DNA of 64,000 nucleotides from Tenacibaculum sp. Bg11-29. GTDB lineage: Bacteria > Bacteroidota > Bacteroidia > Flavobacteriales > Flavobacteriaceae. How positions within the stretch are numbered: position 1 is the stretch's first letter; each line of letters opens with the position of its first letter. The DNA lies in contig NZ_PJBB01000003.1 in NCBI RefSeq assembly GCF_002836595.1, positions 2,417,001-2,481,000 on the forward strand, read 5' to 3'. Under the pieces are notes generated by a model. It was not told where the DNA came from and searched no databases. It saw only the letters and a program-made list of their open reading frames with translations. The translations under genes and the position numbers were made by a program. Below, piece by piece: positions 1 through 64,000 of the stretch.

Positions 1-494
1 GTAATATAGGGGCGACATTAAATAGTATTACAATTGTAGATAACTATCCAAAAATTTTCGAATGGATTAAACTATTTGATAATAACGTATGGTTTATTAT
101 TGGTATTATGATTTTAATAGCAGGAATTAATATGATTACAGCTTTGTTAGTGTTAATACTGGAAAGAGTACAAATGGTAGGTATATTAAAAGCCTTAGGA
201 GGTGCTAATTGGAGTATTCAAAAGATATTTTTATACAATGCTTCTTATCTGATTTTAAAAGGATTGTTTTGGGGAAATCTAATAGGAATAGCATTTCTTT
301 TAATTCAAAAATACTTCAAGGTAATTAGTTTAGATTCTACTATATATTCAGTAGCAACAGTACCTGTTTATATTAGTTTTTGGGCAGTATTACTTTTAAG
401 TTTAGGAACGTTATTATTATGTTTCCTAATGTTAGTAATTCCGTCATATATTATTACTAAAATACTGCCATCAAAATCCATTAAGTTTGCATAA
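1..494 (+). CDS. FtsX/LolE-type ABC transporter permease, C-terminal part
   Basis: The reading frame is open from the left edge (frame starting at base 3), so this is the end of a gene that begins outside the window. The visible part has three hydrophobic segments. The stretch ILERVQMVGILKALGG is the hallmark of the FtsX domain of MacB/LolC/LolE-type permeases, where it follows the second transmembrane helix. Such permeases work with a LolD-like ATPase, in Gram-negative bacteria most often to release lipoproteins from the inner membrane. The final segment ends in the usual short cytoplasmic tail. The ATPase is not in the window, so a role in lipoprotein release is inferred from family resemblance only. 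Confidence 0.85.
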   Translation, partial: NIGATLNSITIVDNYPKIFEWIKLFDNNVWFIIGIMILIAGINMITALLVLILERVQMVGILKALGGANWSIQKIFLYNASYLILKGLFWGNLIGIAFLLIQKYFKVISLDSTIYSVATVPVYISFWAVLLLSLGTLLLCFLMLVIPSYIITKILPSKSIKFA

Positions 495-499
495 AAGTA

Positions 500-1417
500 T
501 TAATCAGTAAACCAATCAAATTGGTTTTTGATTATAGTGTTTTTATTTTCTTGAATATGTTTTTTAAAAGCTTTTGATACAGAAGACAGGTTTTTAGACT
601 TTAACCAAATTAAATTCCAATTGGTTTCTATAGGTAAATCTTTTATATTAAGAATTTGTAGTTCTCCTTTTAGTAACTCGTTTTTAATGCCAATTGCTGG
701 CATTATTGAAATACCTAAGCCTGCAATTACGGCTTGTTTTACAGCTTCATTTGAGGTGAGCTCCATTTTTTTTTGAATTTTTATTTTGTGTTTTATTAAG
801 TATTTTTCCATTGCTAAACGAGTTGCAGAACCATTTTCTCTAAAAATAAAAGGAGTTTTATTTAATTCTTTTAATATTGATTTATCAACAGTTTTGTAGT
901 TCTTATTAGCAACAAAATAGAGGCTGTTTTTCATTAATTCTATACGCTCAATATTTAATTTTTTAGGAATTGTAGAAACCATAGCAAAGTCACATTCATT
1001 GTTTTCTAAACTCCTAATCACACTCATCTTATTGGTTACATCCATTGTTAAATCTACCATTTCATTTTTTTTTATAAAATCAGATAAAAAATAAGGCATA
1101 GCATATTTAGCTGTAGAAACGATAGCAATTTTTAATTTACCAGCTAATTTTCCTTCAAAAAGTGCAGATTTATAATTTATAGCTTCTACTTCATCTAAAA
1201 TTTTAGCAGCAGTATTAGATATTTCTTCTCCAAATTCTGTTATGTATAGTTTTCTTCCAACTATTTCAAAAAGAGGTAATTTAAATTGATCTTGAAAATT
1301 CTTCAACTGAATAGATACCGCTGGTTGTGTTAAAAATAATTGTTCAGAAGCTTTCGTTACACTTTTAACTTCTGCTATTTTTCTAAATATTTCTAATTGA
1401 TGTAATGTATAACTCAT
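500..1417 (-). CDS. LysR-family transcriptional regulator
   Basis: 305 residues, normal length for the family. The N-terminal winged helix-turn-helix is clear (LHQLEIFRKIAEVKSVTKAS, then LFLTQPAVSIQLKNFQ at residues 5-40). The remainder is a LysR substrate-binding domain with the typical AGLGISIMPAIG segment near residue 235. LysR proteins bind promoter DNA as tetramers and respond to a small-molecule coinducer. It is read leftward and converges with the permease (the stop codons are about 5 bp apart). To the right it is divergent from a small hypothetical gene and, further on, from the CBS-domain cystathionine/cysteine synthase at 2102. Resemblance to CysB/CbbR-type regulators makes sulfur metabolism a possible target, but no operator can be demonstrated. 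Confidence 0.9.
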   Translation of the reverse strand: MSYTLHQLEIFRKIAEVKSVTKASEQLFLTQPAVSIQLKNFQDQFKLPLFEIVGRKLYITEFGEEISNTAAKILDEVEAINYKSALFEGKLAGKLKIAIVSTAKYAMPYFLSDFIKKNEMVDLTMDVTNKMSVIRSLENNECDFAMVSTIPKKLNIERIELMKNSLYFVANKNYKTVDKSILKELNKTPFIFRENGSATRLAMEKYLIKHKIKIQKKMELTSNEAVKQAVIAGLGISIMPAIGIKNELLKGELQILNIKDLPIETNWNLIWLKSKNLSSVSKAFKKHIQENKNTIIKNQFDWFTD

Positions 1418-1528
1418 AAAATATTTTAATGTATTTTATAATAAATATAAATAAAAATATATGAAAAAAACATTATTTCTTTGTAAGATATAAGAACCAG
1501 TATAGTAGAGATTATAAAGGAAAAAATT

Positions 1529-1849
1529 ATGACAAACGAAACTTTAGAAGCATTAAAAGTTATGAATGAAACAACAGATAAACAATTAAAATTAATTGAT
1601 GGTAAGTTTACAAAAAGAGAAGTATTAAATATTATTGGTGATGTTGTAAATTTAAAAGTTAATTTTCATAAACTACAAAGACTATCTAGAACAGAAGGGA
1701 ATATAAATGACGAATGTAGCTATGATAATTCTAGAATTACTGAACTAATTACTGATAAAACAAATATGAAAGATTTTTTAAACTCATTAGAAAATAATGG
1801 ACGTAATATAAAAGTTTCAAGCACAATACATGTTTCTATTGAAGATTAA
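1529..1849 (+). CDS. small hypothetical protein (106 aa)
   Basis: I do not recognise this protein. It has 106 residues, no signal peptide and no membrane segment. It is polar and predicted mostly helical, with a 20-residue N-terminal helix-like stretch and a Lys/Asn-rich middle. A Shine-Dalgarno-like AAAGGA lies about 10 bases before the ATG, and a good terminator hairpin follows at 1875, so the gene appears to be a monocistronic unit. It lies between the divergent LysR gene and the CBS-domain enzyme. Codon use is the same A+T-rich style as its neighbours. Confidence 0.7.
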   Translation: MTNETLEALKVMNETTDKQLKLIDGKFTKREVLNIIGDVVNLKVNFHKLQRLSRTEGNINDECSYDNSRITELITDKTNMKDFLNSLENNGRNIKVSSTIHVSIED

Positions 1850-1874
1850 TTTTTGTTTAGATTTGAATCCCTGA

Positions 1875-1912
1875 GTAGGAAAGACTGCCTAAAAATAGAC
1901 TTTCCTGCTTTA
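1875..1912 (+). terminator. intrinsic terminator after the 1529 gene
   Basis: Hairpin with arms GTAGGAAAG (1875-1883) and CTTTCCTGC (1900-1908), extended inward by CT/AG after one mismatch, followed by TTTA. It sits 25 bases after the stop of the small hypothetical gene. Confidence 0.7.
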
Positions 1913-2075
1913 ATTTATACTTATTTATCTCTTAACAATATTATTTTATTTTTATAATTAGAATGTTATTTTAATAGCGATTCTATAAAATGGTTTATTT
2001 GTGCTCTTTAATATTTATAAAGTGTTAAGAGCAAGTAATGAAAGTACTATTTTTTAGAAAATGACTAAAAAGAAG

Positions 2076-2083
2076 TACCTTTG
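2076..2083 (+). promoter_or_regulatory. Bacteroidota -7 promoter element TACCTTTG
   Basis: TACCTTTG matches the TAnnTTTG -7 consensus of Bacteroidota sigma factors and lies 18 bases before the ATG at 2102. No clear TTG -33 box is seen. Confidence 0.7.
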
Positions 2084-2101
2084 CATTTGTAAAATTAAGA
2101 G

Positions 2102-3460
2102 ATGAAATACGCAAAAAATATATTAGAAACTATTGGTAATACACCGTTAGTTCAATTAAATTCTGTAACTAAAGAAATAGAAGCTTTAGTCTTAGCAAAG
2201 GTAGAAACCTTTAATCCAGGAAATTCAATAAAGGATAGAATGGCATTAAAAATGATTGAAGACGCTGAAGCTGATGGTCGTTTAAAACCAGGAGGAACTA
2301 TTATTGAAGGAACATCTGGGAATACAGGTATGGGATTGGCTTTAGCAGCTATTATAAAAGGGTACAAATGTATTTTTGTGATTTCTGATAAGCAGTCTAA
2401 AGAAAAAATGGATATTTTGCGTGCTGTAGGAGCAGAGGTTATTGTTTGTCCAACAAATGTAGAGCCAGAAGATCCTCGTTCGTATTATTCTGTTTCTAAG
2501 CGTTTAGGAGACGAAACCCCAAATTCATGGTATGTTAATCAGTACGATAATCCATCTAATGCTATAACTCATTACGAACAAACTGGACCAGAAATATGGG
2601 AGCAAACTGATGGTAAAATTACTCATTTAGTAGTGGGAGTTGGTACTGGAGGTACAATTTCTGGAACTGCTAAATTTTTAAAAGAGCAAAATCCAAATAT
2701 TAAAATTTGGGGAGTAGATACGTACGGTTCTGTATTCAAAAAATATCATGAAACAGGTATTTTTGATGAAAATGAAATTTATCCATATATCACAGAAGGA
2801 ATTGGAGAAGATATACTTCCAAAAAATGTAGATTTTTCTGTAATTGATGGGTTTACTAAAGTAACAGATAAAGATGCAGCTGTTTATACACGAAAAATAG
2901 CAAAGGAAGAAGGTATTTTTGTTGGTAATTCAGCAGGTTCAGCAATTAAAGGAATATTACAATTAAAAGAGCATTTTACAAAAGATGATGTTGTAGTTGT
3001 TATATTTCATGATCATGGAAGTAGGTATGTAGGTAAGATGTTTAATGATGATTGGATGCGAGAAAGAGGCTTCTTAGAAGAGAAAGGTACTACTGCAGAA
3101 GACTTAATAAAGTCGCATATTGATAAATCATTAATAACAGCACAAACAGAAGAATTAGTTTCACATGCTATTGAAAGAATGCGTGATTATAAAATTTCTC
3201 AAATACCTGTAAGAGATGTTAATGGTTTTGTTGGTTCTGTAGATGAATCAGCTTTATTACGTAGTTATATTGCAGATAAAAACATAGCGGATAAGCCCAT
3301 AAAAGAAGTAATGGGAGCCTTATATCCAGTAGTAAAACTAAATGCATCTATTGATGAAGTTTCTAAATTAATAACAAAAAACAACCAAGCAGTGTTAGTT
3401 GATTTAGAAAACGGTAAACATCATATTATAACAAAGTACGATATTATAAGTGCTATCTAA
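2102..3460 (+). CDS. Cystathionine beta-synthase / cysteine synthase-type PLP enzyme with C-terminal CBS pair
   Basis: 452 residues. The N-terminal two thirds is a fold-type II PLP enzyme of the CysK/CBS family: the PLP lysine is in NPGNSIKDRM (Lys44), the substrate loop is EGTSGNTGMGLA, and the phosphate-binding loop is GVGTGGTISGTAKF. The C-terminal part (from about residue 335) is a pair of CBS domains (VSHAIERMRDYKISQIPV and a second ending in HHIITKYDIISAI). CBS domains usually sense adenosyl compounds. The enzyme would join serine or O-acetylserine to homocysteine or sulfide in transsulfuration or cysteine synthesis; sequence alone does not separate the two. The -7 promoter at 2076 and the tandem terminators at 3510 indicate a single-gene unit. 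Confidence 0.92.
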   Translation: MKYAKNILETIGNTPLVQLNSVTKEIEALVLAKVETFNPGNSIKDRMALKMIEDAEADGRLKPGGTIIEGTSGNTGMGLALAAIIKGYKCIFVISDKQSKEKMDILRAVGAEVIVCPTNVEPEDPRSYYSVSKRLGDETPNSWYVNQYDNPSNAITHYEQTGPEIWEQTDGKITHLVVGVGTGGTISGTAKFLKEQNPNIKIWGVDTYGSVFKKYHETGIFDENEIYPYITEGIGEDILPKNVDFSVIDGFTKVTDKDAAVYTRKIAKEEGIFVGNSAGSAIKGILQLKEHFTKDDVVVVIFHDHGSRYVGKMFNDDWMRERGFLEEKGTTAEDLIKSHIDKSLITAQTEELVSHAIERMRDYKISQIPVRDVNGFVGSVDESALLRSYIADKNIADKPIKEVMGALYPVVKLNASIDEVSKLITKNNQAVLVDLENGKHHIITKYDIISAI

Positions 3461-3509
3461 TTAGAATAAAGGAGTAGGATTAACTATTTTCTATATTTTA
3501 TAAAATACA

Positions 3510-3540
3510 AAAAGCCCACTCAAACGAGTGGGCTTTTGTT
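3510..3540 (+). terminator. bidirectional terminator, copy 1
   Basis: Perfect 10-bp-plus stem AAGCCCACTC / GAGTGGGCTT with loop AAAC, A-run before and T-run after. It can serve both the CBS-domain enzyme (rightward) and lipA (leftward). It forms part of a duplicated unit; the stem in copy 2 differs at two base pairs, both compensated. Confidence 0.85.
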
Positions 3541-3615
3541 ATTTAACTAATTCAAATAGTTTACACAATGAAAACAGTTTACAAGGTTGTTTTCAATTTT
3601 GTTTTTAATCAATAA
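3510..3615 (+). repeat. duplicated unit, copy 1: hairpin plus 15-codon ORF
   Basis: The hairpin at 3510 is followed, after a conserved spacer containing TTACACA, by a mini-ORF at 3568-3615 (starts MKTVYK, 15 residues, ends in TAA). The same arrangement recurs exactly 213 bp downstream. Over 73 aligned bases from the stem to ACAAGG I count about 10 differences and no gaps. There is no recognisable ribosome-binding site, so translation is uncertain. The function is unknown. Confidence 0.6.
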
Positions 3616-3722
3616 TTGCGCCGTAAACCTATTTTTAGAATTTAAATGCTTGTTTATCTTAAATAAAAGTGTTTATTCGATGGGTTTTTTTGGTAGGAAC
3701 GAATTTACTTTTCATTAAATAT

Positions 3723-3822
3723 AAAAGCCTATTCAAAAGAATAGGCTTTTATTAATTTATTAATTCAAATAATTTACACAATGAAAACAGTTTACAAGGC
3801 TCTTTTCATATACTTAACTTAA
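3723..3822 (+). repeat. duplicated unit, copy 2: hairpin plus 13-codon ORF
   Basis: Hairpin AAGCCTATTC / GAATAGGCTT (loop AAAA) at 3725-3750, then the same spacer and a mini-ORF at 3781-3822 that also begins MKTVYK and ends after 13 residues. The hairpin has flanking A and T runs, so it is also a bidirectional terminator between the converging genes. Apart from these two units, the 463-bp gap 3461-3923 holds nothing else I can identify. Confidence 0.6.
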
Positions 3823-3923
3823 TAAGTACGTAGGCAAAAGTAAAAAATAAACTGTGTAAAATAGTGTTGAATTAGTTAATTGACATTTTTTTAACATTAA
3901 AACGTTAAAATGTTAAGGAATTA

Positions 3924-4793
3924 TTAATTAGCGTGTTTATGTGCTTTGTAAGATGATCGTACTAAAGGACCACTTTCTACATACATAAATCCCATTTCTA
4001 AACCTAATGTCTCATATTTTTTAAATTGCTCAGGAGTAATAAATTCTTTAAGAGGTAGATGTTTTTTACTAGGTTGTAAATATTGACCTATAGTAATAAT
4101 ATCTAATCCTACACCACGTAAGTCTTTCATTGTTTGAATAACTTCATCTTCAGTTTCACCTAAACCTAACATCATTCCAGATTTAGTACGCATTCCTTTT
4201 TCCTTTAAGTACTTTAAAACACTTAAACTTCTATCATATTTCGCTTGAATACGAACTTCACGAGTTAATCTACGAACTGTTTCAACATTGTGAGAAACTA
4301 CTTCTGGAGCAACCTCAATGATTCTGTTAATTTGTTTTTCGTTTCCTTGAAAATCAGGAATTAATGTTTCTAAAGTAGTATTTGGGTTTGCTCTACGAAT
4401 AGCGTTTACTGTCTCAGCCCAAATAATAGAACCACCATCTTTTAGGTCATCTCTATCAACAGATGTTAATACAGCATGTTTAATGCTCATTAACTTAATA
4501 GATCTAGCTACTTTTTCTGGTTCATCCCATTCAACAGTTTCAGGTCTTCCGGTTTTTACACCACAAAAACCACAAGAACGAGTACATATATTACCTAAAA
4601 TCATAAATGTAGCAGTTCCTTCTCCCCAGCATTCTCCCATGTTAGGGCAGCTTCCACTCGTACAAATAGTATTTAATTTGTATTTATCAACTAAACCTCT
4701 TAAGTCGGTGTATTTCTTACCAACAGGTAATTTTACACGTAACCATTTTGGTTTTTTTACTCTTTCAGGTATTACTAAAGATTCGTTTGCCAT
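3924..4793 (-). CDS. lipA: Lipoyl synthase
   Basis: 289 residues from the ATG at 4793 ([20 protein letters not shown]). An in-frame upstream extension to 4853 exists, but it overlaps the upstream gene and is not conserved-looking. Both iron-sulfur cluster motifs are present: the auxiliary cluster cysteines in [12 protein letters not shown] and the radical-SAM motif CTRSCGFC; the C-terminal SSY segment ([12 protein letters not shown]) supplies the serine ligand known in LipA. The enzyme inserts two sulfurs into octanoyl groups on lipoyl-dependent proteins, using SAM and sacrificing its auxiliary cluster. It follows the Nramp-like gene by 38 bp, so the two may be cotranscribed, possibly linking metal supply and Fe-S demand. 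The mRNA would end at the bidirectional hairpins at 3723 and 3510. Confidence 0.97.
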
Positions 4794-4831
4794 TCGATAA
4801 AAATTGAAATGCAAATTTACAAAGAAAAGAA

Positions 4832-6052
4832 TTATAAATTCACTAAAAACCAAATACTAAATCCAACTAAAAAAACAATTCCTGTAATACTTAAAATACG
4901 TAAAGGCAATTTTGGCCTATTCTTTTTAGGAGTATGCTTTCCTGTAATAAGTATATAATTTAAAATAGCATAAAAAGGGGCTGTTAAAAATGATAAAATA
5001 GTTGCTGTTTTAACTAGGAATCCCATATCGGCTAAGAAATATTTTAATACAATAAAAGTACCAATGGCAAGAAAGAGTATCCAAAACCAATAGTTTAGCT
5101 TATTTTTTTTACTAAAGAGTAAATTAGATGTTTTTGTCATTGCTCTTGGTGAGGCATCTAAAGTTGTTAAAGTGGTGCTAAACATTGTTGTAAAGGCAGC
5201 AATTCCTATGAATAAATAAGAAAAATCACCTAGGTTTTTGGTGTATAAGTTTATTAATTGTGAGGCAAAAAGATTTCCTTTATTAGAAAAAGATTCTCCT
5301 GATCGATACATTACTAAGGCGCCAAGTATAACAAAACATACGCTTAAAAAGAATGTGCCTAGGTATCCAATGTTAAAATCGAAAATAGCATCTTTAGGTT
5401 TAATCTTTTCGAAAGTAGTTTTGCTCTTTTCGATCGACCATAATGAATGCCAAATAGAAATATCTAAAGGGGCAGGCATCCATCCTAAAAAAGCAATTAA
5501 GAAAGTAATTTGCGCAGTTCCGCTAGGTATTATTTGTTGAAAAGTGAATCCTTTTTGAGTACTGAATATGGCAACATTTACGGCTATAATTGTACTTACT
5601 GTTAATATAATAATAATGTATTTCATTAAATTATCCAGAAGCTTATATTTTCCGATACCTAAGATAATAATACTTATAAATAATATAATTACAGACCAAA
5701 TAATTAAGTCGTTAGTAAAACCAAAAATAGTTGAAGCTAAGCTAGCGGTAACTATTGTTACAGCGGCCTGAATGGTAAACATAGTAGCAAAATTTAAGAT
5801 GTAATAACAAATTAGAACACCTTTTCCTAATTTTTTATAACCATCTAATAATGTTTCACCTGTAGCAGCAGCATAGCGTGGACCGAATTGAAAAAAAGGA
5901 TATTTAAAAATATTTACAATTAATAATGCCCAAAGTAAGCCGAAACCAAAATCGGCACCAGCTCTTGTAGATTGTACAAGGTGGGATACACCAATAGCTG
6001 CGCCAGCAAATAACAACCCAGGGCCAAGTATGCTTGAAAGAGATTTTTTCAT
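4832..6052 (-). CDS. Nramp-family (SLC11-like) transporter with non-canonical metal site
   Basis: 406 residues and about 11 hydrophobic segments. The N-terminus [18 protein letters not shown] and the TM6 region [14 protein letters not shown] align with the Nramp fold. In classical Mn/Fe Nramps, however, TM1 carries DPGN and TM6 carries an A/C-x-M-P-H type motif; here these are replaced by GVSH and MPAP, so the usual metal-coordinating Asp, Asn and Met surroundings are not intact. It may carry another ion such as Mg2+ or a small solute, as seen for other divergent Nramp-related groups. The family assignment is firm; the substrate is not. It is the upstream gene of a likely pair with lipA. Confidence 0.85.
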
Positions 6053-6145
6053 AATGGGGAATGAAAATAAATTTATTAAAAAGGGGTGAATTTATTCAGA
6101 TATGTTACAATGTTTTGGTAATCTGGTAATTAAAATATTGGTAAG

Positions 6146-6709
6146 TTAAGCTTTCTTTATTATTTCAGCTAATAATTTTTTAGCTCTCAATAATTTTATT
6201 TTAACATTATTCATTGGTTCACCAATTGTTTCAGAAATTTCTTTGTAGCTTAATTCTTGAAAAAAACGTAAATTAATTATTTCTTGGTATTTAGGTTTTA
6301 ACTTTTTAATATCTTTTAAAAGTTTTGCCAAATTTTGTTCAGTAATAATTTTATCTTGAGGAGAAGGAGAGTTGTCAACAACTCGAAAAGCTGCTTCTTC
6401 TTGTTCTTTGGAGGTATCTAGTAAAATAAATGTTTTTTTCTTTCTTAAAGAATCAATATAAACATTTTTAGAAATAGAAATTAACCATGTTTTAAATTGA
6501 TATTTTTCATCAAATGTCTGAATCTTATCAAAAGCTTTAGAAAAAGTACGAATGGTAATATCTTCAGCGTCATTATCATTTTTAATTTTTGATAATTGAT
6601 AGTGATATACATTACCCCAAAAAGTATCTAATAAAAAATTAAAAGATAATTGATTTCCTTTTTTTGCTAGCTGAATATGCTCAAGTACTTCTTTTTTATT
6701 TATTTCCAA
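6146..6709 (-). CDS. ECF-type RNA polymerase sigma factor
   Basis: 187 residues. Sigma region 2 lies at about residues 20-95 (DAEDITIRTFSKAFDKIQTF and FKTWLISISKNVYIDSLRKK). Region 4 lies at about 135-185 (LKPKYQEIINLRFFQELSYK followed by a helix-turn-helix ending in KLLRAKKLL). Like other group IV sigmas it would direct RNA polymerase to a specific promoter set in response to a signal. No anti-sigma gene is adjacent: upstream is the small Cys-rich membrane protein (170 bp away) and downstream the Nramp-like transporter. Its regulon is unknown. Confidence 0.92.
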   Translation of the reverse strand: MEINKKEVLEHIQLAKKGNQLSFNFLLDTFWGNVYHYQLSKIKNDNDAEDITIRTFSKAFDKIQTFDEKYQFKTWLISISKNVYIDSLRKKKTFILLDTSKEQEEAAFRVVDNSPSPQDKIITEQNLAKLLKDIKKLKPKYQEIINLRFFQELSYKEISETIGEPMNNVKIKLLRAKKLLAEIIKKA

Positions 6710-6878
6710 TATGTAGGTTTAGAAATTGTATTTGATAAATATAATGATTTGTAATAGTAATTAGACAACTATTAATTATAGTGGTAATAAATTAAGTTTA
6801 AATTATATGTATCAAAAAAATATGATAATAGCGATAAAAAAGTAAAGTTAGAACAAATTTTATATAAAAAAAAGATGA

Positions 6879-7094
6879 TTAATTATTGTGTTCAGAATCA
6901 TTACAAGAATCAAACTGATCAGGTGTTTTTCCACAAAAACCACAAGATTCACCGCTTTCATTCAAAACAGGATTTTGACTAGCACAAGTACCTGCAAATT
7001 CTCCATCCTTTTTTGCCCAAATCTTTATTGCAATTCCTGCAAAAGCTAAAGCCAATAACCCAATGGTAACAAAAAATAGTTTCATTTTTTTCAA
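6879..7094 (-). CDS. small membrane-anchored Cys-rich protein (71 aa)
   Basis: 71 residues: one N-terminal transmembrane segment (LFFVTIGLLALAFAGIAIKI), then a short exposed tail with four cysteines in the pattern C-x13-C-x2-C-x8-C (CASQNP, CGFCGKTPDQFDSC). Similar small proteins annotated only as 'membrane or secreted protein' are common in flavobacteria; no function is known to me. The CGFCG centre resembles a metal- or disulfide-binding knuckle. A good -7 element (TATCTTTG on the minus strand at 7106-7113) lies just upstream, so it has its own promoter, divergent from aquaporin. MKKMKLFF allows a second start three codons in. Confidence 0.75.
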   Translation of the reverse strand: MKKMKLFFVTIGLLALAFAGIAIKIWAKKDGEFAGTCASQNPVLNESGESCGFCGKTPDQFDSCNDSEHNN

Positions 7095-7105
7095 ATTTTG
7101 TAATG

Positions 7106-7113
7106 CAAAGATA
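7106..7113 (-). promoter_or_regulatory. -7 element TATCTTTG for the 71-aa gene
   Basis: Reverse complement of CAAAGATA. It fits TAnnTTTG and ends 12 bases before the start codon at 7094, implying a very short leader. Confidence 0.65.
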
Positions 7114-7217
7114 CGAATTTACTCTTTTATAAAATTTATTTGTGATAGAATTATAGATGTGACTTTTAGTTTTTTTAGGGTCATAATTAATAATCAATCA
7201 ATTTAAAATAATAACAT

Positions 7218-7904
7218 ATGAAAAAATATTTAGCAGAATTATTCGGAACATTTTGGTTAGTTTTTGGAGGTTGTGGTAGTGCAATTTTTGCAGCTGGTTT
7301 TCCTGATTTAGGAATCGGTTTTATGGGAGTTTCTTTAGCTTTTGGTTTAACAGTATTAACAATGGCGTATGCAGTAGGACATATTTCTGGAGGACATTTT
7401 AATCCTGCAGTTTCATTAGGTCTGTGGGCAGGAGGTAAGTTTTCATCAAAAGAATTATTACCGTATGTTGTATCTCAATTAATAGGAGCAATTTTAGCAG
7501 CAACAGCTTTATTCTTTATTGTTTCAGGGAAATCTGATTTTGAATCTATAGGTGGGTTTGCTGCCAATGGTTACGGAGCATTATCGCCTGGTGGTTATAA
7601 TATGGCTTCTGCTTTTATCGCTGAGTTTTTATTAACGATGTTTTTCTTATTAATTATTTTAGGAAGCACAAATGAAAGAGCGCCTAAAGGATTTGCCCCA
7701 ATAGCTATTGGTTTAGGATTAACATTAATACATTTAATAAGTATACCAATAACAAATACTTCAGTAAATCCTGCACGTTCTATGAGCCAGGCAATATTTG
7801 CAGGTGGTGAATACTTAACACAATCTTGGTTGTTTTGGATTGCACCTATTGCAGGAGCAATTGTGGCAGGGTTTATTCATAAATCATTATTTGATAAAGC
7901 GTAA
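7218..7904 (+). CDS. aqpZ: Aquaporin Z (MIP family water channel)
   Basis: 228 residues with six membrane segments and two re-entrant NPA half-helices: [17 protein letters not shown] near residue 65 and [19 protein letters not shown] near residue 185. The selectivity filter looks like the water-specific type (His in loop E helix region, Arg after the second NPA). The N-terminus [20 protein letters not shown] is typical of AqpZ rather than GlpF. It would equilibrate water across the inner membrane during osmotic shifts. Monocistronic and divergent from the 71-aa gene; I see no clear -7 consensus upstream. Confidence 0.95.
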
Positions 7905-8099
7905 AATTCTATTGAAAATTTGTGGTTTCTTGTATATAGCATCTGAAAATTAATAAATTAAAAGAATATCTCAATTTTGTTTTTAATAATATAACTTTTA
8001 TTATATTCGGTAAAATTTTGTTGAAATAAGTTGTTTTTGATTAACAATAACACAAATTTTTATATAAAAAAAGTAGTAACAATTAATAAATAATAAGAA

Positions 8100-8594
8100 A
8101 TGTCCCTCGTAAAAAATCAATGTAATATAATATTACCTCCAGGTGATTCTCATAGAGAAATAACAGAAATTGAACATTCTGGTGATATAACAATTCCACA
8201 TAGTTTCGACGAAACTCCACCATTGGTTCCTCATGTAAGAGCCACTAAAGAAAATAATTATATTGCTATTGAAGCTATTGTTTTTATTGACTCAACAATA
8301 AAGCGCCCAAAACTTCTAGTATCGCAGCTTTTGTCTGTTAATATGGAAGGTAAATATCAATTGCAATTTTTTATTCATTGTAGTGGAGATGAAATTGAAC
8401 GGTTAAGAGAAAACAGATCAAGAGTTTCATACAAAGCTTTTACTGTAAAATTCGACACAAAGAACACTGCGATTAACTTTCCAAAAGGTGTTACACTAGA
8501 GCATGTAAAAATAACACAAACATTTTTATGGAATATAGACCCTGAAACTTCAAGGGGAACTGAAACTGTTGTTTTAACGACTGAAACATTTTAA
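8100..8594 (+). CDS. hypothetical protein (164 aa)
   Basis: I do not recognise this protein. 164 residues, no signal peptide, no membrane helix, no cysteine pair; a probable beta-rich domain (alternating segments such as YIAIEAIVFID, YQLQFFIHCSG, VSYKAFTVKFD, VKITQTFLW). It stands alone with about 195 bp before and 247 bp after it, and is closed by a very long hairpin at 8635. Its position beside the histidine kinase operon, and its style (leaderless, beta-rich, orphan) like the genes at 11688 and 12808, suggest a common accessory function, but nothing shows what that is. Confidence 0.65.
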   Translation: MSLVKNQCNIILPPGDSHREITEIEHSGDITIPHSFDETPPLVPHVRATKENNYIAIEAIVFIDSTIKRPKLLVSQLLSVNMEGKYQLQFFIHCSGDEIERLRENRSRVSYKAFTVKFDTKNTAINFPKGVTLEHVKITQTFLWNIDPETSRGTETVVLTTETF

Positions 8595-8634
8595 ATAAAA
8601 TAATAACTTAATAAAAAAACTAGTCTGTTTTTAT

Positions 8635-8678
8635 GAAATGAAAGATGTATTACTTTATGTAATTACATCTTTCATTTC
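8635..8678 (+). terminator. long hairpin downstream of the 8100 gene
   Basis: GAAATGAAAGATGTATTAC pairs with GTAATTACATCTTTCATTTC (one bulged A), loop TTTAT, giving a stem of about 19 bp. There is no proper T-run after it, so it may be a terminator, an RNA 3'-end stabiliser or a DNA palindrome. The rest of 8595-8841 shows nothing else. Confidence 0.55.
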
Positions 8679-8841
8679 TATACACAAACCCGAACAAAAG
8701 CCAAATTTAGCCAGATATCATCTAAATCTTCATAAAAATAAAAGCAATATTTGAAGGCATACTGTATTCTTACATTTAGCTCAAATACAAAAACAAATCT
8801 CGTTTCAGTTTTATATTAGGTAAGGCATATTAAAATATATT

Positions 8842-10572
8842 ATGTATTTCATTAAACTATTATTCTTGTTATTACTCCTTAACTTATCAAGTAATGTCTT
8901 TTTTCAATACAAAGAAAAGAAAACAGAAAAAGTTATTGCTGATCAAAAAATAGACAACAAGACTTCGAATACCAATGATTTTGATAGGGCAAAGCATTTT
9001 TTTGCAATTAAAAAATGGGACTCTACCATAGTATACACTTCAAAAGTATTACAAGCATCTAAAAAAAAAAAAACCATAGAGTATTGTCACTATATCAGAG
9101 GGCATAGCTTCATGAGAAAAAAAATTTTTAAGGAGGCTAAAAAAGAATACAGCTTCGTATCTGAAAAATTTCCTCTTTATTATCTAGTATTACAAAACTT
9201 AGGTGGAATTTCTTTAGAACAAAAAAAAATTAAAGAAGCTATCTGTTATTTTAAAACATTACAAGTACATCCCAATTATAGCCTCGTAAAGAGTTCAGTT
9301 CTTCATGCTCTCGGTTTAGCATATTTCCACCTTTCTCGTTTTGATAAAGCAGAAACCTATCTTTTAATGAGCTATTCTTTACAAGAAAAAGAGAAAGATA
9401 CCATATCGTTAATCAGTTCTTATACAAATATAGCAAACTTATATTATGAACAATATAAAGACAGTCAAGCAATACCTTATTTTGAAAAGGCATATCATTT
9501 ATCAAAAAAGATTAAAAGTTTTAAGTTTAGAAGAAAAACATCTTTGAATATGTCTGTAATAGAAGAAAATAGAAAAAACCTCACTAAAGCACTGATATAT
9601 AGAAAGGAATTTGAAAAATGGAATGATTCTTTAAATGATCAAAACAAAATATGGTCTATAGCTCAGGTGGAAAAAAAATATGCTGTTAATCAGAAACAGA
9701 AACAAATTAAATTATTAGAAGTTGAGAATAAAGTAAAAATTACACAACGTAATGGCTTTGTAATCTCTTCTATTTTATTGTTATTATTACTAAGTACAAG
9801 TCTTTATTTTTATTATCGAAAAAATAAAACTAACAAAATTATTCTAACTCAAAAGAATGAACTAGACACATTAAATGCCACTAAAGACAAACTACTTTCT
9901 GTTATAAGTCATGATTTACGATCTTCTGTAAATGCCTTTAAGCAATCGAGTAGTAAGCTTTTAAAAGATATTGATGATAATAATTATGAAAAACTACCTA
10001 AAATTGCCCGTAAAAGCATAGCAATAGCGAGTAGTACCTCTAGTTTATTAGACAATATTTTACATTGGGCAACGATACAAAACCATCAACTATATTTTTC
10101 TAGAGAATCAGTTAATCTATTTTCGGTAATGGAACAAATAGCTTACAATTACAAACCTCTATTCGAGGATAAAAACATTATATTTAAAAACACGATTCCT
10201 AAATCAGTTTTTGTATGGGCCGATTTAGATTCATTGAAAATAACAACACGAAATTTATTAGATAATGCTATTAAATTCTCTAAGGAAACTGGCATTATTT
10301 CAGTATACTTATATAAAGAAGAAGATGGTTTTTATTATTTTGTAATTGAAGATACTGGAATAGGAATGGACAAGGAAACACAGGAAGCATTACTTAAGGA
10401 AGGAGTACTTCTTAATAAGAAGAAAAACCAAAAAGGATTAGGTACAGGGCTAGGTATACAGCTTTGTAAATCAATGATTAAGAAAAATAAAGGAAAGTTT
10501 TTAATTGAAAGTACAGAAGGTCTTGGAACGAAAATGATTATTGCACTTCCTAAATTAGTTCAAAATGGATAA
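8842..10572 (+). CDS. TPR-containing sensor histidine kinase
   Basis: 576 residues. An N-terminal signal or membrane segment (residues 4-20) is followed by an extracytoplasmic tetratricopeptide-repeat region (about 45-270; e.g. VLHALGLAYFHLSRFDKAET), a transmembrane helix (about 310-328), a coiled linker, a dimerisation domain with the phospho-accepting histidine in LLSVISHDLRSS (His357), and an ATPase domain with N box DNAIKFS, G1 box EDTGIGM and G2 box GTGLGIQLC. The N-terminal TPR module is typical of Bacteroidota kinases that pair with LytTR regulators. Its stop overlaps the start of the response regulator by 8 bp, so the two are translationally coupled. The signal sensed is unknown. Confidence 0.92.
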   Translation: MYFIKLLFLLLLLNLSSNVFFQYKEKKTEKVIADQKIDNKTSNTNDFDRAKHFFAIKKWDSTIVYTSKVLQASKKKKTIEYCHYIRGHSFMRKKIFKEAKKEYSFVSEKFPLYYLVLQNLGGISLEQKKIKEAICYFKTLQVHPNYSLVKSSVLHALGLAYFHLSRFDKAETYLLMSYSLQEKEKDTISLISSYTNIANLYYEQYKDSQAIPYFEKAYHLSKKIKSFKFRRKTSLNMSVIEENRKNLTKALIYRKEFEKWNDSLNDQNKIWSIAQVEKKYAVNQKQKQIKLLEVENKVKITQRNGFVISSILLLLLLSTSLYFYYRKNKTNKIILTQKNELDTLNATKDKLLSVISHDLRSSVNAFKQSSSKLLKDIDDNNYEKLPKIARKSIAIASSTSSLLDNILHWATIQNHQLYFSRESVNLFSVMEQIAYNYKPLFEDKNIIFKNTIPKSVFVWADLDSLKITTRNLLDNAIKFSKETGIISVYLYKEEDGFYYFVIEDTGIGMDKETQEALLKEGVLLNKKKNQKGLGTGLGIQLCKSMIKKNKGKFLIESTEGLGTKMIIALPKLVQNG

Positions 10573-11311
10573 GGTAAATATTCTAATTATAGAAGATACG
10601 ACTGATGATGCATTCGTATTAAGAGAAATGTTAGAGGAAAATAACTATAACGTAGTTGCTATAGCAAGTTCTTATCAGGAAGCATTAACATTATTTTATA
10701 AACTAGATATTGATTTAATTATTATTGATGTTTTTTTAGATGGTAACCCAGATGGAATAACATTTGCAGAAACTATCTCTATAACTCCTAATGCACTTAA
10801 ACCTTTTGTTTTTTTAACGAGTTCAAAGAATCGTCAAATTTTTGAAAGAGCTAAACTTACAAAGCCTTTCAGTTTCTTACTTAAACCATTTAATGAACTA
10901 GAGATGTTATATGCTTTGGAGATTGCTGTTGAAAAATTTTATGAGCAATCTAATATTTTTTCTAGTGAAGATAAAGATACTGTCATTAGTCAAGATTATT
11001 TATTTATAAAAAAAACAAATGCATTAAGAAAAGTAATGCTCTCTAGTATTCTGTATATTGAAGTAGATGATCGATACTGTAATATTATTACAGAAAAAGA
11101 AAAATACATCATTCAAGTTTCATTAGGGAAAATTAGTGAATTACTCGATAATAAAATATTTATTCGAACCCACCGAAAGTATATTGTAAATAGTAATGCT
11201 ATCGAACAAATTATATTAAACGACAATCTATTAATACTAAAAGGGAATCACAAGGTAACCTTTAGTGGAAAATATAAAAACGTAGTTAAGAATTTTCATA
11301 TTCTAAAATAA
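10565..11311 (+). CDS. LytTR-family response regulator
   Basis: 248 residues. The receiver domain (1-125) has the acidic pair (EDTTDD), phospho-acceptor Asp55 in IIIDVFLDG, and the conserved Thr/Ser and Lys (FLTSS, LLKPFN). The C-terminal LytTR DNA-binding domain (about 150-248) is recognisable by IEVDDRYCNIIT, FIRTHRKYIVN and the final beta strands. It is the partner of the overlapping kinase gene. LytTR regulators bind direct repeats upstream of their targets; the two orphan genes downstream (11688, 12808) share conserved upstream blocks and are candidate targets, but this is inference. Confidence 0.93.
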   Translation: MDKVNILIIEDTTDDAFVLREMLEENNYNVVAIASSYQEALTLFYKLDIDLIIIDVFLDGNPDGITFAETISITPNALKPFVFLTSSKNRQIFERAKLTKPFSFLLKPFNELEMLYALEIAVEKFYEQSNIFSSEDKDTVISQDYLFIKKTNALRKVMLSSILYIEVDDRYCNIITEKEKYIIQVSLGKISELLDNKIFIRTHRKYIVNSNAIEQIILNDNLLILKGNHKVTFSGKYKNVVKNFHILK

Positions 11312-11453
11312 AATAGCCTCCATAAAACCTATCATTTCAATAGTCTCTGTATTTCTACACATTTATTTCATTTATTCACACCATTATTCTATAGTACTCA
11401 CAGCAAAAAAAAGCCAACTCACGGCATCTTTTATATTCTCTTTCTTTTTTAAA

Positions 11454-11493
11454 AGTAATTTCACTTCAGGAAATAAAATATAGCGCTATATGA
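11454..11493 (+). repeat. conserved upstream block A, copy 1
   Basis: Block beginning AGTAATTTCACTTCAGGAAA and ending CTATATGA. A closely similar block with the same internal spacing occurs at 12467-12505 upstream of the next orphan gene. It may be a regulator-binding region. Elsewhere in the 376-bp gap 11312-11687 I see a perfect 8-bp hairpin TCTGAATT/AATTCAGA at 11522-11541 and block B at 11588. Confidence 0.45.
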
Positions 11494-11587
11494 TTATCCT
11501 TTAGTTATTTAAAGACAAGTATCTGAATTAATAAATTCAGAATATTTATATAATTACAATCAAAAATATAATGTTTTTAAAGCTTCT

Positions 11588-11620
11588 AAAAAGTAGTGGA
11601 GCAGAAACCACTTTAATAAA
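11588..11620 (+). promoter_or_regulatory. conserved 33-nt leader element (block B), copy 1
   Basis: This 33-nt sequence is 31/33 identical to 12699-12731. Both sit about 70-80 bases before the start codon of an unrelated orphan gene. In both, AGTGG can pair with CYACT around the loop AGYAGAAA; the C-to-T change in copy 2 keeps pairing as G-U. A structured mRNA leader (riboswitch-like or protein-binding) or a DNA operator are both possible. Confidence 0.5.
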
Positions 11621-11687
11621 CGGTTTCTTTTATAAAGTTAAACATAGAAGGAAAGTAAAATTAAATAGGGTATAAAATATTGAAATA

Positions 11688-12395
11688 ATGAGTATAGAAA
11701 TAGCTGAATTAAGTAAATTAAAAGGAATTAATGCAAAACCATTGGGTACAGAAATTAGTATAAAACCTTATGTAAGTTGGAGTACAAGTATTGTTGATGT
11801 TGCGGTATCTCCAGCGGGAACTCTTTGGTGTACAGTTTTACGTCCAGATTCATCTGAAGGGAAAGGTGGTTTTTTAATGATTTATAAAGAAGAAATTTCT
11901 GAATTTGAAGACCCAATCATAAAAAAGTTTTATGCAGGTGATGGATATTTTCGCACAGAAATAGCAAGTGATAAACTTGATTTTGAAAAGAATAATTATG
12001 TTGTAGTTTACAGCCCTTTAAATGAAGATGAGCCTACTGTTATTAGTGCTTATGTAAATGTTTTACTAGGTAAACCTGAAGAGAACCTAAATGGGTTTTC
12101 TGAATGTGAAGGACTTAATATTGTAGATTCAGGAGATGGCATTATGGTATATTATAACTTTCCTCGTACTCCACTTGGTTTTGATAAGTATAAAGGTTTT
12201 GTAGTTGCAAGAAAAGGGAATGAATTAGGGAGTGGAATTGAAATCGCGAAACATCAGATAAACGGAGCTCCAGGAATAATGTATTTACCAATGGGTGACT
12301 TAAAAGAAGGAGAGGTTTATAATATATATACAGCATTAAATTCTATAGAAACACCATTAGCTGGTTGTTTATTTGAAATGCCAAAAATTAAATAA
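11688..12395 (+). CDS. hypothetical protein (235 aa)
   Basis: I do not recognise the family. 235 residues with no signal peptide or membrane segment. It is rich in Gly, Pro and aromatic residues and alternating beta-type segments (VVVYSPLNED, ISAYVNVLLG, IMVYYNFPRT), so it is probably a two-domain beta protein. Starts at ATG 11688. It is preceded by the conserved leader elements at 11454 and 11588 that also precede the 12808 gene, so the two are probably coregulated although their proteins show no obvious similarity. It follows the LytTR regulator at 376 bp. Confidence 0.65.
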   Translation: MSIEIAELSKLKGINAKPLGTEISIKPYVSWSTSIVDVAVSPAGTLWCTVLRPDSSEGKGGFLMIYKEEISEFEDPIIKKFYAGDGYFRTEIASDKLDFEKNNYVVVYSPLNEDEPTVISAYVNVLLGKPEENLNGFSECEGLNIVDSGDGIMVYYNFPRTPLGFDKYKGFVVARKGNELGSGIEIAKHQINGAPGIMYLPMGDLKEGEVYNIYTALNSIETPLAGCLFEMPKIK

Positions 12396-12466
12396 GAACT
12401 CTTTTTACAGCATTCACAAAAAGACGTTGACTCACAACATTGCTATTATTTACATATTTATCTATT

Positions 12467-12505
12467 AGTGATTACACTTCATGAAAAAATGTATAAACTA
12501 TATGA
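12467..12505 (+). repeat. conserved upstream block A, copy 2
   Basis: AGTGATTACACTTCATGAAA ... CTATATGA, matching 11454-11493 at most positions with the CTATATGA part at 31 versus 32 bases. It lies in the 412-bp gap 12396-12807, which also holds an inverted repeat and block B. Confidence 0.45.
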
Positions 12506-12637
12506 GTTTTTATCAGTTCTGAAAAAAAATATCAGTATTACTTAACCTTACAGGCATTTATTTGTTTTAAGGTGTAATTGGAGGAATTGATTTAGAATTA
12601 TAGATAAGTGAGTAAGAACGGTTGTAAAAATATATAT

Positions 12638-12697
12638 GATTGATACAATACGCATTTAATTTATGTTACAATTAATTAGGAGTGTATTGTGTCAATT
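12638..12697. repeat. 15-bp inverted repeat in the leader of the 12808 gene
   Basis: TGATACAATACGC (12641-12653) pairs with GTGTATTGTGTCA (12682-12694) with two G-U pairs, and the pairing extends outward by AT/AT. The loop is 28 nt. It ends directly before block B. There is no matching repeat at the equivalent place upstream of 11688, where a different hairpin (11522-11541) is found instead. Confidence 0.55.
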
Positions 12698-12698
12698 T

Positions 12699-12731
12699 AA
12701 AAAGTAGTGGAGTAGAAACTACTTTAATAAA
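12699..12731 (+). promoter_or_regulatory. conserved 33-nt leader element (block B), copy 2
   Basis: 31/33 identical to 11588-11620. Here AAAGTAG and CTACTTT also give a perfect 7-bp outer pairing. About 76 bases separate it from the ATG at 12808. Confidence 0.5.
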
Positions 12732-12807
12732 GGACCCTTTCTGAGGGGAAATACAGAAGGCGAAAATCGAAAAGCCTTATGAGTAGGTAAATTAAAAAAC
12801 TTAAATT

Positions 12808-13629
12808 ATGTATGAATTTCTTATTGCGACAGGGAGATCTCACGATGCTTCTACAGATAAAACTGTTGAAATGGCTTTAGTTTACAATAATGCTGGAAAT
12901 GAATATACCAGCGATTATTTTAAGCCTGGAGATTACTCTAATCGAAAGGATGCTTATGAGAATGGACAATTAGACATCTGCGCTAATATAGAAGTGAAAA
13001 AAGATGGCAAAAGTATAGATACTGATGATTTTATTGGGGTGAAAATAAAATTCTATGATAAAACTTGGGAACTTGACACAATATGGGTAACAAATCAAAA
13101 TGGAGGAAGGTGTCGTTTCAATAAAGTAAATAAATTTTTTGGAACGGATTCAGGTATTGGAACTGAAGATAATCCGTTTAGAATAGATTTTGAGTTAGAA
13201 ACATTGAGTGATACAGACCAAAATACAGATTCTTTTAAAATGGAAGTAACAACTGCTGATGGTGGTGGTACTGATGATAATGTTTACTACAAACTTTTTG
13301 ATGATACAGGGCATGCTTCTAAGACATCTAGGGCTGATTTACCAGGGAATCAATATGAAGGAGGTGAAACAAATACAATACCTTCATTCGATACGTATTT
13401 TGGATTACTATCAAAAAACATAACACATATTTTAATCATAAAAGTAGGGAACGATAAGTGGGTACCAGAATATATCATAATTACTGAGATATTAGGAAGC
13501 AACTGTCAATTTAATGTAATTGATCACCTTCCGCCCGAAGGGTCTCTTGATACGAATCATAACTGGACAAGTGTTCCTGAAAAAATGTATGACACTAAGG
13601 TATCTAAGAAAAAAGAAGTGAAAATATAA
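12808..13629 (+). CDS. protein with two PLAT/LH2-like domains
   Basis: 273 residues, without signal peptide. The second half (about 145-265) reads like a PLAT/LH2 domain: FKMEVTTADGGGTDDNVYYK, then GNQYEGGETNTIP, then ILIIKVGNDKWVPEYIIITE, matching the family pattern of a GTDxNVY strand, a Gly/Glu loop and the L.I...GND...W.P..I.I strand. The first half (1-112) has the same layout (FLIATGRSHDASTDKTVEMA ... VKIKFYDKTWELDTIWVTNQ), so it looks like a tandem repeat of diverged domains. PLAT domains bind lipids or protein partners and are beta sandwiches. Assignment is by eye. The gene has the shared conserved leader and ends in a large hairpin at 13661. Confidence 0.6.
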   Translation: MYEFLIATGRSHDASTDKTVEMALVYNNAGNEYTSDYFKPGDYSNRKDAYENGQLDICANIEVKKDGKSIDTDDFIGVKIKFYDKTWELDTIWVTNQNGGRCRFNKVNKFFGTDSGIGTEDNPFRIDFELETLSDTDQNTDSFKMEVTTADGGGTDDNVYYKLFDDTGHASKTSRADLPGNQYEGGETNTIPSFDTYFGLLSKNITHILIIKVGNDKWVPEYIIITEILGSNCQFNVIDHLPPEGSLDTNHNWTSVPEKMYDTKVSKKKEVKI

Positions 13630-13660
13630 ACAATAAAAAGATATTTCTATTTTTAGAATG

Positions 13661-13758
13661 AGCTGGTAGTAATGCTCTTGATATGTGATATTTCTTAGTA
13701 GTTTCGAAAGATAGGAAGAATTGATATCATCAGTATTTATTACTACCAGCTTTTTTTA
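13661..13758 (+). terminator. large stem-loop ending in a T-run
   Basis: AGCTGGTAGTAAT (13661-13673) pairs perfectly with ATTACTACCAGCT (13739-13751), followed by T7. The 65 bases between the arms can fold further (TGATAT/ATATCA and TTCTT/AAGAA around TTTCGAAA). It works as a terminator for the 12808 gene, but it is far larger than the other terminators here and could be a structured 3' UTR or small RNA. The rest of 13759-14240 has small hairpins only (e.g. 14073-14088) and no credible gene. Confidence 0.6.
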
Positions 13759-14240
13759 AGTTCTATACTACTTTGAGTGAATAGTTGAATTATTTTGAGT
13801 TTGGTTTCAGAGGTTTTTCTTGAAAATAGTGAATTGAGATAATTCAATGAAAGCTTATAAATAAGTACTTCTTTTTGGTTCAATATAGTTATCTTTTAAT
13901 CAAATAACTCTATGGTATAATTAAGTTGCCTTTAAAAAAATGATTGTTTTTATATTGGTTATATTTCTCTATCATATTTTTTTTGTTTAATTTAACAACC
14001 AACTTAAAACCATGTATATACGTTAGCTAAAAACGAAAAATTAAATAATTTTAGAAACTAAAAAACGACTCTACTTCTCTTTAGAAGTAAACATAAAACA
14101 CTCTCTGTTTTAGTGAGTAAAGTTTAACCCTTCAACTATAAAAAACCAAAGAAAAGTAATACAATTATTTTAGAAAATACGGTGCAAAAGATTGCTCGCA
14201 TCTAGAAAACACAAAGATTAATATATTTAATTAAAAAAGG

Positions 14241-14283
14241 AGGATACGATAACTAAATGACATGTCATTAATTATCATATCCT
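14241..14283. other. long imperfect palindrome upstream of the ATP-grasp gene
   Basis: AGGATACGATAA and TTATCATATCCT are complementary (one mismatch) and enclose the perfect palindrome ATGACATGTCAT; one base is bulged between the two parts. It ends 23 bases before the ATG at 14307. Read leftward it is followed by TTTTTT like a terminator, but no leftward gene lies to its right, so an operator or leader hairpin is more likely. Confidence 0.5.
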
Positions 14284-14306
14284 AAATAAACAGGTTGTAA
14301 AAAATA

Positions 14307-15407
14307 ATGAAAATTTTAATAATAAATAGTAAAGAACATTGGATAAATGGATGGATGACATCTCCTAAAAGTTTACAAATTGTTCTTAATACACTTCAAA
14401 AAATAGGATGTGAAGTAAAAACAATAGAAGTAGAAAAAATCCATGAATTAGAAGAAGTTTTAGAAAAAATAACTAAAGATACTTTAGTTTGGGCTAATGC
14501 TTATTGGGTTAATGGAGCAAATGGTAAGCAATATGCAATAAATGAACAACTAGAGAAATATGATGTACCTTTTCTTGGTTCCAATTTAAATACGTTGCTA
14601 AAACTTTTAGAAAAAGATACCTGTCAAAAAGTATTAAAAGAGTCGAATATTCCGATTCCTAACTACTTTATTATTGACCAAAATAATATAGAAAAAGCTC
14701 ACGAATTGATTAATAATAGTATTCTTTCTTTTCCGTTAGTTATAAAGCCAGTTAAAGAATCTAGATCTCAGGGTATTACGAAAGTACACACAGCAGAAGA
14801 AGCGAATATTACAATTAAGAAAATTCATCATAATTACCCAGAAGGAAACATTATTATAGAAGAATTTTTACCTAATAATGATGTTACTTGTGGCTTTTTA
14901 CGATTAGGTAATGAGATAATGCTATTACCTAGTTATAATGTTGTTAAAGGAATGGATTGTGTAACTGATATTTTTAGCGAAGATCATTATAAATTACCAC
15001 CTTCTTATATGAGACAAGAAATGGTTAGCAACCCTAATATCCTTTCTCAATTGGAAAAATACGTACCAATAATCATAGATGCTCTAGGAATAGGAGCTGC
15101 TACTAGAGTTGATGCAAGATTAGATAAAAATGGAGTTCTTAAATTTTTTGATGTTAATGGTATGCCTGGGTTAAATTATCCTGCTTCGGCATTGATAAAA
15201 CAATGCTTTATTCATTTCCCTGATTATTCAGAAGATTATTTATTTGAGTGCTTGATAAATACTATTGTTTTAGAAAACTTAAATAATTACAATATGCCTG
15301 TTCCTCCGCTTATGGAAACAAATCATCTTTTTAATTTAAAGAGTGAAACCATTATTAAGAGCACAACAGAATGTAAAAACATACGCATTCCAGAATTAAT
15401 CAATTAA
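14307..15407 (+). CDS. D-Ala-D-Ala-ligase-like ATP-grasp protein
   Basis: 366 residues. The ATP-grasp fold is clear: the ATP-binding lysine in FPLVIKPVKESRSQGITKV (about 147-165), IIIEEFLPNNDVTCGFL (about 190-206), and the metal-binding end ATRVDARLDKNGVLKFFDVNGMPGLN (about 265-290), matching the D...N..PG signature of Ddl-type ligases. It lacks the usual Ddl N-terminal glycine-rich motif and is not beside cell-wall genes, so it more likely makes an amide bond in a special dipeptide, a natural product or a peptide tag. I looked for a nearby precursor-peptide gene and found none. It is an orphan with a long hairpin before the start and decayed sequence after it. Confidence 0.8.
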   Translation: MKILIINSKEHWINGWMTSPKSLQIVLNTLQKIGCEVKTIEVEKIHELEEVLEKITKDTLVWANAYWVNGANGKQYAINEQLEKYDVPFLGSNLNTLLKLLEKDTCQKVLKESNIPIPNYFIIDQNNIEKAHELINNSILSFPLVIKPVKESRSQGITKVHTAEEANITIKKIHHNYPEGNIIIEEFLPNNDVTCGFLRLGNEIMLLPSYNVVKGMDCVTDIFSEDHYKLPPSYMRQEMVSNPNILSQLEKYVPIIIDALGIGAATRVDARLDKNGVLKFFDVNGMPGLNYPASALIKQCFIHFPDYSEDYLFECLINTIVLENLNNYNMPVPPLMETNHLFNLKSETIIKSTTECKNIRIPELIN

Positions 15408-15432
15408 AATATATTACCGAAGTTATAAAAAA

Positions 15433-15531
15433 ATGAATTCGGTGAAAAATATGCAGTTTATTATGGCAGATGAGTTTATGTTTTCGATTGATAAGGAAGC
15501 AGGGAAAGTGAAGATACTAAAAGTGTTTTAG
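15433..15531 (+). pseudogene. coding remnant or tiny ORF (32 aa)
   Basis: ATG at 15433 opens a 32-residue frame ending KEAGKVKILKVF and TAG. It is too short to assign. It is the first of three short coding-like fragments in different frames between the ATP-grasp gene and the sulfatase, which together look like decayed genes. Confidence 0.3.
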
Positions 15532-15575
15532 CTTTTCAAAATGTAAATAATCTAAATAAAAATGAAGAAAATTAC

Positions 15576-15758
15576 ATATCTCTAGAAACTCGATAGTTGT
15601 TCCTTTTTTTATAAAACGACAAGGAAATACGGTAGTACTTAAAAAAAACATAGTGTTGCTGCTACTGTTTGTGTTCCTTGTGGGTTTCTATTATTTAGAT
15701 AAGAATAATAAAAGTAAAGTAACTAAAATATATGAAGTTTTTAAAGAGTCTAAATAAT
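15576..15758 (+). pseudogene. remnant with one membrane helix
   Basis: Without an ATG, an open frame runs to TAA at 15756-15758 and reads PFFIKRQGNTVVLKKN, then the strongly hydrophobic LLLLFVFLVGFYYL, then a charged tail ending YEVFKESK. Protein-like composition without a start codon suggests a truncated gene. A further overlapping ORF at 15732-15836 (34 residues, begins MKFLKSLNNERFFLDLKT) continues in another frame, consistent with frameshift decay. I could not identify the parent family. Confidence 0.35.
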
Positions 15759-15899
15759 GAACGTTTTTTTTTAGACCTAAAAACAATTCCGACATTAAAT
15801 AATTTATTTAAAGAAAAGACTTTAATCGAAAAGTAGATTACAAATATTTTTTTAGGAGAATAAATGATAATTATACAATTTTTCTTTTCTTACTTATAT

Positions 15900-15934
15900 A
15901 GATCTCATGAGTTTTAAAACTTATGAGGTCTTTA
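15900..15934 (+). terminator. palindromic hairpin in the decayed region
   Basis: AGATCTCATGAGTTTT and AAAACTTATGAGGTCT are complementary through all 16 positions (two G-U pairs), followed by TT. It probably ended the vanished gene(s) before it. The remaining bases to 16177 show no gene; a TTGACA lies near 16117, possibly part of the promoter for the sulfatase operon. Confidence 0.55.
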
Positions 15935-16177
15935 TGAATACGCAAGGTTAGAAAACATTGCTCGATTTCTTTCTTAATTTTTAACTTAAAAAAAATAAGA
16001 AATGAATTCCTGAAGCTTTCATTAAACTAGCTTTTTAAATGTTGTTATTTTAAGATGAAATAATAAATAAATATATAAGAGCGGGCTCAATTAATTTTTA
16101 TTCTGTTTTTTTTTGACAAATATTTAGCTTAAATTAAACCTTTTAGTCTTTTGAAGGTCTTAGTAAAAAGCAAAATT

Positions 16178-17488
16178 ATGAAATCACTTATCTCTTGTTT
16201 AATTTTTATAATCTTATTCATTTCATGTAGTACAGATTCTGTAACAAAAACAGATACTGATGATTCAATTCCAATAAATAGTAAACCTAATATTTTATTA
16301 ATAATAGCTGATGATATGGGGTTAGATGCAGCTCCAGGGTTTAATGTGGGAAGTGTAAAACCTACAATGCCAAATCTTCAAAACATGATTAACAATGGAG
16401 TTCGATTTAATAATTTATGGTCATATCCAACATGTACTCCAACAAGATCAAGTATTTTAACCGGTAAATATGGCTTTAGAACAAATGTGATGAAAGTAGA
16501 TGATGTATTATCAACATCTGAGACATCTCTTCAGAAACACTTAGACAATAGTAATTCTGGTTATAATCATGCCGTTATTGGCAAATGGCATTTATCAAAA
16601 GACGCTTTACACCCAACACAAATGGGAGTAGGATATTATGCCGGTTTGTTAACAGGAGGTGTACAATCGTATACAAATTGGAATTTTACAGAGAACGGAC
16701 AAACATCTAATTCTAGTGTATATACAACTACAAAATTTACAGATTTAGCTATAAATTGGATAGATAAACAAGAAAAACCATGGTTTTTGTGGCTGGCATA
16801 TAACGCACCACATACTCCTTTTCATTTGCCTCCTGCAAGTTTACATACTCAATCATTAGGGGCTGATCAGGCTAGTATTGATGCAAATTCACAGCCTTAT
16901 TATATGGCTATGTTAGAAGCTTTAGATACTGAAATGGGAAGATTATTAAGTTCAATGACTCAGGAAGAGAAAGATAATACTGTTATTATTTTTATTGGGG
17001 ATAATGGTACACCTAATCAAGTAGTTCAAGAATATGCTAGTCAGCGAGCAAAAGGAAGTGTATATCAAGGAGGTGTAAATGTGCCAATGATTATATCTGG
17101 TAAAAATATAAATAGATTTAACGAATCGGATGATGCTTTATTAAATACAACTGATTTGTTTGCTACAATTTCTGATATAGCAGGTACTGGTACAACAGAA
17201 GTAAACGATAGTAAAAGTTTTAAAGAATTATTTACGGCAGCTAATTCTAATTTTAGAGAATATACTTATACCGAAATAGGTGAAGATAACGGAACTGTAA
17301 ATTACACAATTAGAAATGCAACCCATAAGTATATTAAATTTTCAGATGGTACAGAAGCCTTGTATAATTTAAGTTTAAACTCTTTTGAAAACCCAAACTT
17401 ATTAAACGCAAGTCAATTACCATTAAGTAATAGTGACGCTACTATAAAACAAGAACTAATAACAAAAGTGAGTAACTTAAGAGAATAA
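16178..17488 (+). CDS. Sulfatase lipoprotein (formylglycine-dependent)
   Basis: 436 residues from the ATG at 16178 (MKSLISCLIFIILFISC); an in-frame TTG at 16151 is less likely because the ATG gives a perfect lipoprotein signal with Cys at the lipobox. The sulfatase core starts at KPNILLIIADDMGLD (metal-binding Asp pair). The active-site signature CTPTRSSILTGKYG contains Cys86, which must be oxidised to formylglycine by an FGE or anSME not in the window. HLSKD, NAPHTPFH and IIFIGDNGTPNQ supply further catalytic and Ca2+ ligands. It is probably surface- or periplasm-facing and hydrolyses a sulfated glycan or other sulfate ester. It is first in an operon with YHYH, MORN and SCO1 lipoproteins. 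Confidence 0.92.
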   Translation: MKSLISCLIFIILFISCSTDSVTKTDTDDSIPINSKPNILLIIADDMGLDAAPGFNVGSVKPTMPNLQNMINNGVRFNNLWSYPTCTPTRSSILTGKYGFRTNVMKVDDVLSTSETSLQKHLDNSNSGYNHAVIGKWHLSKDALHPTQMGVGYYAGLLTGGVQSYTNWNFTENGQTSNSSVYTTTKFTDLAINWIDKQEKPWFLWLAYNAPHTPFHLPPASLHTQSLGADQASIDANSQPYYMAMLEALDTEMGRLLSSMTQEEKDNTVIIFIGDNGTPNQVVQEYASQRAKGSVYQGGVNVPMIISGKNINRFNESDDALLNTTDLFATISDIAGTGTTEVNDSKSFKELFTAANSNFREYTYTEIGEDNGTVNYTIRNATHKYIKFSDGTEALYNLSLNSFENPNLLNASQLPLSNSDATIKQELITKVSNLRE

Positions 17489-17517
17489 AGTAAACAGTAA
17501 TTTTTAAAACGATATAT

Positions 17518-18291
17518 ATGAGAAAAATCCAATCAATTAAAATAATCGTATTGTTAATAACGATATCAAGTGTACTTTATGCTTGTGGTTCTAACGATAC
17601 AGTAGAAGATTTAGGTGATAGTACTTCAGGAGTAACTAATTATGATATTACATCAATTTTATCGAAATTTGATGGCATAGCCGCTGTTTCGTATTCAGTT
17701 TCGGGTACTACAGTAACATTTACAACAACTGATTTGCCAAACCATAAAAGTCCGTATTGGGATGCCGGAAATGCATTGTATGAAGCTTACAACGGAACAA
17801 ATGGTAGTTGGAATAAAAATCCAGGATCAATTGGAGAACAAAACATTACGTTTACAATGCCTTTAAATCCTAAAGAAGCTACAAATAAAGTAGCAACACC
17901 AATGGGACCAATTGGTATATCAAGAAATGGAGTAGTGTTTTTTAATCAATATGCAGCAGGAGGAGCCCCTTTAACAGGAGAGGTAAATTCTTTTGATCAG
18001 TATTTAGGACATCCTGCAGGTACACAATATCATTACCATATTAAACCTACTTTCTTAACGGGTACTTTTGGTGAAGATGCTTTTTTAGGTTTACTTTCAG
18101 ACGGATTTCCTGTATATGGTTCTTTAGAAGATGGTAAAACAATTACAAATGATGATTTAGACGATTATCATGGTCATACTTCTGCAACGGTAGATTTTCC
18201 TAATGGAATATATCATTACCACATTACAAACGAAGATCCTTATTTAAATGGAAGCGGTTTTTATGGAACAGCAGGAAATGTAACAAGATAA
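17518..18291 (+). CDS. YHYH-domain lipoprotein
   Basis: 257 residues. Lipoprotein signal with lipobox cysteine at LYACGSN. The YHYH domain is named from two motifs, both present: TQYHYHIKP near residue 170 and GIYHYHITNEDP near residue 238. DDYHGHTS adds more histidines and GPIGISRNGVVFFN is also typical. The clustered His and acidic residues suggest metal binding, but no activity is established for the family to my knowledge. It follows the sulfatase by 29 bp and precedes the MORN protein by 4 bp, so it is part of the operon. Confidence 0.88.
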   Translation: MRKIQSIKIIVLLITISSVLYACGSNDTVEDLGDSTSGVTNYDITSILSKFDGIAAVSYSVSGTTVTFTTTDLPNHKSPYWDAGNALYEAYNGTNGSWNKNPGSIGEQNITFTMPLNPKEATNKVATPMGPIGISRNGVVFFNQYAAGGAPLTGEVNSFDQYLGHPAGTQYHYHIKPTFLTGTFGEDAFLGLLSDGFPVYGSLEDGKTITNDDLDDYHGHTSATVDFPNGIYHYHITNEDPYLNGSGFYGTAGNVTR

Positions 18292-18295
18292 TTTT

Positions 18296-18904
18296 TTGAG
18301 AAATTCTATACTTTATACAATTACCATATTCGTTTTAGTTTCTTGTAATCTTAAAAACGAAAAGCAAGATGAAACTTCATTAATAAATGAGGTAACAATT
18401 CCGTTTATAAAAAAAAATATAAATAACACAGCTTTTAAACTTAAAAACGGAGTTTTACTTTTTGATGAAAAGCCTTATTCAGGAACCGTTGATGAATATT
18501 ATTCAAAAGGAAAATTAAAATCGACAGCTACATATTATGAAGGAAAAAAACAAGGTGTTTTTAAAGGATGGTATATCAATGAAAATAAATGGTTCAAACG
18601 TTTTTATGAAAGTGGATTAAAGACAGGAGTTCATAAAGGTTGGTTTGATAACGGGAAACCAATGTTTGAGTATCATTTTAATACGAAAGGATTATATAAT
18701 GGTAAAGTTACTGAATGGTATAAAAACGGAAATTTATTAAAAGAATTTCATTTTAAGGAAGGTAAGGAAGAAGGAAGCCAGAAAATGTGGCAGCTAAACG
18801 GAAAGATAAAAGCAAATTTTGTAACCAAAAAAGGTGAACGATTTGGATTGATAGGATTAAAGAAATGTTATACAGTACATACCAAAAATGAAGAATTTAA
18901 ATAA
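18296..18904 (+). CDS. MORN/YwqK-repeat lipoprotein
   Basis: 202 residues beginning at TTG 18296; a lipoprotein signal (MRNSILYTITIFVLVSC) supports this start although it is not ATG. The rest is made of about five YwqK/MORN-like repeats such as GKLKSTATYYEGKKQGVFKG and GNLLKEFHFKEGKEEGSQKM. Repeats of this kind form an elongated beta structure and are called 'toxin-antitoxin YwqK antitoxin' in databases, a label with little support; here a scaffold or partner-binding role is more likely. Its last 17 bp overlap the start of the SCO1 gene. Confidence 0.8.
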   Translation: MRNSILYTITIFVLVSCNLKNEKQDETSLINEVTIPFIKKNINNTAFKLKNGVLLFDEKPYSGTVDEYYSKGKLKSTATYYEGKKQGVFKGWYINENKWFKRFYESGLKTGVHKGWFDNGKPMFEYHFNTKGLYNGKVTEWYKNGNLLKEFHFKEGKEEGSQKMWQLNGKIKANFVTKKGERFGLIGLKKCYTVHTKNEEFK

Positions 18905-19577
18905 ACAGTTAGGTAGGTGTGAACGAAAAGAAGTAATCTTTACATTACTTGTTTTAATGCTAGTTTTTGCTTCTTGTAAAAGAGGAAGTAAAGTAAATAA
19001 AGAAACAACATTACCTTTTTTTAACTCGGCAGAATTTACACCAGAATGGATTGCTAAAGGTTCATCTGAATATAATTATATACATACAGTTCCTGATTTT
19101 AATTTGATAAATCAAGAAGGAAAAACAATAACAAAGCAGTATTACAAGGATAAAATTTATGTTACAGATTTTTTCTTTGCAACTTGCCCAGGTATTTGTC
19201 CTATTCTTGAAAAAAACATGAGTAAACTTCAAGAAAAATTTAAGAATGATTCAAATGTTTTATTATTATCACATACTGTTATGCCTGTAAAAGATTCTGT
19301 CTCAGTTTTAAAAAAATATGCTTTAGATAATGAGATTGTATCTGGTAAATGGAATTTAGTAACTGGAGACAAAAAACAGATTTATAACTTAGCAAGAAAA
19401 GGGTATTTTGCTGACGAAGATTTCGGGAAAACACAAGACGAAGATGCTTTTATTCATACCGAAAATTTTATATTGGTTGATAAAAAAGGAAGAATAAGAG
19501 GTGTTTATAACGGAACCCTAGCGTTAGAAACGAAGAGATTAATACGTCATATTGAAATTTTGAAAAAAGAAGGTTAA
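18888..19577 (+). CDS. SCO1/SenC-family copper chaperone-like lipoprotein
   Basis: 229 residues. The hydrophobic signal ends in a lipobox (MLVFASCKRG). The thioredoxin-like SCO domain has the copper-binding CPGIC motif (Cys100 and Cys104) in FFFATCPGICPIL and the third ligand His190 in FIHTENF. SCO proteins deliver copper to cytochrome oxidase CuA sites or act as thiol-redox proteins. No oxidase genes are nearby; the operon instead carries sulfatase, YHYH and MORN genes. It overlaps the preceding gene by 17 bp, and its stop overlaps by 3 bp that of the convergent murB. Confidence 0.9.
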   Translation: MKNLNKQLGRCERKEVIFTLLVLMLVFASCKRGSKVNKETTLPFFNSAEFTPEWIAKGSSEYNYIHTVPDFNLINQEGKTITKQYYKDKIYVTDFFFATCPGICPILEKNMSKLQEKFKNDSNVLLLSHTVMPVKDSVSVLKKYALDNEIVSGKWNLVTGDKKQIYNLARKGYFADEDFGKTQDEDAFIHTENFILVDKKGRIRGVYNGTLALETKRLIRHIEILKKEG

Positions 19578-20581
19578 ATTACGTTTACTTCAATTTCTAA
19601 AACAATATTAAAAGTGTTTAAAATTGTTTTTTGTATTTTTTTAGCCAATTCATAAATTTCTTTACCAGTTGCTTCTCCATAATTAACAAGAACTAGCGCT
19701 TGTTTTTCATGTACTCCGTAATTACCAAAACGTTTACCTTTAAATCCGCATTGTTCAATTAACCACCCAGCAGGTACTTTAATTTCTGACTCAGAAACAA
19801 TATAACTAGGTATTGTTGGAAATTCTTTTTGAATTTTTTCGAAATCTGTTTTTGAAATTACAGGGTTTTTAAAAAAACTCCCGCTATTACCAATTTTTTT
19901 AGGATCGGGTAATTTACTTTGACGAATTGTTATTATAGCGTCAGAAATATTTTTTACTGTTGGTTTTGTAATGTTATTTAAGGTTAATTCAGATTCAATA
20001 GCACCATAAGAAAAATTAAGATCATGCTCTTTTTTAGTTAGTTTAAAACTTACAGAAGTAATAATATAGTTACCTTTTTCTGTAGTTTTAAAGATAGAAT
20101 TTCTGTAACCAAATTTACATTCGGCATTAGAAAAAGTTACTAATTTACCAGTGTTAATATCGATAGCTTCAACACGGTTAATGGTATCTTTTACTTCAAC
20201 TCCATAGGCACCAATATTCTGAATAGGACAGGTACCAACATTTCCAGGTATAAGAGATAAGTTTTCAATACCTCCATAATTTTCAGAAACACACCATAAT
20301 ACAAATTCATGCCAGTTTTCTCCAGCATTTACAGTAATGTATATATCATTATCATTTTCTCTATCAATAGAAATTCCTTTTAAATTTAGATGAACAACAA
20401 GTTTTTCAATATTCTTTGTTAATAGCATATTACTACCACCAGAAATTAAAAAAATGTCTTTTTCTGTTTTTAAAAGTTGTTGTAAACCGTAAAGCGAGTC
20501 AATAGAAACAAAACGTTTAGCATTAATATTAATGCCAAACGTATTGTATTCTTTTAATGATATATTTTCTTTAATATTCAA
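19574..20581 (-). CDS. murB: UDP-N-acetylenolpyruvoylglucosamine reductase
   Basis: 335 residues, the type I MurB length. The FAD-binding N-terminal domain opens with KEYNTFGININAK and includes SLIPGNVGTCPIQNIGAYG; GYRNSIFK follows. The catalytic serine is in GNSGSFFKNPV and the C-terminal Glu in LEIEVNVI. It reduces UDP-GlcNAc-enolpyruvate to UDP-MurNAc with NADPH in cytoplasmic peptidoglycan synthesis. It lies 5 bp after the aminotransferase gene on the same strand, so the two are cotranscribed. Confidence 0.97.
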   Translation of the reverse strand: MNIKENISLKEYNTFGININAKRFVSIDSLYGLQQLLKTEKDIFLISGGSNMLLTKNIEKLVVHLNLKGISIDRENDNDIYITVNAGENWHEFVLWCVSENYGGIENLSLIPGNVGTCPIQNIGAYGVEVKDTINRVEAIDINTGKLVTFSNAECKFGYRNSIFKTTEKGNYIITSVSFKLTKKEHDLNFSYGAIESELTLNNITKPTVKNISDAIITIRQSKLPDPKKIGNSGSFFKNPVISKTDFEKIQKEFPTIPSYIVSESEIKVPAGWLIEQCGFKGKRFGNYGVHEKQALVLVNYGEATGKEIYELAKKIQKTILNTFNIVLEIEVNVI

Positions 20582-20586
20582 AAGAA

Positions 20587-21777
20587 TTATTTATTATATT
20601 GTTCTAAAGCGATTTTTAAAATTTCTACAGAACGTATTAAATCCGTTTTATTTAAAACATACGCCATACGAATTTGGTTTTTACCTTCACCTTTAGTTGA
20701 GTAAAATCCGCTAGCAGGAGCTACCATAATCGTTTCATTATTATGATTGAACTTTTCTAAAATCCATTGCGCAAAATCATCAGCATCAGCTAAAGGTAAT
20801 TCAGCAACACAATAAAAAGCTCCTTTTGGGTTTGCAACTTTTACACCTTCAATTTTTTGTAGTTCTGAAACTAATGTATTTCTACGACCTTCATATTCTT
20901 CAATTACTTCGTCAAAATAACTTTGAGGAGTGTCTAAAGCAGCCTCACTTGCTAATAAAGCATATGTAGGCGGACTTAAACGTGCTTGCGCAAATTTAAT
21001 AGCAGTATTTATAAATTCTTGATTTTTAGACACGATACAACCAATTCTAGCACCACACATACTGTAACGTTTAGAAACAGAATCTATCATAATCGCATTT
21101 TGATCTAAACCTTCTAAACTCATTACCGAATTGTGCTTTTCACCATCGTAAGTAAATTCACGATAAACTTCATCAGCAATTAAAAATAAATCATGTTTTA
21201 AGACAATTTGTTTTAGTTTTTCAATTTCTTCAGCGCTGTATAAGTAACCTGTTGGGTTTCCAGGGTTACAAATTAAAATAGCTTTAGTTTTAGAAGTGAT
21301 TAATTTTTCAAATTCTTCAATAGCAGGTAAAGCAAAATTATCTTCTATTTTAGAAATTACAGGAACTACTTTTACACCTGAAGCAGTTGAAAAACCATTA
21401 TAGTTTGCATAAAAAGGTTCAGGAATAATAATTTCATCACCTGGATCAGTAATACTACCAATAGTAAATAGTAAAGCTTCAGAGCCACCAGTTGTTGCTA
21501 TAATATTATTTGCATTAACCTTAATGTCGTTTTTAGCGTAGTAGTTAGCTAATTTAGTTCTGTATTCTTCAGAACCTTCAGAACGAGCATAAGATAATAC
21601 CTTAATAGCATTGTTTTTAACAGCATCAAGAGCAACTTGAGGTGTGTTAATATCTGGTTGACCAATATTTAAATGAAAAACTTTTGTTCCATTTTTTTTA
21701 GCAGCCTCAGCAAAAGGTACCAATTTTCTTATTGGTGATTGAGGCATTGAGTTTCCTTTGATAGAAATAGCTGGCAT
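20587..21777 (-). CDS. PLP-dependent aminotransferase, aspartate aminotransferase type
   Basis: 396 residues. Fold-type I class I/II aminotransferase with FHLNIGQPDINTPQ, TTGGSEALLF, the NPGNPTGYLYS segment, IADEVYREF, the PLP lysine in SVSKRYSMCGARIGC, and the substrate-carboxylate arginine in QIRMAYVLN. The closest general type is bacterial AspC/AspB, moving amino groups between aspartate and 2-oxoglutarate, but aromatic or other specificity cannot be excluded. It is the upstream gene of the pair with murB. The 161-bp space to the divergent protease gene holds the promoters. Confidence 0.92.
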   Translation of the reverse strand: MPAISIKGNSMPQSPIRKLVPFAEAAKKNGTKVFHLNIGQPDINTPQVALDAVKNNAIKVLSYARSEGSEEYRTKLANYYAKNDIKVNANNIIATTGGSEALLFTIGSITDPGDEIIIPEPFYANYNGFSTASGVKVVPVISKIEDNFALPAIEEFEKLITSKTKAILICNPGNPTGYLYSAEEIEKLKQIVLKHDLFLIADEVYREFTYDGEKHNSVMSLEGLDQNAIMIDSVSKRYSMCGARIGCIVSKNQEFINTAIKFAQARLSPPTYALLASEAALDTPQSYFDEVIEEYEGRRNTLVSELQKIEGVKVANPKGAFYCVAELPLADADDFAQWILEKFNHNNETIMVAPASGFYSTKGEGKNQIRMAYVLNKTDLIRSVEILKIALEQYNK

Positions 21778-21938
21778 TGTATAATATAATTAGTTGTTTG
21801 ATTGGCAAATTTGCGAAATTTTTTCGAGAAAAGGAATTTGTTTTACATGTAAATTAGAGGTTAAAAAAATCATAAAAAACAAAAAAAATGGATTGAAGAT
21901 TGTATATTTAAGATTAACAATCTAAAACACACTCTCAT

Positions 21939-23273
21939 TTGAAAAGACTCATACTTTACATTTTTGTTTTATTATTATATACTTCGGTTTTATCACAAGG
22001 AAAATTTCAGTTTTATGGAAAAAATACTGATAAACAAGAGGTCTCTTTTAAACTGATAAATAATTTAATAATAATTCCTTTAGAGGTTAATGGTCATAAA
22101 TTATCTTTTATTTTAGATACGGGTGTTAATAAAACGATTTTATTCAACGGTATAGATAGCGATAGTATCAGTTTAAATAATGTTAATAAATTTTTTGTTA
22201 GGGGGTTAGGTAGTGGTGAACCTATTGAGGTTTTGTCTTCAAAAGGAAATAGTTTTAGAGTTAAAAACATTTTAAGCTCAAATCAAGAACTGTATGTTGT
22301 TTTAAGAGATTCTTTTAATTTATCAGCAAAAATGGGAACCACTATCCACGGTATTATTGGTTATGATTTATTAAAAGATGTTATTGTTAAGATAAATTAT
22401 AATAGAAAAAGCGTTGTTTTCTATAATCCTAAAACCTATAAAGTGCAAAAGTGTAGAAAATGTGAAACTTTTCCATTACAATTTTATAAAAACAAACCTT
22501 ATATAGATGTTGAAGCTAGAATTGATACTATAAATAATGTAACTATACCTGTAAAATTATTGATAGACTCAGGAGGAAGCGATGCTATGTGGTTATTTGA
22601 AGGGACAAAAAAAAATATAAAAACTCCAATAAAACATTTTAGAGACGTTTTAGGAGAAGGAATGAGTGGAACTATTTATGGGAATAGGAGTAAGATACCT
22701 TATTTATCTTTGGGGAAGTTTTTAATAGAAAAACCAACAGTTTCTTTTTTAGATACAATATCAACACTTAATGCTCGTCAATTTAAAGAAAGAAATGGTA
22801 GTATAGGCGGCAATATTTTAAATAGATTTAAAGTTTGGGTTGATTATCCTAATAAAAAAATTACTTTAAAAAAGAATGCTTCCTTAAAAAAGGGTTTTTT
22901 TTATAACATGAGTGGATTACATATTATTTATGATGGCAAGGAATTGGTTAAAGAGGTCATAAGAAAGAAAACGGAAGATACGTATGGTGGAGAAAATAAG
23001 GAAGGGGATATTATTTCATTTATAAATTATTATCAATATAAATTTAAGCCAAAATATAAGATAAATGTAGTTGTAGAAGGTTCTCCTGCATATAAAGCGG
23101 GTATTTTAAAAGGAGATATTATAATGTCTATTAACGGACAAAAATCTTATGAGTATACATTAGAAGAAATAATGTTTTTATTTCAAACAAAACCTAATAG
23201 AAAAATCAAACTTAAAGTTAAGAGAGGTTTTGTTTATCTAAAATTTGAATTTAAATTAGAAAAAAGAATATAA
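21939..23273 (+). CDS. secreted aspartyl-protease-like protein with PDZ domain
   Basis: 444 residues from TTG 21939, chosen because it gives a full signal peptide (MKRLILYIFVLLLYTSVLSQ). Two retropepsin-like half sites are present: FILDTGVN (Asp60) and LLIDSGGSDAMW (Asp210). A PDZ domain follows at about 375-440 (VEGSPAYKAGILKGDIIMSI). This layout is a common family of periplasmic 'aspartyl protease family' proteins in Bacteroidota; the protease activity is predicted rather than proven. It is monocistronic, ending at the strong bidirectional terminator at 23280. Confidence 0.85.
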   Translation: MKRLILYIFVLLLYTSVLSQGKFQFYGKNTDKQEVSFKLINNLIIIPLEVNGHKLSFILDTGVNKTILFNGIDSDSISLNNVNKFFVRGLGSGEPIEVLSSKGNSFRVKNILSSNQELYVVLRDSFNLSAKMGTTIHGIIGYDLLKDVIVKINYNRKSVVFYNPKTYKVQKCRKCETFPLQFYKNKPYIDVEARIDTINNVTIPVKLLIDSGGSDAMWLFEGTKKNIKTPIKHFRDVLGEGMSGTIYGNRSKIPYLSLGKFLIEKPTVSFLDTISTLNARQFKERNGSIGGNILNRFKVWVDYPNKKITLKKNASLKKGFFYNMSGLHIIYDGKELVKEVIRKKTEDTYGGENKEGDIISFINYYQYKFKPKYKINVVVEGSPAYKAGILKGDIIMSINGQKSYEYTLEEIMFLFQTKPNRKIKLKVKRGFVYLKFEFKLEKRI

Positions 23274-23279
23274 AAAAAA

Positions 23280-23309
23280 GCGTCAATTAATTAATTGACG
23301 CTTTTTTTT
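23280..23309 (+). terminator. bidirectional terminator
   Basis: Palindromic hairpin GCGTCAATTAA/TTAATTGACGC (23280-23301) with A-run before and T8 after. It lies between the converging protease and DUF1573 genes. Confidence 0.9.
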
Positions 23310-23330
23310 ATGTTTAAGTGTTTTTAGTAA

Positions 23331-23738
23331 TTACTCACTATCATTCACCATAGTTTTTGCTTTCGCAGGAACAGCATCCTTAGAAATAAAACCTTTAATT
23401 TTAAGCATTGTTCTAGATTTCTTAGCATTTGAAATTACTGTAATTGCTTTAGAGAATCCTCCTGGTCTTTTTGTATCATAAGATACTTCAATTTCTCCTT
23501 TTTGACCTGGCATAATTGGTGCTTCAGGTTTTTTTGGAACTGTACATCCACAAGTAGATTTAATATCTTTAATAATTAAAGGTGCATCACCTATATTGGT
23601 AAATTCAAACACACGTTTTCCTTCAGAACCAATAGCTACTTTTCCATAGTCAATAGTTTCCGTTTCAAATTTAAATTCTTGTGCGTTTATTGTTAATGTA
23701 ATAAAACAAACTGCGATAAATGATAAAATTGTTTTCAT
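23331..23738 (-). CDS. DUF1573 secreted protein
   Basis: 135 residues with a signal peptide (cleaved after INAQ). A single DUF1573/ASH-like immunoglobulin-fold domain with the family hallmark IKDIKSTCGCTVPKKP and the strand VFEFTNIGDAPLII. The Cys-Gly-Cys motif is conserved in the family; function unknown, probably periplasmic. Its own promoter is at 23774. It is divergent from valS. Confidence 0.88.
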   Translation of the reverse strand: MKTILSFIAVCFITLTINAQEFKFETETIDYGKVAIGSEGKRVFEFTNIGDAPLIIKDIKSTCGCTVPKKPEAPIMPGQKGEIEVSYDTKRPGGFSKAITVISNAKKSRTMLKIKGFISKDAVPAKAKTMVNDSE

Positions 23739-23773
23739 AATTGATAAAGTTAATTTAGGGGCTTAGACCGTTA

Positions 23774-23781
23774 CAAATTTA
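23774..23781 (-). promoter_or_regulatory. -7 element TAAATTTG for the DUF1573 gene
   Basis: Reverse complement of CAAATTTA, fits TAnnTTTG, about 35 bases before the start codon at 23738. Confidence 0.6.
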
Positions 23782-23842
23782 GTATTATTTTTTTAGTTCC
23801 AAAAAAATCAACATCTTATTTTCTGAACATCAGAGATAATTG

Positions 23843-23850
23843 TATTTTTG
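23843..23850 (+). promoter_or_regulatory. -7 element TATTTTTG for valS
   Basis: Fits TAnnTTTG. The leader to the ATG at 23923 would be about 65 nt. Confidence 0.6.
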
Positions 23851-23922
23851 CTTATTCAATTTCAAAAACAATGCCAAAAAGCACGAAGCTTAATTATTTG
23901 GTTATAAAGATATAAAAAACAG

Positions 23923-26562
23923 ATGAATATTCCATCAAAATATAATTCTAAAGAAGTAGAAGGGAAGTGGTATGATTACTGGATGAAACATAATTACTTT
24001 CATTCAGAAGTAGACGAAAGAGAGCCATATACAATTGTAATACCTCCACCAAACGTTACGGGAGTATTACATATGGGGCATATGTTAAATATTACGATTC
24101 AAGATGTATTAATTCGTCGTGCACGTTTACAAGGTAAAAATGCTTGTTGGGTTCCTGGTACAGATCACGCATCTATTGCTACAGAAGCAAAAGTTGTAGC
24201 AAAGTTAAAAGAACAAGGAATTGATAAAAACGATTTAACTCGTGAAGAATTTTTGGCGCATGCTTGGGAATGGAAAAATGAGTATGGTGGAATTATTTTA
24301 GATCAATTAAAAAAGTTAGGAGCTTCTTGTGATTGGGAGCGTACTTCTTTTACAATGGATCCTGCATTGTCTGAATCTGTAATAAAGGTGTTTGTTGATT
24401 TATATAATAAAGGATTAATTTACCGTGGATATAGAATGGTAAATTGGGACCCTGAAGCTAAAACAACGCTTTCTGATGAAGAAGTTATTCATGTTGAAAA
24501 ACAAGGAAACCTTTATTATTTAGAATATAAAATTGAAGGGTCAGAAGATAAATTAACCATTGCAACTACGCGTCCTGAAACTATTTTTGGTGATACAGCA
24601 ATCTGTATTAACCCAAATGACGAACGTTTTACACATTTAAAAGGAAAGAAAGCAATCGTACCATTAAGTAATCGTGTGATTCCTATTATTGAAGATGAAT
24701 ATGTTGATGTTGAGTTTGGAACAGGTTGTTTAAAAGTAACTCCTGCACACGATGAAAACGATAAAGTTCTTGGAGATAAACACAAATTAGAAGTAATTGA
24801 TATTTTTAATGACGATGCTTCTTTAAATTCTTTCGGATTACATTATCAAGGAAAAGATCGTTTTGTAGCTCGTAAAGAAGTTGTTCAAGAATTAGAAGAG
24901 AAAGGGATTTTAGTGAAAACTGAAGTTCATATGAATAAAGTAGGGACTTCAGAAAGAACTAAAGCAGTAATAGAACCAAGATTGTCAGATCAATGGTTTT
25001 TAAAAATGGAAGATTTAGCAAAACCTGCTATTGAAGCTGTTTTAGGTGAAAATAGTGAGGTAACTTTATATCCTAAAAAATTCGAAAATACGTACCGTCA
25101 TTGGATGGAAAACATCCGTGATTGGAATATTTCTCGTCAATTATGGTGGGGACAACAAATTCCTGCTTATTTCTATGGTGATGGAAAAGAAGATTTTGTA
25201 GTTGCTGAAAGTATCGAAGAAGCGATTGTTTTAGCAAAAGAACGAACAAGAAAAGCTGATTTAGTAGCATCTGACTTAAGACAAGATGAAGATGCGCTAG
25301 ATACTTGGTTTTCTTCTTGGTTATGGCCAATGAGTGTTTTTGACGGAATTAATAATCCTGAGAACGAAGAAATTAAATATTATTATCCAACAAACGATTT
25401 AGTTACTGGACCAGATATTTTATTTTTCTGGGTAGCACGTATGATTGTTGCTGGCTATGAATATAAAGATGAACGCCCGTTTGAAAATGTTTACTTAACA
25501 GGTTTGGTTCGTGATAAGCAACGTAGAAAAATGTCTAAATCATTAGGTAACTCACCTGATGCTTTAAAACTGATTGAAGAGTATGGAGCTGATGGTGTAA
25601 GAGTTGGTTTATTATTAAGTTCTGCTGCGGGTAATGATTTAATGTTTGATGAAGATTTATGTCAGCAAGGAAAAGGATTTTCAAATAAAATTTGGAATAC
25701 TTTCCGTTTAATAAAAGGCTGGGAAATAGATGCTAATTTAGAGCAGCCTGAAACTGCAAAAATAGGACTAGCATGGTATGAGTCTAAATTTCAAAAGGCG
25801 TTAGTAGAAATAGAAGATCATTTTTCTAAATATCGTTTATCTGACGCTTTAATGGCTATTTATAAATTAATTACTGATGATTTTTCTTCATGGTTATTAG
25901 AAATCGTAAAACCAGGGTATCAACAACCAATTGACGCTAAGACATATGCAGAAGTAATACAAGTTTTAGAAAATAACTTGAAAGTATTACATCCATTTAT
26001 GCCATTTTTATCAGAAGAAATTTGGCAGCACATTACAGAAAGAACATCAGAAGAGGCATTAGTAATTGCTTTATATCCTAAAGTAACAGCTATTAATGAA
26101 GAGTTAATAACTAATTTTGATTTTGCTACTGAAGTTGTTTCAGGAATAAGAACAATTAGAAAAAATAAAAATATTTCGTTTAAAGAAGCAATAGAATTAT
26201 CTGTTGTAAATAGCGAAAAGTACACTACAGGTTTTGATTTAATAATTAAAAAATTAACAAACACTTCAGTTGTTAATTATGTAACAGAAAAGGTTGAAGG
26301 AGCTGCTTCTTTTAGAGTAAAATCAAATGAATACTTTGTACCAATTTCATTAGATAGTATTGATGTAGAAGCTGAAATAATAAAATTAAAAGCAGAATTA
26401 AAACGAGCGGAAGGTTTCTTGTTTGGAGTTCAAAAGAAATTATCTAACGAACGTTTTGTTAGTAATGCCCCTGAGCAAGTAATTACTATTGAGCGTAAAA
26501 AAGAATCAGATTCATTAGCAAAAATAGAAACGATTAAAGCGAGTTTAGCAAGTTTAAGTTAA
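23923..26562 (+). CDS. valS: Valyl-tRNA synthetase
   Basis: 879 residues, normal size. Class Ia synthetase with the HIGH-type motif in PPPNVTGVLHMGHML (about residue 45), an editing (CP1) domain containing TIATTRPETIFGDTA and HDENDKVLGDKH, and the KMSKS loop RKMSKSLGNSPD (about residue 535). WFSSWLWP is typical of ValRS. A C-terminal coiled-coil arm covers the last 70 residues (KLKAELKRAEGFLFGVQKKL). It charges tRNA-Val and edits mischarged threonine. Monocistronic, with its own promoter and a strong terminator. Confidence 0.98.
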   Translation: MNIPSKYNSKEVEGKWYDYWMKHNYFHSEVDEREPYTIVIPPPNVTGVLHMGHMLNITIQDVLIRRARLQGKNACWVPGTDHASIATEAKVVAKLKEQGIDKNDLTREEFLAHAWEWKNEYGGIILDQLKKLGASCDWERTSFTMDPALSESVIKVFVDLYNKGLIYRGYRMVNWDPEAKTTLSDEEVIHVEKQGNLYYLEYKIEGSEDKLTIATTRPETIFGDTAICINPNDERFTHLKGKKAIVPLSNRVIPIIEDEYVDVEFGTGCLKVTPAHDENDKVLGDKHKLEVIDIFNDDASLNSFGLHYQGKDRFVARKEVVQELEEKGILVKTEVHMNKVGTSERTKAVIEPRLSDQWFLKMEDLAKPAIEAVLGENSEVTLYPKKFENTYRHWMENIRDWNISRQLWWGQQIPAYFYGDGKEDFVVAESIEEAIVLAKERTRKADLVASDLRQDEDALDTWFSSWLWPMSVFDGINNPENEEIKYYYPTNDLVTGPDILFFWVARMIVAGYEYKDERPFENVYLTGLVRDKQRRKMSKSLGNSPDALKLIEEYGADGVRVGLLLSSAAGNDLMFDEDLCQQGKGFSNKIWNTFRLIKGWEIDANLEQPETAKIGLAWYESKFQKALVEIEDHFSKYRLSDALMAIYKLITDDFSSWLLEIVKPGYQQPIDAKTYAEVIQVLENNLKVLHPFMPFLSEEIWQHITERTSEEALVIALYPKVTAINEELITNFDFATEVVSGIRTIRKNKNISFKEAIELSVVNSEKYTTGFDLIIKKLTNTSVVNYVTEKVEGAASFRVKSNEYFVPISLDSIDVEAEIIKLKAELKRAEGFLFGVQKKLSNERFVSNAPEQVITIERKKESDSLAKIETIKASLASLS

Positions 26563-26586
26563 AACTCTTTTAGTTCTAAGAAAAAA

Positions 26587-26622
26587 AGCCAGTTAAGTAT
26601 TATACTTAACTGGCTTTTTTTG
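26587..26622 (+). terminator. bidirectional terminator after valS
   Basis: AGCCAGTTAAGTAT/ATACTTAACTGGCT with A7 before and T7 after; shared with the converging DUF2807 gene. Confidence 0.9.
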
Positions 26623-26637
26623 TAAATTATTCTTTTA

Positions 26638-27366
26638 TTAGTTTTTATCAATTACATCTCCAGAACCTATTGAATTAGTATCTATATGTTTAGGAGTTCC
26701 TTTATAATAAACACTTCCAGAGCCTACAACACTTGCTTTTATTTTAGTACTTACAGTTGTTTCTACGCTTCCAGAGCCCGCAATACTAGCTTTTAAAGTT
26801 TCAGTATCTAAATCATATGCTTTTATATTCCCAGATCCTGCTATAGAGCATTTAAAATTACTTGTATTTCCTTTTAATTTTATGTTTCCAGAGCCACCAA
26901 TTGAAGCTTTTATAGTATTGGTGTCAATATTTGCATTGATGCTTCCAGAGCCACCTATACTAATAGATATTTCATCCGATTTAATTATTTTTTGTACATG
27001 TACATCACCAGAACCACCTAAAGAAATAGCATTAATACTTTCAAAAGGAATTGTAACAATTAAACGTTTAGTTGTTCTAATGTTAGTGTTTTCTTTAAAC
27101 TGAACTTTTAATTTTCCGTTTTTTACTGTTGTTTCAATATAAGGAAGTAAGTTTTCTTCTCCTTTAAGAGTAATCTTACCTTCAGTTCCTGCTATTAAAT
27201 TAACATCAAACGAACCACCAACGCTAACCTTATCAAATTTATTTATTGATCTAGTTTTTGTGATAACCTTCCCATTTCCTCTAACTTTTTTACCTCCCCA
27301 CCAGCTTTGCGCATTTAAAGTAAGAGAAATAAAAATTATTAAGGTTGTTATAAATTGTTTTTTCAT
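26638..27366 (-). CDS. DUF2807 (head GIN) secreted protein
   Basis: 242 residues with a signal peptide ending LTLNAQ. After a short linker it is one DUF2807 domain: a right-handed beta-helix-like array with repeated GGSGD, GGSGS, GGSGN, AGSGN, AGSGS and VGSGS turns. Such putative auto-transporter adhesin head domains are often in operons with anti-sigma or PspC-like genes. It is the last gene of the sigma, anti-sigma, DUF4097-like, DUF2807 operon, and is probably an envelope-stress product or sensor. Confidence 0.88.
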   Translation of the reverse strand: MKKQFITTLIIFISLTLNAQSWWGGKKVRGNGKVITKTRSINKFDKVSVGGSFDVNLIAGTEGKITLKGEENLLPYIETTVKNGKLKVQFKENTNIRTTKRLIVTIPFESINAISLGGSGDVHVQKIIKSDEISISIGGSGSINANIDTNTIKASIGGSGNIKLKGNTSNFKCSIAGSGNIKAYDLDTETLKASIAGSGSVETTVSTKIKASVVGSGSVYYKGTPKHIDTNSIGSGDVIDKN

Positions 27367-27457
27367 TTTGTTTGTTTTAAAGTTAGTATTGGCTGTGTTA
27401 GTGTTTTATATATGAATTTATAGAGTGTGATTTTATTGCAGGCTATAAACAAGGTTT

Positions 27458-28534
27458 TTAATCGTTTAATTTAAGCGAAACTCCTCCGTATCTAGATTTT
27501 ATCATTATAGTTGAATTAATATTCGCGTTACCAAAAGAACCTTCATAGTATTTTTTTGTGTTCTTTTTAATGCTTTTAGTGAATTCTACTTTATTTTCAG
27601 GGTAATTAAAACTAGCGTACCCTAAATCAATATTAAATTTAAAAGCGTTATCACTACTAGTACCTAATTTAATACTAGCATAACTTCCATCAATGGTAAC
27701 ATTTTCAAAATCTTTTGTTATGTTTTGAACTTTAATACTTCCAAAATCAGTATTAATTTTAAGTTTTTTTCTTAATGTACCTATTCTTATACTAGTATAA
27801 TCAGAACTTCCTGATATATTTTTAGCCTCATTTATAGAGATACTACCATAATCGCAACTAAATTTTACGCTATTAGTATTGCCAAGTTTTACGGTTGAGT
27901 AGTCGGCATTAATGCTAAGTGATTTTGATTCTTTTATTTGTAGTTTAGAATAATCGATATTTAAACTACCAGATTTTATGAAATTAATTTCAGAATCTCC
28001 ACAGTAATTTAAGTTTATTGTATTTGAGTCATTTAGTAATTGATCTATTTCAATATTTCCGTAATCACAATTTAAACTAGCCTTACCACTAAGTCTATCT
28101 AATTCAATAGCACCGTATTTATTGTGTAAATCAGCATTATTGGTTATCGGCATTTTTATAAAATAATTAATTTTATAATTGATGTTACTAGAACCCCACC
28201 ATGACCAACTAGATTTTGAGCTTTCTATTTTGGTACGAGCTTCGACTAAGCTTTCTGAAGCTTCAAAAAGAACATTAATTGAATTTAATTTCCGATCAAT
28301 ATTTGTTAAATCATTTCCTTTTACAATAATTTTAACTTCAATTTCAATACGATTTTCATTCCATGTTGTTACATTAACCTTACCATATTTATTATTAATA
28401 TATAAGGTAGCATTTTCATTTACAGAAAAACTTTTACTTATTGTTTTACTTTTTTCATGTTTCTTTTTATCGTTTGCTACCATAATAGTTGGTATTAATA
28501 TAAAAAAGAATAAGAGTTTATATAATTTCATCAT
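27458..28534 (-). CDS. DUF4097-like beta-repeat exported protein
   Basis: 358 residues with a signal peptide (first 20). It is built of short beta repeats around a YG/YS/YT motif (NKYGKVNVTT, CDYGNIEIDQ, ADYSTVKLG, CDYGSISINE, SDYTSIRIG), as in DUF4097/adhesin-like beta-helix proteins. Its start lies inside the end of the anti-sigma gene (17-bp overlap), so the two are coupled. A second ATG one codon in is equally possible. Likely an envelope-stress product of the adjacent sigma factor. Confidence 0.8.
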   Translation of the reverse strand: MMKLYKLLFFFILIPTIMVANDKKKHEKSKTISKSFSVNENATLYINNKYGKVNVTTWNENRIEIEVKIIVKGNDLTNIDRKLNSINVLFEASESLVEARTKIESSKSSWSWWGSSNINYKINYFIKMPITNNADLHNKYGAIELDRLSGKASLNCDYGNIEIDQLLNDSNTINLNYCGDSEINFIKSGSLNIDYSKLQIKESKSLSINADYSTVKLGNTNSVKFSCDYGSISINEAKNISGSSDYTSIRIGTLRKKLKINTDFGSIKVQNITKDFENVTIDGSYASIKLGTSSDNAFKFNIDLGYASFNYPENKVEFTKSIKKNTKKYYEGSFGNANINSTIMIKSRYGGVSLKLND

Positions 28535-29048
28535 CTAATATTTCTAATTTTGTTGGGTTTTTTTGTCGCTCTAATTGTAATAAGAGCCTTTCTAAAACGG
28601 TTAGCCTTTGTTGGTAATTACCAATCATTTTTTGAATGACTTGACGTTTGTTTTCATTTTTTGTTAACTCGCTAATAAGTGCTTTATAATGGTCTTCTAG
28701 TTCTTCAATTTTCTCTAAAGAATCTTCAATTATTTTTTCAGTTTCTATATTCCGATACTGTTCTATTTCTTTTAATTCTTGGTTAATGGTTGAAACAAAA
28801 AAACTTTGAGTTTCAGCCATTTTTGGTGAAATATCGGCTAAATCATAATTGTTATTCTGTTGGTAACTACCAAGATAAAATCCTAAGACAAGCACAATTG
28901 AAGCAGCAATACTCATCCAAAATATTGTTGGTTTATGCTGTTTTTTTTGTTGTTGAAGTTTTCTTTGAAATCGATTTGAATGACCTGAATGCGGCTCGTA
29001 TATATCAAAATTGTTTTCATTAAAAAACTCTTTTAGTTTATCTTCCAT
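28518..29048 (-). CDS. anti-sigma factor-like membrane protein
   Basis: 176 residues from the ATG at 29048 (MEDKLKEFFNENNFDIYEPH), chosen because it overlaps the sigma gene end by only 11 bp. The layout is a cytoplasmic N-terminus of about 45 residues, one transmembrane helix (FWMSIAASIVLVLGFYLG), then a long periplasmic coiled coil (about 80-165). It fits a flavobacterial anti-sigma factor that holds the upstream ECF sigma at the membrane. The zinc-binding HxxxCxxC motif of ZAS-type anti-sigmas is not present. It is translationally coupled on both sides. Confidence 0.8.
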   Translation of the reverse strand: MEDKLKEFFNENNFDIYEPHSGHSNRFQRKLQQQKKQHKPTIFWMSIAASIVLVLGFYLGSYQQNNNYDLADISPKMAETQSFFVSTINQELKEIEQYRNIETEKIIEDSLEKIEELEDHYKALISELTKNENKRQVIQKMIGNYQQRLTVLERLLLQLERQKNPTKLEILDDEII

Positions 29049-29601
29049 ATACTTGTGTGTTTTTTTTGTTAGCAAGTAATACTTGTTTTAATTTTTTCTT
29101 AGCTCTAGAAATAGTTGTGCGTACATTTTCGTTTGTGTAATTTAATATTTGAGATATCTCTTCGTAATCATAGCCTTCTATTAAGTTTAAAGTTAAAATA
29201 ACTCGATAATTTTCTTTTAAATTAAGTAAACTACTCATTACCTCTTTTACCGTTAAAGAACTATAATTTACAGTTGTCTCTTCTTCAGGGTTAGGAATAA
29301 TTTCCATTTTCACTTCGTTATAACGATTATTTTTCTTTAATTGTGTAATACTTTTGTTGATTACAATTCTTTTTAACCAAGCGCCAAAAGTAACATCTCC
29401 TTTAAAAGTATTTAACTTAGTAAAAGCAGTTAAAAAAGCTTCTTGAATTAAATCTTCAGCTTCAAATTCATCTTTTAAAATGCGATAAGCAGTATTATAC
29501 ATTGCTTTATAATAGTCATTATACACTTGCATTTGTGCATTACTATCATTTTTTTTACAGCGTTCTATTAGTTGGTTGATATGCGTTGTTTTAGATTCCA
29601 A
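29038..29601 (-). CDS. ECF-type RNA polymerase sigma factor
   Basis: 187 residues starting at TTG 29601 (reads MESKTTHINQLIERC). Region 2 has EFEAEDLIQEAFLTAFTKL and FGAWLKRIVINKSITQLKK; region 4 has LKENYRVILTLNLIEGYDYE and a helix-turn-helix ending in TTISRAKKKLKQ. It heads an operon with its anti-sigma and two beta-repeat envelope proteins. This arrangement suggests an autoregulated envelope-stress unit. Confidence 0.93.
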   Translation of the reverse strand: MESKTTHINQLIERCKKNDSNAQMQVYNDYYKAMYNTAYRILKDEFEAEDLIQEAFLTAFTKLNTFKGDVTFGAWLKRIVINKSITQLKKNNRYNEVKMEIIPNPEEETTVNYSSLTVKEVMSSLLNLKENYRVILTLNLIEGYDYEEISQILNYTNENVRTTISRAKKKLKQVLLANKKNTQVYGR

Positions 29602-29791
29602 AGAGAATGATTCTATCTATGTTATAGACAATTTAACTTTTGAGTTGTGACAGTTTATTTCATAAAAATAAATATTTATTACAATAAAGAGTTAGTGAAA
29701 AGAGTAATAATCTTTTGTTAAGTTAAAATATATTTACAATAGCTTTAACATTCTGAAGAAAAACAAAATAAATAAAACGAATCAAAATTTG

Positions 29792-29799
29792 TATATTTG
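29792..29799 (+). promoter_or_regulatory. -7 element TATATTTG, possibly giving a leaderless mRNA
   Basis: TATATTTG ends 5 bases before the ATG at 29805, about where transcription itself should start, so the mRNA may have almost no leader. No ribosome-binding site is visible. Confidence 0.6.
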
Positions 29800-29804
29800 G
29801 CATA

Positions 29805-30662
29805 ATGATTGACAGTATAAAAATTATAGAATGCCCTCGTGATGCGATGCAGGGAATTAAAAGTCATTTTATCTCTACAGAAGCGAAGGCAAAGTATATA
29901 AATTCTTTGTTAAAGGTAGGATTTGATACTATAGATTTTGGAAGTTTTGTATCACCAAAGGCAATTCCACAAATGAGAGATACAGCTGAGGTGTTATCAA
30001 AGTTAGATTTATCTACAACAAGAAGCAAATTGTTAGCAATTGTAGCTAATGTTAGAGGAGCTAATGATGCGTCTCAATTCGAAGAGATAAACTATCTAGG
30101 ATATCCTTTTTCGATATCTGAAAACTTTCAAATGCGTAATACGCATAAAACAATAGCGCAATCTATTGATACGCTAAAAGAAGTATTGGCGATAGCTAAT
30201 AGAACCAATAAAGAAGTAGTAGCGTATTTATCAATGGGATTTGGAAATCCTTACGGAGATCCTTGGAACGTCGAGATAGTTGGAGAATGGACAGAAAAAT
30301 TGTCGAATTTAGGTGTAAAAATCTTATCTTTATCAGATACGGTTGGTAGTTCAACTCCTGAAGATATAGATTATTTGTTTTCTAACTTAATACTAAGTTA
30401 CCCTCAAATAGAGTTTGGAGCACATTTGCATACGACTCCTGCAAAATGGTTTGAGAAAGTAGATAGTGCTTTTAAAGCTGGTTGTCGTCGTTTTGATGGT
30501 GCTATTAAAGGCTATGGAGGGTGCCCGATGGCAAAAGATGAATTAACAGGTAATATGCCTACTGAAAAATTAATATCCTATTTTACTACTCAAAAAATAG
30601 AAACAAATATAAAACCAATGAGTTTTGAAAGTGCTTATAATAAGGCATTAGACGTATTTTAA
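29805..30662 (+). CDS. mvaB: Hydroxymethylglutaryl-CoA lyase
   Basis: 285 residues. TIM-barrel HMGL-like enzyme: IKIIECPRDAMQGI (metal- and substrate-binding Arg/Asp), IDFGSFVSPKAIPQM, HLHTTPAKW (metal His pair) and the signature loop GYGGCPMAKDELTGN with its catalytic Cys. It splits HMG-CoA to acetoacetate and acetyl-CoA, the final step of leucine breakdown. The acyl-CoA carboxylase beta subunit at 59526 may work in the same pathway. The next gene begins 4 bp after its stop but encodes a secreted metallopeptidase. Confidence 0.95.
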   Translation: MIDSIKIIECPRDAMQGIKSHFISTEAKAKYINSLLKVGFDTIDFGSFVSPKAIPQMRDTAEVLSKLDLSTTRSKLLAIVANVRGANDASQFEEINYLGYPFSISENFQMRNTHKTIAQSIDTLKEVLAIANRTNKEVVAYLSMGFGNPYGDPWNVEIVGEWTEKLSNLGVKILSLSDTVGSSTPEDIDYLFSNLILSYPQIEFGAHLHTTPAKWFEKVDSAFKAGCRRFDGAIKGYGGCPMAKDELTGNMPTEKLISYFTTQKIETNIKPMSFESAYNKALDVF

Positions 30663-30665
30663 CAT

Positions 30666-31475
30666 ATGATGAAATTTAAAATTTTTACTCTTTTTTTATT
30701 CTTTTCTGTCTTTTGTCAATCTCAGGTTGATATAAGGATAGGAGTATGGCAGATTCAAAATGGAGCTTTAATTAAAAATGGATCTAATAAAAATGACTTA
30801 GCTAATGATTATTGGGAAGAGTTTTATAGGATATTTCCTAAAGAGTTAACAAGGAAATATATTAAAAGAATCCTTTTAATGACTGATGGTGTAGATGAAA
30901 AAACAGGAGCACTTATTTCATTAAATTCAAGGAATGATAAATGGATGTTAGAGATTGATGTTAGAGATGTGAACCTTAAAACTAGGGATAAAAAAAGATT
31001 GCATGAATCTATTTATACAATGGTTCATGAATTCGGACATTTATTAACGCTAAACAAAACCCAGATAAGACCAACAAAGAAAAATTTGCAAGGAGAAGGA
31101 GAGTCATATTTAACTTTAGAAGGAGAAGCTTATAAGAAAAGTTATATAAATAAATTTGTTAATTTATTTTGGAAAGGAGCTTTATTAGATAGTTGGGATG
31201 TTATACAAAGGGATTATTGTTATACAGAAGCAAATTGTGTAAAGAAGAAACATGATTTGTTATATATGAATAATGATACTGAGTTTATTACCGATTATGC
31301 GGTGGAAAGCCCAGAAGAAGACATTGTTGAAAGTTGGACAGCATTTGTTTTAAGACCAAAAATTAGAAATCCTAAAACAATTGCAGAAAAAAAAATGAAT
31401 TTCTTTTATCAATTTCCTGAACTGGTAGCATACCGAAAAGAAATTAGGAAAAATACACGTAAATATCTTCACTAA
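30666..31475 (+). CDS. secreted zinc metallopeptidase-like protein
   Basis: 269 residues with a signal peptide (cleaved near FCQSQ). The zinc motif HEFGH sits in MVHEFGHLLTLN (about residue 123), and a probable third ligand or catalytic acid lies in DYAVESPEEDIVESWTAFV, a pattern seen in putative zinc-binding metallopeptidases. The C-terminus is basic. It follows mvaB by 4 bp and may be cotranscribed. The substrate is unknown. Confidence 0.75.
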   Translation: MMKFKIFTLFLFFSVFCQSQVDIRIGVWQIQNGALIKNGSNKNDLANDYWEEFYRIFPKELTRKYIKRILLMTDGVDEKTGALISLNSRNDKWMLEIDVRDVNLKTRDKKRLHESIYTMVHEFGHLLTLNKTQIRPTKKNLQGEGESYLTLEGEAYKKSYINKFVNLFWKGALLDSWDVIQRDYCYTEANCVKKKHDLLYMNNDTEFITDYAVESPEEDIVESWTAFVLRPKIRNPKTIAEKKMNFFYQFPELVAYRKEIRKNTRKYLH

Positions 31476-31507
31476 TTTTTTTTATTTCTTATATTAAAAA
31501 GAACACA

Positions 31508-33061
31508 ATGAGCCATTTTAAATTATTATTTATAGCGGTAACGACTGCTTTAATTTTTAGCTGTAATTTTAAAAAAAGCACAGAAAAGACTTCAGAACCT
31601 GTATATAGTTTTAAAAAAGAAGCAGGTAAAACATATTTTAATATACTTCAATTAAATGATGTTTATGAAATTGCGCCAATTCAAGGAGGACAGTTTGGAG
31701 GAATGGCAAGAGTTGAAACTGTACATCAAAACTTATTAAAAGAAGAAAAAAATACAATGCTTGTTTTAGCAGGAGACTTTTTAAATCCGTCTTTAATAGG
31801 TACTATGAAAATAGATGGAGATAGGGTTAGAGGTAAACAAATGATTGAAGTTATGAATGCAATGAATTTCGATCTTGTAGCTTTTGGTAATCATGAGTTT
31901 GATTTGAGTTACTCTAGTTTGCAAAAAAGATTAAATGAAAGTAAATTTAATTGGATTTCAGCAAACACTTTTCACAACAAAGCAGGGAAGCATGAATATT
32001 TTCATAAAGTAATCAATGAAAAAAAAGAATATTTAAAAGATTCATATATCAGAGAGTTTAATAATGCTGATGGTACAAAATTAAAAGTAGGTTTTATAAG
32101 TGCATGTATTCCTTCAAACCCTCGGAGTTATGTGTATTATAGAGATATTTATGAAGAAATTAAAAAATCATATAATGAAGTTAAAGATAAGGTAGATATT
32201 GTTATAGGCTTAACGCACTTAACGTTTAATCAAGATAAAAAAGTTGCTGAATTATTACCAAATGTTCCTTTGATAATGGGGGGACACGAGCATGCTAATA
32301 GTTATGATAGTATAGGGAATGTAGTTATAGCAAAAGCTGATGCGAATGCTAAGACAGCTTATATTCATCGTTTTGAGTATAATCCAATTACAAAAAAAGT
32401 AAAATTAAAATCAGAATTAAAGGAGATTAATGACAAGATTGCTACAAATAAAAAAGTAGGAGCAATTGTTGATAAATGGCAAAAGAAGTTAAAAATACAA
32501 ATACAAGATATTGTATCAAACCCTTATGAAGTAATATATAAGACAACAATTCCATTAGAAGCTAGAGAAACTCAGATTAGAAGTGTTCAAACCAATATGG
32601 GAAAAATTATTACAAAAGCTATGAGTTTGGCTTATGATAATAAAGTTGATTGTGCCTTAGTGAATGGAGGTTCTGTTCGTATTGACGATGTTTTAGAAGG
32701 AGATGTTAATATTGTAGACATCTTTAGAGTTTTACCATATGGTGGAGCAATTTTAAAAGTTGATATCAAAGGAAATTTACTTAAAGAGGTTTTAGATTAT
32801 GGTTATAACGCTGCCGGTACTGGTGCTTATTTACAACGTTATAATGTTAGTAAAAAAAGTGATGAATGGTTTATAAATAATAAAGTAATAAATGATAATA
32901 AAATTTATAAAGTAGCTTTTTCAGATTACTTACTAAGAGGATTAGATATTCCTATGTTATCAGACAAAAACCCCAATATACTTACTATATATAAGCCAGA
33001 TACATCTGATTTAAGTTATGATATTAGACGTGCTGTTATTAGTTATTTAAAAACATTATAG
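31508..33061 (+). CDS. 5'-nucleotidase / metallophosphoesterase lipoprotein
   Basis: 517 residues. Lipobox cysteine at LIFSCNF. The N-terminal calcineurin-like phosphoesterase carries the metal motifs LQLNDVYE (Asp; the usual H of NDxH is Y), GDFLNP, FGNHEFD, and GGHEHAN (about residue 260). The C-terminal 5'-nucleotidase domain has VNGGSVRID and VLPYGGAIL. These UshA-like proteins hydrolyse nucleotides or other phosphate esters outside the inner membrane. The D-V-Y in place of D-x-H at the first metal site is worth noting. It lies 32 bp after the metallopeptidase. Confidence 0.9.
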   Translation: MSHFKLLFIAVTTALIFSCNFKKSTEKTSEPVYSFKKEAGKTYFNILQLNDVYEIAPIQGGQFGGMARVETVHQNLLKEEKNTMLVLAGDFLNPSLIGTMKIDGDRVRGKQMIEVMNAMNFDLVAFGNHEFDLSYSSLQKRLNESKFNWISANTFHNKAGKHEYFHKVINEKKEYLKDSYIREFNNADGTKLKVGFISACIPSNPRSYVYYRDIYEEIKKSYNEVKDKVDIVIGLTHLTFNQDKKVAELLPNVPLIMGGHEHANSYDSIGNVVIAKADANAKTAYIHRFEYNPITKKVKLKSELKEINDKIATNKKVGAIVDKWQKKLKIQIQDIVSNPYEVIYKTTIPLEARETQIRSVQTNMGKIITKAMSLAYDNKVDCALVNGGSVRIDDVLEGDVNIVDIFRVLPYGGAILKVDIKGNLLKEVLDYGYNAAGTGAYLQRYNVSKKSDEWFINNKVINDNKIYKVAFSDYLLRGLDIPMLSDKNPNILTIYKPDTSDLSYDIRRAVISYLKTL

Positions 33062-33102
33062 CACATTATAGATTATTTTATAATGTAATAAAATAGCTTA
33101 TC

Positions 33103-33118
33103 TTTATTTAAAATAAAT
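33103..33118. promoter_or_regulatory. putative iron-responsive operator, DUF4856 promoter (distal)
   Basis: TTTATTTAAAATAAAT, member of a palindrome family repeated at promoters across the iron locus (see 34459, 49215, 57447). A second, 14/16 match in the other orientation ends at the start codon (33176-33191). A Fur-type regulator is assumed, not shown. Confidence 0.5.
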
Positions 33119-33151
33119 CCAAATAAAATTTGATAGATTAGATTTGTTACA

Positions 33152-33159
33152 TAGATTTG
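33152..33159 (+). promoter_or_regulatory. -7 element TAGATTTG for the DUF4856 gene
   Basis: Fits TAnnTTTG, 32 bases before the ATG at 33192. A second identical element lies at 33139-33146. The sequence from here to the ATG closely resembles the leader of the imelysin at 57430. Confidence 0.55.
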
Positions 33160-33191
33160 CATAAAATTTATTAAAATTAAATCTAAATAAA

Positions 33192-34391
33192 ATGAAGAAA
33201 GTTGTTTTTTCAATATTAGCTATTTCAGCTTTAGTATTTACATCTTGTTCTAGTGATGGAGATACTCCAATTAATAACGTTACTGCGCCAACAACATATA
33301 AGTTTGAAAGAAACGGAAACTCTTCGGTTAGTTTTTCAGGGCAAACAACGCGTATTAAAATGGCAACAGAGTTAACATCTGCATTAAAAGATGTAACTAA
33401 AACTGAAGTTGCGTTAAATGAAATGTTTGCACATACTGCGGGTAATGCAGATTTTTCTGATGCAGATTTAAATACTTCAAGTAAAAGTGTACGTAGTAAA
33501 GTTGCAGCATCTGTTGATTTTTTTGCTGCTAATACTACCGATGCAAATGCAATTAAGGCAAAATTTGATTCTTGGATAACAGAACAAGTAGCTGTTGTAT
33601 ATCCAAACTGGGCTTTTAATGCAGTTGCAGGAACAGCAGGGAAGTTAGAACAGAATAGTGGTACAGCAAGATACATTAATGGTAAAGGAGTAGAATTAAA
33701 TCAGATTTTTGCAAAAGGTTTAATAGGTGCTTTAATGGCTGATCAAATGTTAAATAACTATTTAAGTTTAGCAGTTTTAGATGCAGGTACAAATATAACA
33801 GATAATAATGCAGGTACTGTTGCTACAGGTAAAGACTACACTACAATGGAGCATAAATGGGATGAGGCTTATGGGTACTTGTATGGTACTGAAGTTAATC
33901 CAGAAGTTCCAGTTTTGGGTGCAGACAGTTTTTTAAATAAATATTTAGGAAAAGTTGAAGCAGATTCAGATTTTGCAGGTGTTGCAAAAAGTGTTTATGA
34001 TGCATTTAAGTTAGGTAGAGCAGCAATTGTAGCTAAAGATTATACATTACGTGATAAACAAGCAGAAATTATACGTGAAAAAATATCAGAAGTAATAGCA
34101 ATTAGAACAGTTCATTATTTACAAGCAGGTAAAACCTTATTAGCTACTGATAAAGCAGCAGCTTTTCATGATCTTTCAGAAGGTTTAGGATTTCTATATA
34201 GTTTACAATTTACACGTAAATCTAATAGTGCAAGCTCATATTTTACAAAAGTTGAGATTGATGGATATTTAAGTGATTTATTAGGTACAGGTAACGGATT
34301 GTGGGAAGCTTCTACCGTGGCTACATTAGATGCTGTTTCTAGTAAAATAGCAGCTAAGTTTAATTTTGTAGTAGCAGAAACTGTAAACTAA
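33192..34391 (+). CDS. DUF4856 lipoprotein
   Basis: 399 residues. Lipoprotein signal with lipobox VFTSCSSDG. The rest matches DUF4856: TYKFERNGNSSVSFSGQTTR near the start, HTAGNADFSD, and the conserved HKWDEAYGYLYGT. The family is Bacteroidota-typical, alpha-helical and often next to imelysins; the activity is unknown. The gene begins the iron locus, followed at once by an imelysin, an HTTM protein and a TonB receptor. Operator-like palindromes flank its promoter, and a hairpin terminator (34414-34446) runs directly into the promoter of the next gene. Confidence 0.88.
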   Translation: MKKVVFSILAISALVFTSCSSDGDTPINNVTAPTTYKFERNGNSSVSFSGQTTRIKMATELTSALKDVTKTEVALNEMFAHTAGNADFSDADLNTSSKSVRSKVAASVDFFAANTTDANAIKAKFDSWITEQVAVVYPNWAFNAVAGTAGKLEQNSGTARYINGKGVELNQIFAKGLIGALMADQMLNNYLSLAVLDAGTNITDNNAGTVATGKDYTTMEHKWDEAYGYLYGTEVNPEVPVLGADSFLNKYLGKVEADSDFAGVAKSVYDAFKLGRAAIVAKDYTLRDKQAEIIREKISEVIAIRTVHYLQAGKTLLATDKAAAFHDLSEGLGFLYSLQFTRKSNSASSYFTKVEIDGYLSDLLGTGNGLWEASTVATLDAVSSKIAAKFNFVVAETVN

Positions 34392-34413
34392 TTTTTAAAA
34401 AATATATTTTATT

Positions 34414-34446
34414 AAAAAGTAGCTGTCTTAAACAGCTACTTTTTTT
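34414..34446 (+). terminator. terminator after DUF4856 gene
   Basis: GTAGCTGT/ACAGCTAC, loop CTTAA, A5 before and T7 after. The last T is also the first base of the next -7 element. Confidence 0.85.
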
Positions 34447-34474
34447 ATATTTGCATACTTTATTTAGAATAAAT
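34446..34474 (+). promoter_or_regulatory. imelysin promoter with overlapping operator
   Basis: The -7 element TATATTTG (34446-34453) is followed at 34459-34474 by TTTATTTAGAATAAAT, placed over the expected transcription start. This is the position expected for a repressor site. The same 16-mer occurs inverted at 49215. Confidence 0.55.
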
Positions 34475-34487
34475 AGAAATAACAATT

Positions 34488-35597
34488 ATGAAGAAAATAA
34501 TTTTAATTTTAGTTGTTGCTATAACGGTTTACGCTTGTAGCAGTTCTAATTCAGATAATCCAGCTCCAAAAGATAATTTTGATAGAAAAGCAATGTTAAC
34601 ACACATGGCTGATGATATTATTATACCTGCTTTTAAAGAGTTTAATGATAAGTTAATTGTTTTAAAAGAAAAAACTGCAATTTATAATAGTACACCAAGC
34701 ATCGTTACTTTACAAGATGTTCGTGCTTCTTATAATGAAGCATATAAAGCTTGGCAACATGTAGCTATGTTTAATATAGGTAAGGCGGAAGAATTACAAT
34801 TTGTAAATTATTTTAATATTTTTCCTACAAACGTTACTCAAGTTGAAACGAACATAATGAGTGGTACATACGATTTAGCACATACTAATTCAAAAGACGA
34901 AATAGGATTTCCTGCGTTAGATTATTTATTTTATGGAATTGCAGTAGGTGATACAGCAATCGTAGCAAAATATACAGGAGTAGATGCAGTAAAATATAAA
35001 AAATACCTTACAGATGTTGTAACTAAAATGAGTGAGGTTACGACTCTTGTAGTTAGTGATTGGAATGGGGCCTTTAGAGATTCTTTTGTAAATAATTCAG
35101 GGAATTCAGGAACAGCTTCAGTTAATAAAATAGTAAATGACTATGTTTTTCATTATGAAAAAGGTATTAGAAGTAATAAATTTGGTATTCCAGTAGGTAG
35201 TTTCTCAGGAGGAACAACTTTTCCTGAAAAAGTTGAAGCTTTTTACCAACAGAATTTATCAAAAGAATTGGCTTTAGAAGCATTAAATGCATCACAGAGC
35301 TTTTTTAAAGGTAAGAATTTTGGAGCATCAAATGTTGAGAAATTAGGATTTAATGCATATTTAATAGCTTTAGATAGAAGTGATTTAGCAACATTAATTA
35401 ACAGTCAATTTGATAATTCGAGAACGCAAATTAATACGCTAGGTGATAACTTTACTGAACAAATTACAAACAATAATGTAGTAATGACAAAAGCATTTGA
35501 TAAGTTGCAAAAAAATATTATATCTTTAAAAGTAGGTATGATGCAAGCATTTGGTATAAGCTTAGATGCGGGCTATGTAGATAATGATGGAGATTAA
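34488..35597 (+). CDS. imelysin-family lipoprotein (M75-like)
   Basis: 369 residues. Lipobox at VYACSSS. Imelysin fold: a four-helix bundle duplicated, with the typical DVRASYNEAYKAWQHVAMFN early helix. The family's GxHxxE motif is altered here: the equivalent helix reads IGFPALDYLFYGI, lacking His and Glu. Imelysins (ICMP, IrpA, EfeO-like) are iron-regulated surface or periplasmic proteins thought to bind metals. It ends in DNDGD, like the paralogue at 53662. It is under an operator-like site. A terminator lies between it and the HTTM gene, so downstream genes are probably expressed at a lower level by read-through. Confidence 0.9.
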   Translation: MKKIILILVVAITVYACSSSNSDNPAPKDNFDRKAMLTHMADDIIIPAFKEFNDKLIVLKEKTAIYNSTPSIVTLQDVRASYNEAYKAWQHVAMFNIGKAEELQFVNYFNIFPTNVTQVETNIMSGTYDLAHTNSKDEIGFPALDYLFYGIAVGDTAIVAKYTGVDAVKYKKYLTDVVTKMSEVTTLVVSDWNGAFRDSFVNNSGNSGTASVNKIVNDYVFHYEKGIRSNKFGIPVGSFSGGTTFPEKVEAFYQQNLSKELALEALNASQSFFKGKNFGASNVEKLGFNAYLIALDRSDLATLINSQFDNSRTQINTLGDNFTEQITNNNVVMTKAFDKLQKNIISLKVGMMQAFGISLDAGYVDNDGD

Positions 35598-35612
35598 TAA
35601 AAGATAAAAAAT

Positions 35613-35642
35613 AAAAGCTGTCCTATTTGGGGCAGCTTTTTA
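35613..35642 (+). terminator. hairpin between imelysin and HTTM genes
   Basis: AAAAGCTGTCC/GGGGCAGCTTTT (one G-T pair), loop TATTT, T-rich end. It leaves only a few bases to the HTTM start at 35649, so it may attenuate transcription within the operon. Confidence 0.7.
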
Positions 35643-35648
35643 TAATTA

Positions 35649-37013
35649 ATGACCAAAGAAAAATATATAAAGAATCAAACAAATGCCGCTCCTCTAGCGG
35701 TTTTTCGTATTTTATTTGGTATAATGATGCTTGCCAGCATTATTAGATTTTGGTATCACGGGTGGATAGAAAAATTATACTTAGAACCTAAGTTTCACTT
35801 TACATATTATGGTTTTGAATGGGTACAACCAATAGGAACGTATACATACCTACTTTTTATTTTATGCGGTTTATCAGCAATATTTATAACGATAGGTTAC
35901 AAATATAGATTGGCAATTATTTTTTTCTTTTTAAGTTTCACTTACATTGAGTTAATGGATAAAACAACTTATTTAAACCATTATTATTTTATAAGTTTAT
36001 TAAGTTTTTTATTAATTTTTTTACCTGCAAATAAGTATTTTTCAGTAGACAGTTTTCTTTTAAAAAAAGAATTTAAAAATATTCCAAAATGGACAATCGA
36101 TAGTATAAAGCTCTTATTAGTAATTGTTTATTTTTATGCAGGATTGGCAAAGTTAAATTCCGATTGGTTATTTAGAGCAATGCCATTAAAAATATGGTTA
36201 CCATCAAAGTATGATATACCGTTTATAGGAAATAACGTAATGCAACAAGAATGGTTTCATTACGTAATGAGTTGGAATGGAGCGTTATATGATTTAAGTA
36301 TTCCTTTTTTATTATTATGGAAAAGAACACGCTTGTTGGCTTTTACATTAGTTGTATTTTTTCATGTATTTACTCGAATTTTATTTCCTATCGGAATGTT
36401 TCCGTTTATAATGATAATAGCAACACTCATTTTCTTTGAGGGTACATTTCACGAGAAAATAATCAATAACATAAAACGTGTTTTTAGATTACCCATAGAA
36501 AAAATACAAAGTATTGCTAATTACCAGTATTCAAATACAAAAAGAAAAACTATTACTGTAATAGTTGGTGTGTTTTTAATAATTCAACTTTTAATGCCTT
36601 GGCGATACTTATTATATCCTGGTGAGTTATTTTGGACAGAGGAAGGATATCGGTTTTCTTGGCGTGTAATGTTAATGGAAAAAGCAGGTTATGCAAGTTT
36701 TAAAATAGTAGATGGTAAAACAGGAAAGTTTTTTTATGTTGATAATACCGATTTTTTAACAACGTATCAAGAAAAACAAATGAGTTTTCAGCCCGATTTT
36801 ATTTTAGAATATGCACATTATTTAGGGGATCATTTTAAAAGAGACGGACATAAAAATATAGAAGTATATGTAGAGAGTTTTGTAGCATTAAATGGACGTT
36901 TAAGTGAATCGTATATAAATTCAAATATTGATTTATATCAACAAAAGGAAGGTTTTAAACATAAAAAATGGATATTACCTTTTACCAATAAAATTAAAAT
37001 TAATGGACTTTAA
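35649..37013 (+). CDS. HTTM-domain membrane protein (vitamin K-dependent gamma-carboxylase-like)
   Basis: 454 residues. The first 300 form an HTTM domain with several membrane segments: PLAVFRILFGIMMLASIIRF, the conserved DKTTYLNHYYFISLLSFLLI, and YFYAGLAKLNSDWLFRAMP, the region that carries the catalytic lysine in the human gamma-glutamyl carboxylase. A soluble C-terminal domain follows. Eukaryotic members carboxylate Glu to gamma-carboxyglutamate, a metal ligand; bacterial members are largely uncharacterised. The position between an imelysin and a TonB receptor inside an iron locus points to metal handling. Its stop overlaps the receptor start by 11 bp. Confidence 0.85.
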   Translation: MTKEKYIKNQTNAAPLAVFRILFGIMMLASIIRFWYHGWIEKLYLEPKFHFTYYGFEWVQPIGTYTYLLFILCGLSAIFITIGYKYRLAIIFFFLSFTYIELMDKTTYLNHYYFISLLSFLLIFLPANKYFSVDSFLLKKEFKNIPKWTIDSIKLLLVIVYFYAGLAKLNSDWLFRAMPLKIWLPSKYDIPFIGNNVMQQEWFHYVMSWNGALYDLSIPFLLLWKRTRLLAFTLVVFFHVFTRILFPIGMFPFIMIIATLIFFEGTFHEKIINNIKRVFRLPIEKIQSIANYQYSNTKRKTITVIVGVFLIIQLLMPWRYLLYPGELFWTEEGYRFSWRVMLMEKAGYASFKIVDGKTGKFFYVDNTDFLTTYQEKQMSFQPDFILEYAHYLGDHFKRDGHKNIEVYVESFVALNGRLSESYINSNIDLYQQKEGFKHKKWILPFTNKIKINGL

Positions 37014-39474
37014 AAATATGTTCAAATACAAGTGTAAGTACTCTAAATTTAATGAGAGTATATTAAAAATTTTAGCAATCGTATTTTTGCTGTTTTCTAC
37101 AACAATTTACGCGCAACATAAAGTATCTGGAGTTATAACTTCAGAAAAAAATGTGCCTTTAAATAAAGTTAATATTTATGCAAAATCAGGGAAATTACTT
37201 GCGGTAACAAATTCAAAAGGATTATACCAATACACTACAGATAAACAAAAATTTATTGTGGTTTTTTATGCGAATGAATTTCAGTTAAAAGAACAGGAAA
37301 TAGTTGTAAATAAAAGCCTTATTTTAAATATAAAGCTACAATCTTTTACTGAAGAACTAACTGAAATAGTAATAAAAGCACAACGAAGAAAGGTGTTTGA
37401 ATTAACACGTTTAAAAGATGTAGAACAAACTGCTATATTTGCGGGTAAAAAAAATGAAGTAGTTTTGGTAAGTGAAACTTCGGCTGCTTTAGCATCAAAT
37501 AATGCACGTCAAATTTATAGCCAAGTTGTGGGGTTAAATATTTTTCAAAACGACGATGCAGGTTTACAATTAAATATTGGTGGTCGTGGTTTAGACCCTA
37601 ACAGAACCTCTAATTTTAATACCCGTCAAAACGGTTACGATATTAGCGCAGATGTATTAGGGTATCCTGAGAGTTATTATACGCCTCCGGCAGAAGCATT
37701 AGAGAAAATTCAAATTGTTCGTGGTGCTGCTTCATTACAATATGGTACACAGTTTGGAGGTTTGGTAAACTTTGTTATGAAGAAACCAAATGCTAATAAA
37801 CCTTTAGAAATTATTACTAGAAATACTTTAGGAAGTAATAATTTATTTACCAATTTTACGAGCGTAAGCGGTACAAAAAATAAGTTTAGTTACTTTGCTT
37901 ATTATAATTATAAACAAGGAGATGGGTTTCGTCCAAACTCTGAATTTCACGCTAAAAATGCCTTTGCACATTTAGGATATGAATTTAACAATAGTACTAA
38001 ATTAGAAGCTGAAGTTACCTATTTAACATATCTCGCGCATCAAGGTGGTGGTTTAACAGACGCTATGTTTAATGAAAATCCATTACAAAGTAATAGAACT
38101 AGAAATTGGTTTGAAATAGATTGGTTGTTATATAATTTAAAATTATCACATAAATTTTCAGAGAATACCAATTTTACATTTAATTTATTTGGTTTAGATG
38201 CTGCTAGAAAGGCAATTGGTTATAGAACAAATCGTGTAGATCAAGAAGATGATAATAATGAACGTGATTTAATTACAGGTGATTTTAAAAATTTTGGATT
38301 TGAAACTCGTTTATTAAGTAAGTATACAGTTTTTAATAAAAAAGCTACTTTTTTAATAGGAACAAAATTTTATAAAGCTGAAAACACCTCTATACAAGGG
38401 CCTGGAACTAATGGAACTGATGCAAGTTTTTCTTCAGCTTTAGCTAGTTATCCGGATTATAAAAATCAATCTAATTATAAAAATCCGAATTTGAATATTG
38501 CTGTTTTTGGGGAAAACATATTCTATTTAAACGATAAATTTTCAATAACCCCAGGTTTTAGGTTTGAATATATAAAAACCGAAAGTGATGGTTTTTATAA
38601 AAAAATTAATAGAGATGGGGCTGGTAATGTTATTTTAAATGAAACAGACTATAGTAATGAAAGTAATCAACGTACTTTTTTATTGTTAGGCATAGGGGCT
38701 AGTTATAAACCAAATAGTAATTTGGAATTTTATGGAAATATATCTCAGAATTACCGTTCTGTAACATTTTCAGATTTGAATATAGTAAACCAATCTTTTA
38801 GTATAAATCCGTTAATTGGTGATGAAAAAGGATATACTTCTGATTTTGGAATGCGAGGAAATTACAAGCGTTTAATATCTTATGATCTAGGTGTTTTTGG
38901 GCTGTTTTATAATGATAGAATCGGTGTAATATCAAAAGGATTACCAGATGGGAGGGCTGTTTTAGAAAGAGGAAACGTCGGTAAAGCTCGTATTTTAGGT
39001 GTTGAGAGTTTGTTTGATTTTAATTTGAAAAAAATACTAGATATTAATAATGATTTTAGTTTTAATTATTTTGTTAACGCTTCGTTTATTAAATCGAAAT
39101 ATACTGAATCTCAGATCAATGGGGTTAAGGGCAATCAAGTAGAGTTTGTACCAGATTTTAATTTAAAAACAGGAGTAAAGTTTGGTTATAAAAACTTTTT
39201 AACCAGTTTTCAATATACATATTTAGGAGAGCAATTTACAGATGCCTCAAACTCTGTTATTTCTGGGTTTAGTGCTATTAATGGAGTGATTCCATCATAT
39301 AACGTATTAGACTTTTCTACATCTTATAAATACAAAATGTTTAAGATAGAAGCAGGTGTAAATAATTTACTTGACGAGAAGTATTTTACACGTAGAGCAA
39401 CTGGTTACCCAGGACCTGGAATTATACCTTCATCTTCAAGAAATTGGTATGTAACATTAGAATTTAAAATATAA
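37003..39474 (+). CDS. TonB-dependent outer membrane receptor (iron-type)
   Basis: About 823 residues from the ATG at 37003; a second ATG at 37018 is possible. The signal ends at IYAQ. A carboxypeptidase-regulatory-like domain (VSGVITSEKNVPLNKVNIYA) follows, then the plug (LQLNIGGRGLDPNRTSNF, EKIQIVRGAASLQYGTQFGG) and a 22-strand barrel ending NWYVTLEFKI. FecA-like features (RGLDPNRTSNFNTRQNGYDI) and the neighbouring ferric ABC transporter suggest uptake of a ferric chelate. It is coupled to the HTTM gene by overlap. Confidence 0.93.
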   Translation: MDFKNMFKYKCKYSKFNESILKILAIVFLLFSTTIYAQHKVSGVITSEKNVPLNKVNIYAKSGKLLAVTNSKGLYQYTTDKQKFIVVFYANEFQLKEQEIVVNKSLILNIKLQSFTEELTEIVIKAQRRKVFELTRLKDVEQTAIFAGKKNEVVLVSETSAALASNNARQIYSQVVGLNIFQNDDAGLQLNIGGRGLDPNRTSNFNTRQNGYDISADVLGYPESYYTPPAEALEKIQIVRGAASLQYGTQFGGLVNFVMKKPNANKPLEIITRNTLGSNNLFTNFTSVSGTKNKFSYFAYYNYKQGDGFRPNSEFHAKNAFAHLGYEFNNSTKLEAEVTYLTYLAHQGGGLTDAMFNENPLQSNRTRNWFEIDWLLYNLKLSHKFSENTNFTFNLFGLDAARKAIGYRTNRVDQEDDNNERDLITGDFKNFGFETRLLSKYTVFNKKATFLIGTKFYKAENTSIQGPGTNGTDASFSSALASYPDYKNQSNYKNPNLNIAVFGENIFYLNDKFSITPGFRFEYIKTESDGFYKKINRDGAGNVILNETDYSNESNQRTFLLLGIGASYKPNSNLEFYGNISQNYRSVTFSDLNIVNQSFSINPLIGDEKGYTSDFGMRGNYKRLISYDLGVFGLFYNDRIGVISKGLPDGRAVLERGNVGKARILGVESLFDFNLKKILDINNDFSFNYFVNASFIKSKYTESQINGVKGNQVEFVPDFNLKTGVKFGYKNFLTSFQYTYLGEQFTDASNSVISGFSAINGVIPSYNVLDFSTSYKYKMFKIEAGVNNLLDEKYFTRRATGYPGPGIIPSSSRNWYVTLEFKI

Positions 39475-39485
39475 ATTTCATTTAT

Positions 39486-39501
39486 TTTTATTCTAAATAG
39501 A
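39486..39501. promoter_or_regulatory. putative iron-responsive operator before the ferric SBP gene
   Basis: Minus strand TCTATTTAGAATAAAA, 14/16 match to the palindrome at 34459. It lies 55 bases before the ATG at 39556. No clear -7 element is seen. Confidence 0.45.
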
Positions 39502-39555
39502 GCAGTGTATTTATAGTAAATACAAAATTTTAATTTTAACAAAATTATTTTAGAA

Positions 39556-40587
39556 ATGAAACAAATCATATTAATTTTTATAGCGTCAATTGTACTTTTT
39601 TCTTGTAAATCAGAACAAAAAAAAGAAATTAAAAAACAAGAAGTAAACGTATATACACACCGTCATTATAAAGCAGATCAAGAGTTATTTGCACAGTTTG
39701 AAAAAGAAACAGGAATTAAAGTAAATGTAGTAAATGCAAAGGCCGATGAGTTAATGCAAAAAATGAGCATTGAAGGAGAACAATCTCCTGCTGATGTTTT
39801 AATAACAGTTGATGCTGGCCGTTTAGTAAGAGCAAAAAAGAAAGGATTATTACAAGCAGCTACTTCAGAATTTTTGAACAAAACGATTCCTTCTCATTTA
39901 AAAGATAAAGATAATAACTGGTTTGCTTTAACAAAAAGAGCACGTGTTATTGTGTATAATCCAAAGAAAGTAACCGAGGAAGAATTAACGACTTATGAAG
40001 ACTTAACGGGAGCTAAATGGAAAAATAGAATTTTAATTCGTTCATCAGGTAATATCTACAATCAATCATTATTAGCTTCAATTATAGCGAATAAAGGTGA
40101 AGAAAAAGCAACAGAATGGGCAAACGGTATTGTTGCTAATATGGCACGTTCACCAAAAGGAAACGATAGAGATCAAGTAAAAGCTGTAGTTGCTGGTGAA
40201 GGAGATATTGCAGTAGTTAATACATATTATATTGGTAAGTTATTAAATTCTAAAAATCCAGAAGAAGTAAAAGCAGGTAAAGGAGTTAAAATATTTTTTC
40301 CTAACCAAAATGACAGCGGAACACATATTAATGTTAGTGGAGCAGGAGTAGCAAAATATGCACCTAATAAAGTAAACGCAATTAAATTTATAGAATTTTT
40401 AGCAAGTAAAAAATCACAAGAAGTATTTGCAAAAGCAAATTACGAATATCCAGTAAACCTTGAAGTTTCACCGTCATATTTATTAGAGTCTTGGGGAAGT
40501 TTTAAAGAAGATAATTTATCATTAACTAAACTAGGAGAGAACAATAAAAAAGCGGTATTAACTTTTGATATTGCTGGGTGGAAATAA
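39556..40587 (+). CDS. Ferric iron ABC transporter substrate-binding lipoprotein (FbpA/FutA type)
   Basis: 343 residues. Lipobox at VLFSCKSE. Solute-binding protein of the FutA/FbpA class: NVYTHRHYKADQ near the start (His and Tyr iron ligands), ADVLITVDAGRL, the RSSGNIYNQS anion-site region, and the paired tyrosines in AVVNTYYIGKL. It captures Fe3+ after the outer membrane and delivers it to the permease at 40981. A small membrane protein gene lies between the two. Confidence 0.92.
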   Translation: MKQIILIFIASIVLFSCKSEQKKEIKKQEVNVYTHRHYKADQELFAQFEKETGIKVNVVNAKADELMQKMSIEGEQSPADVLITVDAGRLVRAKKKGLLQAATSEFLNKTIPSHLKDKDNNWFALTKRARVIVYNPKKVTEEELTTYEDLTGAKWKNRILIRSSGNIYNQSLLASIIANKGEEKATEWANGIVANMARSPKGNDRDQVKAVVAGEGDIAVVNTYYIGKLLNSKNPEEVKAGKGVKIFFPNQNDSGTHINVSGAGVAKYAPNKVNAIKFIEFLASKKSQEVFAKANYEYPVNLEVSPSYLLESWGSFKEDNLSLTKLGENNKKAVLTFDIAGWK

Positions 40588-40621
40588 GGTTGTAGAAATT
40601 TTTTTAAAAAGAAAAAATAAA

Positions 40622-40870
40622 ATGTTAGAAGCGTTAGTATTAAAATATTTAACAAAAAAAGGAGTAATAGCTTATTTTGTAGGTCAGGTTATATTTATAG
40701 CTATTTTAGCGTATTATATATTTGGAATACTAGACTATTCATTAGATAGAGGACGAGATATGTTTTTTATAGGAATGGTTGTAATAGTACTACTTTGGAT
40801 GGGGGTGTGCCTTCTTTTGTGGAGAAAACCAAAAGAAAAAATAGATGAAAATTCTAAAAATAATATATAG
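40622..40870 (+). CDS. small two-helix membrane protein (82 aa)
   Basis: 82 residues from ATG 40622 (MLEALVLKYLTKKGVIAYFV). Two transmembrane helices (about 15-35 and 48-65) with a polar Lys-rich C-terminus. I do not recognise a family. It sits between the substrate-binding protein and the permease of the ferric transporter on the same strand, so it may be an accessory subunit. The frame can be extended upstream to 40565 but that overlaps the preceding gene. Confidence 0.6.
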   Translation: MLEALVLKYLTKKGVIAYFVGQVIFIAILAYYIFGILDYSLDRGRDMFFIGMVVIVLLWMGVCLLLWRKPKEKIDENSKNNI

Positions 40871-40980
40871 GTAGTTATTGTAATATATTGTTTATTTGTG
40901 ATTTTTGTTAAAAATAAGAACTAATAAAATTCTTCATGATATATTTATCAGTCATAAGAATAGATCATACTAAATAACCT

Positions 40981-42597
40981 GTGAAATACAGTATTAAGAA
41001 CATACAAAGAGATACCAATAAATGGTCAATATTTTTATTGACCATTGTTTTGTTTGTAGCTATTCCTATACTTATTGTTTTTATTAATTTACTTTATGGT
41101 CCGGGTGAAACATGGAATCATTTAGTCGATAATTTATTACCAAACTATATTAAAAACTCAGTTTTATTGATTTTTGGTACAAGCATTTTAACATTGCTTT
41201 TAGGTATTTCATCTGCTTGGATAGTTTCTCGTTATTATATTCCATTAAAAAAGCAATTAGAATGGTTATTAATACTTCCACTAGCAATTCCATCATATAT
41301 TACGGCGTATGCGTATGCGGGTATTTTTGATTATGGCGGAATTATAGAAAATGTATTTGGTGTTAAGATTGATGTAATGAATCATTTAGGGCTAATTTTT
41401 GTGCTTAGTATTTCATTATATCCTTATGTATATGTAGCGTCAAGAGCTTTCTTTTTAAATCAATCTAATAATATAATAGAGGCTTCAAAATTATTAGGAG
41501 CAGGAGAGCGAAAAACATTCTTTAAATTGATTTTACCATTGGCACGACCTGCATTTATTGGTGGTTTAATTTTGGTTTTGATGGAAGTGTTAAATGATTA
41601 TGGTGCGGCTAAATATTACGGGATAAATACATTTACTACAGGGATTTTTAGAGCTTGGTTTTCTTTAGAAGAACCAGAAACAGCCATTTATTTATCAGCC
41701 ATTTTAGTAATAATAATATTTTTATTAATAACGGTAGAAAAATGGCAACGAAGAAAGATAAGGTACTTTAATGCTACTAAAAATCATCAAAAGGTAAAAA
41801 TAGCAACTATTTCCAATAAATTGAAAATAGTTTTCTTTACAATTGCCTTTATACCTGTGTTATTTGGTTTTTTATTACCGTTATTTCAATTATTATATTG
41901 GGCATTTTTAACTTACAAAGAAGTATTTACTTCTGAGTTTATATATTTATCAATTGAGAGTTTAGGAGTGGCAACGATTTCAGCATTTTGCACCGTTTTT
42001 TTTGCTTTACTCTTAATATTTTTATCAAAATGGAATCGATTATCATGGATGAAATCTATTGCAAAAATAGGTGTTTTAGGATATGCAATTCCAGGAGCAG
42101 TAATTGCAGTAGGTGTTTTAATACCTACATTATCTTTAGATAAATGGCTGGTGATTTTTATGAAGAATATATTTGATGTAAAGATTGGCTTTATAATAAA
42201 CGGAACGATAATGGTTTTAGTTTATGCTTATATTGTTCGTTTTTTGGCAGTTGCTTATAATCCTATAGAATCAAATGCGTTAAAATTTGGTAATTCATTA
42301 TCAGAAGCGTCAAGAATTTTAGGGAGTGGTAATATTAGTACATTTATAAGAATTGAGTTTCCGCTATTAAAATCAGCAATATTAAGTGCTTTTATTTTGG
42401 TTTTTGTAGATGTAATGAAAGAACTGCCTTTAACTTTAATTTTAAAGCCATATCATATAAATACATTAGCTGTTAAGGCATATGAGTATGCAAGTGATGA
42501 GTTAATTGCAGAAGCAGCATTGCCATCATTATTTATTATTTTAACAGGAATAATGCCTATATTATTTTTAAATAGATTAATAGCTAAAGAAAGTTAA
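40981..42597 (+). CDS. Ferric iron ABC transporter permease (FbpB type)
   Basis: 538 residues starting at GTG 40981. Two fused permease halves, each with its own ABC-coupling loop (EASKLLGAGERKTFFKLILP and EASRILGSGNISTFIRIEFP) and about 12 membrane helices in total. This fused form is typical of the FbpB/FutB/SfuB Fe3+ group. It functions with the ATPase 7 bp downstream and the lipoprotein binding protein upstream. Confidence 0.94.
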   Translation: MKYSIKNIQRDTNKWSIFLLTIVLFVAIPILIVFINLLYGPGETWNHLVDNLLPNYIKNSVLLIFGTSILTLLLGISSAWIVSRYYIPLKKQLEWLLILPLAIPSYITAYAYAGIFDYGGIIENVFGVKIDVMNHLGLIFVLSISLYPYVYVASRAFFLNQSNNIIEASKLLGAGERKTFFKLILPLARPAFIGGLILVLMEVLNDYGAAKYYGINTFTTGIFRAWFSLEEPETAIYLSAILVIIIFLLITVEKWQRRKIRYFNATKNHQKVKIATISNKLKIVFFTIAFIPVLFGFLLPLFQLLYWAFLTYKEVFTSEFIYLSIESLGVATISAFCTVFFALLLIFLSKWNRLSWMKSIAKIGVLGYAIPGAVIAVGVLIPTLSLDKWLVIFMKNIFDVKIGFIINGTIMVLVYAYIVRFLAVAYNPIESNALKFGNSLSEASRILGSGNISTFIRIEFPLLKSAILSAFILVFVDVMKELPLTLILKPYHINTLAVKAYEYASDELIAEAALPSLFIILTGIMPILFLNRLIAKES

Positions 42598-42604
42598 CTA
42601 AGTT

Positions 42605-43321
42605 ATGTTATTAGAAGTAAAAGGAGTTAAAAAAACATTTAATAAAGGAGAAATAGTTGCGTTGAATAATGTTTCTTTATCTTTAATTAAAGGAAATATT
42701 GTTGCAATAGTAGGAGAGAGTGGAAGCGGGAAAACTACACTAATTCGTTTAATAACGGGTTTAGAAGTTATAGATGCAGGCACTATTTTATTAAAAAATA
42801 AAGTAGTTTCTTCAAATTCAATTTTTATAGAACCACAGTTTAGAAATGTAGGAATGGTTTTTCAAGATTATGCATTATTTCCTCACTTTACAATATTTGA
42901 TAATATTGCTTACGGAATTTCTAAATTATCAAACAAGAAAGAAAGAGTAAAAGAAGTATTAGATTTAGTAGGGTTATCTGATAAAGAGAAAAATTATCCA
43001 CATGAATTATCAGGAGGTCAACAACAACGTGTTGCCTTGGCAAGAGCATTAGCACCAAAACCTGAATTATTAATTTTAGATGAACCTTTTAGTAATTTAG
43101 ATGTTATTTTAAGAAATCAGTTACGTAAAGACGTTCAAAGAATCTTGAAGGAAACTAATACAACTGCAATTTTTGTTACACATGATATTAAAGATGCTAT
43201 TGAAATTTCTGATGAAATATTAGTATTACAAAATGGAAATGTATTGCAACAAGGAATAACAAAAGAGGTTTATGAAAACCCAGAAGATAGTTATGTGAAG
43301 TTACTATTTGAAAATATATAA
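42605..43321 (+). CDS. Ferric iron ABC transporter ATPase (FbpC type)
   Basis: 238 residues. Walker A GESGSGKTT, Q-loop VFQDYALFPH, signature LSGGQQQRVALARAL, Walker B LLILDEPFSNLD, switch His in FVTHDIKDA. It is short because the C-terminal TOBE/regulatory domain common in FbpC/PotA is absent. It completes the ferric transporter and ends at the bidirectional hairpin at 43317. Confidence 0.93.
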   Translation: MLLEVKGVKKTFNKGEIVALNNVSLSLIKGNIVAIVGESGSGKTTLIRLITGLEVIDAGTILLKNKVVSSNSIFIEPQFRNVGMVFQDYALFPHFTIFDNIAYGISKLSNKKERVKEVLDLVGLSDKEKNYPHELSGGQQQRVALARALAPKPELLILDEPFSNLDVILRNQLRKDVQRILKETNTTAIFVTHDIKDAIEISDEILVLQNGNVLQQGITKEVYENPEDSYVKLLFENI

Positions 43322-43356
43322 AACTTAAAAAGCATTAGTCTTTAAGTTTTATATAT
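43317..43356 (+). terminator. bidirectional hairpin
   Basis: TATAAAACTTAAA/TTTAAGTTTTATA around an 11-base loop, between the converging ABC ATPase gene and the PorP/SprF gene. Confidence 0.7.
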
Positions 43357-43370
43357 TAACCATTTAATTT

Positions 43371-44255
43371 TTAAAAAATAGTATCTAAATTAAATAAAGC
43401 AAAAAACTCATGAGTTCCGCTTTGATAAGGGCTTATTTTATTTGTATACATACTATAACTATAACCTAAGTCAATCCATTCTGTAGTAGTTATTTTACCG
43501 TTTATTTGAATAGAATTATTAAATGAATAAGAAAACCCTAGATTATATTTTTCTTTGATTTCTAAATCTGTATTTAAATCAAAAACTAATGGAGTACCTT
43601 GTACAATTGTAATTAGGGTAGACGGGGTTAGCTTTAAATAATCATTCAACTTAATAATATAACCACCTCCTATGTTCATATTTAATTTTTTTTCCTTTTT
43701 AGAGTTATTAAGTTCCTTATAACGATCATCAATTAACAAAGTATTTATTGTTGTATGGATATAATAATTTTCATGTATTAATGCAGTACCGATAGAGAAG
43801 TTAGGACTAAATGTATTAATAGATTCAGCAAAAAAAGCATCATTATTTACTTCAGTTTTAATAGTATTAAAATCTCCACTATATAAATTTGCTTGGCCTC
43901 TAATACCAAATAGTAAATTATGATTATCACTTACTTTTAACTTATAAGAAGCGTCTAAAGAAATTTGTGTTTGGTTAAAAATAAAGACTTTATCATTAAT
44001 AATATTTAATCCTGCCCCAACATGTTCGTTCAAAGGAATATTTAAAGAAATTGTATTCGTTTTAGGTGCATCAGGAATTCCAACCCATTGACTTTTAGAA
44101 TTTATAAGTATTGATGTATGGTTTTTTTGACCTGCAAAAGCAGGATTTATTAAGTTTAAGTTATAATTATATAAAGAATAACTTACCTTATTTTGAGAGA
44201 AAGCACAAAAATTAAGAATTAAAGTACTTATCAGTAATGTTTTTTGAAATGACAT
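43371..44255 (-). CDS. PorP/SprF-family outer membrane protein
   Basis: About 294 residues from ATG 44255 (MSFQKTLLISTLILNFCAFS, signal peptide). PorP/SprF family: YNYNLNLINPAFAGQKNH near the N-terminus is the family hallmark, followed by a 14-strand-like beta barrel. SprF-type proteins assist secretion or surface attachment of a partner carrying a type-B T9SS C-terminal domain. The partner is the gene 11 bp upstream in the operon (44267-45553). Confidence 0.9.
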   Translation of the reverse strand: MSFQKTLLISTLILNFCAFSQNKVSYSLYNYNLNLINPAFAGQKNHTSILINSKSQWVGIPDAPKTNTISLNIPLNEHVGAGLNIINDKVFIFNQTQISLDASYKLKVSDNHNLLFGIRGQANLYSGDFNTIKTEVNNDAFFAESINTFSPNFSIGTALIHENYYIHTTINTLLIDDRYKELNNSKKEKKLNMNIGGGYIIKLNDYLKLTPSTLITIVQGTPLVFDLNTDLEIKEKYNLGFSYSFNNSIQINGKITTTEWIDLGYSYSMYTNKISPYQSGTHEFFALFNLDTIF

Positions 44256-44266
44256 TTTTTTATTTT

Positions 44267-45553
44267 TTAATAATTTATATACAACCATCCTTTAAAAACC
44301 TGCTTGTTTTTACCTGTATTAAAAACGAAGTAGTAAGAACCTACAGGAAGTTTAGAGCTTTTAGAAATAGTTATTCTTCCATTAGATTCTCCATTCCAAT
44401 CATTTTTATAAGGAGAAGCTTCATACACTTTATACCCAAGTCTATTAAAAACTAACAGACTATTATTAGGGTATGTTAAATGTACATTTGGTAAAATTTT
44501 CCAAGTATCATTAGTCCCATCACCATTAGGGGAGAATCCTTGTACTAAACTTGTAGGGTTTGAATTATTAGGGTTTCCTCCAGAGCCATTCTTTTTGATA
44601 AATTCTACTTTTTCAGTATCAATTATATCTATACCGTTTAATGTACCAGTAATAATAGCTGTCTCTTCTAAGGTACTACTGGTTAAAAAAGCGGTGTAAG
44701 AACCATCATTTTTATCTGTAATGGTACCTAAAAGACCAGCGGTAGTATTTAGAGTTATTGTTTGATTTGAATGGTTTAAAATTGCACCATTTTTATTATA
44801 TAATTGCACTGTTATAAGGCTAGAAGAAACACCATTAGCTGTAATTTTTGTAGGAGAAGCTGTAATTAATGTTTTCTCTATTGAAGGAGTAAAATCTTCT
44901 GTGTTTATTTCATCAAAGTATAAACGGATAACAGGTAATTCTTTACTATAACTTCCAGTTCCATTTTTTTCTCCATTTTTAAAAAACTCATAAATAATAG
45001 TTTTTTCACCAGCGTAATTCCACAAAAAAGGAGGAGAGCTACCACAACCACTAAAACCACCTAAAGGTTTGTTATTCTCATTACTAAAATAAATAAGTAA
45101 ATTCTTATTGCCATTATAATTAAATTCGTTTTGAAAAGTAATTTGAGTTTTAGAATTTTCGATATTATTTTTTCCTCTTCTCCAAGTAATATCTCCATCA
45201 TATACTTTTGTAAAAGTAGATAAATCGGGTTCGGATGCAGAATTAAATTCAGAGAAATCAACCTCTTTCAAATATATTTTTTGGTTTTTTGCTGTATCAA
45301 AATTACAATCTTTAGAAGCAACACAATCGGCAAAAAAAGCGAGCCCTTTTATTTTTCCAGAGCCAGATATTTGTGATGCTTTATATAACATAGTTACCCA
45401 GCTATTCTCTTTTTCAAGAACATAATCATAACTAGCTGGGGCGTTTTTACTTATAGAACTGCCACATATAGGAGTACCAATTGTAACATCACTACCTTGT
45501 GAATATATAGTAATTGATAAGAAAGATAAAAAAAGAAAAGTTATTTTTTTCAT
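44267..45553 (-). CDS. T9SS-secreted protein with gliding-motility-type C-terminal domain
   Basis: 428 residues from ATG 45553 (MKKITFLFLSFLSITIYSQG). An N-terminal beta domain (about 15-215) is shared with the protein at 48210 (FTKVYDGDITWRRGKNN, NLLIYFSNENNKPLGG). An Ig-like/invasin-type domain follows (LITASPTKITANGVSSSLIT). The C-terminal 90 residues form the type-B CTD: VQGFSPNGDGTNDTWKILPN, LLVFNRLGYKVYEASPYKND, ending GWLYINY. It is a probable surface protein exported by the type IX system together with its SprF-like neighbour. Confidence 0.88.
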   Translation of the reverse strand: MKKITFLFLSFLSITIYSQGSDVTIGTPICGSSISKNAPASYDYVLEKENSWVTMLYKASQISGSGKIKGLAFFADCVASKDCNFDTAKNQKIYLKEVDFSEFNSASEPDLSTFTKVYDGDITWRRGKNNIENSKTQITFQNEFNYNGNKNLLIYFSNENNKPLGGFSGCGSSPPFLWNYAGEKTIIYEFFKNGEKNGTGSYSKELPVIRLYFDEINTEDFTPSIEKTLITASPTKITANGVSSSLITVQLYNKNGAILNHSNQTITLNTTAGLLGTITDKNDGSYTAFLTSSTLEETAIITGTLNGIDIIDTEKVEFIKKNGSGGNPNNSNPTSLVQGFSPNGDGTNDTWKILPNVHLTYPNNSLLVFNRLGYKVYEASPYKNDWNGESNGRITISKSSKLPVGSYYFVFNTGKNKQVFKGWLYINY

Positions 45554-45570
45554 TGTTAAATATTTATTTG

Positions 45571-46494
45571 TTAAAAACATTTGAGCCTTGATTTAAAAGA
45601 ATTATTTGTTTCTTCTTTTAAGTGTATTCGTATAAAAAATTCGTGAGTACCGTTATTATTTTTTGCAATTTCATTTATGGGGATACCATAACTATATCCT
45701 AACTGTAACCAATTCGTGGTGTTAATAAGAAAATTAGTCATTAAAGCAGCGTTATATCTATAAGTTAAACCAATATCGTATTTATTGTTAACCGTAAGCA
45801 TTGATGTAATGTCAATAGAAACCGGGGTACCTTGCATTGTTCGAAATAAAGATGTTGTCGTTAAGCCTAAATTATTATTTAGTTCATGATAAATTCCCAT
45901 ACCAAAATTAGCACGCATTAAATTTGAAGTTTCTGTAATTTTTACATTATTTTTTACTTCTTTTAGAATATTTAAGACAGAAAAGTGAATAAAATATCGC
46001 TCGTTTTTGAAAGCCAAACCAATAGAAATATTAGGCGAAATTATATCGATGTTTTTAGTGAATGAAGGGTCATTTTTTTCAAAAGTTTTGATTCTATTTA
46101 AATTAGGGCTAAAGAATTTTAAGGAGGCTTTTAAACCAAATAATAATTCGTTTTCTAAGTTTAATTTAACCTTATAAGATACATTTCCTGAGATATTTGA
46201 TTTATTAAATAAGTAAAAACTATCATTAATAACGTTTACACCGATACCTATTCCTTTTTTTGTAGGCATACTAAACGAAATAATACTTGAGTGTATTGAG
46301 TTTTCAATACCTGCCCAAATTTTTTTATAATTTGAAGCTATTTGAGTTTTACCATTTACACCTGTAAAAGCAGGATTTATAATGTTTAAACTATGGTTGA
46401 AAACTGAGAAATCAGATGTATTTTGCCCTAGTGAATTATTAATATTACATAAAATTATTAATAATAAAGCTTGAAAAATAGTTGTAATTTTCAT
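45571..46494 (-). CDS. PorP/SprF-family outer membrane protein
   Basis: 307 residues with signal peptide (cleaved near NSLGQ). FNHSLNIINPAFTGVNGKTQ is the family N-terminal motif, followed by barrel strands. It is a paralogue of the 43371 protein and pairs with the CTD protein at 46497 (3 bp upstream in the operon). The C-terminus is longer than in its paralogue (KEETNNSFKSRLKCF). Confidence 0.9.
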   Translation of the reverse strand: MKITTIFQALLLIILCNINNSLGQNTSDFSVFNHSLNIINPAFTGVNGKTQIASNYKKIWAGIENSIHSSIISFSMPTKKGIGIGVNVINDSFYLFNKSNISGNVSYKVKLNLENELLFGLKASLKFFSPNLNRIKTFEKNDPSFTKNIDIISPNISIGLAFKNERYFIHFSVLNILKEVKNNVKITETSNLMRANFGMGIYHELNNNLGLTTTSLFRTMQGTPVSIDITSMLTVNNKYDIGLTYRYNAALMTNFLINTTNWLQLGYSYGIPINEIAKNNNGTHEFFIRIHLKEETNNSFKSRLKCF

Positions 46495-46496
46495 GT

Positions 46497-47318
46497 TTAA
46501 TAGTTAATATAAACCCAGCCTTTAAAAAAATTATTGCTAGGGTTGTTTAATTTTAATATGTAATAATAAGGACCTGGAGGAAGTTTAGTATTTTTATTAA
46601 TGATTAAGTTTGAATTTGCTATACCATCCCAATCGTTGTTATATGGAGATGCTTCATATACTTTATTCCCATGTCTATTAAATACAAGAAGATTATTTTT
46701 AGGATATTTTTTTAATAAACTAGAGGTAATTATCCAAGTATCATTAACCTGATCATTATTAGGAGAAAATCCATTTGTTATTTCAATACTTTCAATAATT
46801 TTTACAGTAGCTTTACTATTACTTTTGCAATTGTTTTTTGAACTTACAGTATATGTATAAAGGTTGTTTTTGTTTTTTGTCCAAATGCCATCTTTATCAG
46901 GGGTTCCACCTAAAGCACTAAATAATTCCTCTTGAGTAGGTGTAAGTCCTTTTATAATTTCTAGATAGCCATCTAATCCAGCGTTTGGTTTGGTTATAAT
47001 AATAACATCAATTTCCGCTTTATCATCACACCCATTGTTATTTATAATCAAGATATAAATACCTGCCATTTCTGTAGAAACATTGGTGCGAACTAAATCA
47101 ATTGTACTTATTATTTTTTTGTCAGGAGTAAACCATTGATAATTAGCGCCTAAATAAAAATGAGCAGTAAGTGCTAAATTTTCTCCTTCACAAATGGTGA
47201 CTTCTGTTAAACTATTTTGATGTTTATCTAAATCATTTATCGTATAAATTTTATTTGCGGCATATGATGTACTAAAATGTAATATTACTAAAAGAATAAA
47301 GAATATTTTTTTAACCAT
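46497..47318 (-). CDS. short T9SS-secreted protein with gliding-motility-type C-terminal domain
   Basis: 273 residues from MVKKIFFILLVILHFS (ATG 47318; an ATG three codons earlier is possible). One Ig/PKD-like domain near residues 35-110 (VTICEGENLALTAHFYLGAN), a linker with FSALGGTPDKDGIWTKNKNN, then the type-B CTD (ITNGFSPNNDQVNDTWIITS, ending GWVYINY). It is tiny compared with SprB-type adhesins. It forms a pair with the following PorP/SprF gene. Confidence 0.87.
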   Translation of the reverse strand: MVKKIFFILLVILHFSTSYAANKIYTINDLDKHQNSLTEVTICEGENLALTAHFYLGANYQWFTPDKKIISTIDLVRTNVSTEMAGIYILIINNNGCDDKAEIDVIIITKPNAGLDGYLEIIKGLTPTQEELFSALGGTPDKDGIWTKNKNNLYTYTVSSKNNCKSNSKATVKIIESIEITNGFSPNNDQVNDTWIITSSLLKKYPKNNLLVFNRHGNKVYEASPYNNDWDGIANSNLIINKNTKLPPGPYYYILKLNNPSNNFFKGWVYINY

Positions 47319-47339
47319 TAGAATCAATTTTAATAAAAA

Positions 47340-47370
47340 GCCACGAGGTGAAAATGGCCTCGTGGCTTTA
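47340..47370 (-). terminator. hairpin within the T9SS operon
   Basis: GCCACGAGG/CCTCGTGGC with a 9-base loop, A-run on one side and T-run on the other. It lies between the 47374 gene and the 46497 gene, so the four downstream genes may be read at a lower level or from another promoter. Confidence 0.8.
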
Positions 47371-47373
47371 AAA

Positions 47374-48201
47374 TTATTTTAGTTTAATAATTGCTTTGGG
47401 GCTCGGTAGCATCACATCATTTTGAAAAGATGCCGAGTTATTAGATTGACAGGTTCCTTTTTTAGCGATTACAGTATATGAAGTTCCAATAACCATGTTT
47501 TGAATTTCACCAGTAGCATTAACAGTAGGTCCTATGGGAGTAAAAACGTAAGTAACAGTAGCATCATAATTATCAATTTGATTAGCACCATCATCAGCAC
47601 AAGAAGCAGGTGTATTGTTTAACGTTGGTAAGTTAGGAGTTGGTAACATTGCGTCATTTTTAATAGTAACTGAATTATTAGATTGACATGTTAATTTTTC
47701 AGCTATTACAGTATATGACGTTCCAATAACCATATTTTGAATTTCACCAGTAGCATTAACAGTAGCTCCTGTAGGAGTAAAAACGTAAGTTACAGTAGCG
47801 TCATAATTTGTAATTTTACTAGTACCATCAGAAGCACAATAAGCAGGTGTGTTGTTTAATATTGGTGTATCAAGAGCTTCGTTTATTTTGACAAGAATAT
47901 CAACCGTATTTAAACAACCATTTTTCGTTACTGTTAAGGTGTATGTTCCTGCATCAGATAAAGTAACATTATTTATAATTAAATCTATAGTATTTGATTT
48001 TACAACAGCTCCTCTAGTCCATTCATAAGTTGCTCCAATTCCAGCATCTTCTGCTGTAAGTTCTAAGTTTTCATTTTCACATAGTGTAATTTTTGGTAAA
48101 GAAGGAGGGGGGATAGTTGTTTTTGATACAGCTGTGTTGTTTCCTAGAATAGCAAGGCAACAGAATAATAATAGGGTAGTTGATAATAATTTTTTTATCA
48201 T
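47374..48201 (-). CDS. secreted Ig-like/tandem-repeat protein without CTD
   Basis: 275 residues with a signal peptide (AILGNN). An Ig-like domain (ITLCENENLELTAEDAGIGA, YTLTVTKNGCLN) is followed by two near-identical units of about 78 residues, each with YDATVTYVFTP and GEIQNMVIGTSYTVIA. It has no T9SS C-terminal domain, so it ends like an internal part of a longer adhesin. It may be an accessory protein, or the truncated front part of a former fusion. Confidence 0.75.
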   Translation of the reverse strand: MIKKLLSTTLLLFCCLAILGNNTAVSKTTIPPPSLPKITLCENENLELTAEDAGIGATYEWTRGAVVKSNTIDLIINNVTLSDAGTYTLTVTKNGCLNTVDILVKINEALDTPILNNTPAYCASDGTSKITNYDATVTYVFTPTGATVNATGEIQNMVIGTSYTVIAEKLTCQSNNSVTIKNDAMLPTPNLPTLNNTPASCADDGANQIDNYDATVTYVFTPIGPTVNATGEIQNMVIGTSYTVIAKKGTCQSNNSASFQNDVMLPSPKAIIKLK

Positions 48202-48209
48202 TTTAATAG

Positions 48210-49151
48210 TTATTTATTTTTAATAGATGCGTTTGGAGGAGTAGAAATAGAAAGCGTAAAATCAGTATTACTAGAGCCGTCAGAGTTTGTTGCAGTTAGT
48301 GTTAGTATTACACTTCCATTCGTTTCATCAAGAGTACTTGGTGTATAGGTAGGATTTCTAATCTGATTATTATTAAATATTCCAGTACCTGATGTAGTCC
48401 ATATTAATATAGGCTTAGGAGTTATTGGAATAACTTGAACCTTGGTAAAACTATAAGAATTTCCTCTGCATATGTTTTTGTCCAATTCCATTGTTATTTC
48501 TGGAGGTAAGCCCAATGGAGAAAATTTAAAATATGTAATAGGCAAAGTTTTATCTATATAACCCGTAGAATTAATTTTAAGACTTAATTTATATTGCGAA
48601 TGAGAAACTTTATTATTGCCATGATTATCCCATAAAAAAGGAATGCTTCCAAACATGGAGACACTCGTACCAGATTCATTTTCAAAATAAATTAATAAAT
48701 TTTTAGTTCCTGAATAAGTAAAAGGGTTTGTAAGTGTTATTATATTTTTATTAGCAGATAAGTTTGAACCTCTTTTCCAAGTAATATCGCCATCATAAAC
48801 TTTGGTAAAAGTTGAAGTATCAGGAATATTTACGCTCGTAATTTCATTTTGATTAGTTTCTTTAACATAAATTCTTTGAGAGCTAAGAGTAGTATATATT
48901 TTGGTACTTCCACAATCAATATAAAAACCTAAATCAGTTAAACTTCCATTTACAAAATTCAAATCTTCTTTTGTATAGAGAAGTAAAGACCAGCTATTAT
49001 TTTTTCCTCCATTCCATGAACCATTATCGTATTTAGCTGGAATTGATTGAGTTATAGAAGATCCGCATTTGGCAGTCCCAATAATGACTTCTTGGGCTTT
49101 GGAGATAATTGAGTATAAGATAATTATAGGTAATAAAAATTGTTTTTTCAT
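48210..49151 (-). CDS. secreted protein, paralogue of the 44267 N-terminal domain
   Basis: 313 residues with signal peptide (IISKAQ). Residues 20-210 match the N-terminal domain of the 44267 protein: EVIIGTAKCGSSITQSIPAK, FTKVYDGDITWKRGSNLSAN, KNLLIYFENESG. A further Ig-like segment (about 215-305) follows. There is no C-terminal sorting domain. First gene of the leftward operon, with a promoter at 49202 and an operator-like site just behind it. Confidence 0.75.
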   Translation of the reverse strand: MKKQFLLPIIILYSIISKAQEVIIGTAKCGSSITQSIPAKYDNGSWNGGKNNSWSLLLYTKEDLNFVNGSLTDLGFYIDCGSTKIYTTLSSQRIYVKETNQNEITSVNIPDTSTFTKVYDGDITWKRGSNLSANKNIITLTNPFTYSGTKNLLIYFENESGTSVSMFGSIPFLWDNHGNNKVSHSQYKLSLKINSTGYIDKTLPITYFKFSPLGLPPEITMELDKNICRGNSYSFTKVQVIPITPKPILIWTTSGTGIFNNNQIRNPTYTPSTLDETNGSVILTLTATNSDGSSNTDFTLSISTPPNASIKNK

Positions 49152-49201
49152 TTACAAGTATATTAAATTAGACTAATTAAAAATTAATGTTAAATTTTCG
49201 A

Positions 49202-49209
49202 CAAACTTA
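49202..49209 (-). promoter_or_regulatory. -7 element TAAGTTTG of the T9SS operon
   Basis: Reverse complement of CAAACTTA, fits TAnnTTTG, about 50 bases before the start codon at 49151. Confidence 0.55.
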
Positions 49210-49214
49210 TGTTT

Positions 49215-49230
49215 ATTTATTCTAAATAAA
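49215..49230. promoter_or_regulatory. putative iron-responsive operator between divergent operons
   Basis: ATTTATTCTAAATAAA is the exact reverse complement of the 16-mer at 34459-34474. It lies between the two divergent -7 elements (49202-49209 minus, 49234-49241 plus) and would cover the -33 regions of both promoters. One bound repressor could thus control both operons. Confidence 0.55.
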
Positions 49231-49233
49231 TAT

Positions 49234-49241
49234 TAGTTTTG
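49234..49241 (+). promoter_or_regulatory. -7 element TAGTTTTG of the thioredoxin-ApbE operon
   Basis: Fits TAnnTTTG, 17 bases before the ATG at 49259. Confidence 0.55.
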
Positions 49242-49258
49242 TCTGAAATTTAAAAAAA

Positions 49259-49699
49259 ATGAATAAAATTATATTTTTGACTTTTGTTTTAGTAGGAGTA
49301 ACAATTGTAAAAGCTCAAGAGTCAAAAAATGTTACGTGGTTTACAAATATCGAAGAGGCTCAAAAAATGGCGAAGGAAAAGAATAAAAAAGTATTCGTGT
49401 ACTTTTCTGGCTCTGATTGGTGTAAACCTTGTAAAGAATTAAAAAATGAAGTTTTATCTTCTGAGGAATTTAAGAAAAAAGCATTTTTAGAATATGTTTT
49501 AGTAAATATAGACTTCCCTCGTAATAGAAGAAAATTAACGAAAGAGCGTATTAATTACATAGAAGAATCAGCTGAAAAATATAATAATTTAGGTGCTTTC
49601 CCTTTTGTTGCTATTTTAAGTGATAAGGCATTAGTTATTAATACGGTAGATGGTTATAAAAGCGAAACGGCTGCATACTACATCGAAAATTATTTATAA
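49259..49699 (+). CDS. exported thioredoxin-like protein
   Basis: 146 residues with signal peptide (VKAQES). Thioredoxin fold with active site SDWCKPCKEL near residue 60 and the cis-Pro segment GAFPFVAIL. It probably reduces or forms disulfides or metal-binding thiols in the periplasm for the Cys-containing products of this operon. It is the first gene of the thioredoxin, ApbE, DUF4266, DUF3570, lipoprotein, beta-barrel operon; the ApbE gene starts 2 bp after its stop. Confidence 0.88.
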   Translation: MNKIIFLTFVLVGVTIVKAQESKNVTWFTNIEEAQKMAKEKNKKVFVYFSGSDWCKPCKELKNEVLSSEEFKKKAFLEYVLVNIDFPRNRRKLTKERINYIEESAEKYNNLGAFPFVAILSDKALVINTVDGYKSETAAYYIENYL

Positions 49700-49701
49700 T
49701 A

Positions 49702-50679
49702 ATGATAAGAAAATATTGTTCATTATTGTTCATTATTCTTTCTATTTCTTTAACAGGACAAGAGTTATACAAAGAAAAATTGCTTTTAATGGGAGTCGAT
49801 TTTGAATTTACTGTTGTAACGGAAACTAAAGATGAAGCTGCTTTTTTTGTAAAAGAAGCGATTAAAGAAACAGTACGAATAGAAGATTTAATATCATCAT
49901 GGAAATTAACATCTCAAACTTCAAAAATAACAAAAAATGCAGGGATAAAGCCTGTAAAAGTAAGTCGTGAATTAGTTGATTTAATTCAACGAAGTAAGAG
50001 AATATCTAAGTTAACGAATGGATGTTTTGATATTAGTTTTGCTTCGTTAGATAAATTTTGGTACTTCAATAAACCAATGAAAAATTTACCAGACAGTCTG
50101 CTTATTTTAAACTCTGTTAAAAAAATTGATTATAGAAATATTATAATCAATGAAGAAAAAAGTACCGTGTTTTTATTAAAGAGAGGAATGAGAATTGGTT
50201 TTGGATCTATTGGTAAAGGTTATGTCGCAGAAAAAGTAAAAGAGAAATTAAAAAAGATAGGAGTAAAAGCTGGTTTAGTGAATGCAGGTGGAGATTTAAC
50301 GACTTGGGGTAATCATCCAATAACCAAAAAATGGGTTATAAAAATCGCAGACCCTAATAAAGTATTAAATAACATTGGTTCATTTAAATTACATAATAAT
50401 TCTGTAGTAACTTCAGGTAATTATGCGAAATATATACAATTTAATGGTATTAAATATTCGCATATAATTAACCCTAAAACAGGTTGGCCTGTTAGAGGTG
50501 TAAAAAGTGTAACTATTTTTTGTGAAAATACCGAGTTAGGAGATGCTTTAGCAACATCAGTTTACATTATGGGAAAAGAAAAAGGGCTTGATTTAATAAA
50601 TAAATTAAGAGGGGTAGAATGCTTACTGATTACTAATAAAAATAAAATACTTAAATCAAATAATTTAAAATTAAACTAA
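49702..50679 (+). CDS. apbE: FAD:protein FMN transferase
   Basis: 325 residues. N-terminal export signal (ISLTGQE). ApbE domain with RMRIGFGSIGKGYVAEKV-type segment, VNAGGDLTTWG (FAD-binding), and the metal/catalytic region YSHIINPKTGWPVRG and GDALATSVYIMG. ApbE proteins attach FMN to Ser/Thr of secreted or membrane electron-transfer proteins. No target with the classical flavinylation motif is obvious among the neighbours. Linkage of ApbE with DUF4266 and DUF3570 genes recurs in Bacteroidota and proteobacteria. Confidence 0.93.
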   Translation: MIRKYCSLLFIILSISLTGQELYKEKLLLMGVDFEFTVVTETKDEAAFFVKEAIKETVRIEDLISSWKLTSQTSKITKNAGIKPVKVSRELVDLIQRSKRISKLTNGCFDISFASLDKFWYFNKPMKNLPDSLLILNSVKKIDYRNIIINEEKSTVFLLKRGMRIGFGSIGKGYVAEKVKEKLKKIGVKAGLVNAGGDLTTWGNHPITKKWVIKIADPNKVLNNIGSFKLHNNSVVTSGNYAKYIQFNGIKYSHIINPKTGWPVRGVKSVTIFCENTELGDALATSVYIMGKEKGLDLINKLRGVECLLITNKNKILKSNNLKLN

Positions 50680-50682
50680 AAT

Positions 50683-50895
50683 ATGATAAAAAAAACATTT
50701 ATGATTTTACTTATCGCAATCATTTTTTCAAATTGTGCAAGTGTAAAACCATATCAAAAAATGTATTTAAATGATGAAGATATGGCATTATCATCGAGAA
50801 AAATTGAACAGTATGAGATAAGTTCACAAAATTATAGAGAAGGAGCGTCAGGTGCTAACGGAGGTAAATCGGGAGGAGGATGTGGATGCAACTAA
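50683..50895 (+). CDS. DUF4266 small lipoprotein
   Basis: 70 residues. Lipobox at FSNCASV. The family pattern is plain: SVKPYQKMYLNDEDM, then SSQNYREGASGANGGKSGGG and the C-terminal Cys-Gly-Cys-Asn. The Gly/Ser-rich tail ending in two cysteines is suited to metal binding or covalent modification. Its last 16 bases overlap the DUF3570 gene, so both are made together. Confidence 0.9.
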   Translation: MIKKTFMILLIAIIFSNCASVKPYQKMYLNDEDMALSSRKIEQYEISSQNYREGASGANGGKSGGGCGCN

Positions 50896-52364
50896 ATACT
50901 AAAATATTCATTGTTTTACTTTTTTTATTAAACATAAAAATTTTTTCACAAAAAAAAATAAAACAACTAGAAAAGGTTCAGGTAGATATTCTTTATAATT
51001 ATTATGAACAAGAAGGTAATAATGCAGCGGTAACCGGCGGTTTTGGTACCGAAAAATTAGATAATAACGCACCACAAATATCTGTTTCAATACCTGTAAA
51101 TAAAACAGCAACTTTTGGTGTAACTTTAGGATTAGATCACTATACCTCGGCTAGTACTGGAAATATTGATAAATATGGTGCAATAACCTCAGCAAGTACA
51201 AGTACAAGTACAGCTGCAACTTCAGAGGCTAATTTAGCAAGTGAAGATACCCGAAAATATTTATCATTAAATTTTAGTCGATTATTGGCAGATAATAATT
51301 CAGCAGTTTCTATTTTATATGGTTATTCGAAAGAGTTCGATGTTACTTCAAATTATGGTAAAATTACATGGCAAAAAGATTCTAAAGATGGAAATAAATT
51401 TTTAAGCATTAATGTTGGAATCTTTATAGATAAATGGCTTTTAATTTACCCAGGAGAAATTAGAGATGGAAGAAATACAGGAGCAGGCGGAGGAAACGGA
51501 TATGACGACGACGATGATGACCATGATGACGATGACGACGATGATGACCATGATGATGATGATGACGATGACGACGATGATGACCATGACGATGACGACG
51601 ACGATGATGATCATGATGACGATGACGATGATCGTCCTGTAAATCTGAATTATAGTGCTAGAGATGATGACGACGATGATGAGTATGAAAATCAAAAAGC
51701 AACTACTTTTAAGGGGTACGATAAGGATACTCGATTTACTTATAACATAGGTGCTACTTATGGAGGCACTATAAATAGAAGGTTAAATGCTTCTGTAACA
51801 GCTGAGGTAATAATTCAGAAAGGAATTTTAAACACTCCTTTTCATAGAGTTTATTTTAAAGATGGAATTTTTCAAGAGAAATTTAAAGTGGTAAAAAGCG
51901 AAAGATTACCCAAATCAAGAATAAAAAAAGCTCTTGGTTTTAGAGCAAATTATTTTATTAGTGATTTTATGATAACACGTTTGTTTTATAGATGGTATAG
52001 TGATGATTTTGGAGTAACAGGGAATACTTTTGAAATTGAGACACCTATAAAATTGGGTGATGGTTTTACATTATACCCTTTTTATCGTTTTCATACACAA
52101 ACAAAATCAATGTATTTTCAACCATATGGAGGACATAATTTAGATGCTAATTATTATACTTCAGATTATGATTTAGCTAAGTTTACCACAAATAAATTTG
52201 GAATAGGAATGAAGTTTTCCCCAGTAAACGGTGTATTAAGTTTTAAAATAAATAAGAAAAGAGAATTTCAGTTCAAGTCGTTAGAATTCCGGTTTTCTAG
52301 TTTTGAAAGATCTACAGGTTTAAAATCTACTTCTATAACACTAAGTAATACGTTTACTTTTTAA
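50880..52364 (+). CDS. DUF3570 outer membrane protein with poly-Asp/His tract
   Basis: 494 residues. Signal peptide (KIFSQ). DUF3570 beta-barrel features: VQVDILYNYYEQEGNNAAVT at the start, VSIPVNKTATFGVTLGLDHY, and strands to the C-terminal Phe. Inserted at about residues 209-251 is D6-H-D8-H-D11-H-D8-H-D6, with a second Asp6 run shortly after, most likely in an extracellular or periplasmic loop. It is a strong candidate metal-binding module. The family has no established function; the ApbE and DUF4266 linkage suggests a role in surface electron transfer or metal uptake. Confidence 0.9.
   Translation: MWMQLNTKIFIVLLFLLNIKIFSQKKIKQLEKVQVDILYNYYEQEGNNAAVTGGFGTEKLDNNAPQISVSIPVNKTATFGVTLGLDHYTSASTGNIDKYGAITSASTSTSTAATSEANLASEDTRKYLSLNFSRLLADNNSAVSILYGYSKEFDVTSNYGKITWQKDSKDGNKFLSINVGIFIDKWLLIYPGEIRDGRNTGAGGGNGYDDDDDDHDDDDDDDDHDDDDDDDDDDDHDDDDDDDDHDDDDDDRPVNLNYSARDDDDDDEYENQKATTFKGYDKDTRFTYNIGATYGGTINRRLNASVTAEVIIQKGILNTPFHRVYFKDGIFQEKFKVVKSERLPKSRIKKALGFRANYFISDFMITRLFYRWYSDDFGVTGNTFEIETPIKLGDGFTLYPFYRFHTQTKSMYFQPYGGHNLDANYYTSDYDLAKFTTNKFGIGMKFSPVNGVLSFKINKKREFQFKSLEFRFSSFERSTGLKSTSITLSNTFTF
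51504..51632 (+). repeat. GAY-codon tandem repeat encoding the Asp/His tract
   Basis: 43 consecutive codons of GAT/GAC broken by four CAT codons spaced 9, 12 and 9 codons apart. Units of about 27 bp beginning GATGACCAT recur, so the tract probably changes length by slippage or unequal recombination. A second six-Asp run is at 51663-51680. Confidence 0.9.
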
Positions 52365-52386
52365 TAATTAAACTTTTTAAAATATA

Positions 52387-52860
52387 ATGAATAAAATAAC
52401 ATATATAGTTTTATTTCTATTACTAGCTGCTTGTGCTAAATCAATAGATATAGAATATAATGAAACGGATAATAATAATGAAGCTAATAGTTTAGTTGGT
52501 ATTTGGGATGGCCCAATGAACTGTTTAAATTGTTGTTCTAAAAAATATCGTTATACATTAACAATAACAAAACATGAAAACGAATTTATTGAAGGAAAAC
52601 TAAAGATATCATCTATACCAGAGCAACAATATTTTGCCATTTTTAATTTAGAAATGAACCTTGAAAGTCATAAATTAATTATTAATACGAATGGTAAGCA
52701 AGAAGCTGGTTCTAATCCTAGCTGTGGAAATTACTGTACTGAAAACACGTATGAGCTTCTTTTATCATTAGATAAGAAGAGTCTTAATGGTATCTGGTCA
52801 AAATCAAATGAATGCACTGTATCAGCTTCATCAACTTCAATTAATCTTGAAAAACAGTAA
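52387..52860 (+). CDS. hypothetical Cys-rich lipoprotein
   Basis: 157 residues. Lipobox at LLAACAKS. The mature protein looks like a small beta barrel (LVGIWDGPMNCLNCCSKKYR ... LNGIWSKSNEC) with paired cysteines CLNCC and CGNYC. The GIWDG/GIWSK strands recall lipocalin-like proteins. I cannot name a family. Its position in the ApbE/DUF3570 operon (22 bp after DUF3570) and the upstream thioredoxin suggest its cysteines are handled by that system. Confidence 0.7.
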   Translation: MNKITYIVLFLLLAACAKSIDIEYNETDNNNEANSLVGIWDGPMNCLNCCSKKYRYTLTITKHENEFIEGKLKISSIPEQQYFAIFNLEMNLESHKLIINTNGKQEAGSNPSCGNYCTENTYELLLSLDKKSLNGIWSKSNECTVSASSTSINLEKQ

Positions 52861-52861
52861 A

Positions 52862-53581
52862 ATGAAATTAAAAATATCTGTAATGATAAATATGTTTCTT
52901 GTTTGCATATTAACAATAAATGCTCAAGAAAATAATACACACAAAGGTTTATATACAGCAATCGGTTATGAGTTTGGTTTAACTGATGTTGTAATGAATA
53001 AAATAGCAATGCCATTTACAGAAAGTGATATATCTAATAATTTTAATAACTCACTTTCATTAACTGCAATTTATAAAACAGCATGTAAAGTACAAGTTAA
53101 ATTAGGGTATATGGCTTCGTATGCGACGTTGACAATAAACGGGCTTAATGAAGGAAAGAGTTTTACTGTAAATAATAATTATTTTATGCATACCGTTTTA
53201 TTAGGAGCTGGGTATAACATCTCTTTAAAAAAAGATTTAGATCTAATGATAGGTTTAGGATCTTCTATTTCTTTTGTTAACTATACTAACTATGAAGAAG
53301 AAAAAGGAAATGCAGATGATAAAATTATAGGTACTAATAATTCGATTAATCGGGGGAATGTATATTTAGTACCTGAATTATCACTTACAAAATACTTTAA
53401 AAATAAGAATATGATAACACTAGGAGCAAAGTACTATTTATCTGGCAATGATTATTTTTTAGAAGGAAGCGTTCAGAATATTAAAAATTCAGTAAAAACA
53501 AACCAAGTTAATTTTTCTACTCAAAATAATCAAATAGCAGTATATATAAACTACGGATTTAACTTTAAAAATATGTTCTAA
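52862..53581 (+). CDS. outer membrane beta-barrel protein
   Basis: 239 residues from ATG 52862 (MKLKISVMINMFLVCILTIN, signal peptide); the longer frame from 52787 overlaps the preceding gene and lacks a signal. Alternating strands (LYTAIGYEFGLTDVV, VQVKLGYMASYATL, DLDLMIGLGSSISF, QIAVYINYGFNFKNMF) with terminal Phe indicate a porin-like barrel of about 10 strands. Last gene of the operon, followed by a strong terminator. Confidence 0.75.
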   Translation: MKLKISVMINMFLVCILTINAQENNTHKGLYTAIGYEFGLTDVVMNKIAMPFTESDISNNFNNSLSLTAIYKTACKVQVKLGYMASYATLTINGLNEGKSFTVNNNYFMHTVLLGAGYNISLKKDLDLMIGLGSSISFVNYTNYEEEKGNADDKIIGTNNSINRGNVYLVPELSLTKYFKNKNMITLGAKYYLSGNDYFLEGSVQNIKNSVKTNQVNFSTQNNQIAVYINYGFNFKNMF

Positions 53582-53603
53582 CTATTTTATTAAATTTGAT
53601 GCC

Positions 53604-53643
53604 CAAAAAAAGCCTGATATTTTTTTTTATCAGGCTTTTTTTT
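53604..53643 (+). terminator. bidirectional terminator
   Basis: AAAAAAAGCCTGATA/TATCAGGCTTTTTTTT around a T-rich loop, between the barrel gene and the converging imelysin gene. Confidence 0.9.
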
Positions 53644-53661
53644 ATAAATGAAATAATAAGT

Positions 53662-54723
53662 TTAATCACCATCATTATCTGTTGGAAGTACAGTAACAGA
53701 TAAAGTACTTGTTATATCTACAGAGAATAGTATACTTAAGTCTTTTAAGTTATTGTAAATAGGTCTTACACTTTCTGGATTGGTACTTATTGCTTCAAAA
53801 AGTGTACTATTTAAAGTAGTAATCTCTTGTTCAATATTACTAAACTTTATAGCTATTTCATTTGAAATTTCTTCTGAAGTATTAATCGCATTTACCATGG
53901 TTGCGAAATTAGTAGTACTGTTAAAGTAAAGATTTTTAACCTCAGCTAACATTGCTTGTATTAATAGTAAAGAGTTTTTACTTCTATAGGCTTGTAAGTT
54001 TGTAGGAACAGTATTGTTAGATTTTTCAAAACCAGCTGTTTTTCCAATTTTAGTAACTTTGGCTACATCTAACACGTTAATTATTTGATTTATACTTAAA
54101 CATTTAGCGTTATTTGTACAAATAGAACCATTGGCAGCTATAAAGGTGTCTTTATAACCGTTTTCCCAGGTGTCAATGATTGTATTAGAAAGTCTAATAA
54201 GTTCTTGGTTAACACCAGCTAGATAAGCTATTCTATACGAATCGTTTAATAAAAGTGTTTTAGCCTCTATAGAATTTTGATTGCTAAAAAGTAAATATTC
54301 TATAGTAGCAAGCCCTTTTACAGTAGTACTTTGTGTTGAAAAATATGACTCGTTATAAACAGTTTTATCTATAATATTTTTTTCAATAGAACTTATGTTT
54401 ACAGGGTAGTTATAAATGCTTATGTTATAAAAATTTTCTTTAATTACTCCTAAATTATAAATTTCATATTTTGAATATGCTTTTGCAGAAGTTAACCATT
54501 GAGAAAGTAATTTTTCATAATCTTCATCACTTTTTGATGCTTGAAAATTTGTAATATTGGTCTGTTGGGTTTCTAGAGCTATTTTTAAGTTCTTTATACT
54601 TGGTAAGATATTGTCTGAGTAATAAGTTTCAAAAAAAGCATTATTCATTACAGGCTCTTCATCTTCACTTTTACAAGTAATTATAGCAGTTAGTATAATT
54701 ATTCCTAATAATATTTTTTTCAT
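53662..54723 (-). CDS. imelysin-family lipoprotein
   Basis: 353 residues. Lipobox at AIITCKSE. Imelysin fold with paired helices (DEDYEKLLSQWLTSAKAYSK). The GxHxxE motif position reads KGLATIEYLLFSN: Glu kept, His replaced. C-terminus ends DNDGD as in the imelysin at 34488, so these two are the closer pair. Last gene of the operon with the di-heme oxidoreductase and the canonical imelysin; the same trio occurs in proteobacterial IcmP loci, which are iron-regulated. Confidence 0.9.
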   Translation of the reverse strand: MKKILLGIIILTAIITCKSEDEEPVMNNAFFETYYSDNILPSIKNLKIALETQQTNITNFQASKSDEDYEKLLSQWLTSAKAYSKYEIYNLGVIKENFYNISIYNYPVNISSIEKNIIDKTVYNESYFSTQSTTVKGLATIEYLLFSNQNSIEAKTLLLNDSYRIAYLAGVNQELIRLSNTIIDTWENGYKDTFIAANGSICTNNAKCLSINQIINVLDVAKVTKIGKTAGFEKSNNTVPTNLQAYRSKNSLLLIQAMLAEVKNLYFNSTTNFATMVNAINTSEEISNEIAIKFSNIEQEITTLNSTLFEAISTNPESVRPIYNNLKDLSILFSVDITSTLSVTVLPTDNDGD

Positions 54724-54724
54724 T

Positions 54725-56134
54725 TTATAAAGAGTTTAAGTATTGTAATAATTCTTCTCGTTCAGTTTTTGTTTTTTGTTTAAAACTTTCTTTTGAGCTT
54801 TCTGCTTCACCATTATGCCATAAAATAGCTTCTTCTATGTTTCTAGCTCTACCGTCGTGTAGTAAAAACGTGTGCCCATTTACAGCTTCAATAAGTCCTA
54901 ACCCCCATAAAGGTTGTGTTCTCCATTCATTACCGTTAGCTAAAAAATCAGCTCTGTTGTCAGCTAATTCATCACCCATGTCATGAAGTAAAAAGTCAGA
55001 AAATGGGCTTATTTTAATATTATTTATCTGTGATAAAATTTCATTAGCACCTGTTGTAAAATTATCTACGTGACAAGAAACACATTTTAAATCTCTAAAA
55101 TGTTTCTTTCCTTTAAGTACAGCTTCTTCTTTGTAATTTCTTCTCTTTGGTACAGATATAGCAGCCATGTATAATGCTATTCGGCTAAATTGTTTATCTG
55201 GTACTTCAACATTTTCTCCTGGGTTATTACCATTAAATAACTGTGAGCAATCTACCCCGTCAGGACAATTTTCATCTGGAAAAATTGATGTTGTTAAGCC
55301 CATATCTCCATTAAAAGCTCCTGCTACTTGTTGGTTTAGAGTGGGCTGGTTTGATTTCCATCCAAATTTACCTATAGTAAGCTTATCTTTTTTAACATTC
55401 CAAACATAATTTGCTCTTCCAGAAATCCCATCGTTATTAGTATCATTGGGGTCAGCATTTTCTAAAATACTAGCTTCAGAAAGGGCGTCTATAAAACCAA
55501 GACCAATTAATTGTTGCCCTATTCTTGGAGATGTTTGTACGCCAACTAGACTACCGTAATTTTCATTGATAATTGTATAGTTTGGTTTTCTTAATTCATA
55601 AGTACTACCATCAGCATACGTACCTTTTATATACGAAAAAACTACTTGAATACTAGCTTCTTTTTTAAGGCCTAAGTTAGACCTGTCTTGTAACTGTCCT
55701 CCATATGTTCCATGGCCAATTGGCCCTGTAGTAACTGAGTTTCCAGTACTTAAGCGGATTAATAAACCTTTTGAACTGGCACCTGTTTCTAAAATTGGCT
55801 CACCTCTTCCATCATTTAAATGACAAGCACTACATGCTCTTGCATTAAAAATAGGACCTAAACCATCTCTAGAAGTTGTGGTGGCAGGAGACGAAACCCA
55901 ACTTTGGTTAAACATTGCATCACCAATACCAAAAAAAGAGGATTGTAAATTAGATAAAGAAGGAATACCTCTACCAAAGGCTTTATCAGCATTAAAAGCC
56001 TCTATAGATAACTCTGAAACTAAGTTTTCTTCTCCTAATTCGTATTCAAATTCAACAGGTTTATATACATCATCATCTTTAGAGCAAGATATTAATATAA
56101 ATAATATGGTAATAAAAAAAATATTATTTTTCAT
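54725..56134 (-). CDS. di-heme oxidoreductase (DUF1111, cytochrome c peroxidase-like) lipoprotein
   Basis: 469 residues. Lipobox at LISCSKD. Two c-type heme sites: CSACHLNDGRG near residue 99 and CVSCHVDNFTTG near residue 353. Family segments FNQSWVSSPATTTSRDGLGP, GRANYVWN and LLHDGRARNIEEAILWHNGE are typical. It likely performs redox chemistry on iron (or thiols) at the cell surface beside the imelysins. It ends 1 bp before the next imelysin gene. Confidence 0.92.
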   Translation of the reverse strand: MKNNIFFITILFILISCSKDDDVYKPVEFEYELGEENLVSELSIEAFNADKAFGRGIPSLSNLQSSFFGIGDAMFNQSWVSSPATTTSRDGLGPIFNARACSACHLNDGRGEPILETGASSKGLLIRLSTGNSVTTGPIGHGTYGGQLQDRSNLGLKKEASIQVVFSYIKGTYADGSTYELRKPNYTIINENYGSLVGVQTSPRIGQQLIGLGFIDALSEASILENADPNDTNNDGISGRANYVWNVKKDKLTIGKFGWKSNQPTLNQQVAGAFNGDMGLTTSIFPDENCPDGVDCSQLFNGNNPGENVEVPDKQFSRIALYMAAISVPKRRNYKEEAVLKGKKHFRDLKCVSCHVDNFTTGANEILSQINNIKISPFSDFLLHDMGDELADNRADFLANGNEWRTQPLWGLGLIEAVNGHTFLLHDGRARNIEEAILWHNGEAESSKESFKQKTKTEREELLQYLNSL

Positions 56135-56153
56135 GTAAATATTGTAAACAATA

Positions 56154-56186
56154 AAACTGAAACTAGAGAATTTCTAGTTTCAGTTT
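56154..56186 (-). terminator. hairpin between imelysin and di-heme oxidoreductase
   Basis: Perfect 14-bp stem AAACTGAAACTAGA/TCTAGTTTCAGTTT, loop of 5. In the leftward reading it is followed by TATTG, so it may reduce expression of the two downstream genes or protect the first mRNA. Confidence 0.7.
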
Positions 56187-56209
56187 CTTAATTAAATATA
56201 TAAGTTATA

Positions 56210-57430
56210 TTAGTCTATCGTAATACTAACTCCTAATGTAGTCGCAACTTCAGCAATAGCAACTCCTTGAGATTTTAAAGCATTTGATAGTTGTATCGCT
56301 GGTCCATTACTAGTAAGCGTTTCTTGAGAAATAATTTCATCAAAAGTTTTATTTAATGCTAAAAGAGCATCTAACTTATTTAAAGTTGTTTGTGCTTTCG
56401 TTTCTAAGTTAGTAGAAATCTCTATGTTTAAAGTTTTGGTTATAGCAGTTAAAGAAACTCCTGATATTTTTGTTCCATCGGCTCTTTTATAAGAACCAAT
56501 AATTACATTGTTAATTCCATTAACGTTAGCCCACATATCTTGATTCGTATTGTCAGAAAAACAAGAATGTTCATTTTCTTGACCTTCTTCTACAGCTGGT
56601 ATAATTCTTTCTAAAGCAATTTCTCCGTTAGAAATAAAACCAACACCATTTAAAATATTTTTTAAAGCAGTAGCTTCATTTAATTTAGCAAATGCTGTTC
56701 TGTATAAGCCTCCAATAGCCCAAGTATTTCTTAAATCGTTTAAATCATTAATTAATAAATTAGTTACAATTTGTAAATACTGTTTTCTTCTTTCAGCAAA
56801 ATTTGCAGTTGTATAATCAGTATAACCTCTTTGACCAGCAGCTGCATAATTATCTTGTTTATGCGTAGTTGGGTTGTAATTTAAATCTTGCCCCCATAAT
56901 AAAAACTCAATGGCATGCCATCCAGTAGCAACATTATCTGCCAAGTTGTTAAATTCATTTTTCCCTATAATACTTGCTTCAGTTAAAGCAAAATTAGCAT
57001 CACCAATTAAACCATTTTGTACTGCACCTCCTTTGTTATCAGAAACATAATCGATAAAACCTTCATCTAAAGGCCATGCATTAATACGACCTTCAGTATT
57101 TAATATACCGTCAATAGACCCTAAGTCTTCATTATCTATAGGACCATTAGCAGCACGAAAAGCTTCTGTTTGTCCGTAAAAATCTCTTGCATACAACCAA
57201 GCATTTTGCGCAGCTTTATGTGTTTCTTCAGTTGGTGTCGCTAAAAAAGCATCAATTTTTGTTTTCATTGTCGCTGCTGTAGTGTATGCATCATCATAAT
57301 TAGCGGCAGCAATGTTCGCATAGTTTTCTATAAACTTAGCTTTTGTAGGTGTATCTTTAATGTTTTCGTTGTCATCTGAACATGATGTCATAGCAATAGC
57401 TACTAAACATAATCCTAATATTTTCTTCAT
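56210..57430 (-). CDS. imelysin-family lipoprotein with intact GxHxxE motif
   Basis: 406 residues. Lipobox at AMTSCSDD. The imelysin metal motif is present in ATGWHAIEFLLWGQDLN (about residue 168), as in ICMP and IrpA. FRAANGPIDNEDLGSIDGIL and YRTAFAKLNEATALKNILNG are other family segments. It is the lead gene of the imelysin, di-heme oxidoreductase, imelysin operon and is preceded by two copies of the iron-type palindrome. A surface iron (or other metal) binding role is the usual view. Confidence 0.93.
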   Translation of the reverse strand: MKKILGLCLVAIAMTSCSDDNENIKDTPTKAKFIENYANIAAANYDDAYTTAATMKTKIDAFLATPTEETHKAAQNAWLYARDFYGQTEAFRAANGPIDNEDLGSIDGILNTEGRINAWPLDEGFIDYVSDNKGGAVQNGLIGDANFALTEASIIGKNEFNNLADNVATGWHAIEFLLWGQDLNYNPTTHKQDNYAAAGQRGYTDYTTANFAERRKQYLQIVTNLLINDLNDLRNTWAIGGLYRTAFAKLNEATALKNILNGVGFISNGEIALERIIPAVEEGQENEHSCFSDNTNQDMWANVNGINNVIIGSYKRADGTKISGVSLTAITKTLNIEISTNLETKAQTTLNKLDALLALNKTFDEIISQETLTSNGPAIQLSNALKSQGVAIAEVATTLGVSITID

Positions 57431-57446
57431 TACTTGTTTATTTAGA

Positions 57447-57472
57447 TTTATTTAAAATAAAGTGCAAATATA
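57447..57472 (-). promoter_or_regulatory. imelysin promoter with operator overlapping the start site
   Basis: Minus-strand -7 TATATTTG (57465-57472) followed by the palindrome TTTATTTAAAATAAAG (57447-57462). This arrangement matches that at 34446-34474. Confidence 0.55.
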
Positions 57473-57506
57473 TTTTAGTTTTTTCATTATTCAAAGGTTA
57501 TTTAGA

Positions 57507-57522
57507 CTTATTTAAAATAAAG
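57507..57522. promoter_or_regulatory. second operator copy upstream of the imelysin operon
   Basis: CTTATTTAAAATAAAG, with the same flank TTATTTAGA as the proximal copy; the two 25-bp units are about 60 bp apart. Rest of the 332-bp gap 57431-57762: only the guaB promoter. Confidence 0.5.
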
Positions 57523-57717
57523 TACTTTTAATTACTTTATTGTTTATTCATTTTACCTTTTTTAGGATAAAAGGACATTGCAGAATCAATTTAATTAGAT
57601 TAAAGAATAATAGACTATTATGTTTTGAATTTAAATATCTTACTATTTAGATTTAATTTAAACAATAAAGATAGATATGTTAACGTTAAATTAAGGTGGA
57701 GTTATCTTTATAAGTCG

Positions 57718-57725
57718 TATCTTTG
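57718..57725 (+). promoter_or_regulatory. -7 element TATCTTTG of guaB
   Basis: Fits TAnnTTTG, about 37 bases before the ATG at 57763. Confidence 0.65.
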
Positions 57726-57762
57726 CATGCAATTAATTAACAACCCACTAAATTAATTGCAC

Positions 57763-59238
57763 ATGCAAGCTCACCAATCAAAAATTATAGGCGAAGGTTT
57801 AACATATGATGATGTTTTATTAATACCAGCTTATTCTGAAATACTTCCAAGAGAAGTTTCTATTCAAACAAAATTCACTAAAAATATAACGATTAATGTA
57901 CCTATAATATCTGCAGCTATGGATACAGTTACTGAATCGGCTATGGCAATTGCAATGGCTAGAGAAGGAGGTATAGGAGTGTTGCATAAAAATATGACGA
58001 TTGAGCAGCAAGCTCAAGAAGTTCGTAAAGTAAAGCGTGCAGAGTCAGGTATGATTATCGATCCAGTTACCTTACCATTAACAGCTGTTGTTTATGATGC
58101 TAAAATGTTAATGAAAGAACATAGCATCGGTGGGATTCCTGTTGTTGATGAAAATGGTATTTTAAAAGGAATTGTAACCAATCGCGATTTACGTTTCGAG
58201 CATAAAAACGATAGAGCTATTGTTGAAGTAATGACTAAAGAAAATTTAGTTACCGCAGCAGTAGGAACTTCATTAAAATCAGCCGAAAGTATTTTACAAG
58301 AAAATAAAATTGAAAAATTATTAATTGTAGATGATAACTATAAACTTTCAGGATTAATTACATTTAGAGATATTACTAAAGTTACTCAGAAACCAATAGC
58401 AAATAAAGATACTTACGGACGTTTACGTGTTGCAGCTGCATTGGGAGTTACTGCTGATGCCGTTGTAAGAGCTGAAGCTTTAGTAAAAGCAGGAGTTGAT
58501 GCAGTTATTATTGATACAGCTCATGGTCATACCAAAGGTGTGGTGAATGTATTAAAAGAAGTAAAAGCTAAGTTTCCTGAATTAGATGTTATTGTAGGTA
58601 ACATTGCTACACCAGAAGCTGCTAAATACTTAGTTGAAGCTGGAGCAGATGCTGTAAAAGTAGGTATCGGACCAGGTTCTATTTGTACAACGCGAGTTGT
58701 AGCAGGAGTTGGGTTTCCTCAGTTTTCTGCAGTATTAGAAGTTGCAGCAGCAATAAAAGGTAGTGGAGTACCAGTAATTGCAGATGGAGGAATTCGTTAT
58801 ACGGGTGATATCCCAAAGGCAATTGCAGCAGGTGCAGATTGTGTAATGTTAGGATCTTTATTAGCAGGAACAAAAGAATCTCCAGGTGAAACTATTATTT
58901 ATGAAGGACGTAAGTTTAAGTCTTACAGAGGTATGGGATCGGTAGAGGCAATGAAACAAGGATCTAAAGATCGTTATTTTCAAGATGTTGAAGATGATAT
59001 TAAAAAATTAGTACCAGAGGGTATTGTTGGTAGAGTACCATATAAAGGTGAATTAGAAGAAAGCATTCATCAATTTGTAGGTGGTTTAAGAGCTGGTATG
59101 GGGTATTGTGGTTCTAGTGATATAGAAACATTAAAAAGTACAGGTAAGTTTGTACGTATAACAGCAAGTGGAATTAATGAGAGCCATCCACATGATGTAG
59201 CGATTACTAAAGAAGCTCCAAATTATAGTAGAAGGTAA
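57763..59238 (+). CDS. guaB: Inosine-5'-monophosphate dehydrogenase
   Basis: 491 residues from ATG 57763 (a TTG two codons earlier is also in frame). TIM barrel with [17 protein letters not shown], the catalytic loop Cys in [18 protein letters not shown] and the flap ending [10 protein letters not shown]. Two CBS domains are inserted at about 95-205 ([40 protein letters not shown]). It oxidises IMP to XMP, the first committed step to GMP. Monocistronic with a strong terminator. Confidence 0.98.
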
Positions 59239-59262
59239 TTTTTTTATAAAATTTATAAAAGC

Positions 59263-59297
59263 AAACGCTGTTAATTTAATAATTAACAGCGTTTTTT
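59263..59297 (+). terminator. terminator after guaB
   Basis: AAACGCTGTTAATT/AATTAACAGCGTTT, loop TAAT, followed by T-run. Confidence 0.9.
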
Positions 59298-59472
59298 TGT
59301 GCTTTTATTTGATATAGTATGTCGTAATTGTTTTAAAATGAGAATTACTTTTTTAAGAAGTGCTGATAGTTAAAAAGATATTTAAGCGGCTTATATATCA
59401 ATCAAGGAATAAATAAATTAATAATTTTAATAAAAACAGAGAAAACATCATTGAAACGTACATTTTACCACC

Positions 59473-59502
59473 TTGTATTCTACGCGGTTTTTCTTACTTT
59501 AG
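59473..59502 (+). promoter_or_regulatory. promoter of the acyl-CoA carboxylase gene
   Basis: TTG (59473-59475), 19-bp spacer, TACTTTAG (59495-59502): a near match to the Bacteroidota -33/-7 pattern, 24 bases before the ATG. Confidence 0.55.
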
Positions 59503-59525
59503 CAATCGCAAATAAATAATTTACA

Positions 59526-61154
59526 ATGGACCTTAACTTTAACAAGAATGAAGATCACAATAAACTTTTAGCATCAGATTTACGAAGACGTTTTGCTAAA
59601 GTTAAACTCGGAGGAGGACAAAAGCGTATTGATAAACATCATGCAAAAGGAAAATTAACTGCTAGAGAGCGTGTTGATTATCTTTTAGATGACAATGCTA
59701 AATCAATAGAAATTGGAGCTTTTGCGGGTGAAAACATGTATAAGGAACATGGTGGGTGTCCTTCTGGTGGTGTTGTTGTAAAAATGGGATACGTAAGTGG
59801 TAAACAATGTATTGTTGTAGCCAATGACGCAACTGTTAAAGCAGGTGCTTGGTTTCCTATTACCGGAAAAAAGAACTTAAGAGCTCAAGAAATATCTATA
59901 GAAAACAAGTTGCCAATTATATATTTGGTAGATTCTGCAGGGGTATACCTTCCTTTACAAGATGAAATTTTTCCAGATAAAGAACATTTTGGGCGAATTT
60001 TTAGAAACAACGCAGTTATGAGTAGTATGGGAATTACCCAAATTTCTGCTGTAATGGGAAGTTGTGTTGCAGGTGGAGCTTATTTACCAATTATGAGCGA
60101 TGAAGCTATGATTGTTGATAAAACAGCAAGTATCTTTCTTGCAGGAAGCTATTTAGTGAAAGCTGCAATAGGTGAAAGTATTGATAATGAAACATTAGGT
60201 GGAGCAACTACGCATTGTGAAATTTCGGGTGTTACTGACTATAAAGCGAAAGATGATAAAGATGCTTTAGATAAAATAAAGTTTATTGTTGATAAGATAG
60301 GGGATTACGACAAAGCAGGGTTTAGCCGTAAAGAAGCTTTCCCTCCAAAAGAAAATGAAGAAGATATTTTTGGTATTCTTCCGAAGGAAAGAAATGCACA
60401 ATACGACATGTTAGAGATCATCCATCGTTTGGTTGATAATTCTGAATTTGAACAATATAAAGAGGGGTACGGTAAAACTATTATTACAGGTTATGGTCGC
60501 ATTGATGGTTGGGCAGTCGGTATTGTTGCTAATCAACGAAAGTTAGTAAAAACTAAAAAAGGAGAAATGCAATTTGGTGGCGTTATTTATAACGATTCAG
60601 CAGATAAGTCAACTCGTTTTATAGCGAACTGTAATCAGAAAAAAATTCCATTAGTATTTTTACAAGATGTTACTGGTTTTATGGTTGGATCTAAATCTGA
60701 ACATGGAGGAATTATAAAAGACGGAGCTAAAATGGTGAATGCAGTAAGTAACTCTGTTGTACCAAAATTTACAATCATTATTGGTAATTCTTACGGAGCA
60801 GGTAACTATGCAATGTGCGGTAAAGCTTATGATCCAAGACTTATTGCTGCGTGGCCTAGTGCCGAATTAGCTGTAATGAGTGGGAATTCTGCTGCTAAAG
60901 TTTTATTGCAAATAGAAACTGCATCTTTAAAAAAGCGAGGAGAAGAAATTACGCCAGAAAAAGAAGCGGAGTTATTTGATAAAATAAAATCTCGTTACGA
61001 TGACCAAATCTCACCATATTATGCAGCCGCAAGAATTTGGACAGATGGCATTATTAATCCATTAGATACTAGAACTTGGATTTCTATGGGAATTGAAGCT
61101 GCAAATCATGCGCCAATTGAAAAAAAATTTAATTTAGGAATCATTCAAGTATAA
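59526..61154 (+). CDS. acyl-CoA carboxylase beta subunit (carboxyltransferase)
   Basis: 542 residues. Two-part crotonase-like carboxyltransferase: KGKLTARERVDYLLDD, GGCPSGGVVVKMGYVSGKQC, oxyanion-hole loops GSCVAGGAYLPIMSD and GNSYGAGNYAMCGKAYDPRL, FLQDVTGFMVGSKSEHGGII. Length and motifs fit methylcrotonoyl-CoA or related acyl-CoA carboxylases rather than propionyl-CoA. Together with mvaB at 29805 it would fit leucine breakdown, but the biotin-carrying alpha subunit is not in the window and the substrate is not proven. Confidence 0.93.
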   Translation: MDLNFNKNEDHNKLLASDLRRRFAKVKLGGGQKRIDKHHAKGKLTARERVDYLLDDNAKSIEIGAFAGENMYKEHGGCPSGGVVVKMGYVSGKQCIVVANDATVKAGAWFPITGKKNLRAQEISIENKLPIIYLVDSAGVYLPLQDEIFPDKEHFGRIFRNNAVMSSMGITQISAVMGSCVAGGAYLPIMSDEAMIVDKTASIFLAGSYLVKAAIGESIDNETLGGATTHCEISGVTDYKAKDDKDALDKIKFIVDKIGDYDKAGFSRKEAFPPKENEEDIFGILPKERNAQYDMLEIIHRLVDNSEFEQYKEGYGKTIITGYGRIDGWAVGIVANQRKLVKTKKGEMQFGGVIYNDSADKSTRFIANCNQKKIPLVFLQDVTGFMVGSKSEHGGIIKDGAKMVNAVSNSVVPKFTIIIGNSYGAGNYAMCGKAYDPRLIAAWPSAELAVMSGNSAAKVLLQIETASLKKRGEEITPEKEAELFDKIKSRYDDQISPYYAAARIWTDGIINPLDTRTWISMGIEAANHAPIEKKFNLGIIQV

Positions 61155-61172
61155 TTTCACACATCATTAGTT

Positions 61173-63164
61173 ATGAGAAAGAAAATTTTATGGACTATCT
61201 TAATAGCCTTTCTTGGCTTTTTAGCATACCAAACTTACATTTTCACGCTTGCTGAAGAAGATAATATTAAACCTATTTATCTTATACCTAATGATGCAGT
61301 TTTTATTCTTGACACCGAAAGACCTATTGACACTTGGGATGAAATTAGTGCCAGTGATATTTGGAAACACTTACAAAAAAACACCTTTTTTAATGACATT
61401 AGCAAGAGTTTAAATACACTTGATAAAGTTGTTAAAGAACAAAAAAGTATCCTTAATTTTATTGGAGAACGTGATGTTCTTATTTCTGCTCATGTTTACA
61501 AACCAAAAAAATATGATTTTTTATATGTAATAGATCTTGAAAAATTATCAAAACTTAATTTTTTAAAAAGTAGCATTTCTAAATTAGCAGGTGATAATTA
61601 TAAAATTACTAAAAGAACATATTTAAACCATGAAATAACTGAGTTATACGACAAAATCGAAAGAGAAACGCTACATATTGCGTTTATTAAAAACCAATTA
61701 ATAGCCTCTTATACGCATGTATTAATAGAAAACTCTATAAACCAATATCAAAAACCAATAATTGGTAGAGATGTTAATTTTGTGGAAATAACTAAAGAAA
61801 CTCCTGAAGACGGTTTTTTTAAATTGTTTTTTCAATATAAATACTTAAATAAATACCTTTCTTGTTTTACGAATAAAACAAATGACGAGGTTGTTAAAAA
61901 TATTCAGAGTTCACTTTTCTATTCAGGTTTTGATGTTTCTTTAATTGAAGGAACAATTATTCAAGCAGATGGTTATAGTAATGTTAAAGAAAATTCTGAA
62001 AGTTATCTAACAGCCATTCAAAAATCAGGAAAAGGAAAAAGAACAATTGCAAGTATTGCCCCAAGGAATACGGCACTTTATTTAAGTTTTGCTTTTGACA
62101 GTTTTGAACTGTTTCAAGAAAACTTTGAAGATCTTAAAAAAGAGAAACCAGAAGAGTTTGAAATTTATAATAAGCAAATTACAGACATTGAAAGTAAGCT
62201 AGGTATTAGTGTAAAAGAAAATGTATTTAGTTGGATAGGAGATGAGGTTGCTCTTATACATTTTAACTCTTCGCTTTCAAGAAATAAAAAAGATGTTGCT
62301 GCTGTTTTTAAAACAACTGATATTGATGACGCTACTGAAAATTTAAACTTTATTTTATCTAAAATAAAAGAAAAAACACCATTACAGTTTAAACAAATTA
62401 CTTACAAAGAACACACTATTAACTTTTTAGATTTAAAAGGTTTTTTTAAAATGATTGTTGGGAATATGTTTAAAAAAATGGAAAAACCATATTTTACTAT
62501 TATTGACGATTTTGTTATTTTTAGTGCAAGCCCAAACACATTAAAAGAAATTATAAATAATAAAATAACAAATTATACACTGGCTTCTTCTAAAGAGTTT
62601 GAAGAGTTTAATTATTTGTTTGATGATAAGTCAACTATTTTCACTTACATAAACACACCTTACATTTATACTGATTTGGTAAGTTTTGTTGATAGAAAAA
62701 CACAGCTTCAAATAAAAAAACATAAAGATTATATTATATGTTTTTCACAACTAGGTATTCAGCTAACTTCTGAAGGGAATATTTTTAAAAGTAATATAAC
62801 TACTACATTTAATGATCCTGTACTAGTAAAGGAGAAAATAAATTTAGATCGAAAATTAAAAAAGGAATTAACAAAGAAAATGGAATTAAGTACTGATTCC
62901 GTAGCTAAAATAGAATCAAATTTCCAAATAAAAGAAATTAATCCTTCTGATTTAAGCGCACCAAATTACAAAGAGTATTATGATGATGGTAAGTTAAAAT
63001 TTGAAGTCGAATTAGATGATGGTATGTTAGATGGAAATTATAAAATGTACTATCCTAATGGAAATTTGAAGTTAAAAGGAAGCTATAAAAACGGGAAAAA
63101 ATCTGGTACATGGCGCGCTTACGATGAAAAAGATAGTAAGTTGTTAATCAAAAAAAGATTTTAA
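61173..63164 (+). CDS. DUF3352-like protein with C-terminal MORN/YwqK repeats
   Basis: 663 residues. N-terminal membrane anchor (ILWTILIAFLGFLAYQTYIF), then a long periplasmic DUF3352-like region (PNDAVFILDTERPIDTWDEI, FSWIGDEVALIHFN, FTIIDDFVIFSASPNTLKEI). The last 60 residues are YwqK/MORN repeats (YYDDGKLKFEVELDDGMLDG, YPNGNLKLKGSYKNGKKSGT). The function is unknown. It follows the carboxylase gene by 18 bp on the same strand, so may be cotranscribed. Confidence 0.8.
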   Translation: MRKKILWTILIAFLGFLAYQTYIFTLAEEDNIKPIYLIPNDAVFILDTERPIDTWDEISASDIWKHLQKNTFFNDISKSLNTLDKVVKEQKSILNFIGERDVLISAHVYKPKKYDFLYVIDLEKLSKLNFLKSSISKLAGDNYKITKRTYLNHEITELYDKIERETLHIAFIKNQLIASYTHVLIENSINQYQKPIIGRDVNFVEITKETPEDGFFKLFFQYKYLNKYLSCFTNKTNDEVVKNIQSSLFYSGFDVSLIEGTIIQADGYSNVKENSESYLTAIQKSGKGKRTIASIAPRNTALYLSFAFDSFELFQENFEDLKKEKPEEFEIYNKQITDIESKLGISVKENVFSWIGDEVALIHFNSSLSRNKKDVAAVFKTTDIDDATENLNFILSKIKEKTPLQFKQITYKEHTINFLDLKGFFKMIVGNMFKKMEKPYFTIIDDFVIFSASPNTLKEIINNKITNYTLASSKEFEEFNYLFDDKSTIFTYINTPYIYTDLVSFVDRKTQLQIKKHKDYIICFSQLGIQLTSEGNIFKSNITTTFNDPVLVKEKINLDRKLKKELTKKMELSTDSVAKIESNFQIKEINPSDLSAPNYKEYYDDGKLKFEVELDDGMLDGNYKMYYPNGNLKLKGSYKNGKKSGTWRAYDEKDSKLLIKKRF

Positions 63165-63195
63165 TTGTAAATAATTAACGCAATAGTTACATTTG
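63165..63195 (+). promoter_or_regulatory. promoter of the yebC gene
   Basis: TTG (63165-63167), 20-bp spacer, TACATTTG (63188-63195): the clearest complete -33/-7 pair in the window. Confidence 0.7.
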
Positions 63196-63221
63196 CCGTT
63201 GCGTAAACATAATTTAAAGAA

Positions 63222-63938
63222 ATGGGAAGAGCATTCGAACTTAGAAAAGGACGTAAAATGAAACGTTGGTCTGCAATGGCTAAAACATTTACCAGAATAG
63301 GTAAAGATATTGTAATGGCTATTAAAGATGGTGGGCCAAATCCAGATACAAACTCACGTTTAAGAGCTGTAATGCAAAATGCAAAGGCTGCAAACATGCC
63401 TAAAGAGAATGTAGAGCGCGCCATTAAAAAAGCTGCTGATAAAGACACTAGTAACTATAAAGAAGTTTTATTTGAAGGGTATGCACCGCATGGTATTGCA
63501 GTCGTAGTAGAAACTGCTACTGACAACAATAACAGAACAGTAGCCAATGTACGTGCTATTTTTAATAAATGTAATGGTAATTTAGGTACATCAGGTTCAG
63601 TAATTTTTATGTTTGATCGTGTCTGTAATTTTACAGTAAAGAAAGAAGATATTACTGTTGATTTAGAAGAGTTAGAGCTTGAATTAATAGACTTTGATGT
63701 AGAAGAAGTTTTTAATGACGATGAAGGAATTATTATTTACGCACCGTTTGAACAATTTGGTTCTATTCAATCATATTTTGAAGAAAATAATGTAGAGATT
63801 TTATCTTCAGGATTTGAAAGAATACCAACAACAACTTTAAAATTGTCAGAAGAACAACAAGCGGATGTTGAAAAGCTTTTAGAGAAACTAGAGGAAGATG
63901 ACGATGTTCAAAATGTATATCACAGTATGGTTATGTAA
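63222..63938 (+). CDS. YebC/PmpR-family protein
   Basis: 238 residues, full length. N-terminal MGRAFELRKGRKMKRWSAMA and RIGKDIVMAIKDGGPNPDTN, then LFEGYAPHGIAVVVETATDN and NKCNGNLGTSGSVIFMFDR. Members are described as transcription regulators (PmpR) and, more recently, as ribosome-associated factors that help at difficult proline stretches. Monocistronic with its own promoter and terminator. Confidence 0.95.
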   Translation: MGRAFELRKGRKMKRWSAMAKTFTRIGKDIVMAIKDGGPNPDTNSRLRAVMQNAKAANMPKENVERAIKKAADKDTSNYKEVLFEGYAPHGIAVVVETATDNNNRTVANVRAIFNKCNGNLGTSGSVIFMFDRVCNFTVKKEDITVDLEELELELIDFDVEEVFNDDEGIIIYAPFEQFGSIQSYFEENNVEILSSGFERIPTTTLKLSEEQQADVEKLLEKLEEDDDVQNVYHSMVM

Positions 63939-63965
63939 TACCAATAAACATAGTATCTATCACTT

Positions 63966-63997
63966 AAGCCCTCTATTTAATAGAGGGCTTTATTTTT
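63966..63997 (+). terminator. terminator after yebC
   Basis: AAGCCCTCTA/TAGAGGGCTT, loop TTTAA, followed by TATTTTTT. Confidence 0.9.
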
Positions 63998-64000
63998 TAT

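Follow-up and report, generated by a model that had tools for sequence, protein, structure and literature searches.

The region between 33 and 58 kb of the window, the 64,000-nucleotide stretch analysed here (C3:2417001-2481000) in the 4.54-Mb genome of Tenacibaculum sp. Bg11-29, carries the following genes and units:

33192..34391, + strand: DUF4856 lipoprotein-like gene (Pfam PF16148)
34488..35597, + strand: imelysin (Peptidase_M75) gene 1
35649..37013, + strand: HTTM / gamma-carboxylase-like gene
36928..39474, + strand: TonB-dependent receptor gene
39556..43321, + strand: ABC importer (binding protein 39556-40587, permease 40981-42597, ATPase 42605-43321; Pfam, NCBIfam)
43371..49151, - strand: divergent six-gene run, type IX-linked (no-family protein, Ig-like, CHU_C, PorP/SprF, CHU_C, PorP/SprF)
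49259..52364, + strand: Trx-ApbE-DUF3570 unit (Trx 49259-49699, ApbE 49702-50679, DUF3570 50880-52364)
50683-50895, + strand: 70-aa lipoprotein-like ORF in the Trx-ApbE unit
53662..57430, - strand: imelysin-DHOR-imelysin unit (imelysin 56210-57430, DHOR 54725-56134, imelysin 53662-54723)

The DUF4856 protein shares 95% identity with its Tenacibaculum ovolyticum counterpart, and we take the DHOR of the imelysin-DHOR unit to be equivalent to DUF1111. A preliminary description of this DNA regarded all the controlled genes as plausible iron genes, which suits most of them; the designation of the ABC importer as a ferric transporter is not established, as its NCBIfam matches all fall below cut-off, the best being 2-aminoethylphosphonate and thiamine binding proteins. 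A Foldseek search with DUF4856 returned no PDB match at E <= 0.001, and membership of DUF4856 in the imelysins would be conjectural. An HxxE-like stretch in DUF4856 is a lead only.

Palindromic sites and promoter elements

Sites were scored with a matrix built from 10 of the 11 published Fur boxes of Riemerella anatipestifer, with no window sequence used; the box left out is that of sprT (RAYM_03924, one of the 11 in Table 5), which is unlike the others. In the source study, purified Riemerella Fur bound four promoters in gel shifts, all of them distinct from those of the genes equivalent to the DUF4856 run, sprT being one of them despite a listed box that lies off the consensus (PMC5609570). 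The predicted boxes, given without strand and with their scores from this matrix, and the associated promoter elements are:

33103..33127 (core 33106-33124): predicted upstream Fur operator of DUF4856, 14.1 bits, conserved
33152..33159, + strand: TAGATTTG, -7 element of the DUF4856 promoter (second TAGATTTG at 33139)
33170..33188: predicted downstream Fur box of DUF4856, 14.1 bits, centre 27 bp past the -7 element
34446..34453, + strand: TATATTTG, -7 element of the internal imelysin promoter
34462..34480: predicted Fur box over the start of the internal imelysin promoter, 14.5 bits
39480..39498: predicted Fur box upstream of the ABC importer, 16.0 bits
49166..49184: predicted Fur box between the two divergent units, 14.1 bits
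49209..49227: predicted weaker Fur box (the 49215 site of the preliminary description), 10.9-11.4 bits
57440..57458: predicted downstream Fur box of the imelysin-DHOR promoter, 14.9 bits
57500..57518: predicted upstream Fur box of the imelysin-DHOR promoter, 15.8 bits, 37 bp before TATATTTG
57645..57663: third candidate box, between imelysin and IMP dehydrogenase, 13.7 bits

The palindrome had originally been drawn as near-identical copies of the 16-mer TTTATTTARAATAAAT at six places, plus a 14/16 match at 33176, and all seven are present in the sequence: without mismatch at 33103, 34459 and 49215 (minus strand), with one at 57447, and with two at 57507, 39486 (minus) and 33176 (minus), so that the wording is generous for 39486 and 57507. 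The 16-mer covers only one side of a palindromic operator of about 25 bp, so that the matches at 57437 and 57447 are the two sides of one site, and the original list lacked the boxes at 49166-49184 and 57645-57663. The 19-bp core of the longer palindrome matches the R. anatipestifer Fur box ATTTAGAATTATTCTAAAT, and the repeated element is very probably a binding site of the iron repressor Fur, of a kind known from that related bacterium.

Elements of the form TAnnTTTG accompany the boxes at 33106, 33170, 34462, 49166, 49209, 57440 and 57500; near 39480 (within 75 bp of the 39480-39498 box, + strand) and near a further window site at 1434 there is none, and 57645 has only a distant one (64 bp). 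The centre of the 33103..33127 operator lies 37 bp upstream of the DUF4856 -7 element, and the 57440-57458 box 23 bp past the minus-strand TATATTTG (57472-57465). Between the divergent units, the 49166-49184 box lies 34 bp past a minus-strand TAAGTTTG at 49209-49202 and the 49209-49227 box 16 bp ahead of TAGTTTTG at 49234-49241, and the type IX-linked run may share both boxes. The proposal that the sites at 34459 and 57447 cover the expected transcription start holds, with TATATTTG placed at 34446-34453 (+) and 57472-57465 (-). The palindrome marks at least five neighbouring promoters, mostly of iron-linked genes and two of them with site pairs, a number for which the four transcription units counted earlier are too few.

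Excess of sites over chance

At a threshold of at least 13 bits the matrix finds nine sites in the whole window, every one intergenic: eight lie in the 33-58 kb region and the ninth at 1434. These nine are also the best in the window, 49209 ranking twelfth. The sites are not equally frequent elsewhere: across 400 kb of this genome, taken as twenty control stretches, there are 12 at this threshold (8 intergenic), which gives an expectation of 0.75 for the 25-kb cluster against the eight found (Poisson p 1.3e-6). The exact 15-mer TTTATTTARAATAAA occurs at eight places genome-wide, four of which are in the window and all intergenic (binomial p 2.6e-6), and the published box within 3 mismatches occurs at 34 distinct places in this genome (counted by hand from 40 rows), five of them in the window (p 1.1e-4). 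The palindrome sites are real and not a product of chance.

An origin as chance A+T-rich palindromes would find its arguments in the looser searches. With up to 3 mismatches, TTTATTTARAATAAAT has 72 window matches against 51.6 +/- 8.0 in shuffled sequence (0 of 100 shuffles reaching 72), which indicates that only the best matches stand out. Genome-wide, the published box at up to 3 mismatches returns 40 rows against 33 for the reversed control, hardly an excess, and the degenerate consensus at 2 mismatches returns 72 against 76, no excess; most loose matches are therefore background, and a genome-wide regulon drawn from such patterns was rejected because the counts do not rise above the reversed control. 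Likewise, three of the four exact 15-mers outside the window are in genes or at a gene end (two intragenic, one over a gene end), the fourth standing before a 62-aa Cys-rich ORF. Against this stand the eight sites where 0.75 were expected and the conservation at fixed positions described below, and a chance origin is exceedingly improbable; it is excluded for the DUF4856 and imelysin-DHOR promoters, an exclusion that does not extend to 1434 and 57645.

Conservation in relatives and paired-box promoters

Among 80 named DUF4856 loci (the best 80 of 354 relatives), 77 have a site of at least 13 bits within 150 bp upstream of the gene; in the same scan, other gene starts (24 of 552) and shuffles (2 of 400) seldom have one. 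Sorted by gene label (two of the 80 DUF4856 rows being unlabelled), upstream sites of this strength are absent from HTTM (0/75), TonB receptor (0/80), HMGL-like (0/53) and IMP dehydrogenase (0/40) genes; among 79 named loci, 19 have one ahead of imelysin 1, several of these sharing both sequence and position, and the ABC binding protein has one in 4 of 11. All 8 loci scored for the imelysin gene at 56210-57430 have the box: that of the window and those of seven relatives, of which one belongs to another family. Five weak rows were left out of this set because their best hit was not an imelysin-DHOR gene.

The Trx-ApbE unit forms a weaker part of the predicted Fur control, backed by one close relative (L089), where boxes of 11.4 and 9.0 bits lie at nearly the same spacing; L091, L092, L094 and L198 have no such boxes, L099 has a 12.6-bit site, and the Trx start of L090 was left out of the scoring. 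In the genome of this relative (G018) the cluster between DUF4856 and DUF3570 is largely preserved, type IX-linked run included, with HTTM and receptor genes swapped, extra genes inserted and the imelysin-DHOR unit on another contig. More widely, the exact consensus yields 40 rows in 24 of 59 genomes and 0 rows for the reversed control, corresponding by hand count to 34 distinct places, of which 27 were examined along with three of this genome. The genes behind it in relatives include FeoA, FTR1, SufB, a Sdh_cyt protein, NqrA, a PepSY protein, a Porin_O_P protein and TonB receptors, and in this genome sites lie ahead of an AraC-type gene, TonB receptors and a SufA-like gene.

Upstream of DUF4856, two boxes of at least 10 bits are present in 72 of 80 regions; among 551 other starts 12 have such a pair, and among 400 shuffles none does. 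Two boxes bracket TAnnTTTG in 70 rows, namely the window and 69 named loci. The centre of the upstream box lies 36-38 bp before this element in all but one of them (69/70), and that of the downstream box 23-27 bp (15 rows), 29-30 bp (6) or 32-37 bp (49) after it; the corresponding upstream/downstream spacings in the window are 37/27 at the DUF4856 promoter and 37/23 at the imelysin-DHOR promoter. The aligned consensus of 70 DUF4856 promoters comprises about 25 conserved bases TTTATTTAAATTTAATCTAAATAAA, CTTTG (-33 region), 19 bases and TAnnTTTGC. With the -7 element at -12 to -5 (PMC9723704), the box centres would fall near -49 and at +12 to +26. The 37-bp position is also found in 10 of the 27 exact-consensus loci, seven of these ten not being DUF4856.

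This geometry suggests that polymerase would be blocked from both sides, any cooperation between the boxes being conjectural. We are evenly divided over a broader proposal, namely that the Fur of Flavobacteriaceae uses a dedicated operator pair (one about 37 bp before the -7 element, the second past the start) at the DUF4856 and imelysin-DHOR promoters, that polymerase is thereby excluded more tightly than by one box, and that TonB-receptor and porin promoters share this arrangement, making it a general rule of iron control in the family. A literature search made mostly outside subscription journals brought up nothing recognisable as this paired-box layout, which to that extent is a detail not found in print. 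The distance between the boxes of DUF4856 promoters is most often 60-64 or 71-73 bp, values that differ by roughly one turn, and at least 18 changes of spacing class are counted on the tree. Helical phasing of the boxes is not claimed: spacings of 66-67 bp are also seen, and an exploratory test with offsets entered by hand gave p = 0.28 on 20 distinct offsets.

The regulator and its published counterparts

Two FUR-family proteins are encoded in this genome. The stronger one (G000:C3:2271047-2271406) adjoins purA, the neighbour of the FUR gene in 28 of the 30 related FUR loci examined and likewise of fur in F. psychrophilum, a species in which efforts to delete fur are reported to have been unsuccessful (PMC9331221). 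It contains HDH, an instance of the HxH iron-sensing motif described for Fur (PMC4222909). Its nearest solved relatives are Fur proteins, and against NCBIfam it reaches no equivalog cut-off. We consider it highly probable that the palindromes are operators of this purA-linked Fur, acting in iron-dependent repression of the listed promoters.

FUR-family relatives read similar A+T-rich palindromes, and in a genome with two such proteins a Zur- or PerR-like regulator, for example the second protein (L032), might be the one that reads these sites. However, all six single-FUR genomes with a DUF4856 gene (G005, G008, G018, G028 and G035, each 99% complete, and G032, 75% complete) have a box of at least 16 bits before it, which points to the purA-linked Fur, and the downstream genes are iron genes. 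A Zur/PerR-type regulon is disfavoured because the sites persist in these six genomes, one of them 75% complete, instead of depending on the second protein, and such a reader is very unlikely. Among the relatives examined for FUR-family proteins, 15 of 17 DUF4856 loci have a box, G040 and G053 being without. The single Fur-type regulon originally proposed is the best-supported reading, through the match to the published box, conservation ahead of the same genes across Flavobacteriaceae, iron genes in relatives and the six single-FUR genomes; the evidence supports a Fur regulon of known kind, with its site register and unit count corrected.

Under control by the purA-linked Fur, binding, repression and the response to iron can be pictured from the sites as follows. 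With iron plentiful, iron-loaded Fur would bind the operators and deny RNA polymerase access to the promoters of DUF4856-imelysin-HTTM-TonB receptor, internal imelysin, ABC importer, Trx-ApbE-DUF3570 and imelysin-DHOR-imelysin. Those of DUF4856 and imelysin-DHOR lie between two boxes, the first immediately before the -33 element and the second beyond the transcription start. With iron scarce, Fur would let go of the operators.

The R. anatipestifer regulon has the same 19-bp palindrome and a run of TonB receptor, gamma-carboxylase, imelysin and hypothetical genes in common with this locus, but its description assigns each gene a single box and gives this run none, whereas here the boxes are mapped and paired round the promoter (PMC5609570). 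Table 4 of that paper gives as Fur-regulated under iron restriction RAYM_09779 (TonB receptor) and 09784 (vitamin K-dependent gamma-carboxylase), and also 09789 (imelysin) and 09794 (hypothetical), the last presumably the DUF4856 equivalent; Table 5 lists no box for the four. These matching genes rise only 1.36-1.93-fold in the fur mutant with iron, and their iron response persists in the mutant at about 2.7-3.1-fold (PMC5609570 Table 4), which makes a second iron input likely, and Fur is probably not the sole one. The same persistence would suit another iron regulator acting at the present promoters alongside Fur or in its place. One example is MliR, a MerR-like activator from Bizionia argentinensis, without which the levels of a TonB siderophore receptor and of an imelysin-like gene fall; the accessible text of the study concerned gives no MliR binding motif (PMC9478572). 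Since the sequence matches the published Fur box, and a Fur-type site of 17.4 bits is present at the DUF4856 locus of B. argentinensis itself, we hold this alternative to be unlikely and retain Fur as the reader of the palindromes.

A Fur-box consensus and a promoter geometry are now given for Flavobacteriaceae, a family for which PMC5609570 was the only paper found to print the box in our search of largely non-subscription literature, and uncharacterised genes (DUF4856, the HTTM gene and perhaps the type IX-linked run) would thereby be tied to iron supply. Beyond the family, the Fur-regulated imelysin operon PA4370-PA4372 of Pseudomonas aeruginosa has an imelysin, a DUF1111/di-haem protein and a second imelysin in the order of the imelysin-DHOR-imelysin unit, whereas the unit here has a flavobacterial promoter, two boxes and another box sequence (PMC3143127). 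The E. coli-type Fur box GATAATGATAATCATTATC (quoted in PMC5609570) is likewise an A+T-rich 19-bp palindrome over iron-gene promoters but unlike in sequence, the ends here being ATTTAGA...TCTAAAT.

Promoter surroundings of the type IX-linked run

43371-49151, minus strand: type IX-linked run of six genes (PorP/SprF, CHU_C, Ig-like)

The type IX-linked run and the Trx-ApbE unit have divergent starts, and on the start side of the former we find TAAGTTTG at 49209-49202 (minus strand), with a predicted Fur box lying 34 bp past it. The close relative's genome G018 retains the six-gene run. Separately, the DUF3570 protein of the Trx-ApbE unit (50880-52364) contains a lengthy tract made up of Asp and His.

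Predicted boxes at regulator genes

1434-1452: predicted Fur-type site (14 bits), immediately upstream of the LysR-type gene
500-1417, minus strand: LysR-type gene
G000:C3, about 429.1 kb: AraC-type regulator gene (locus L034)

No TAnnTTTG was found within 75 bp of the site at 1434-1452. At the AraC-type gene this element is flanked by two predicted Fur boxes spaced 64 bp apart, in the same geometry (37 and 27 bp from the centres of the upstream and downstream boxes, respectively, to the element) as at the DUF4856 promoter in the window.

DUF4856 and small proteins behind predicted boxes

The DUF4856 protein (33192-34391) is confidently modeled as all-helical (pLDDT 91), with no clear match of the model in the PDB, and the word DUF4856 appeared in none of 28 papers that a literature search listed.

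In four genomes (loci L033, L218, L220 and L227) an exact-consensus box lies shortly upstream of a gene for a 114-117-aa protein, which in L218 weakly matches DUF6686 and in L033 matched no family.

L037, 1554-1742: 62-aa Cys-rich ORF

This ORF, to which no Pfam family could be assigned, is preceded by one of the eight exact 15-mers of the window's genome, and TAnnTTTG lies 17 bp downstream of the box center.
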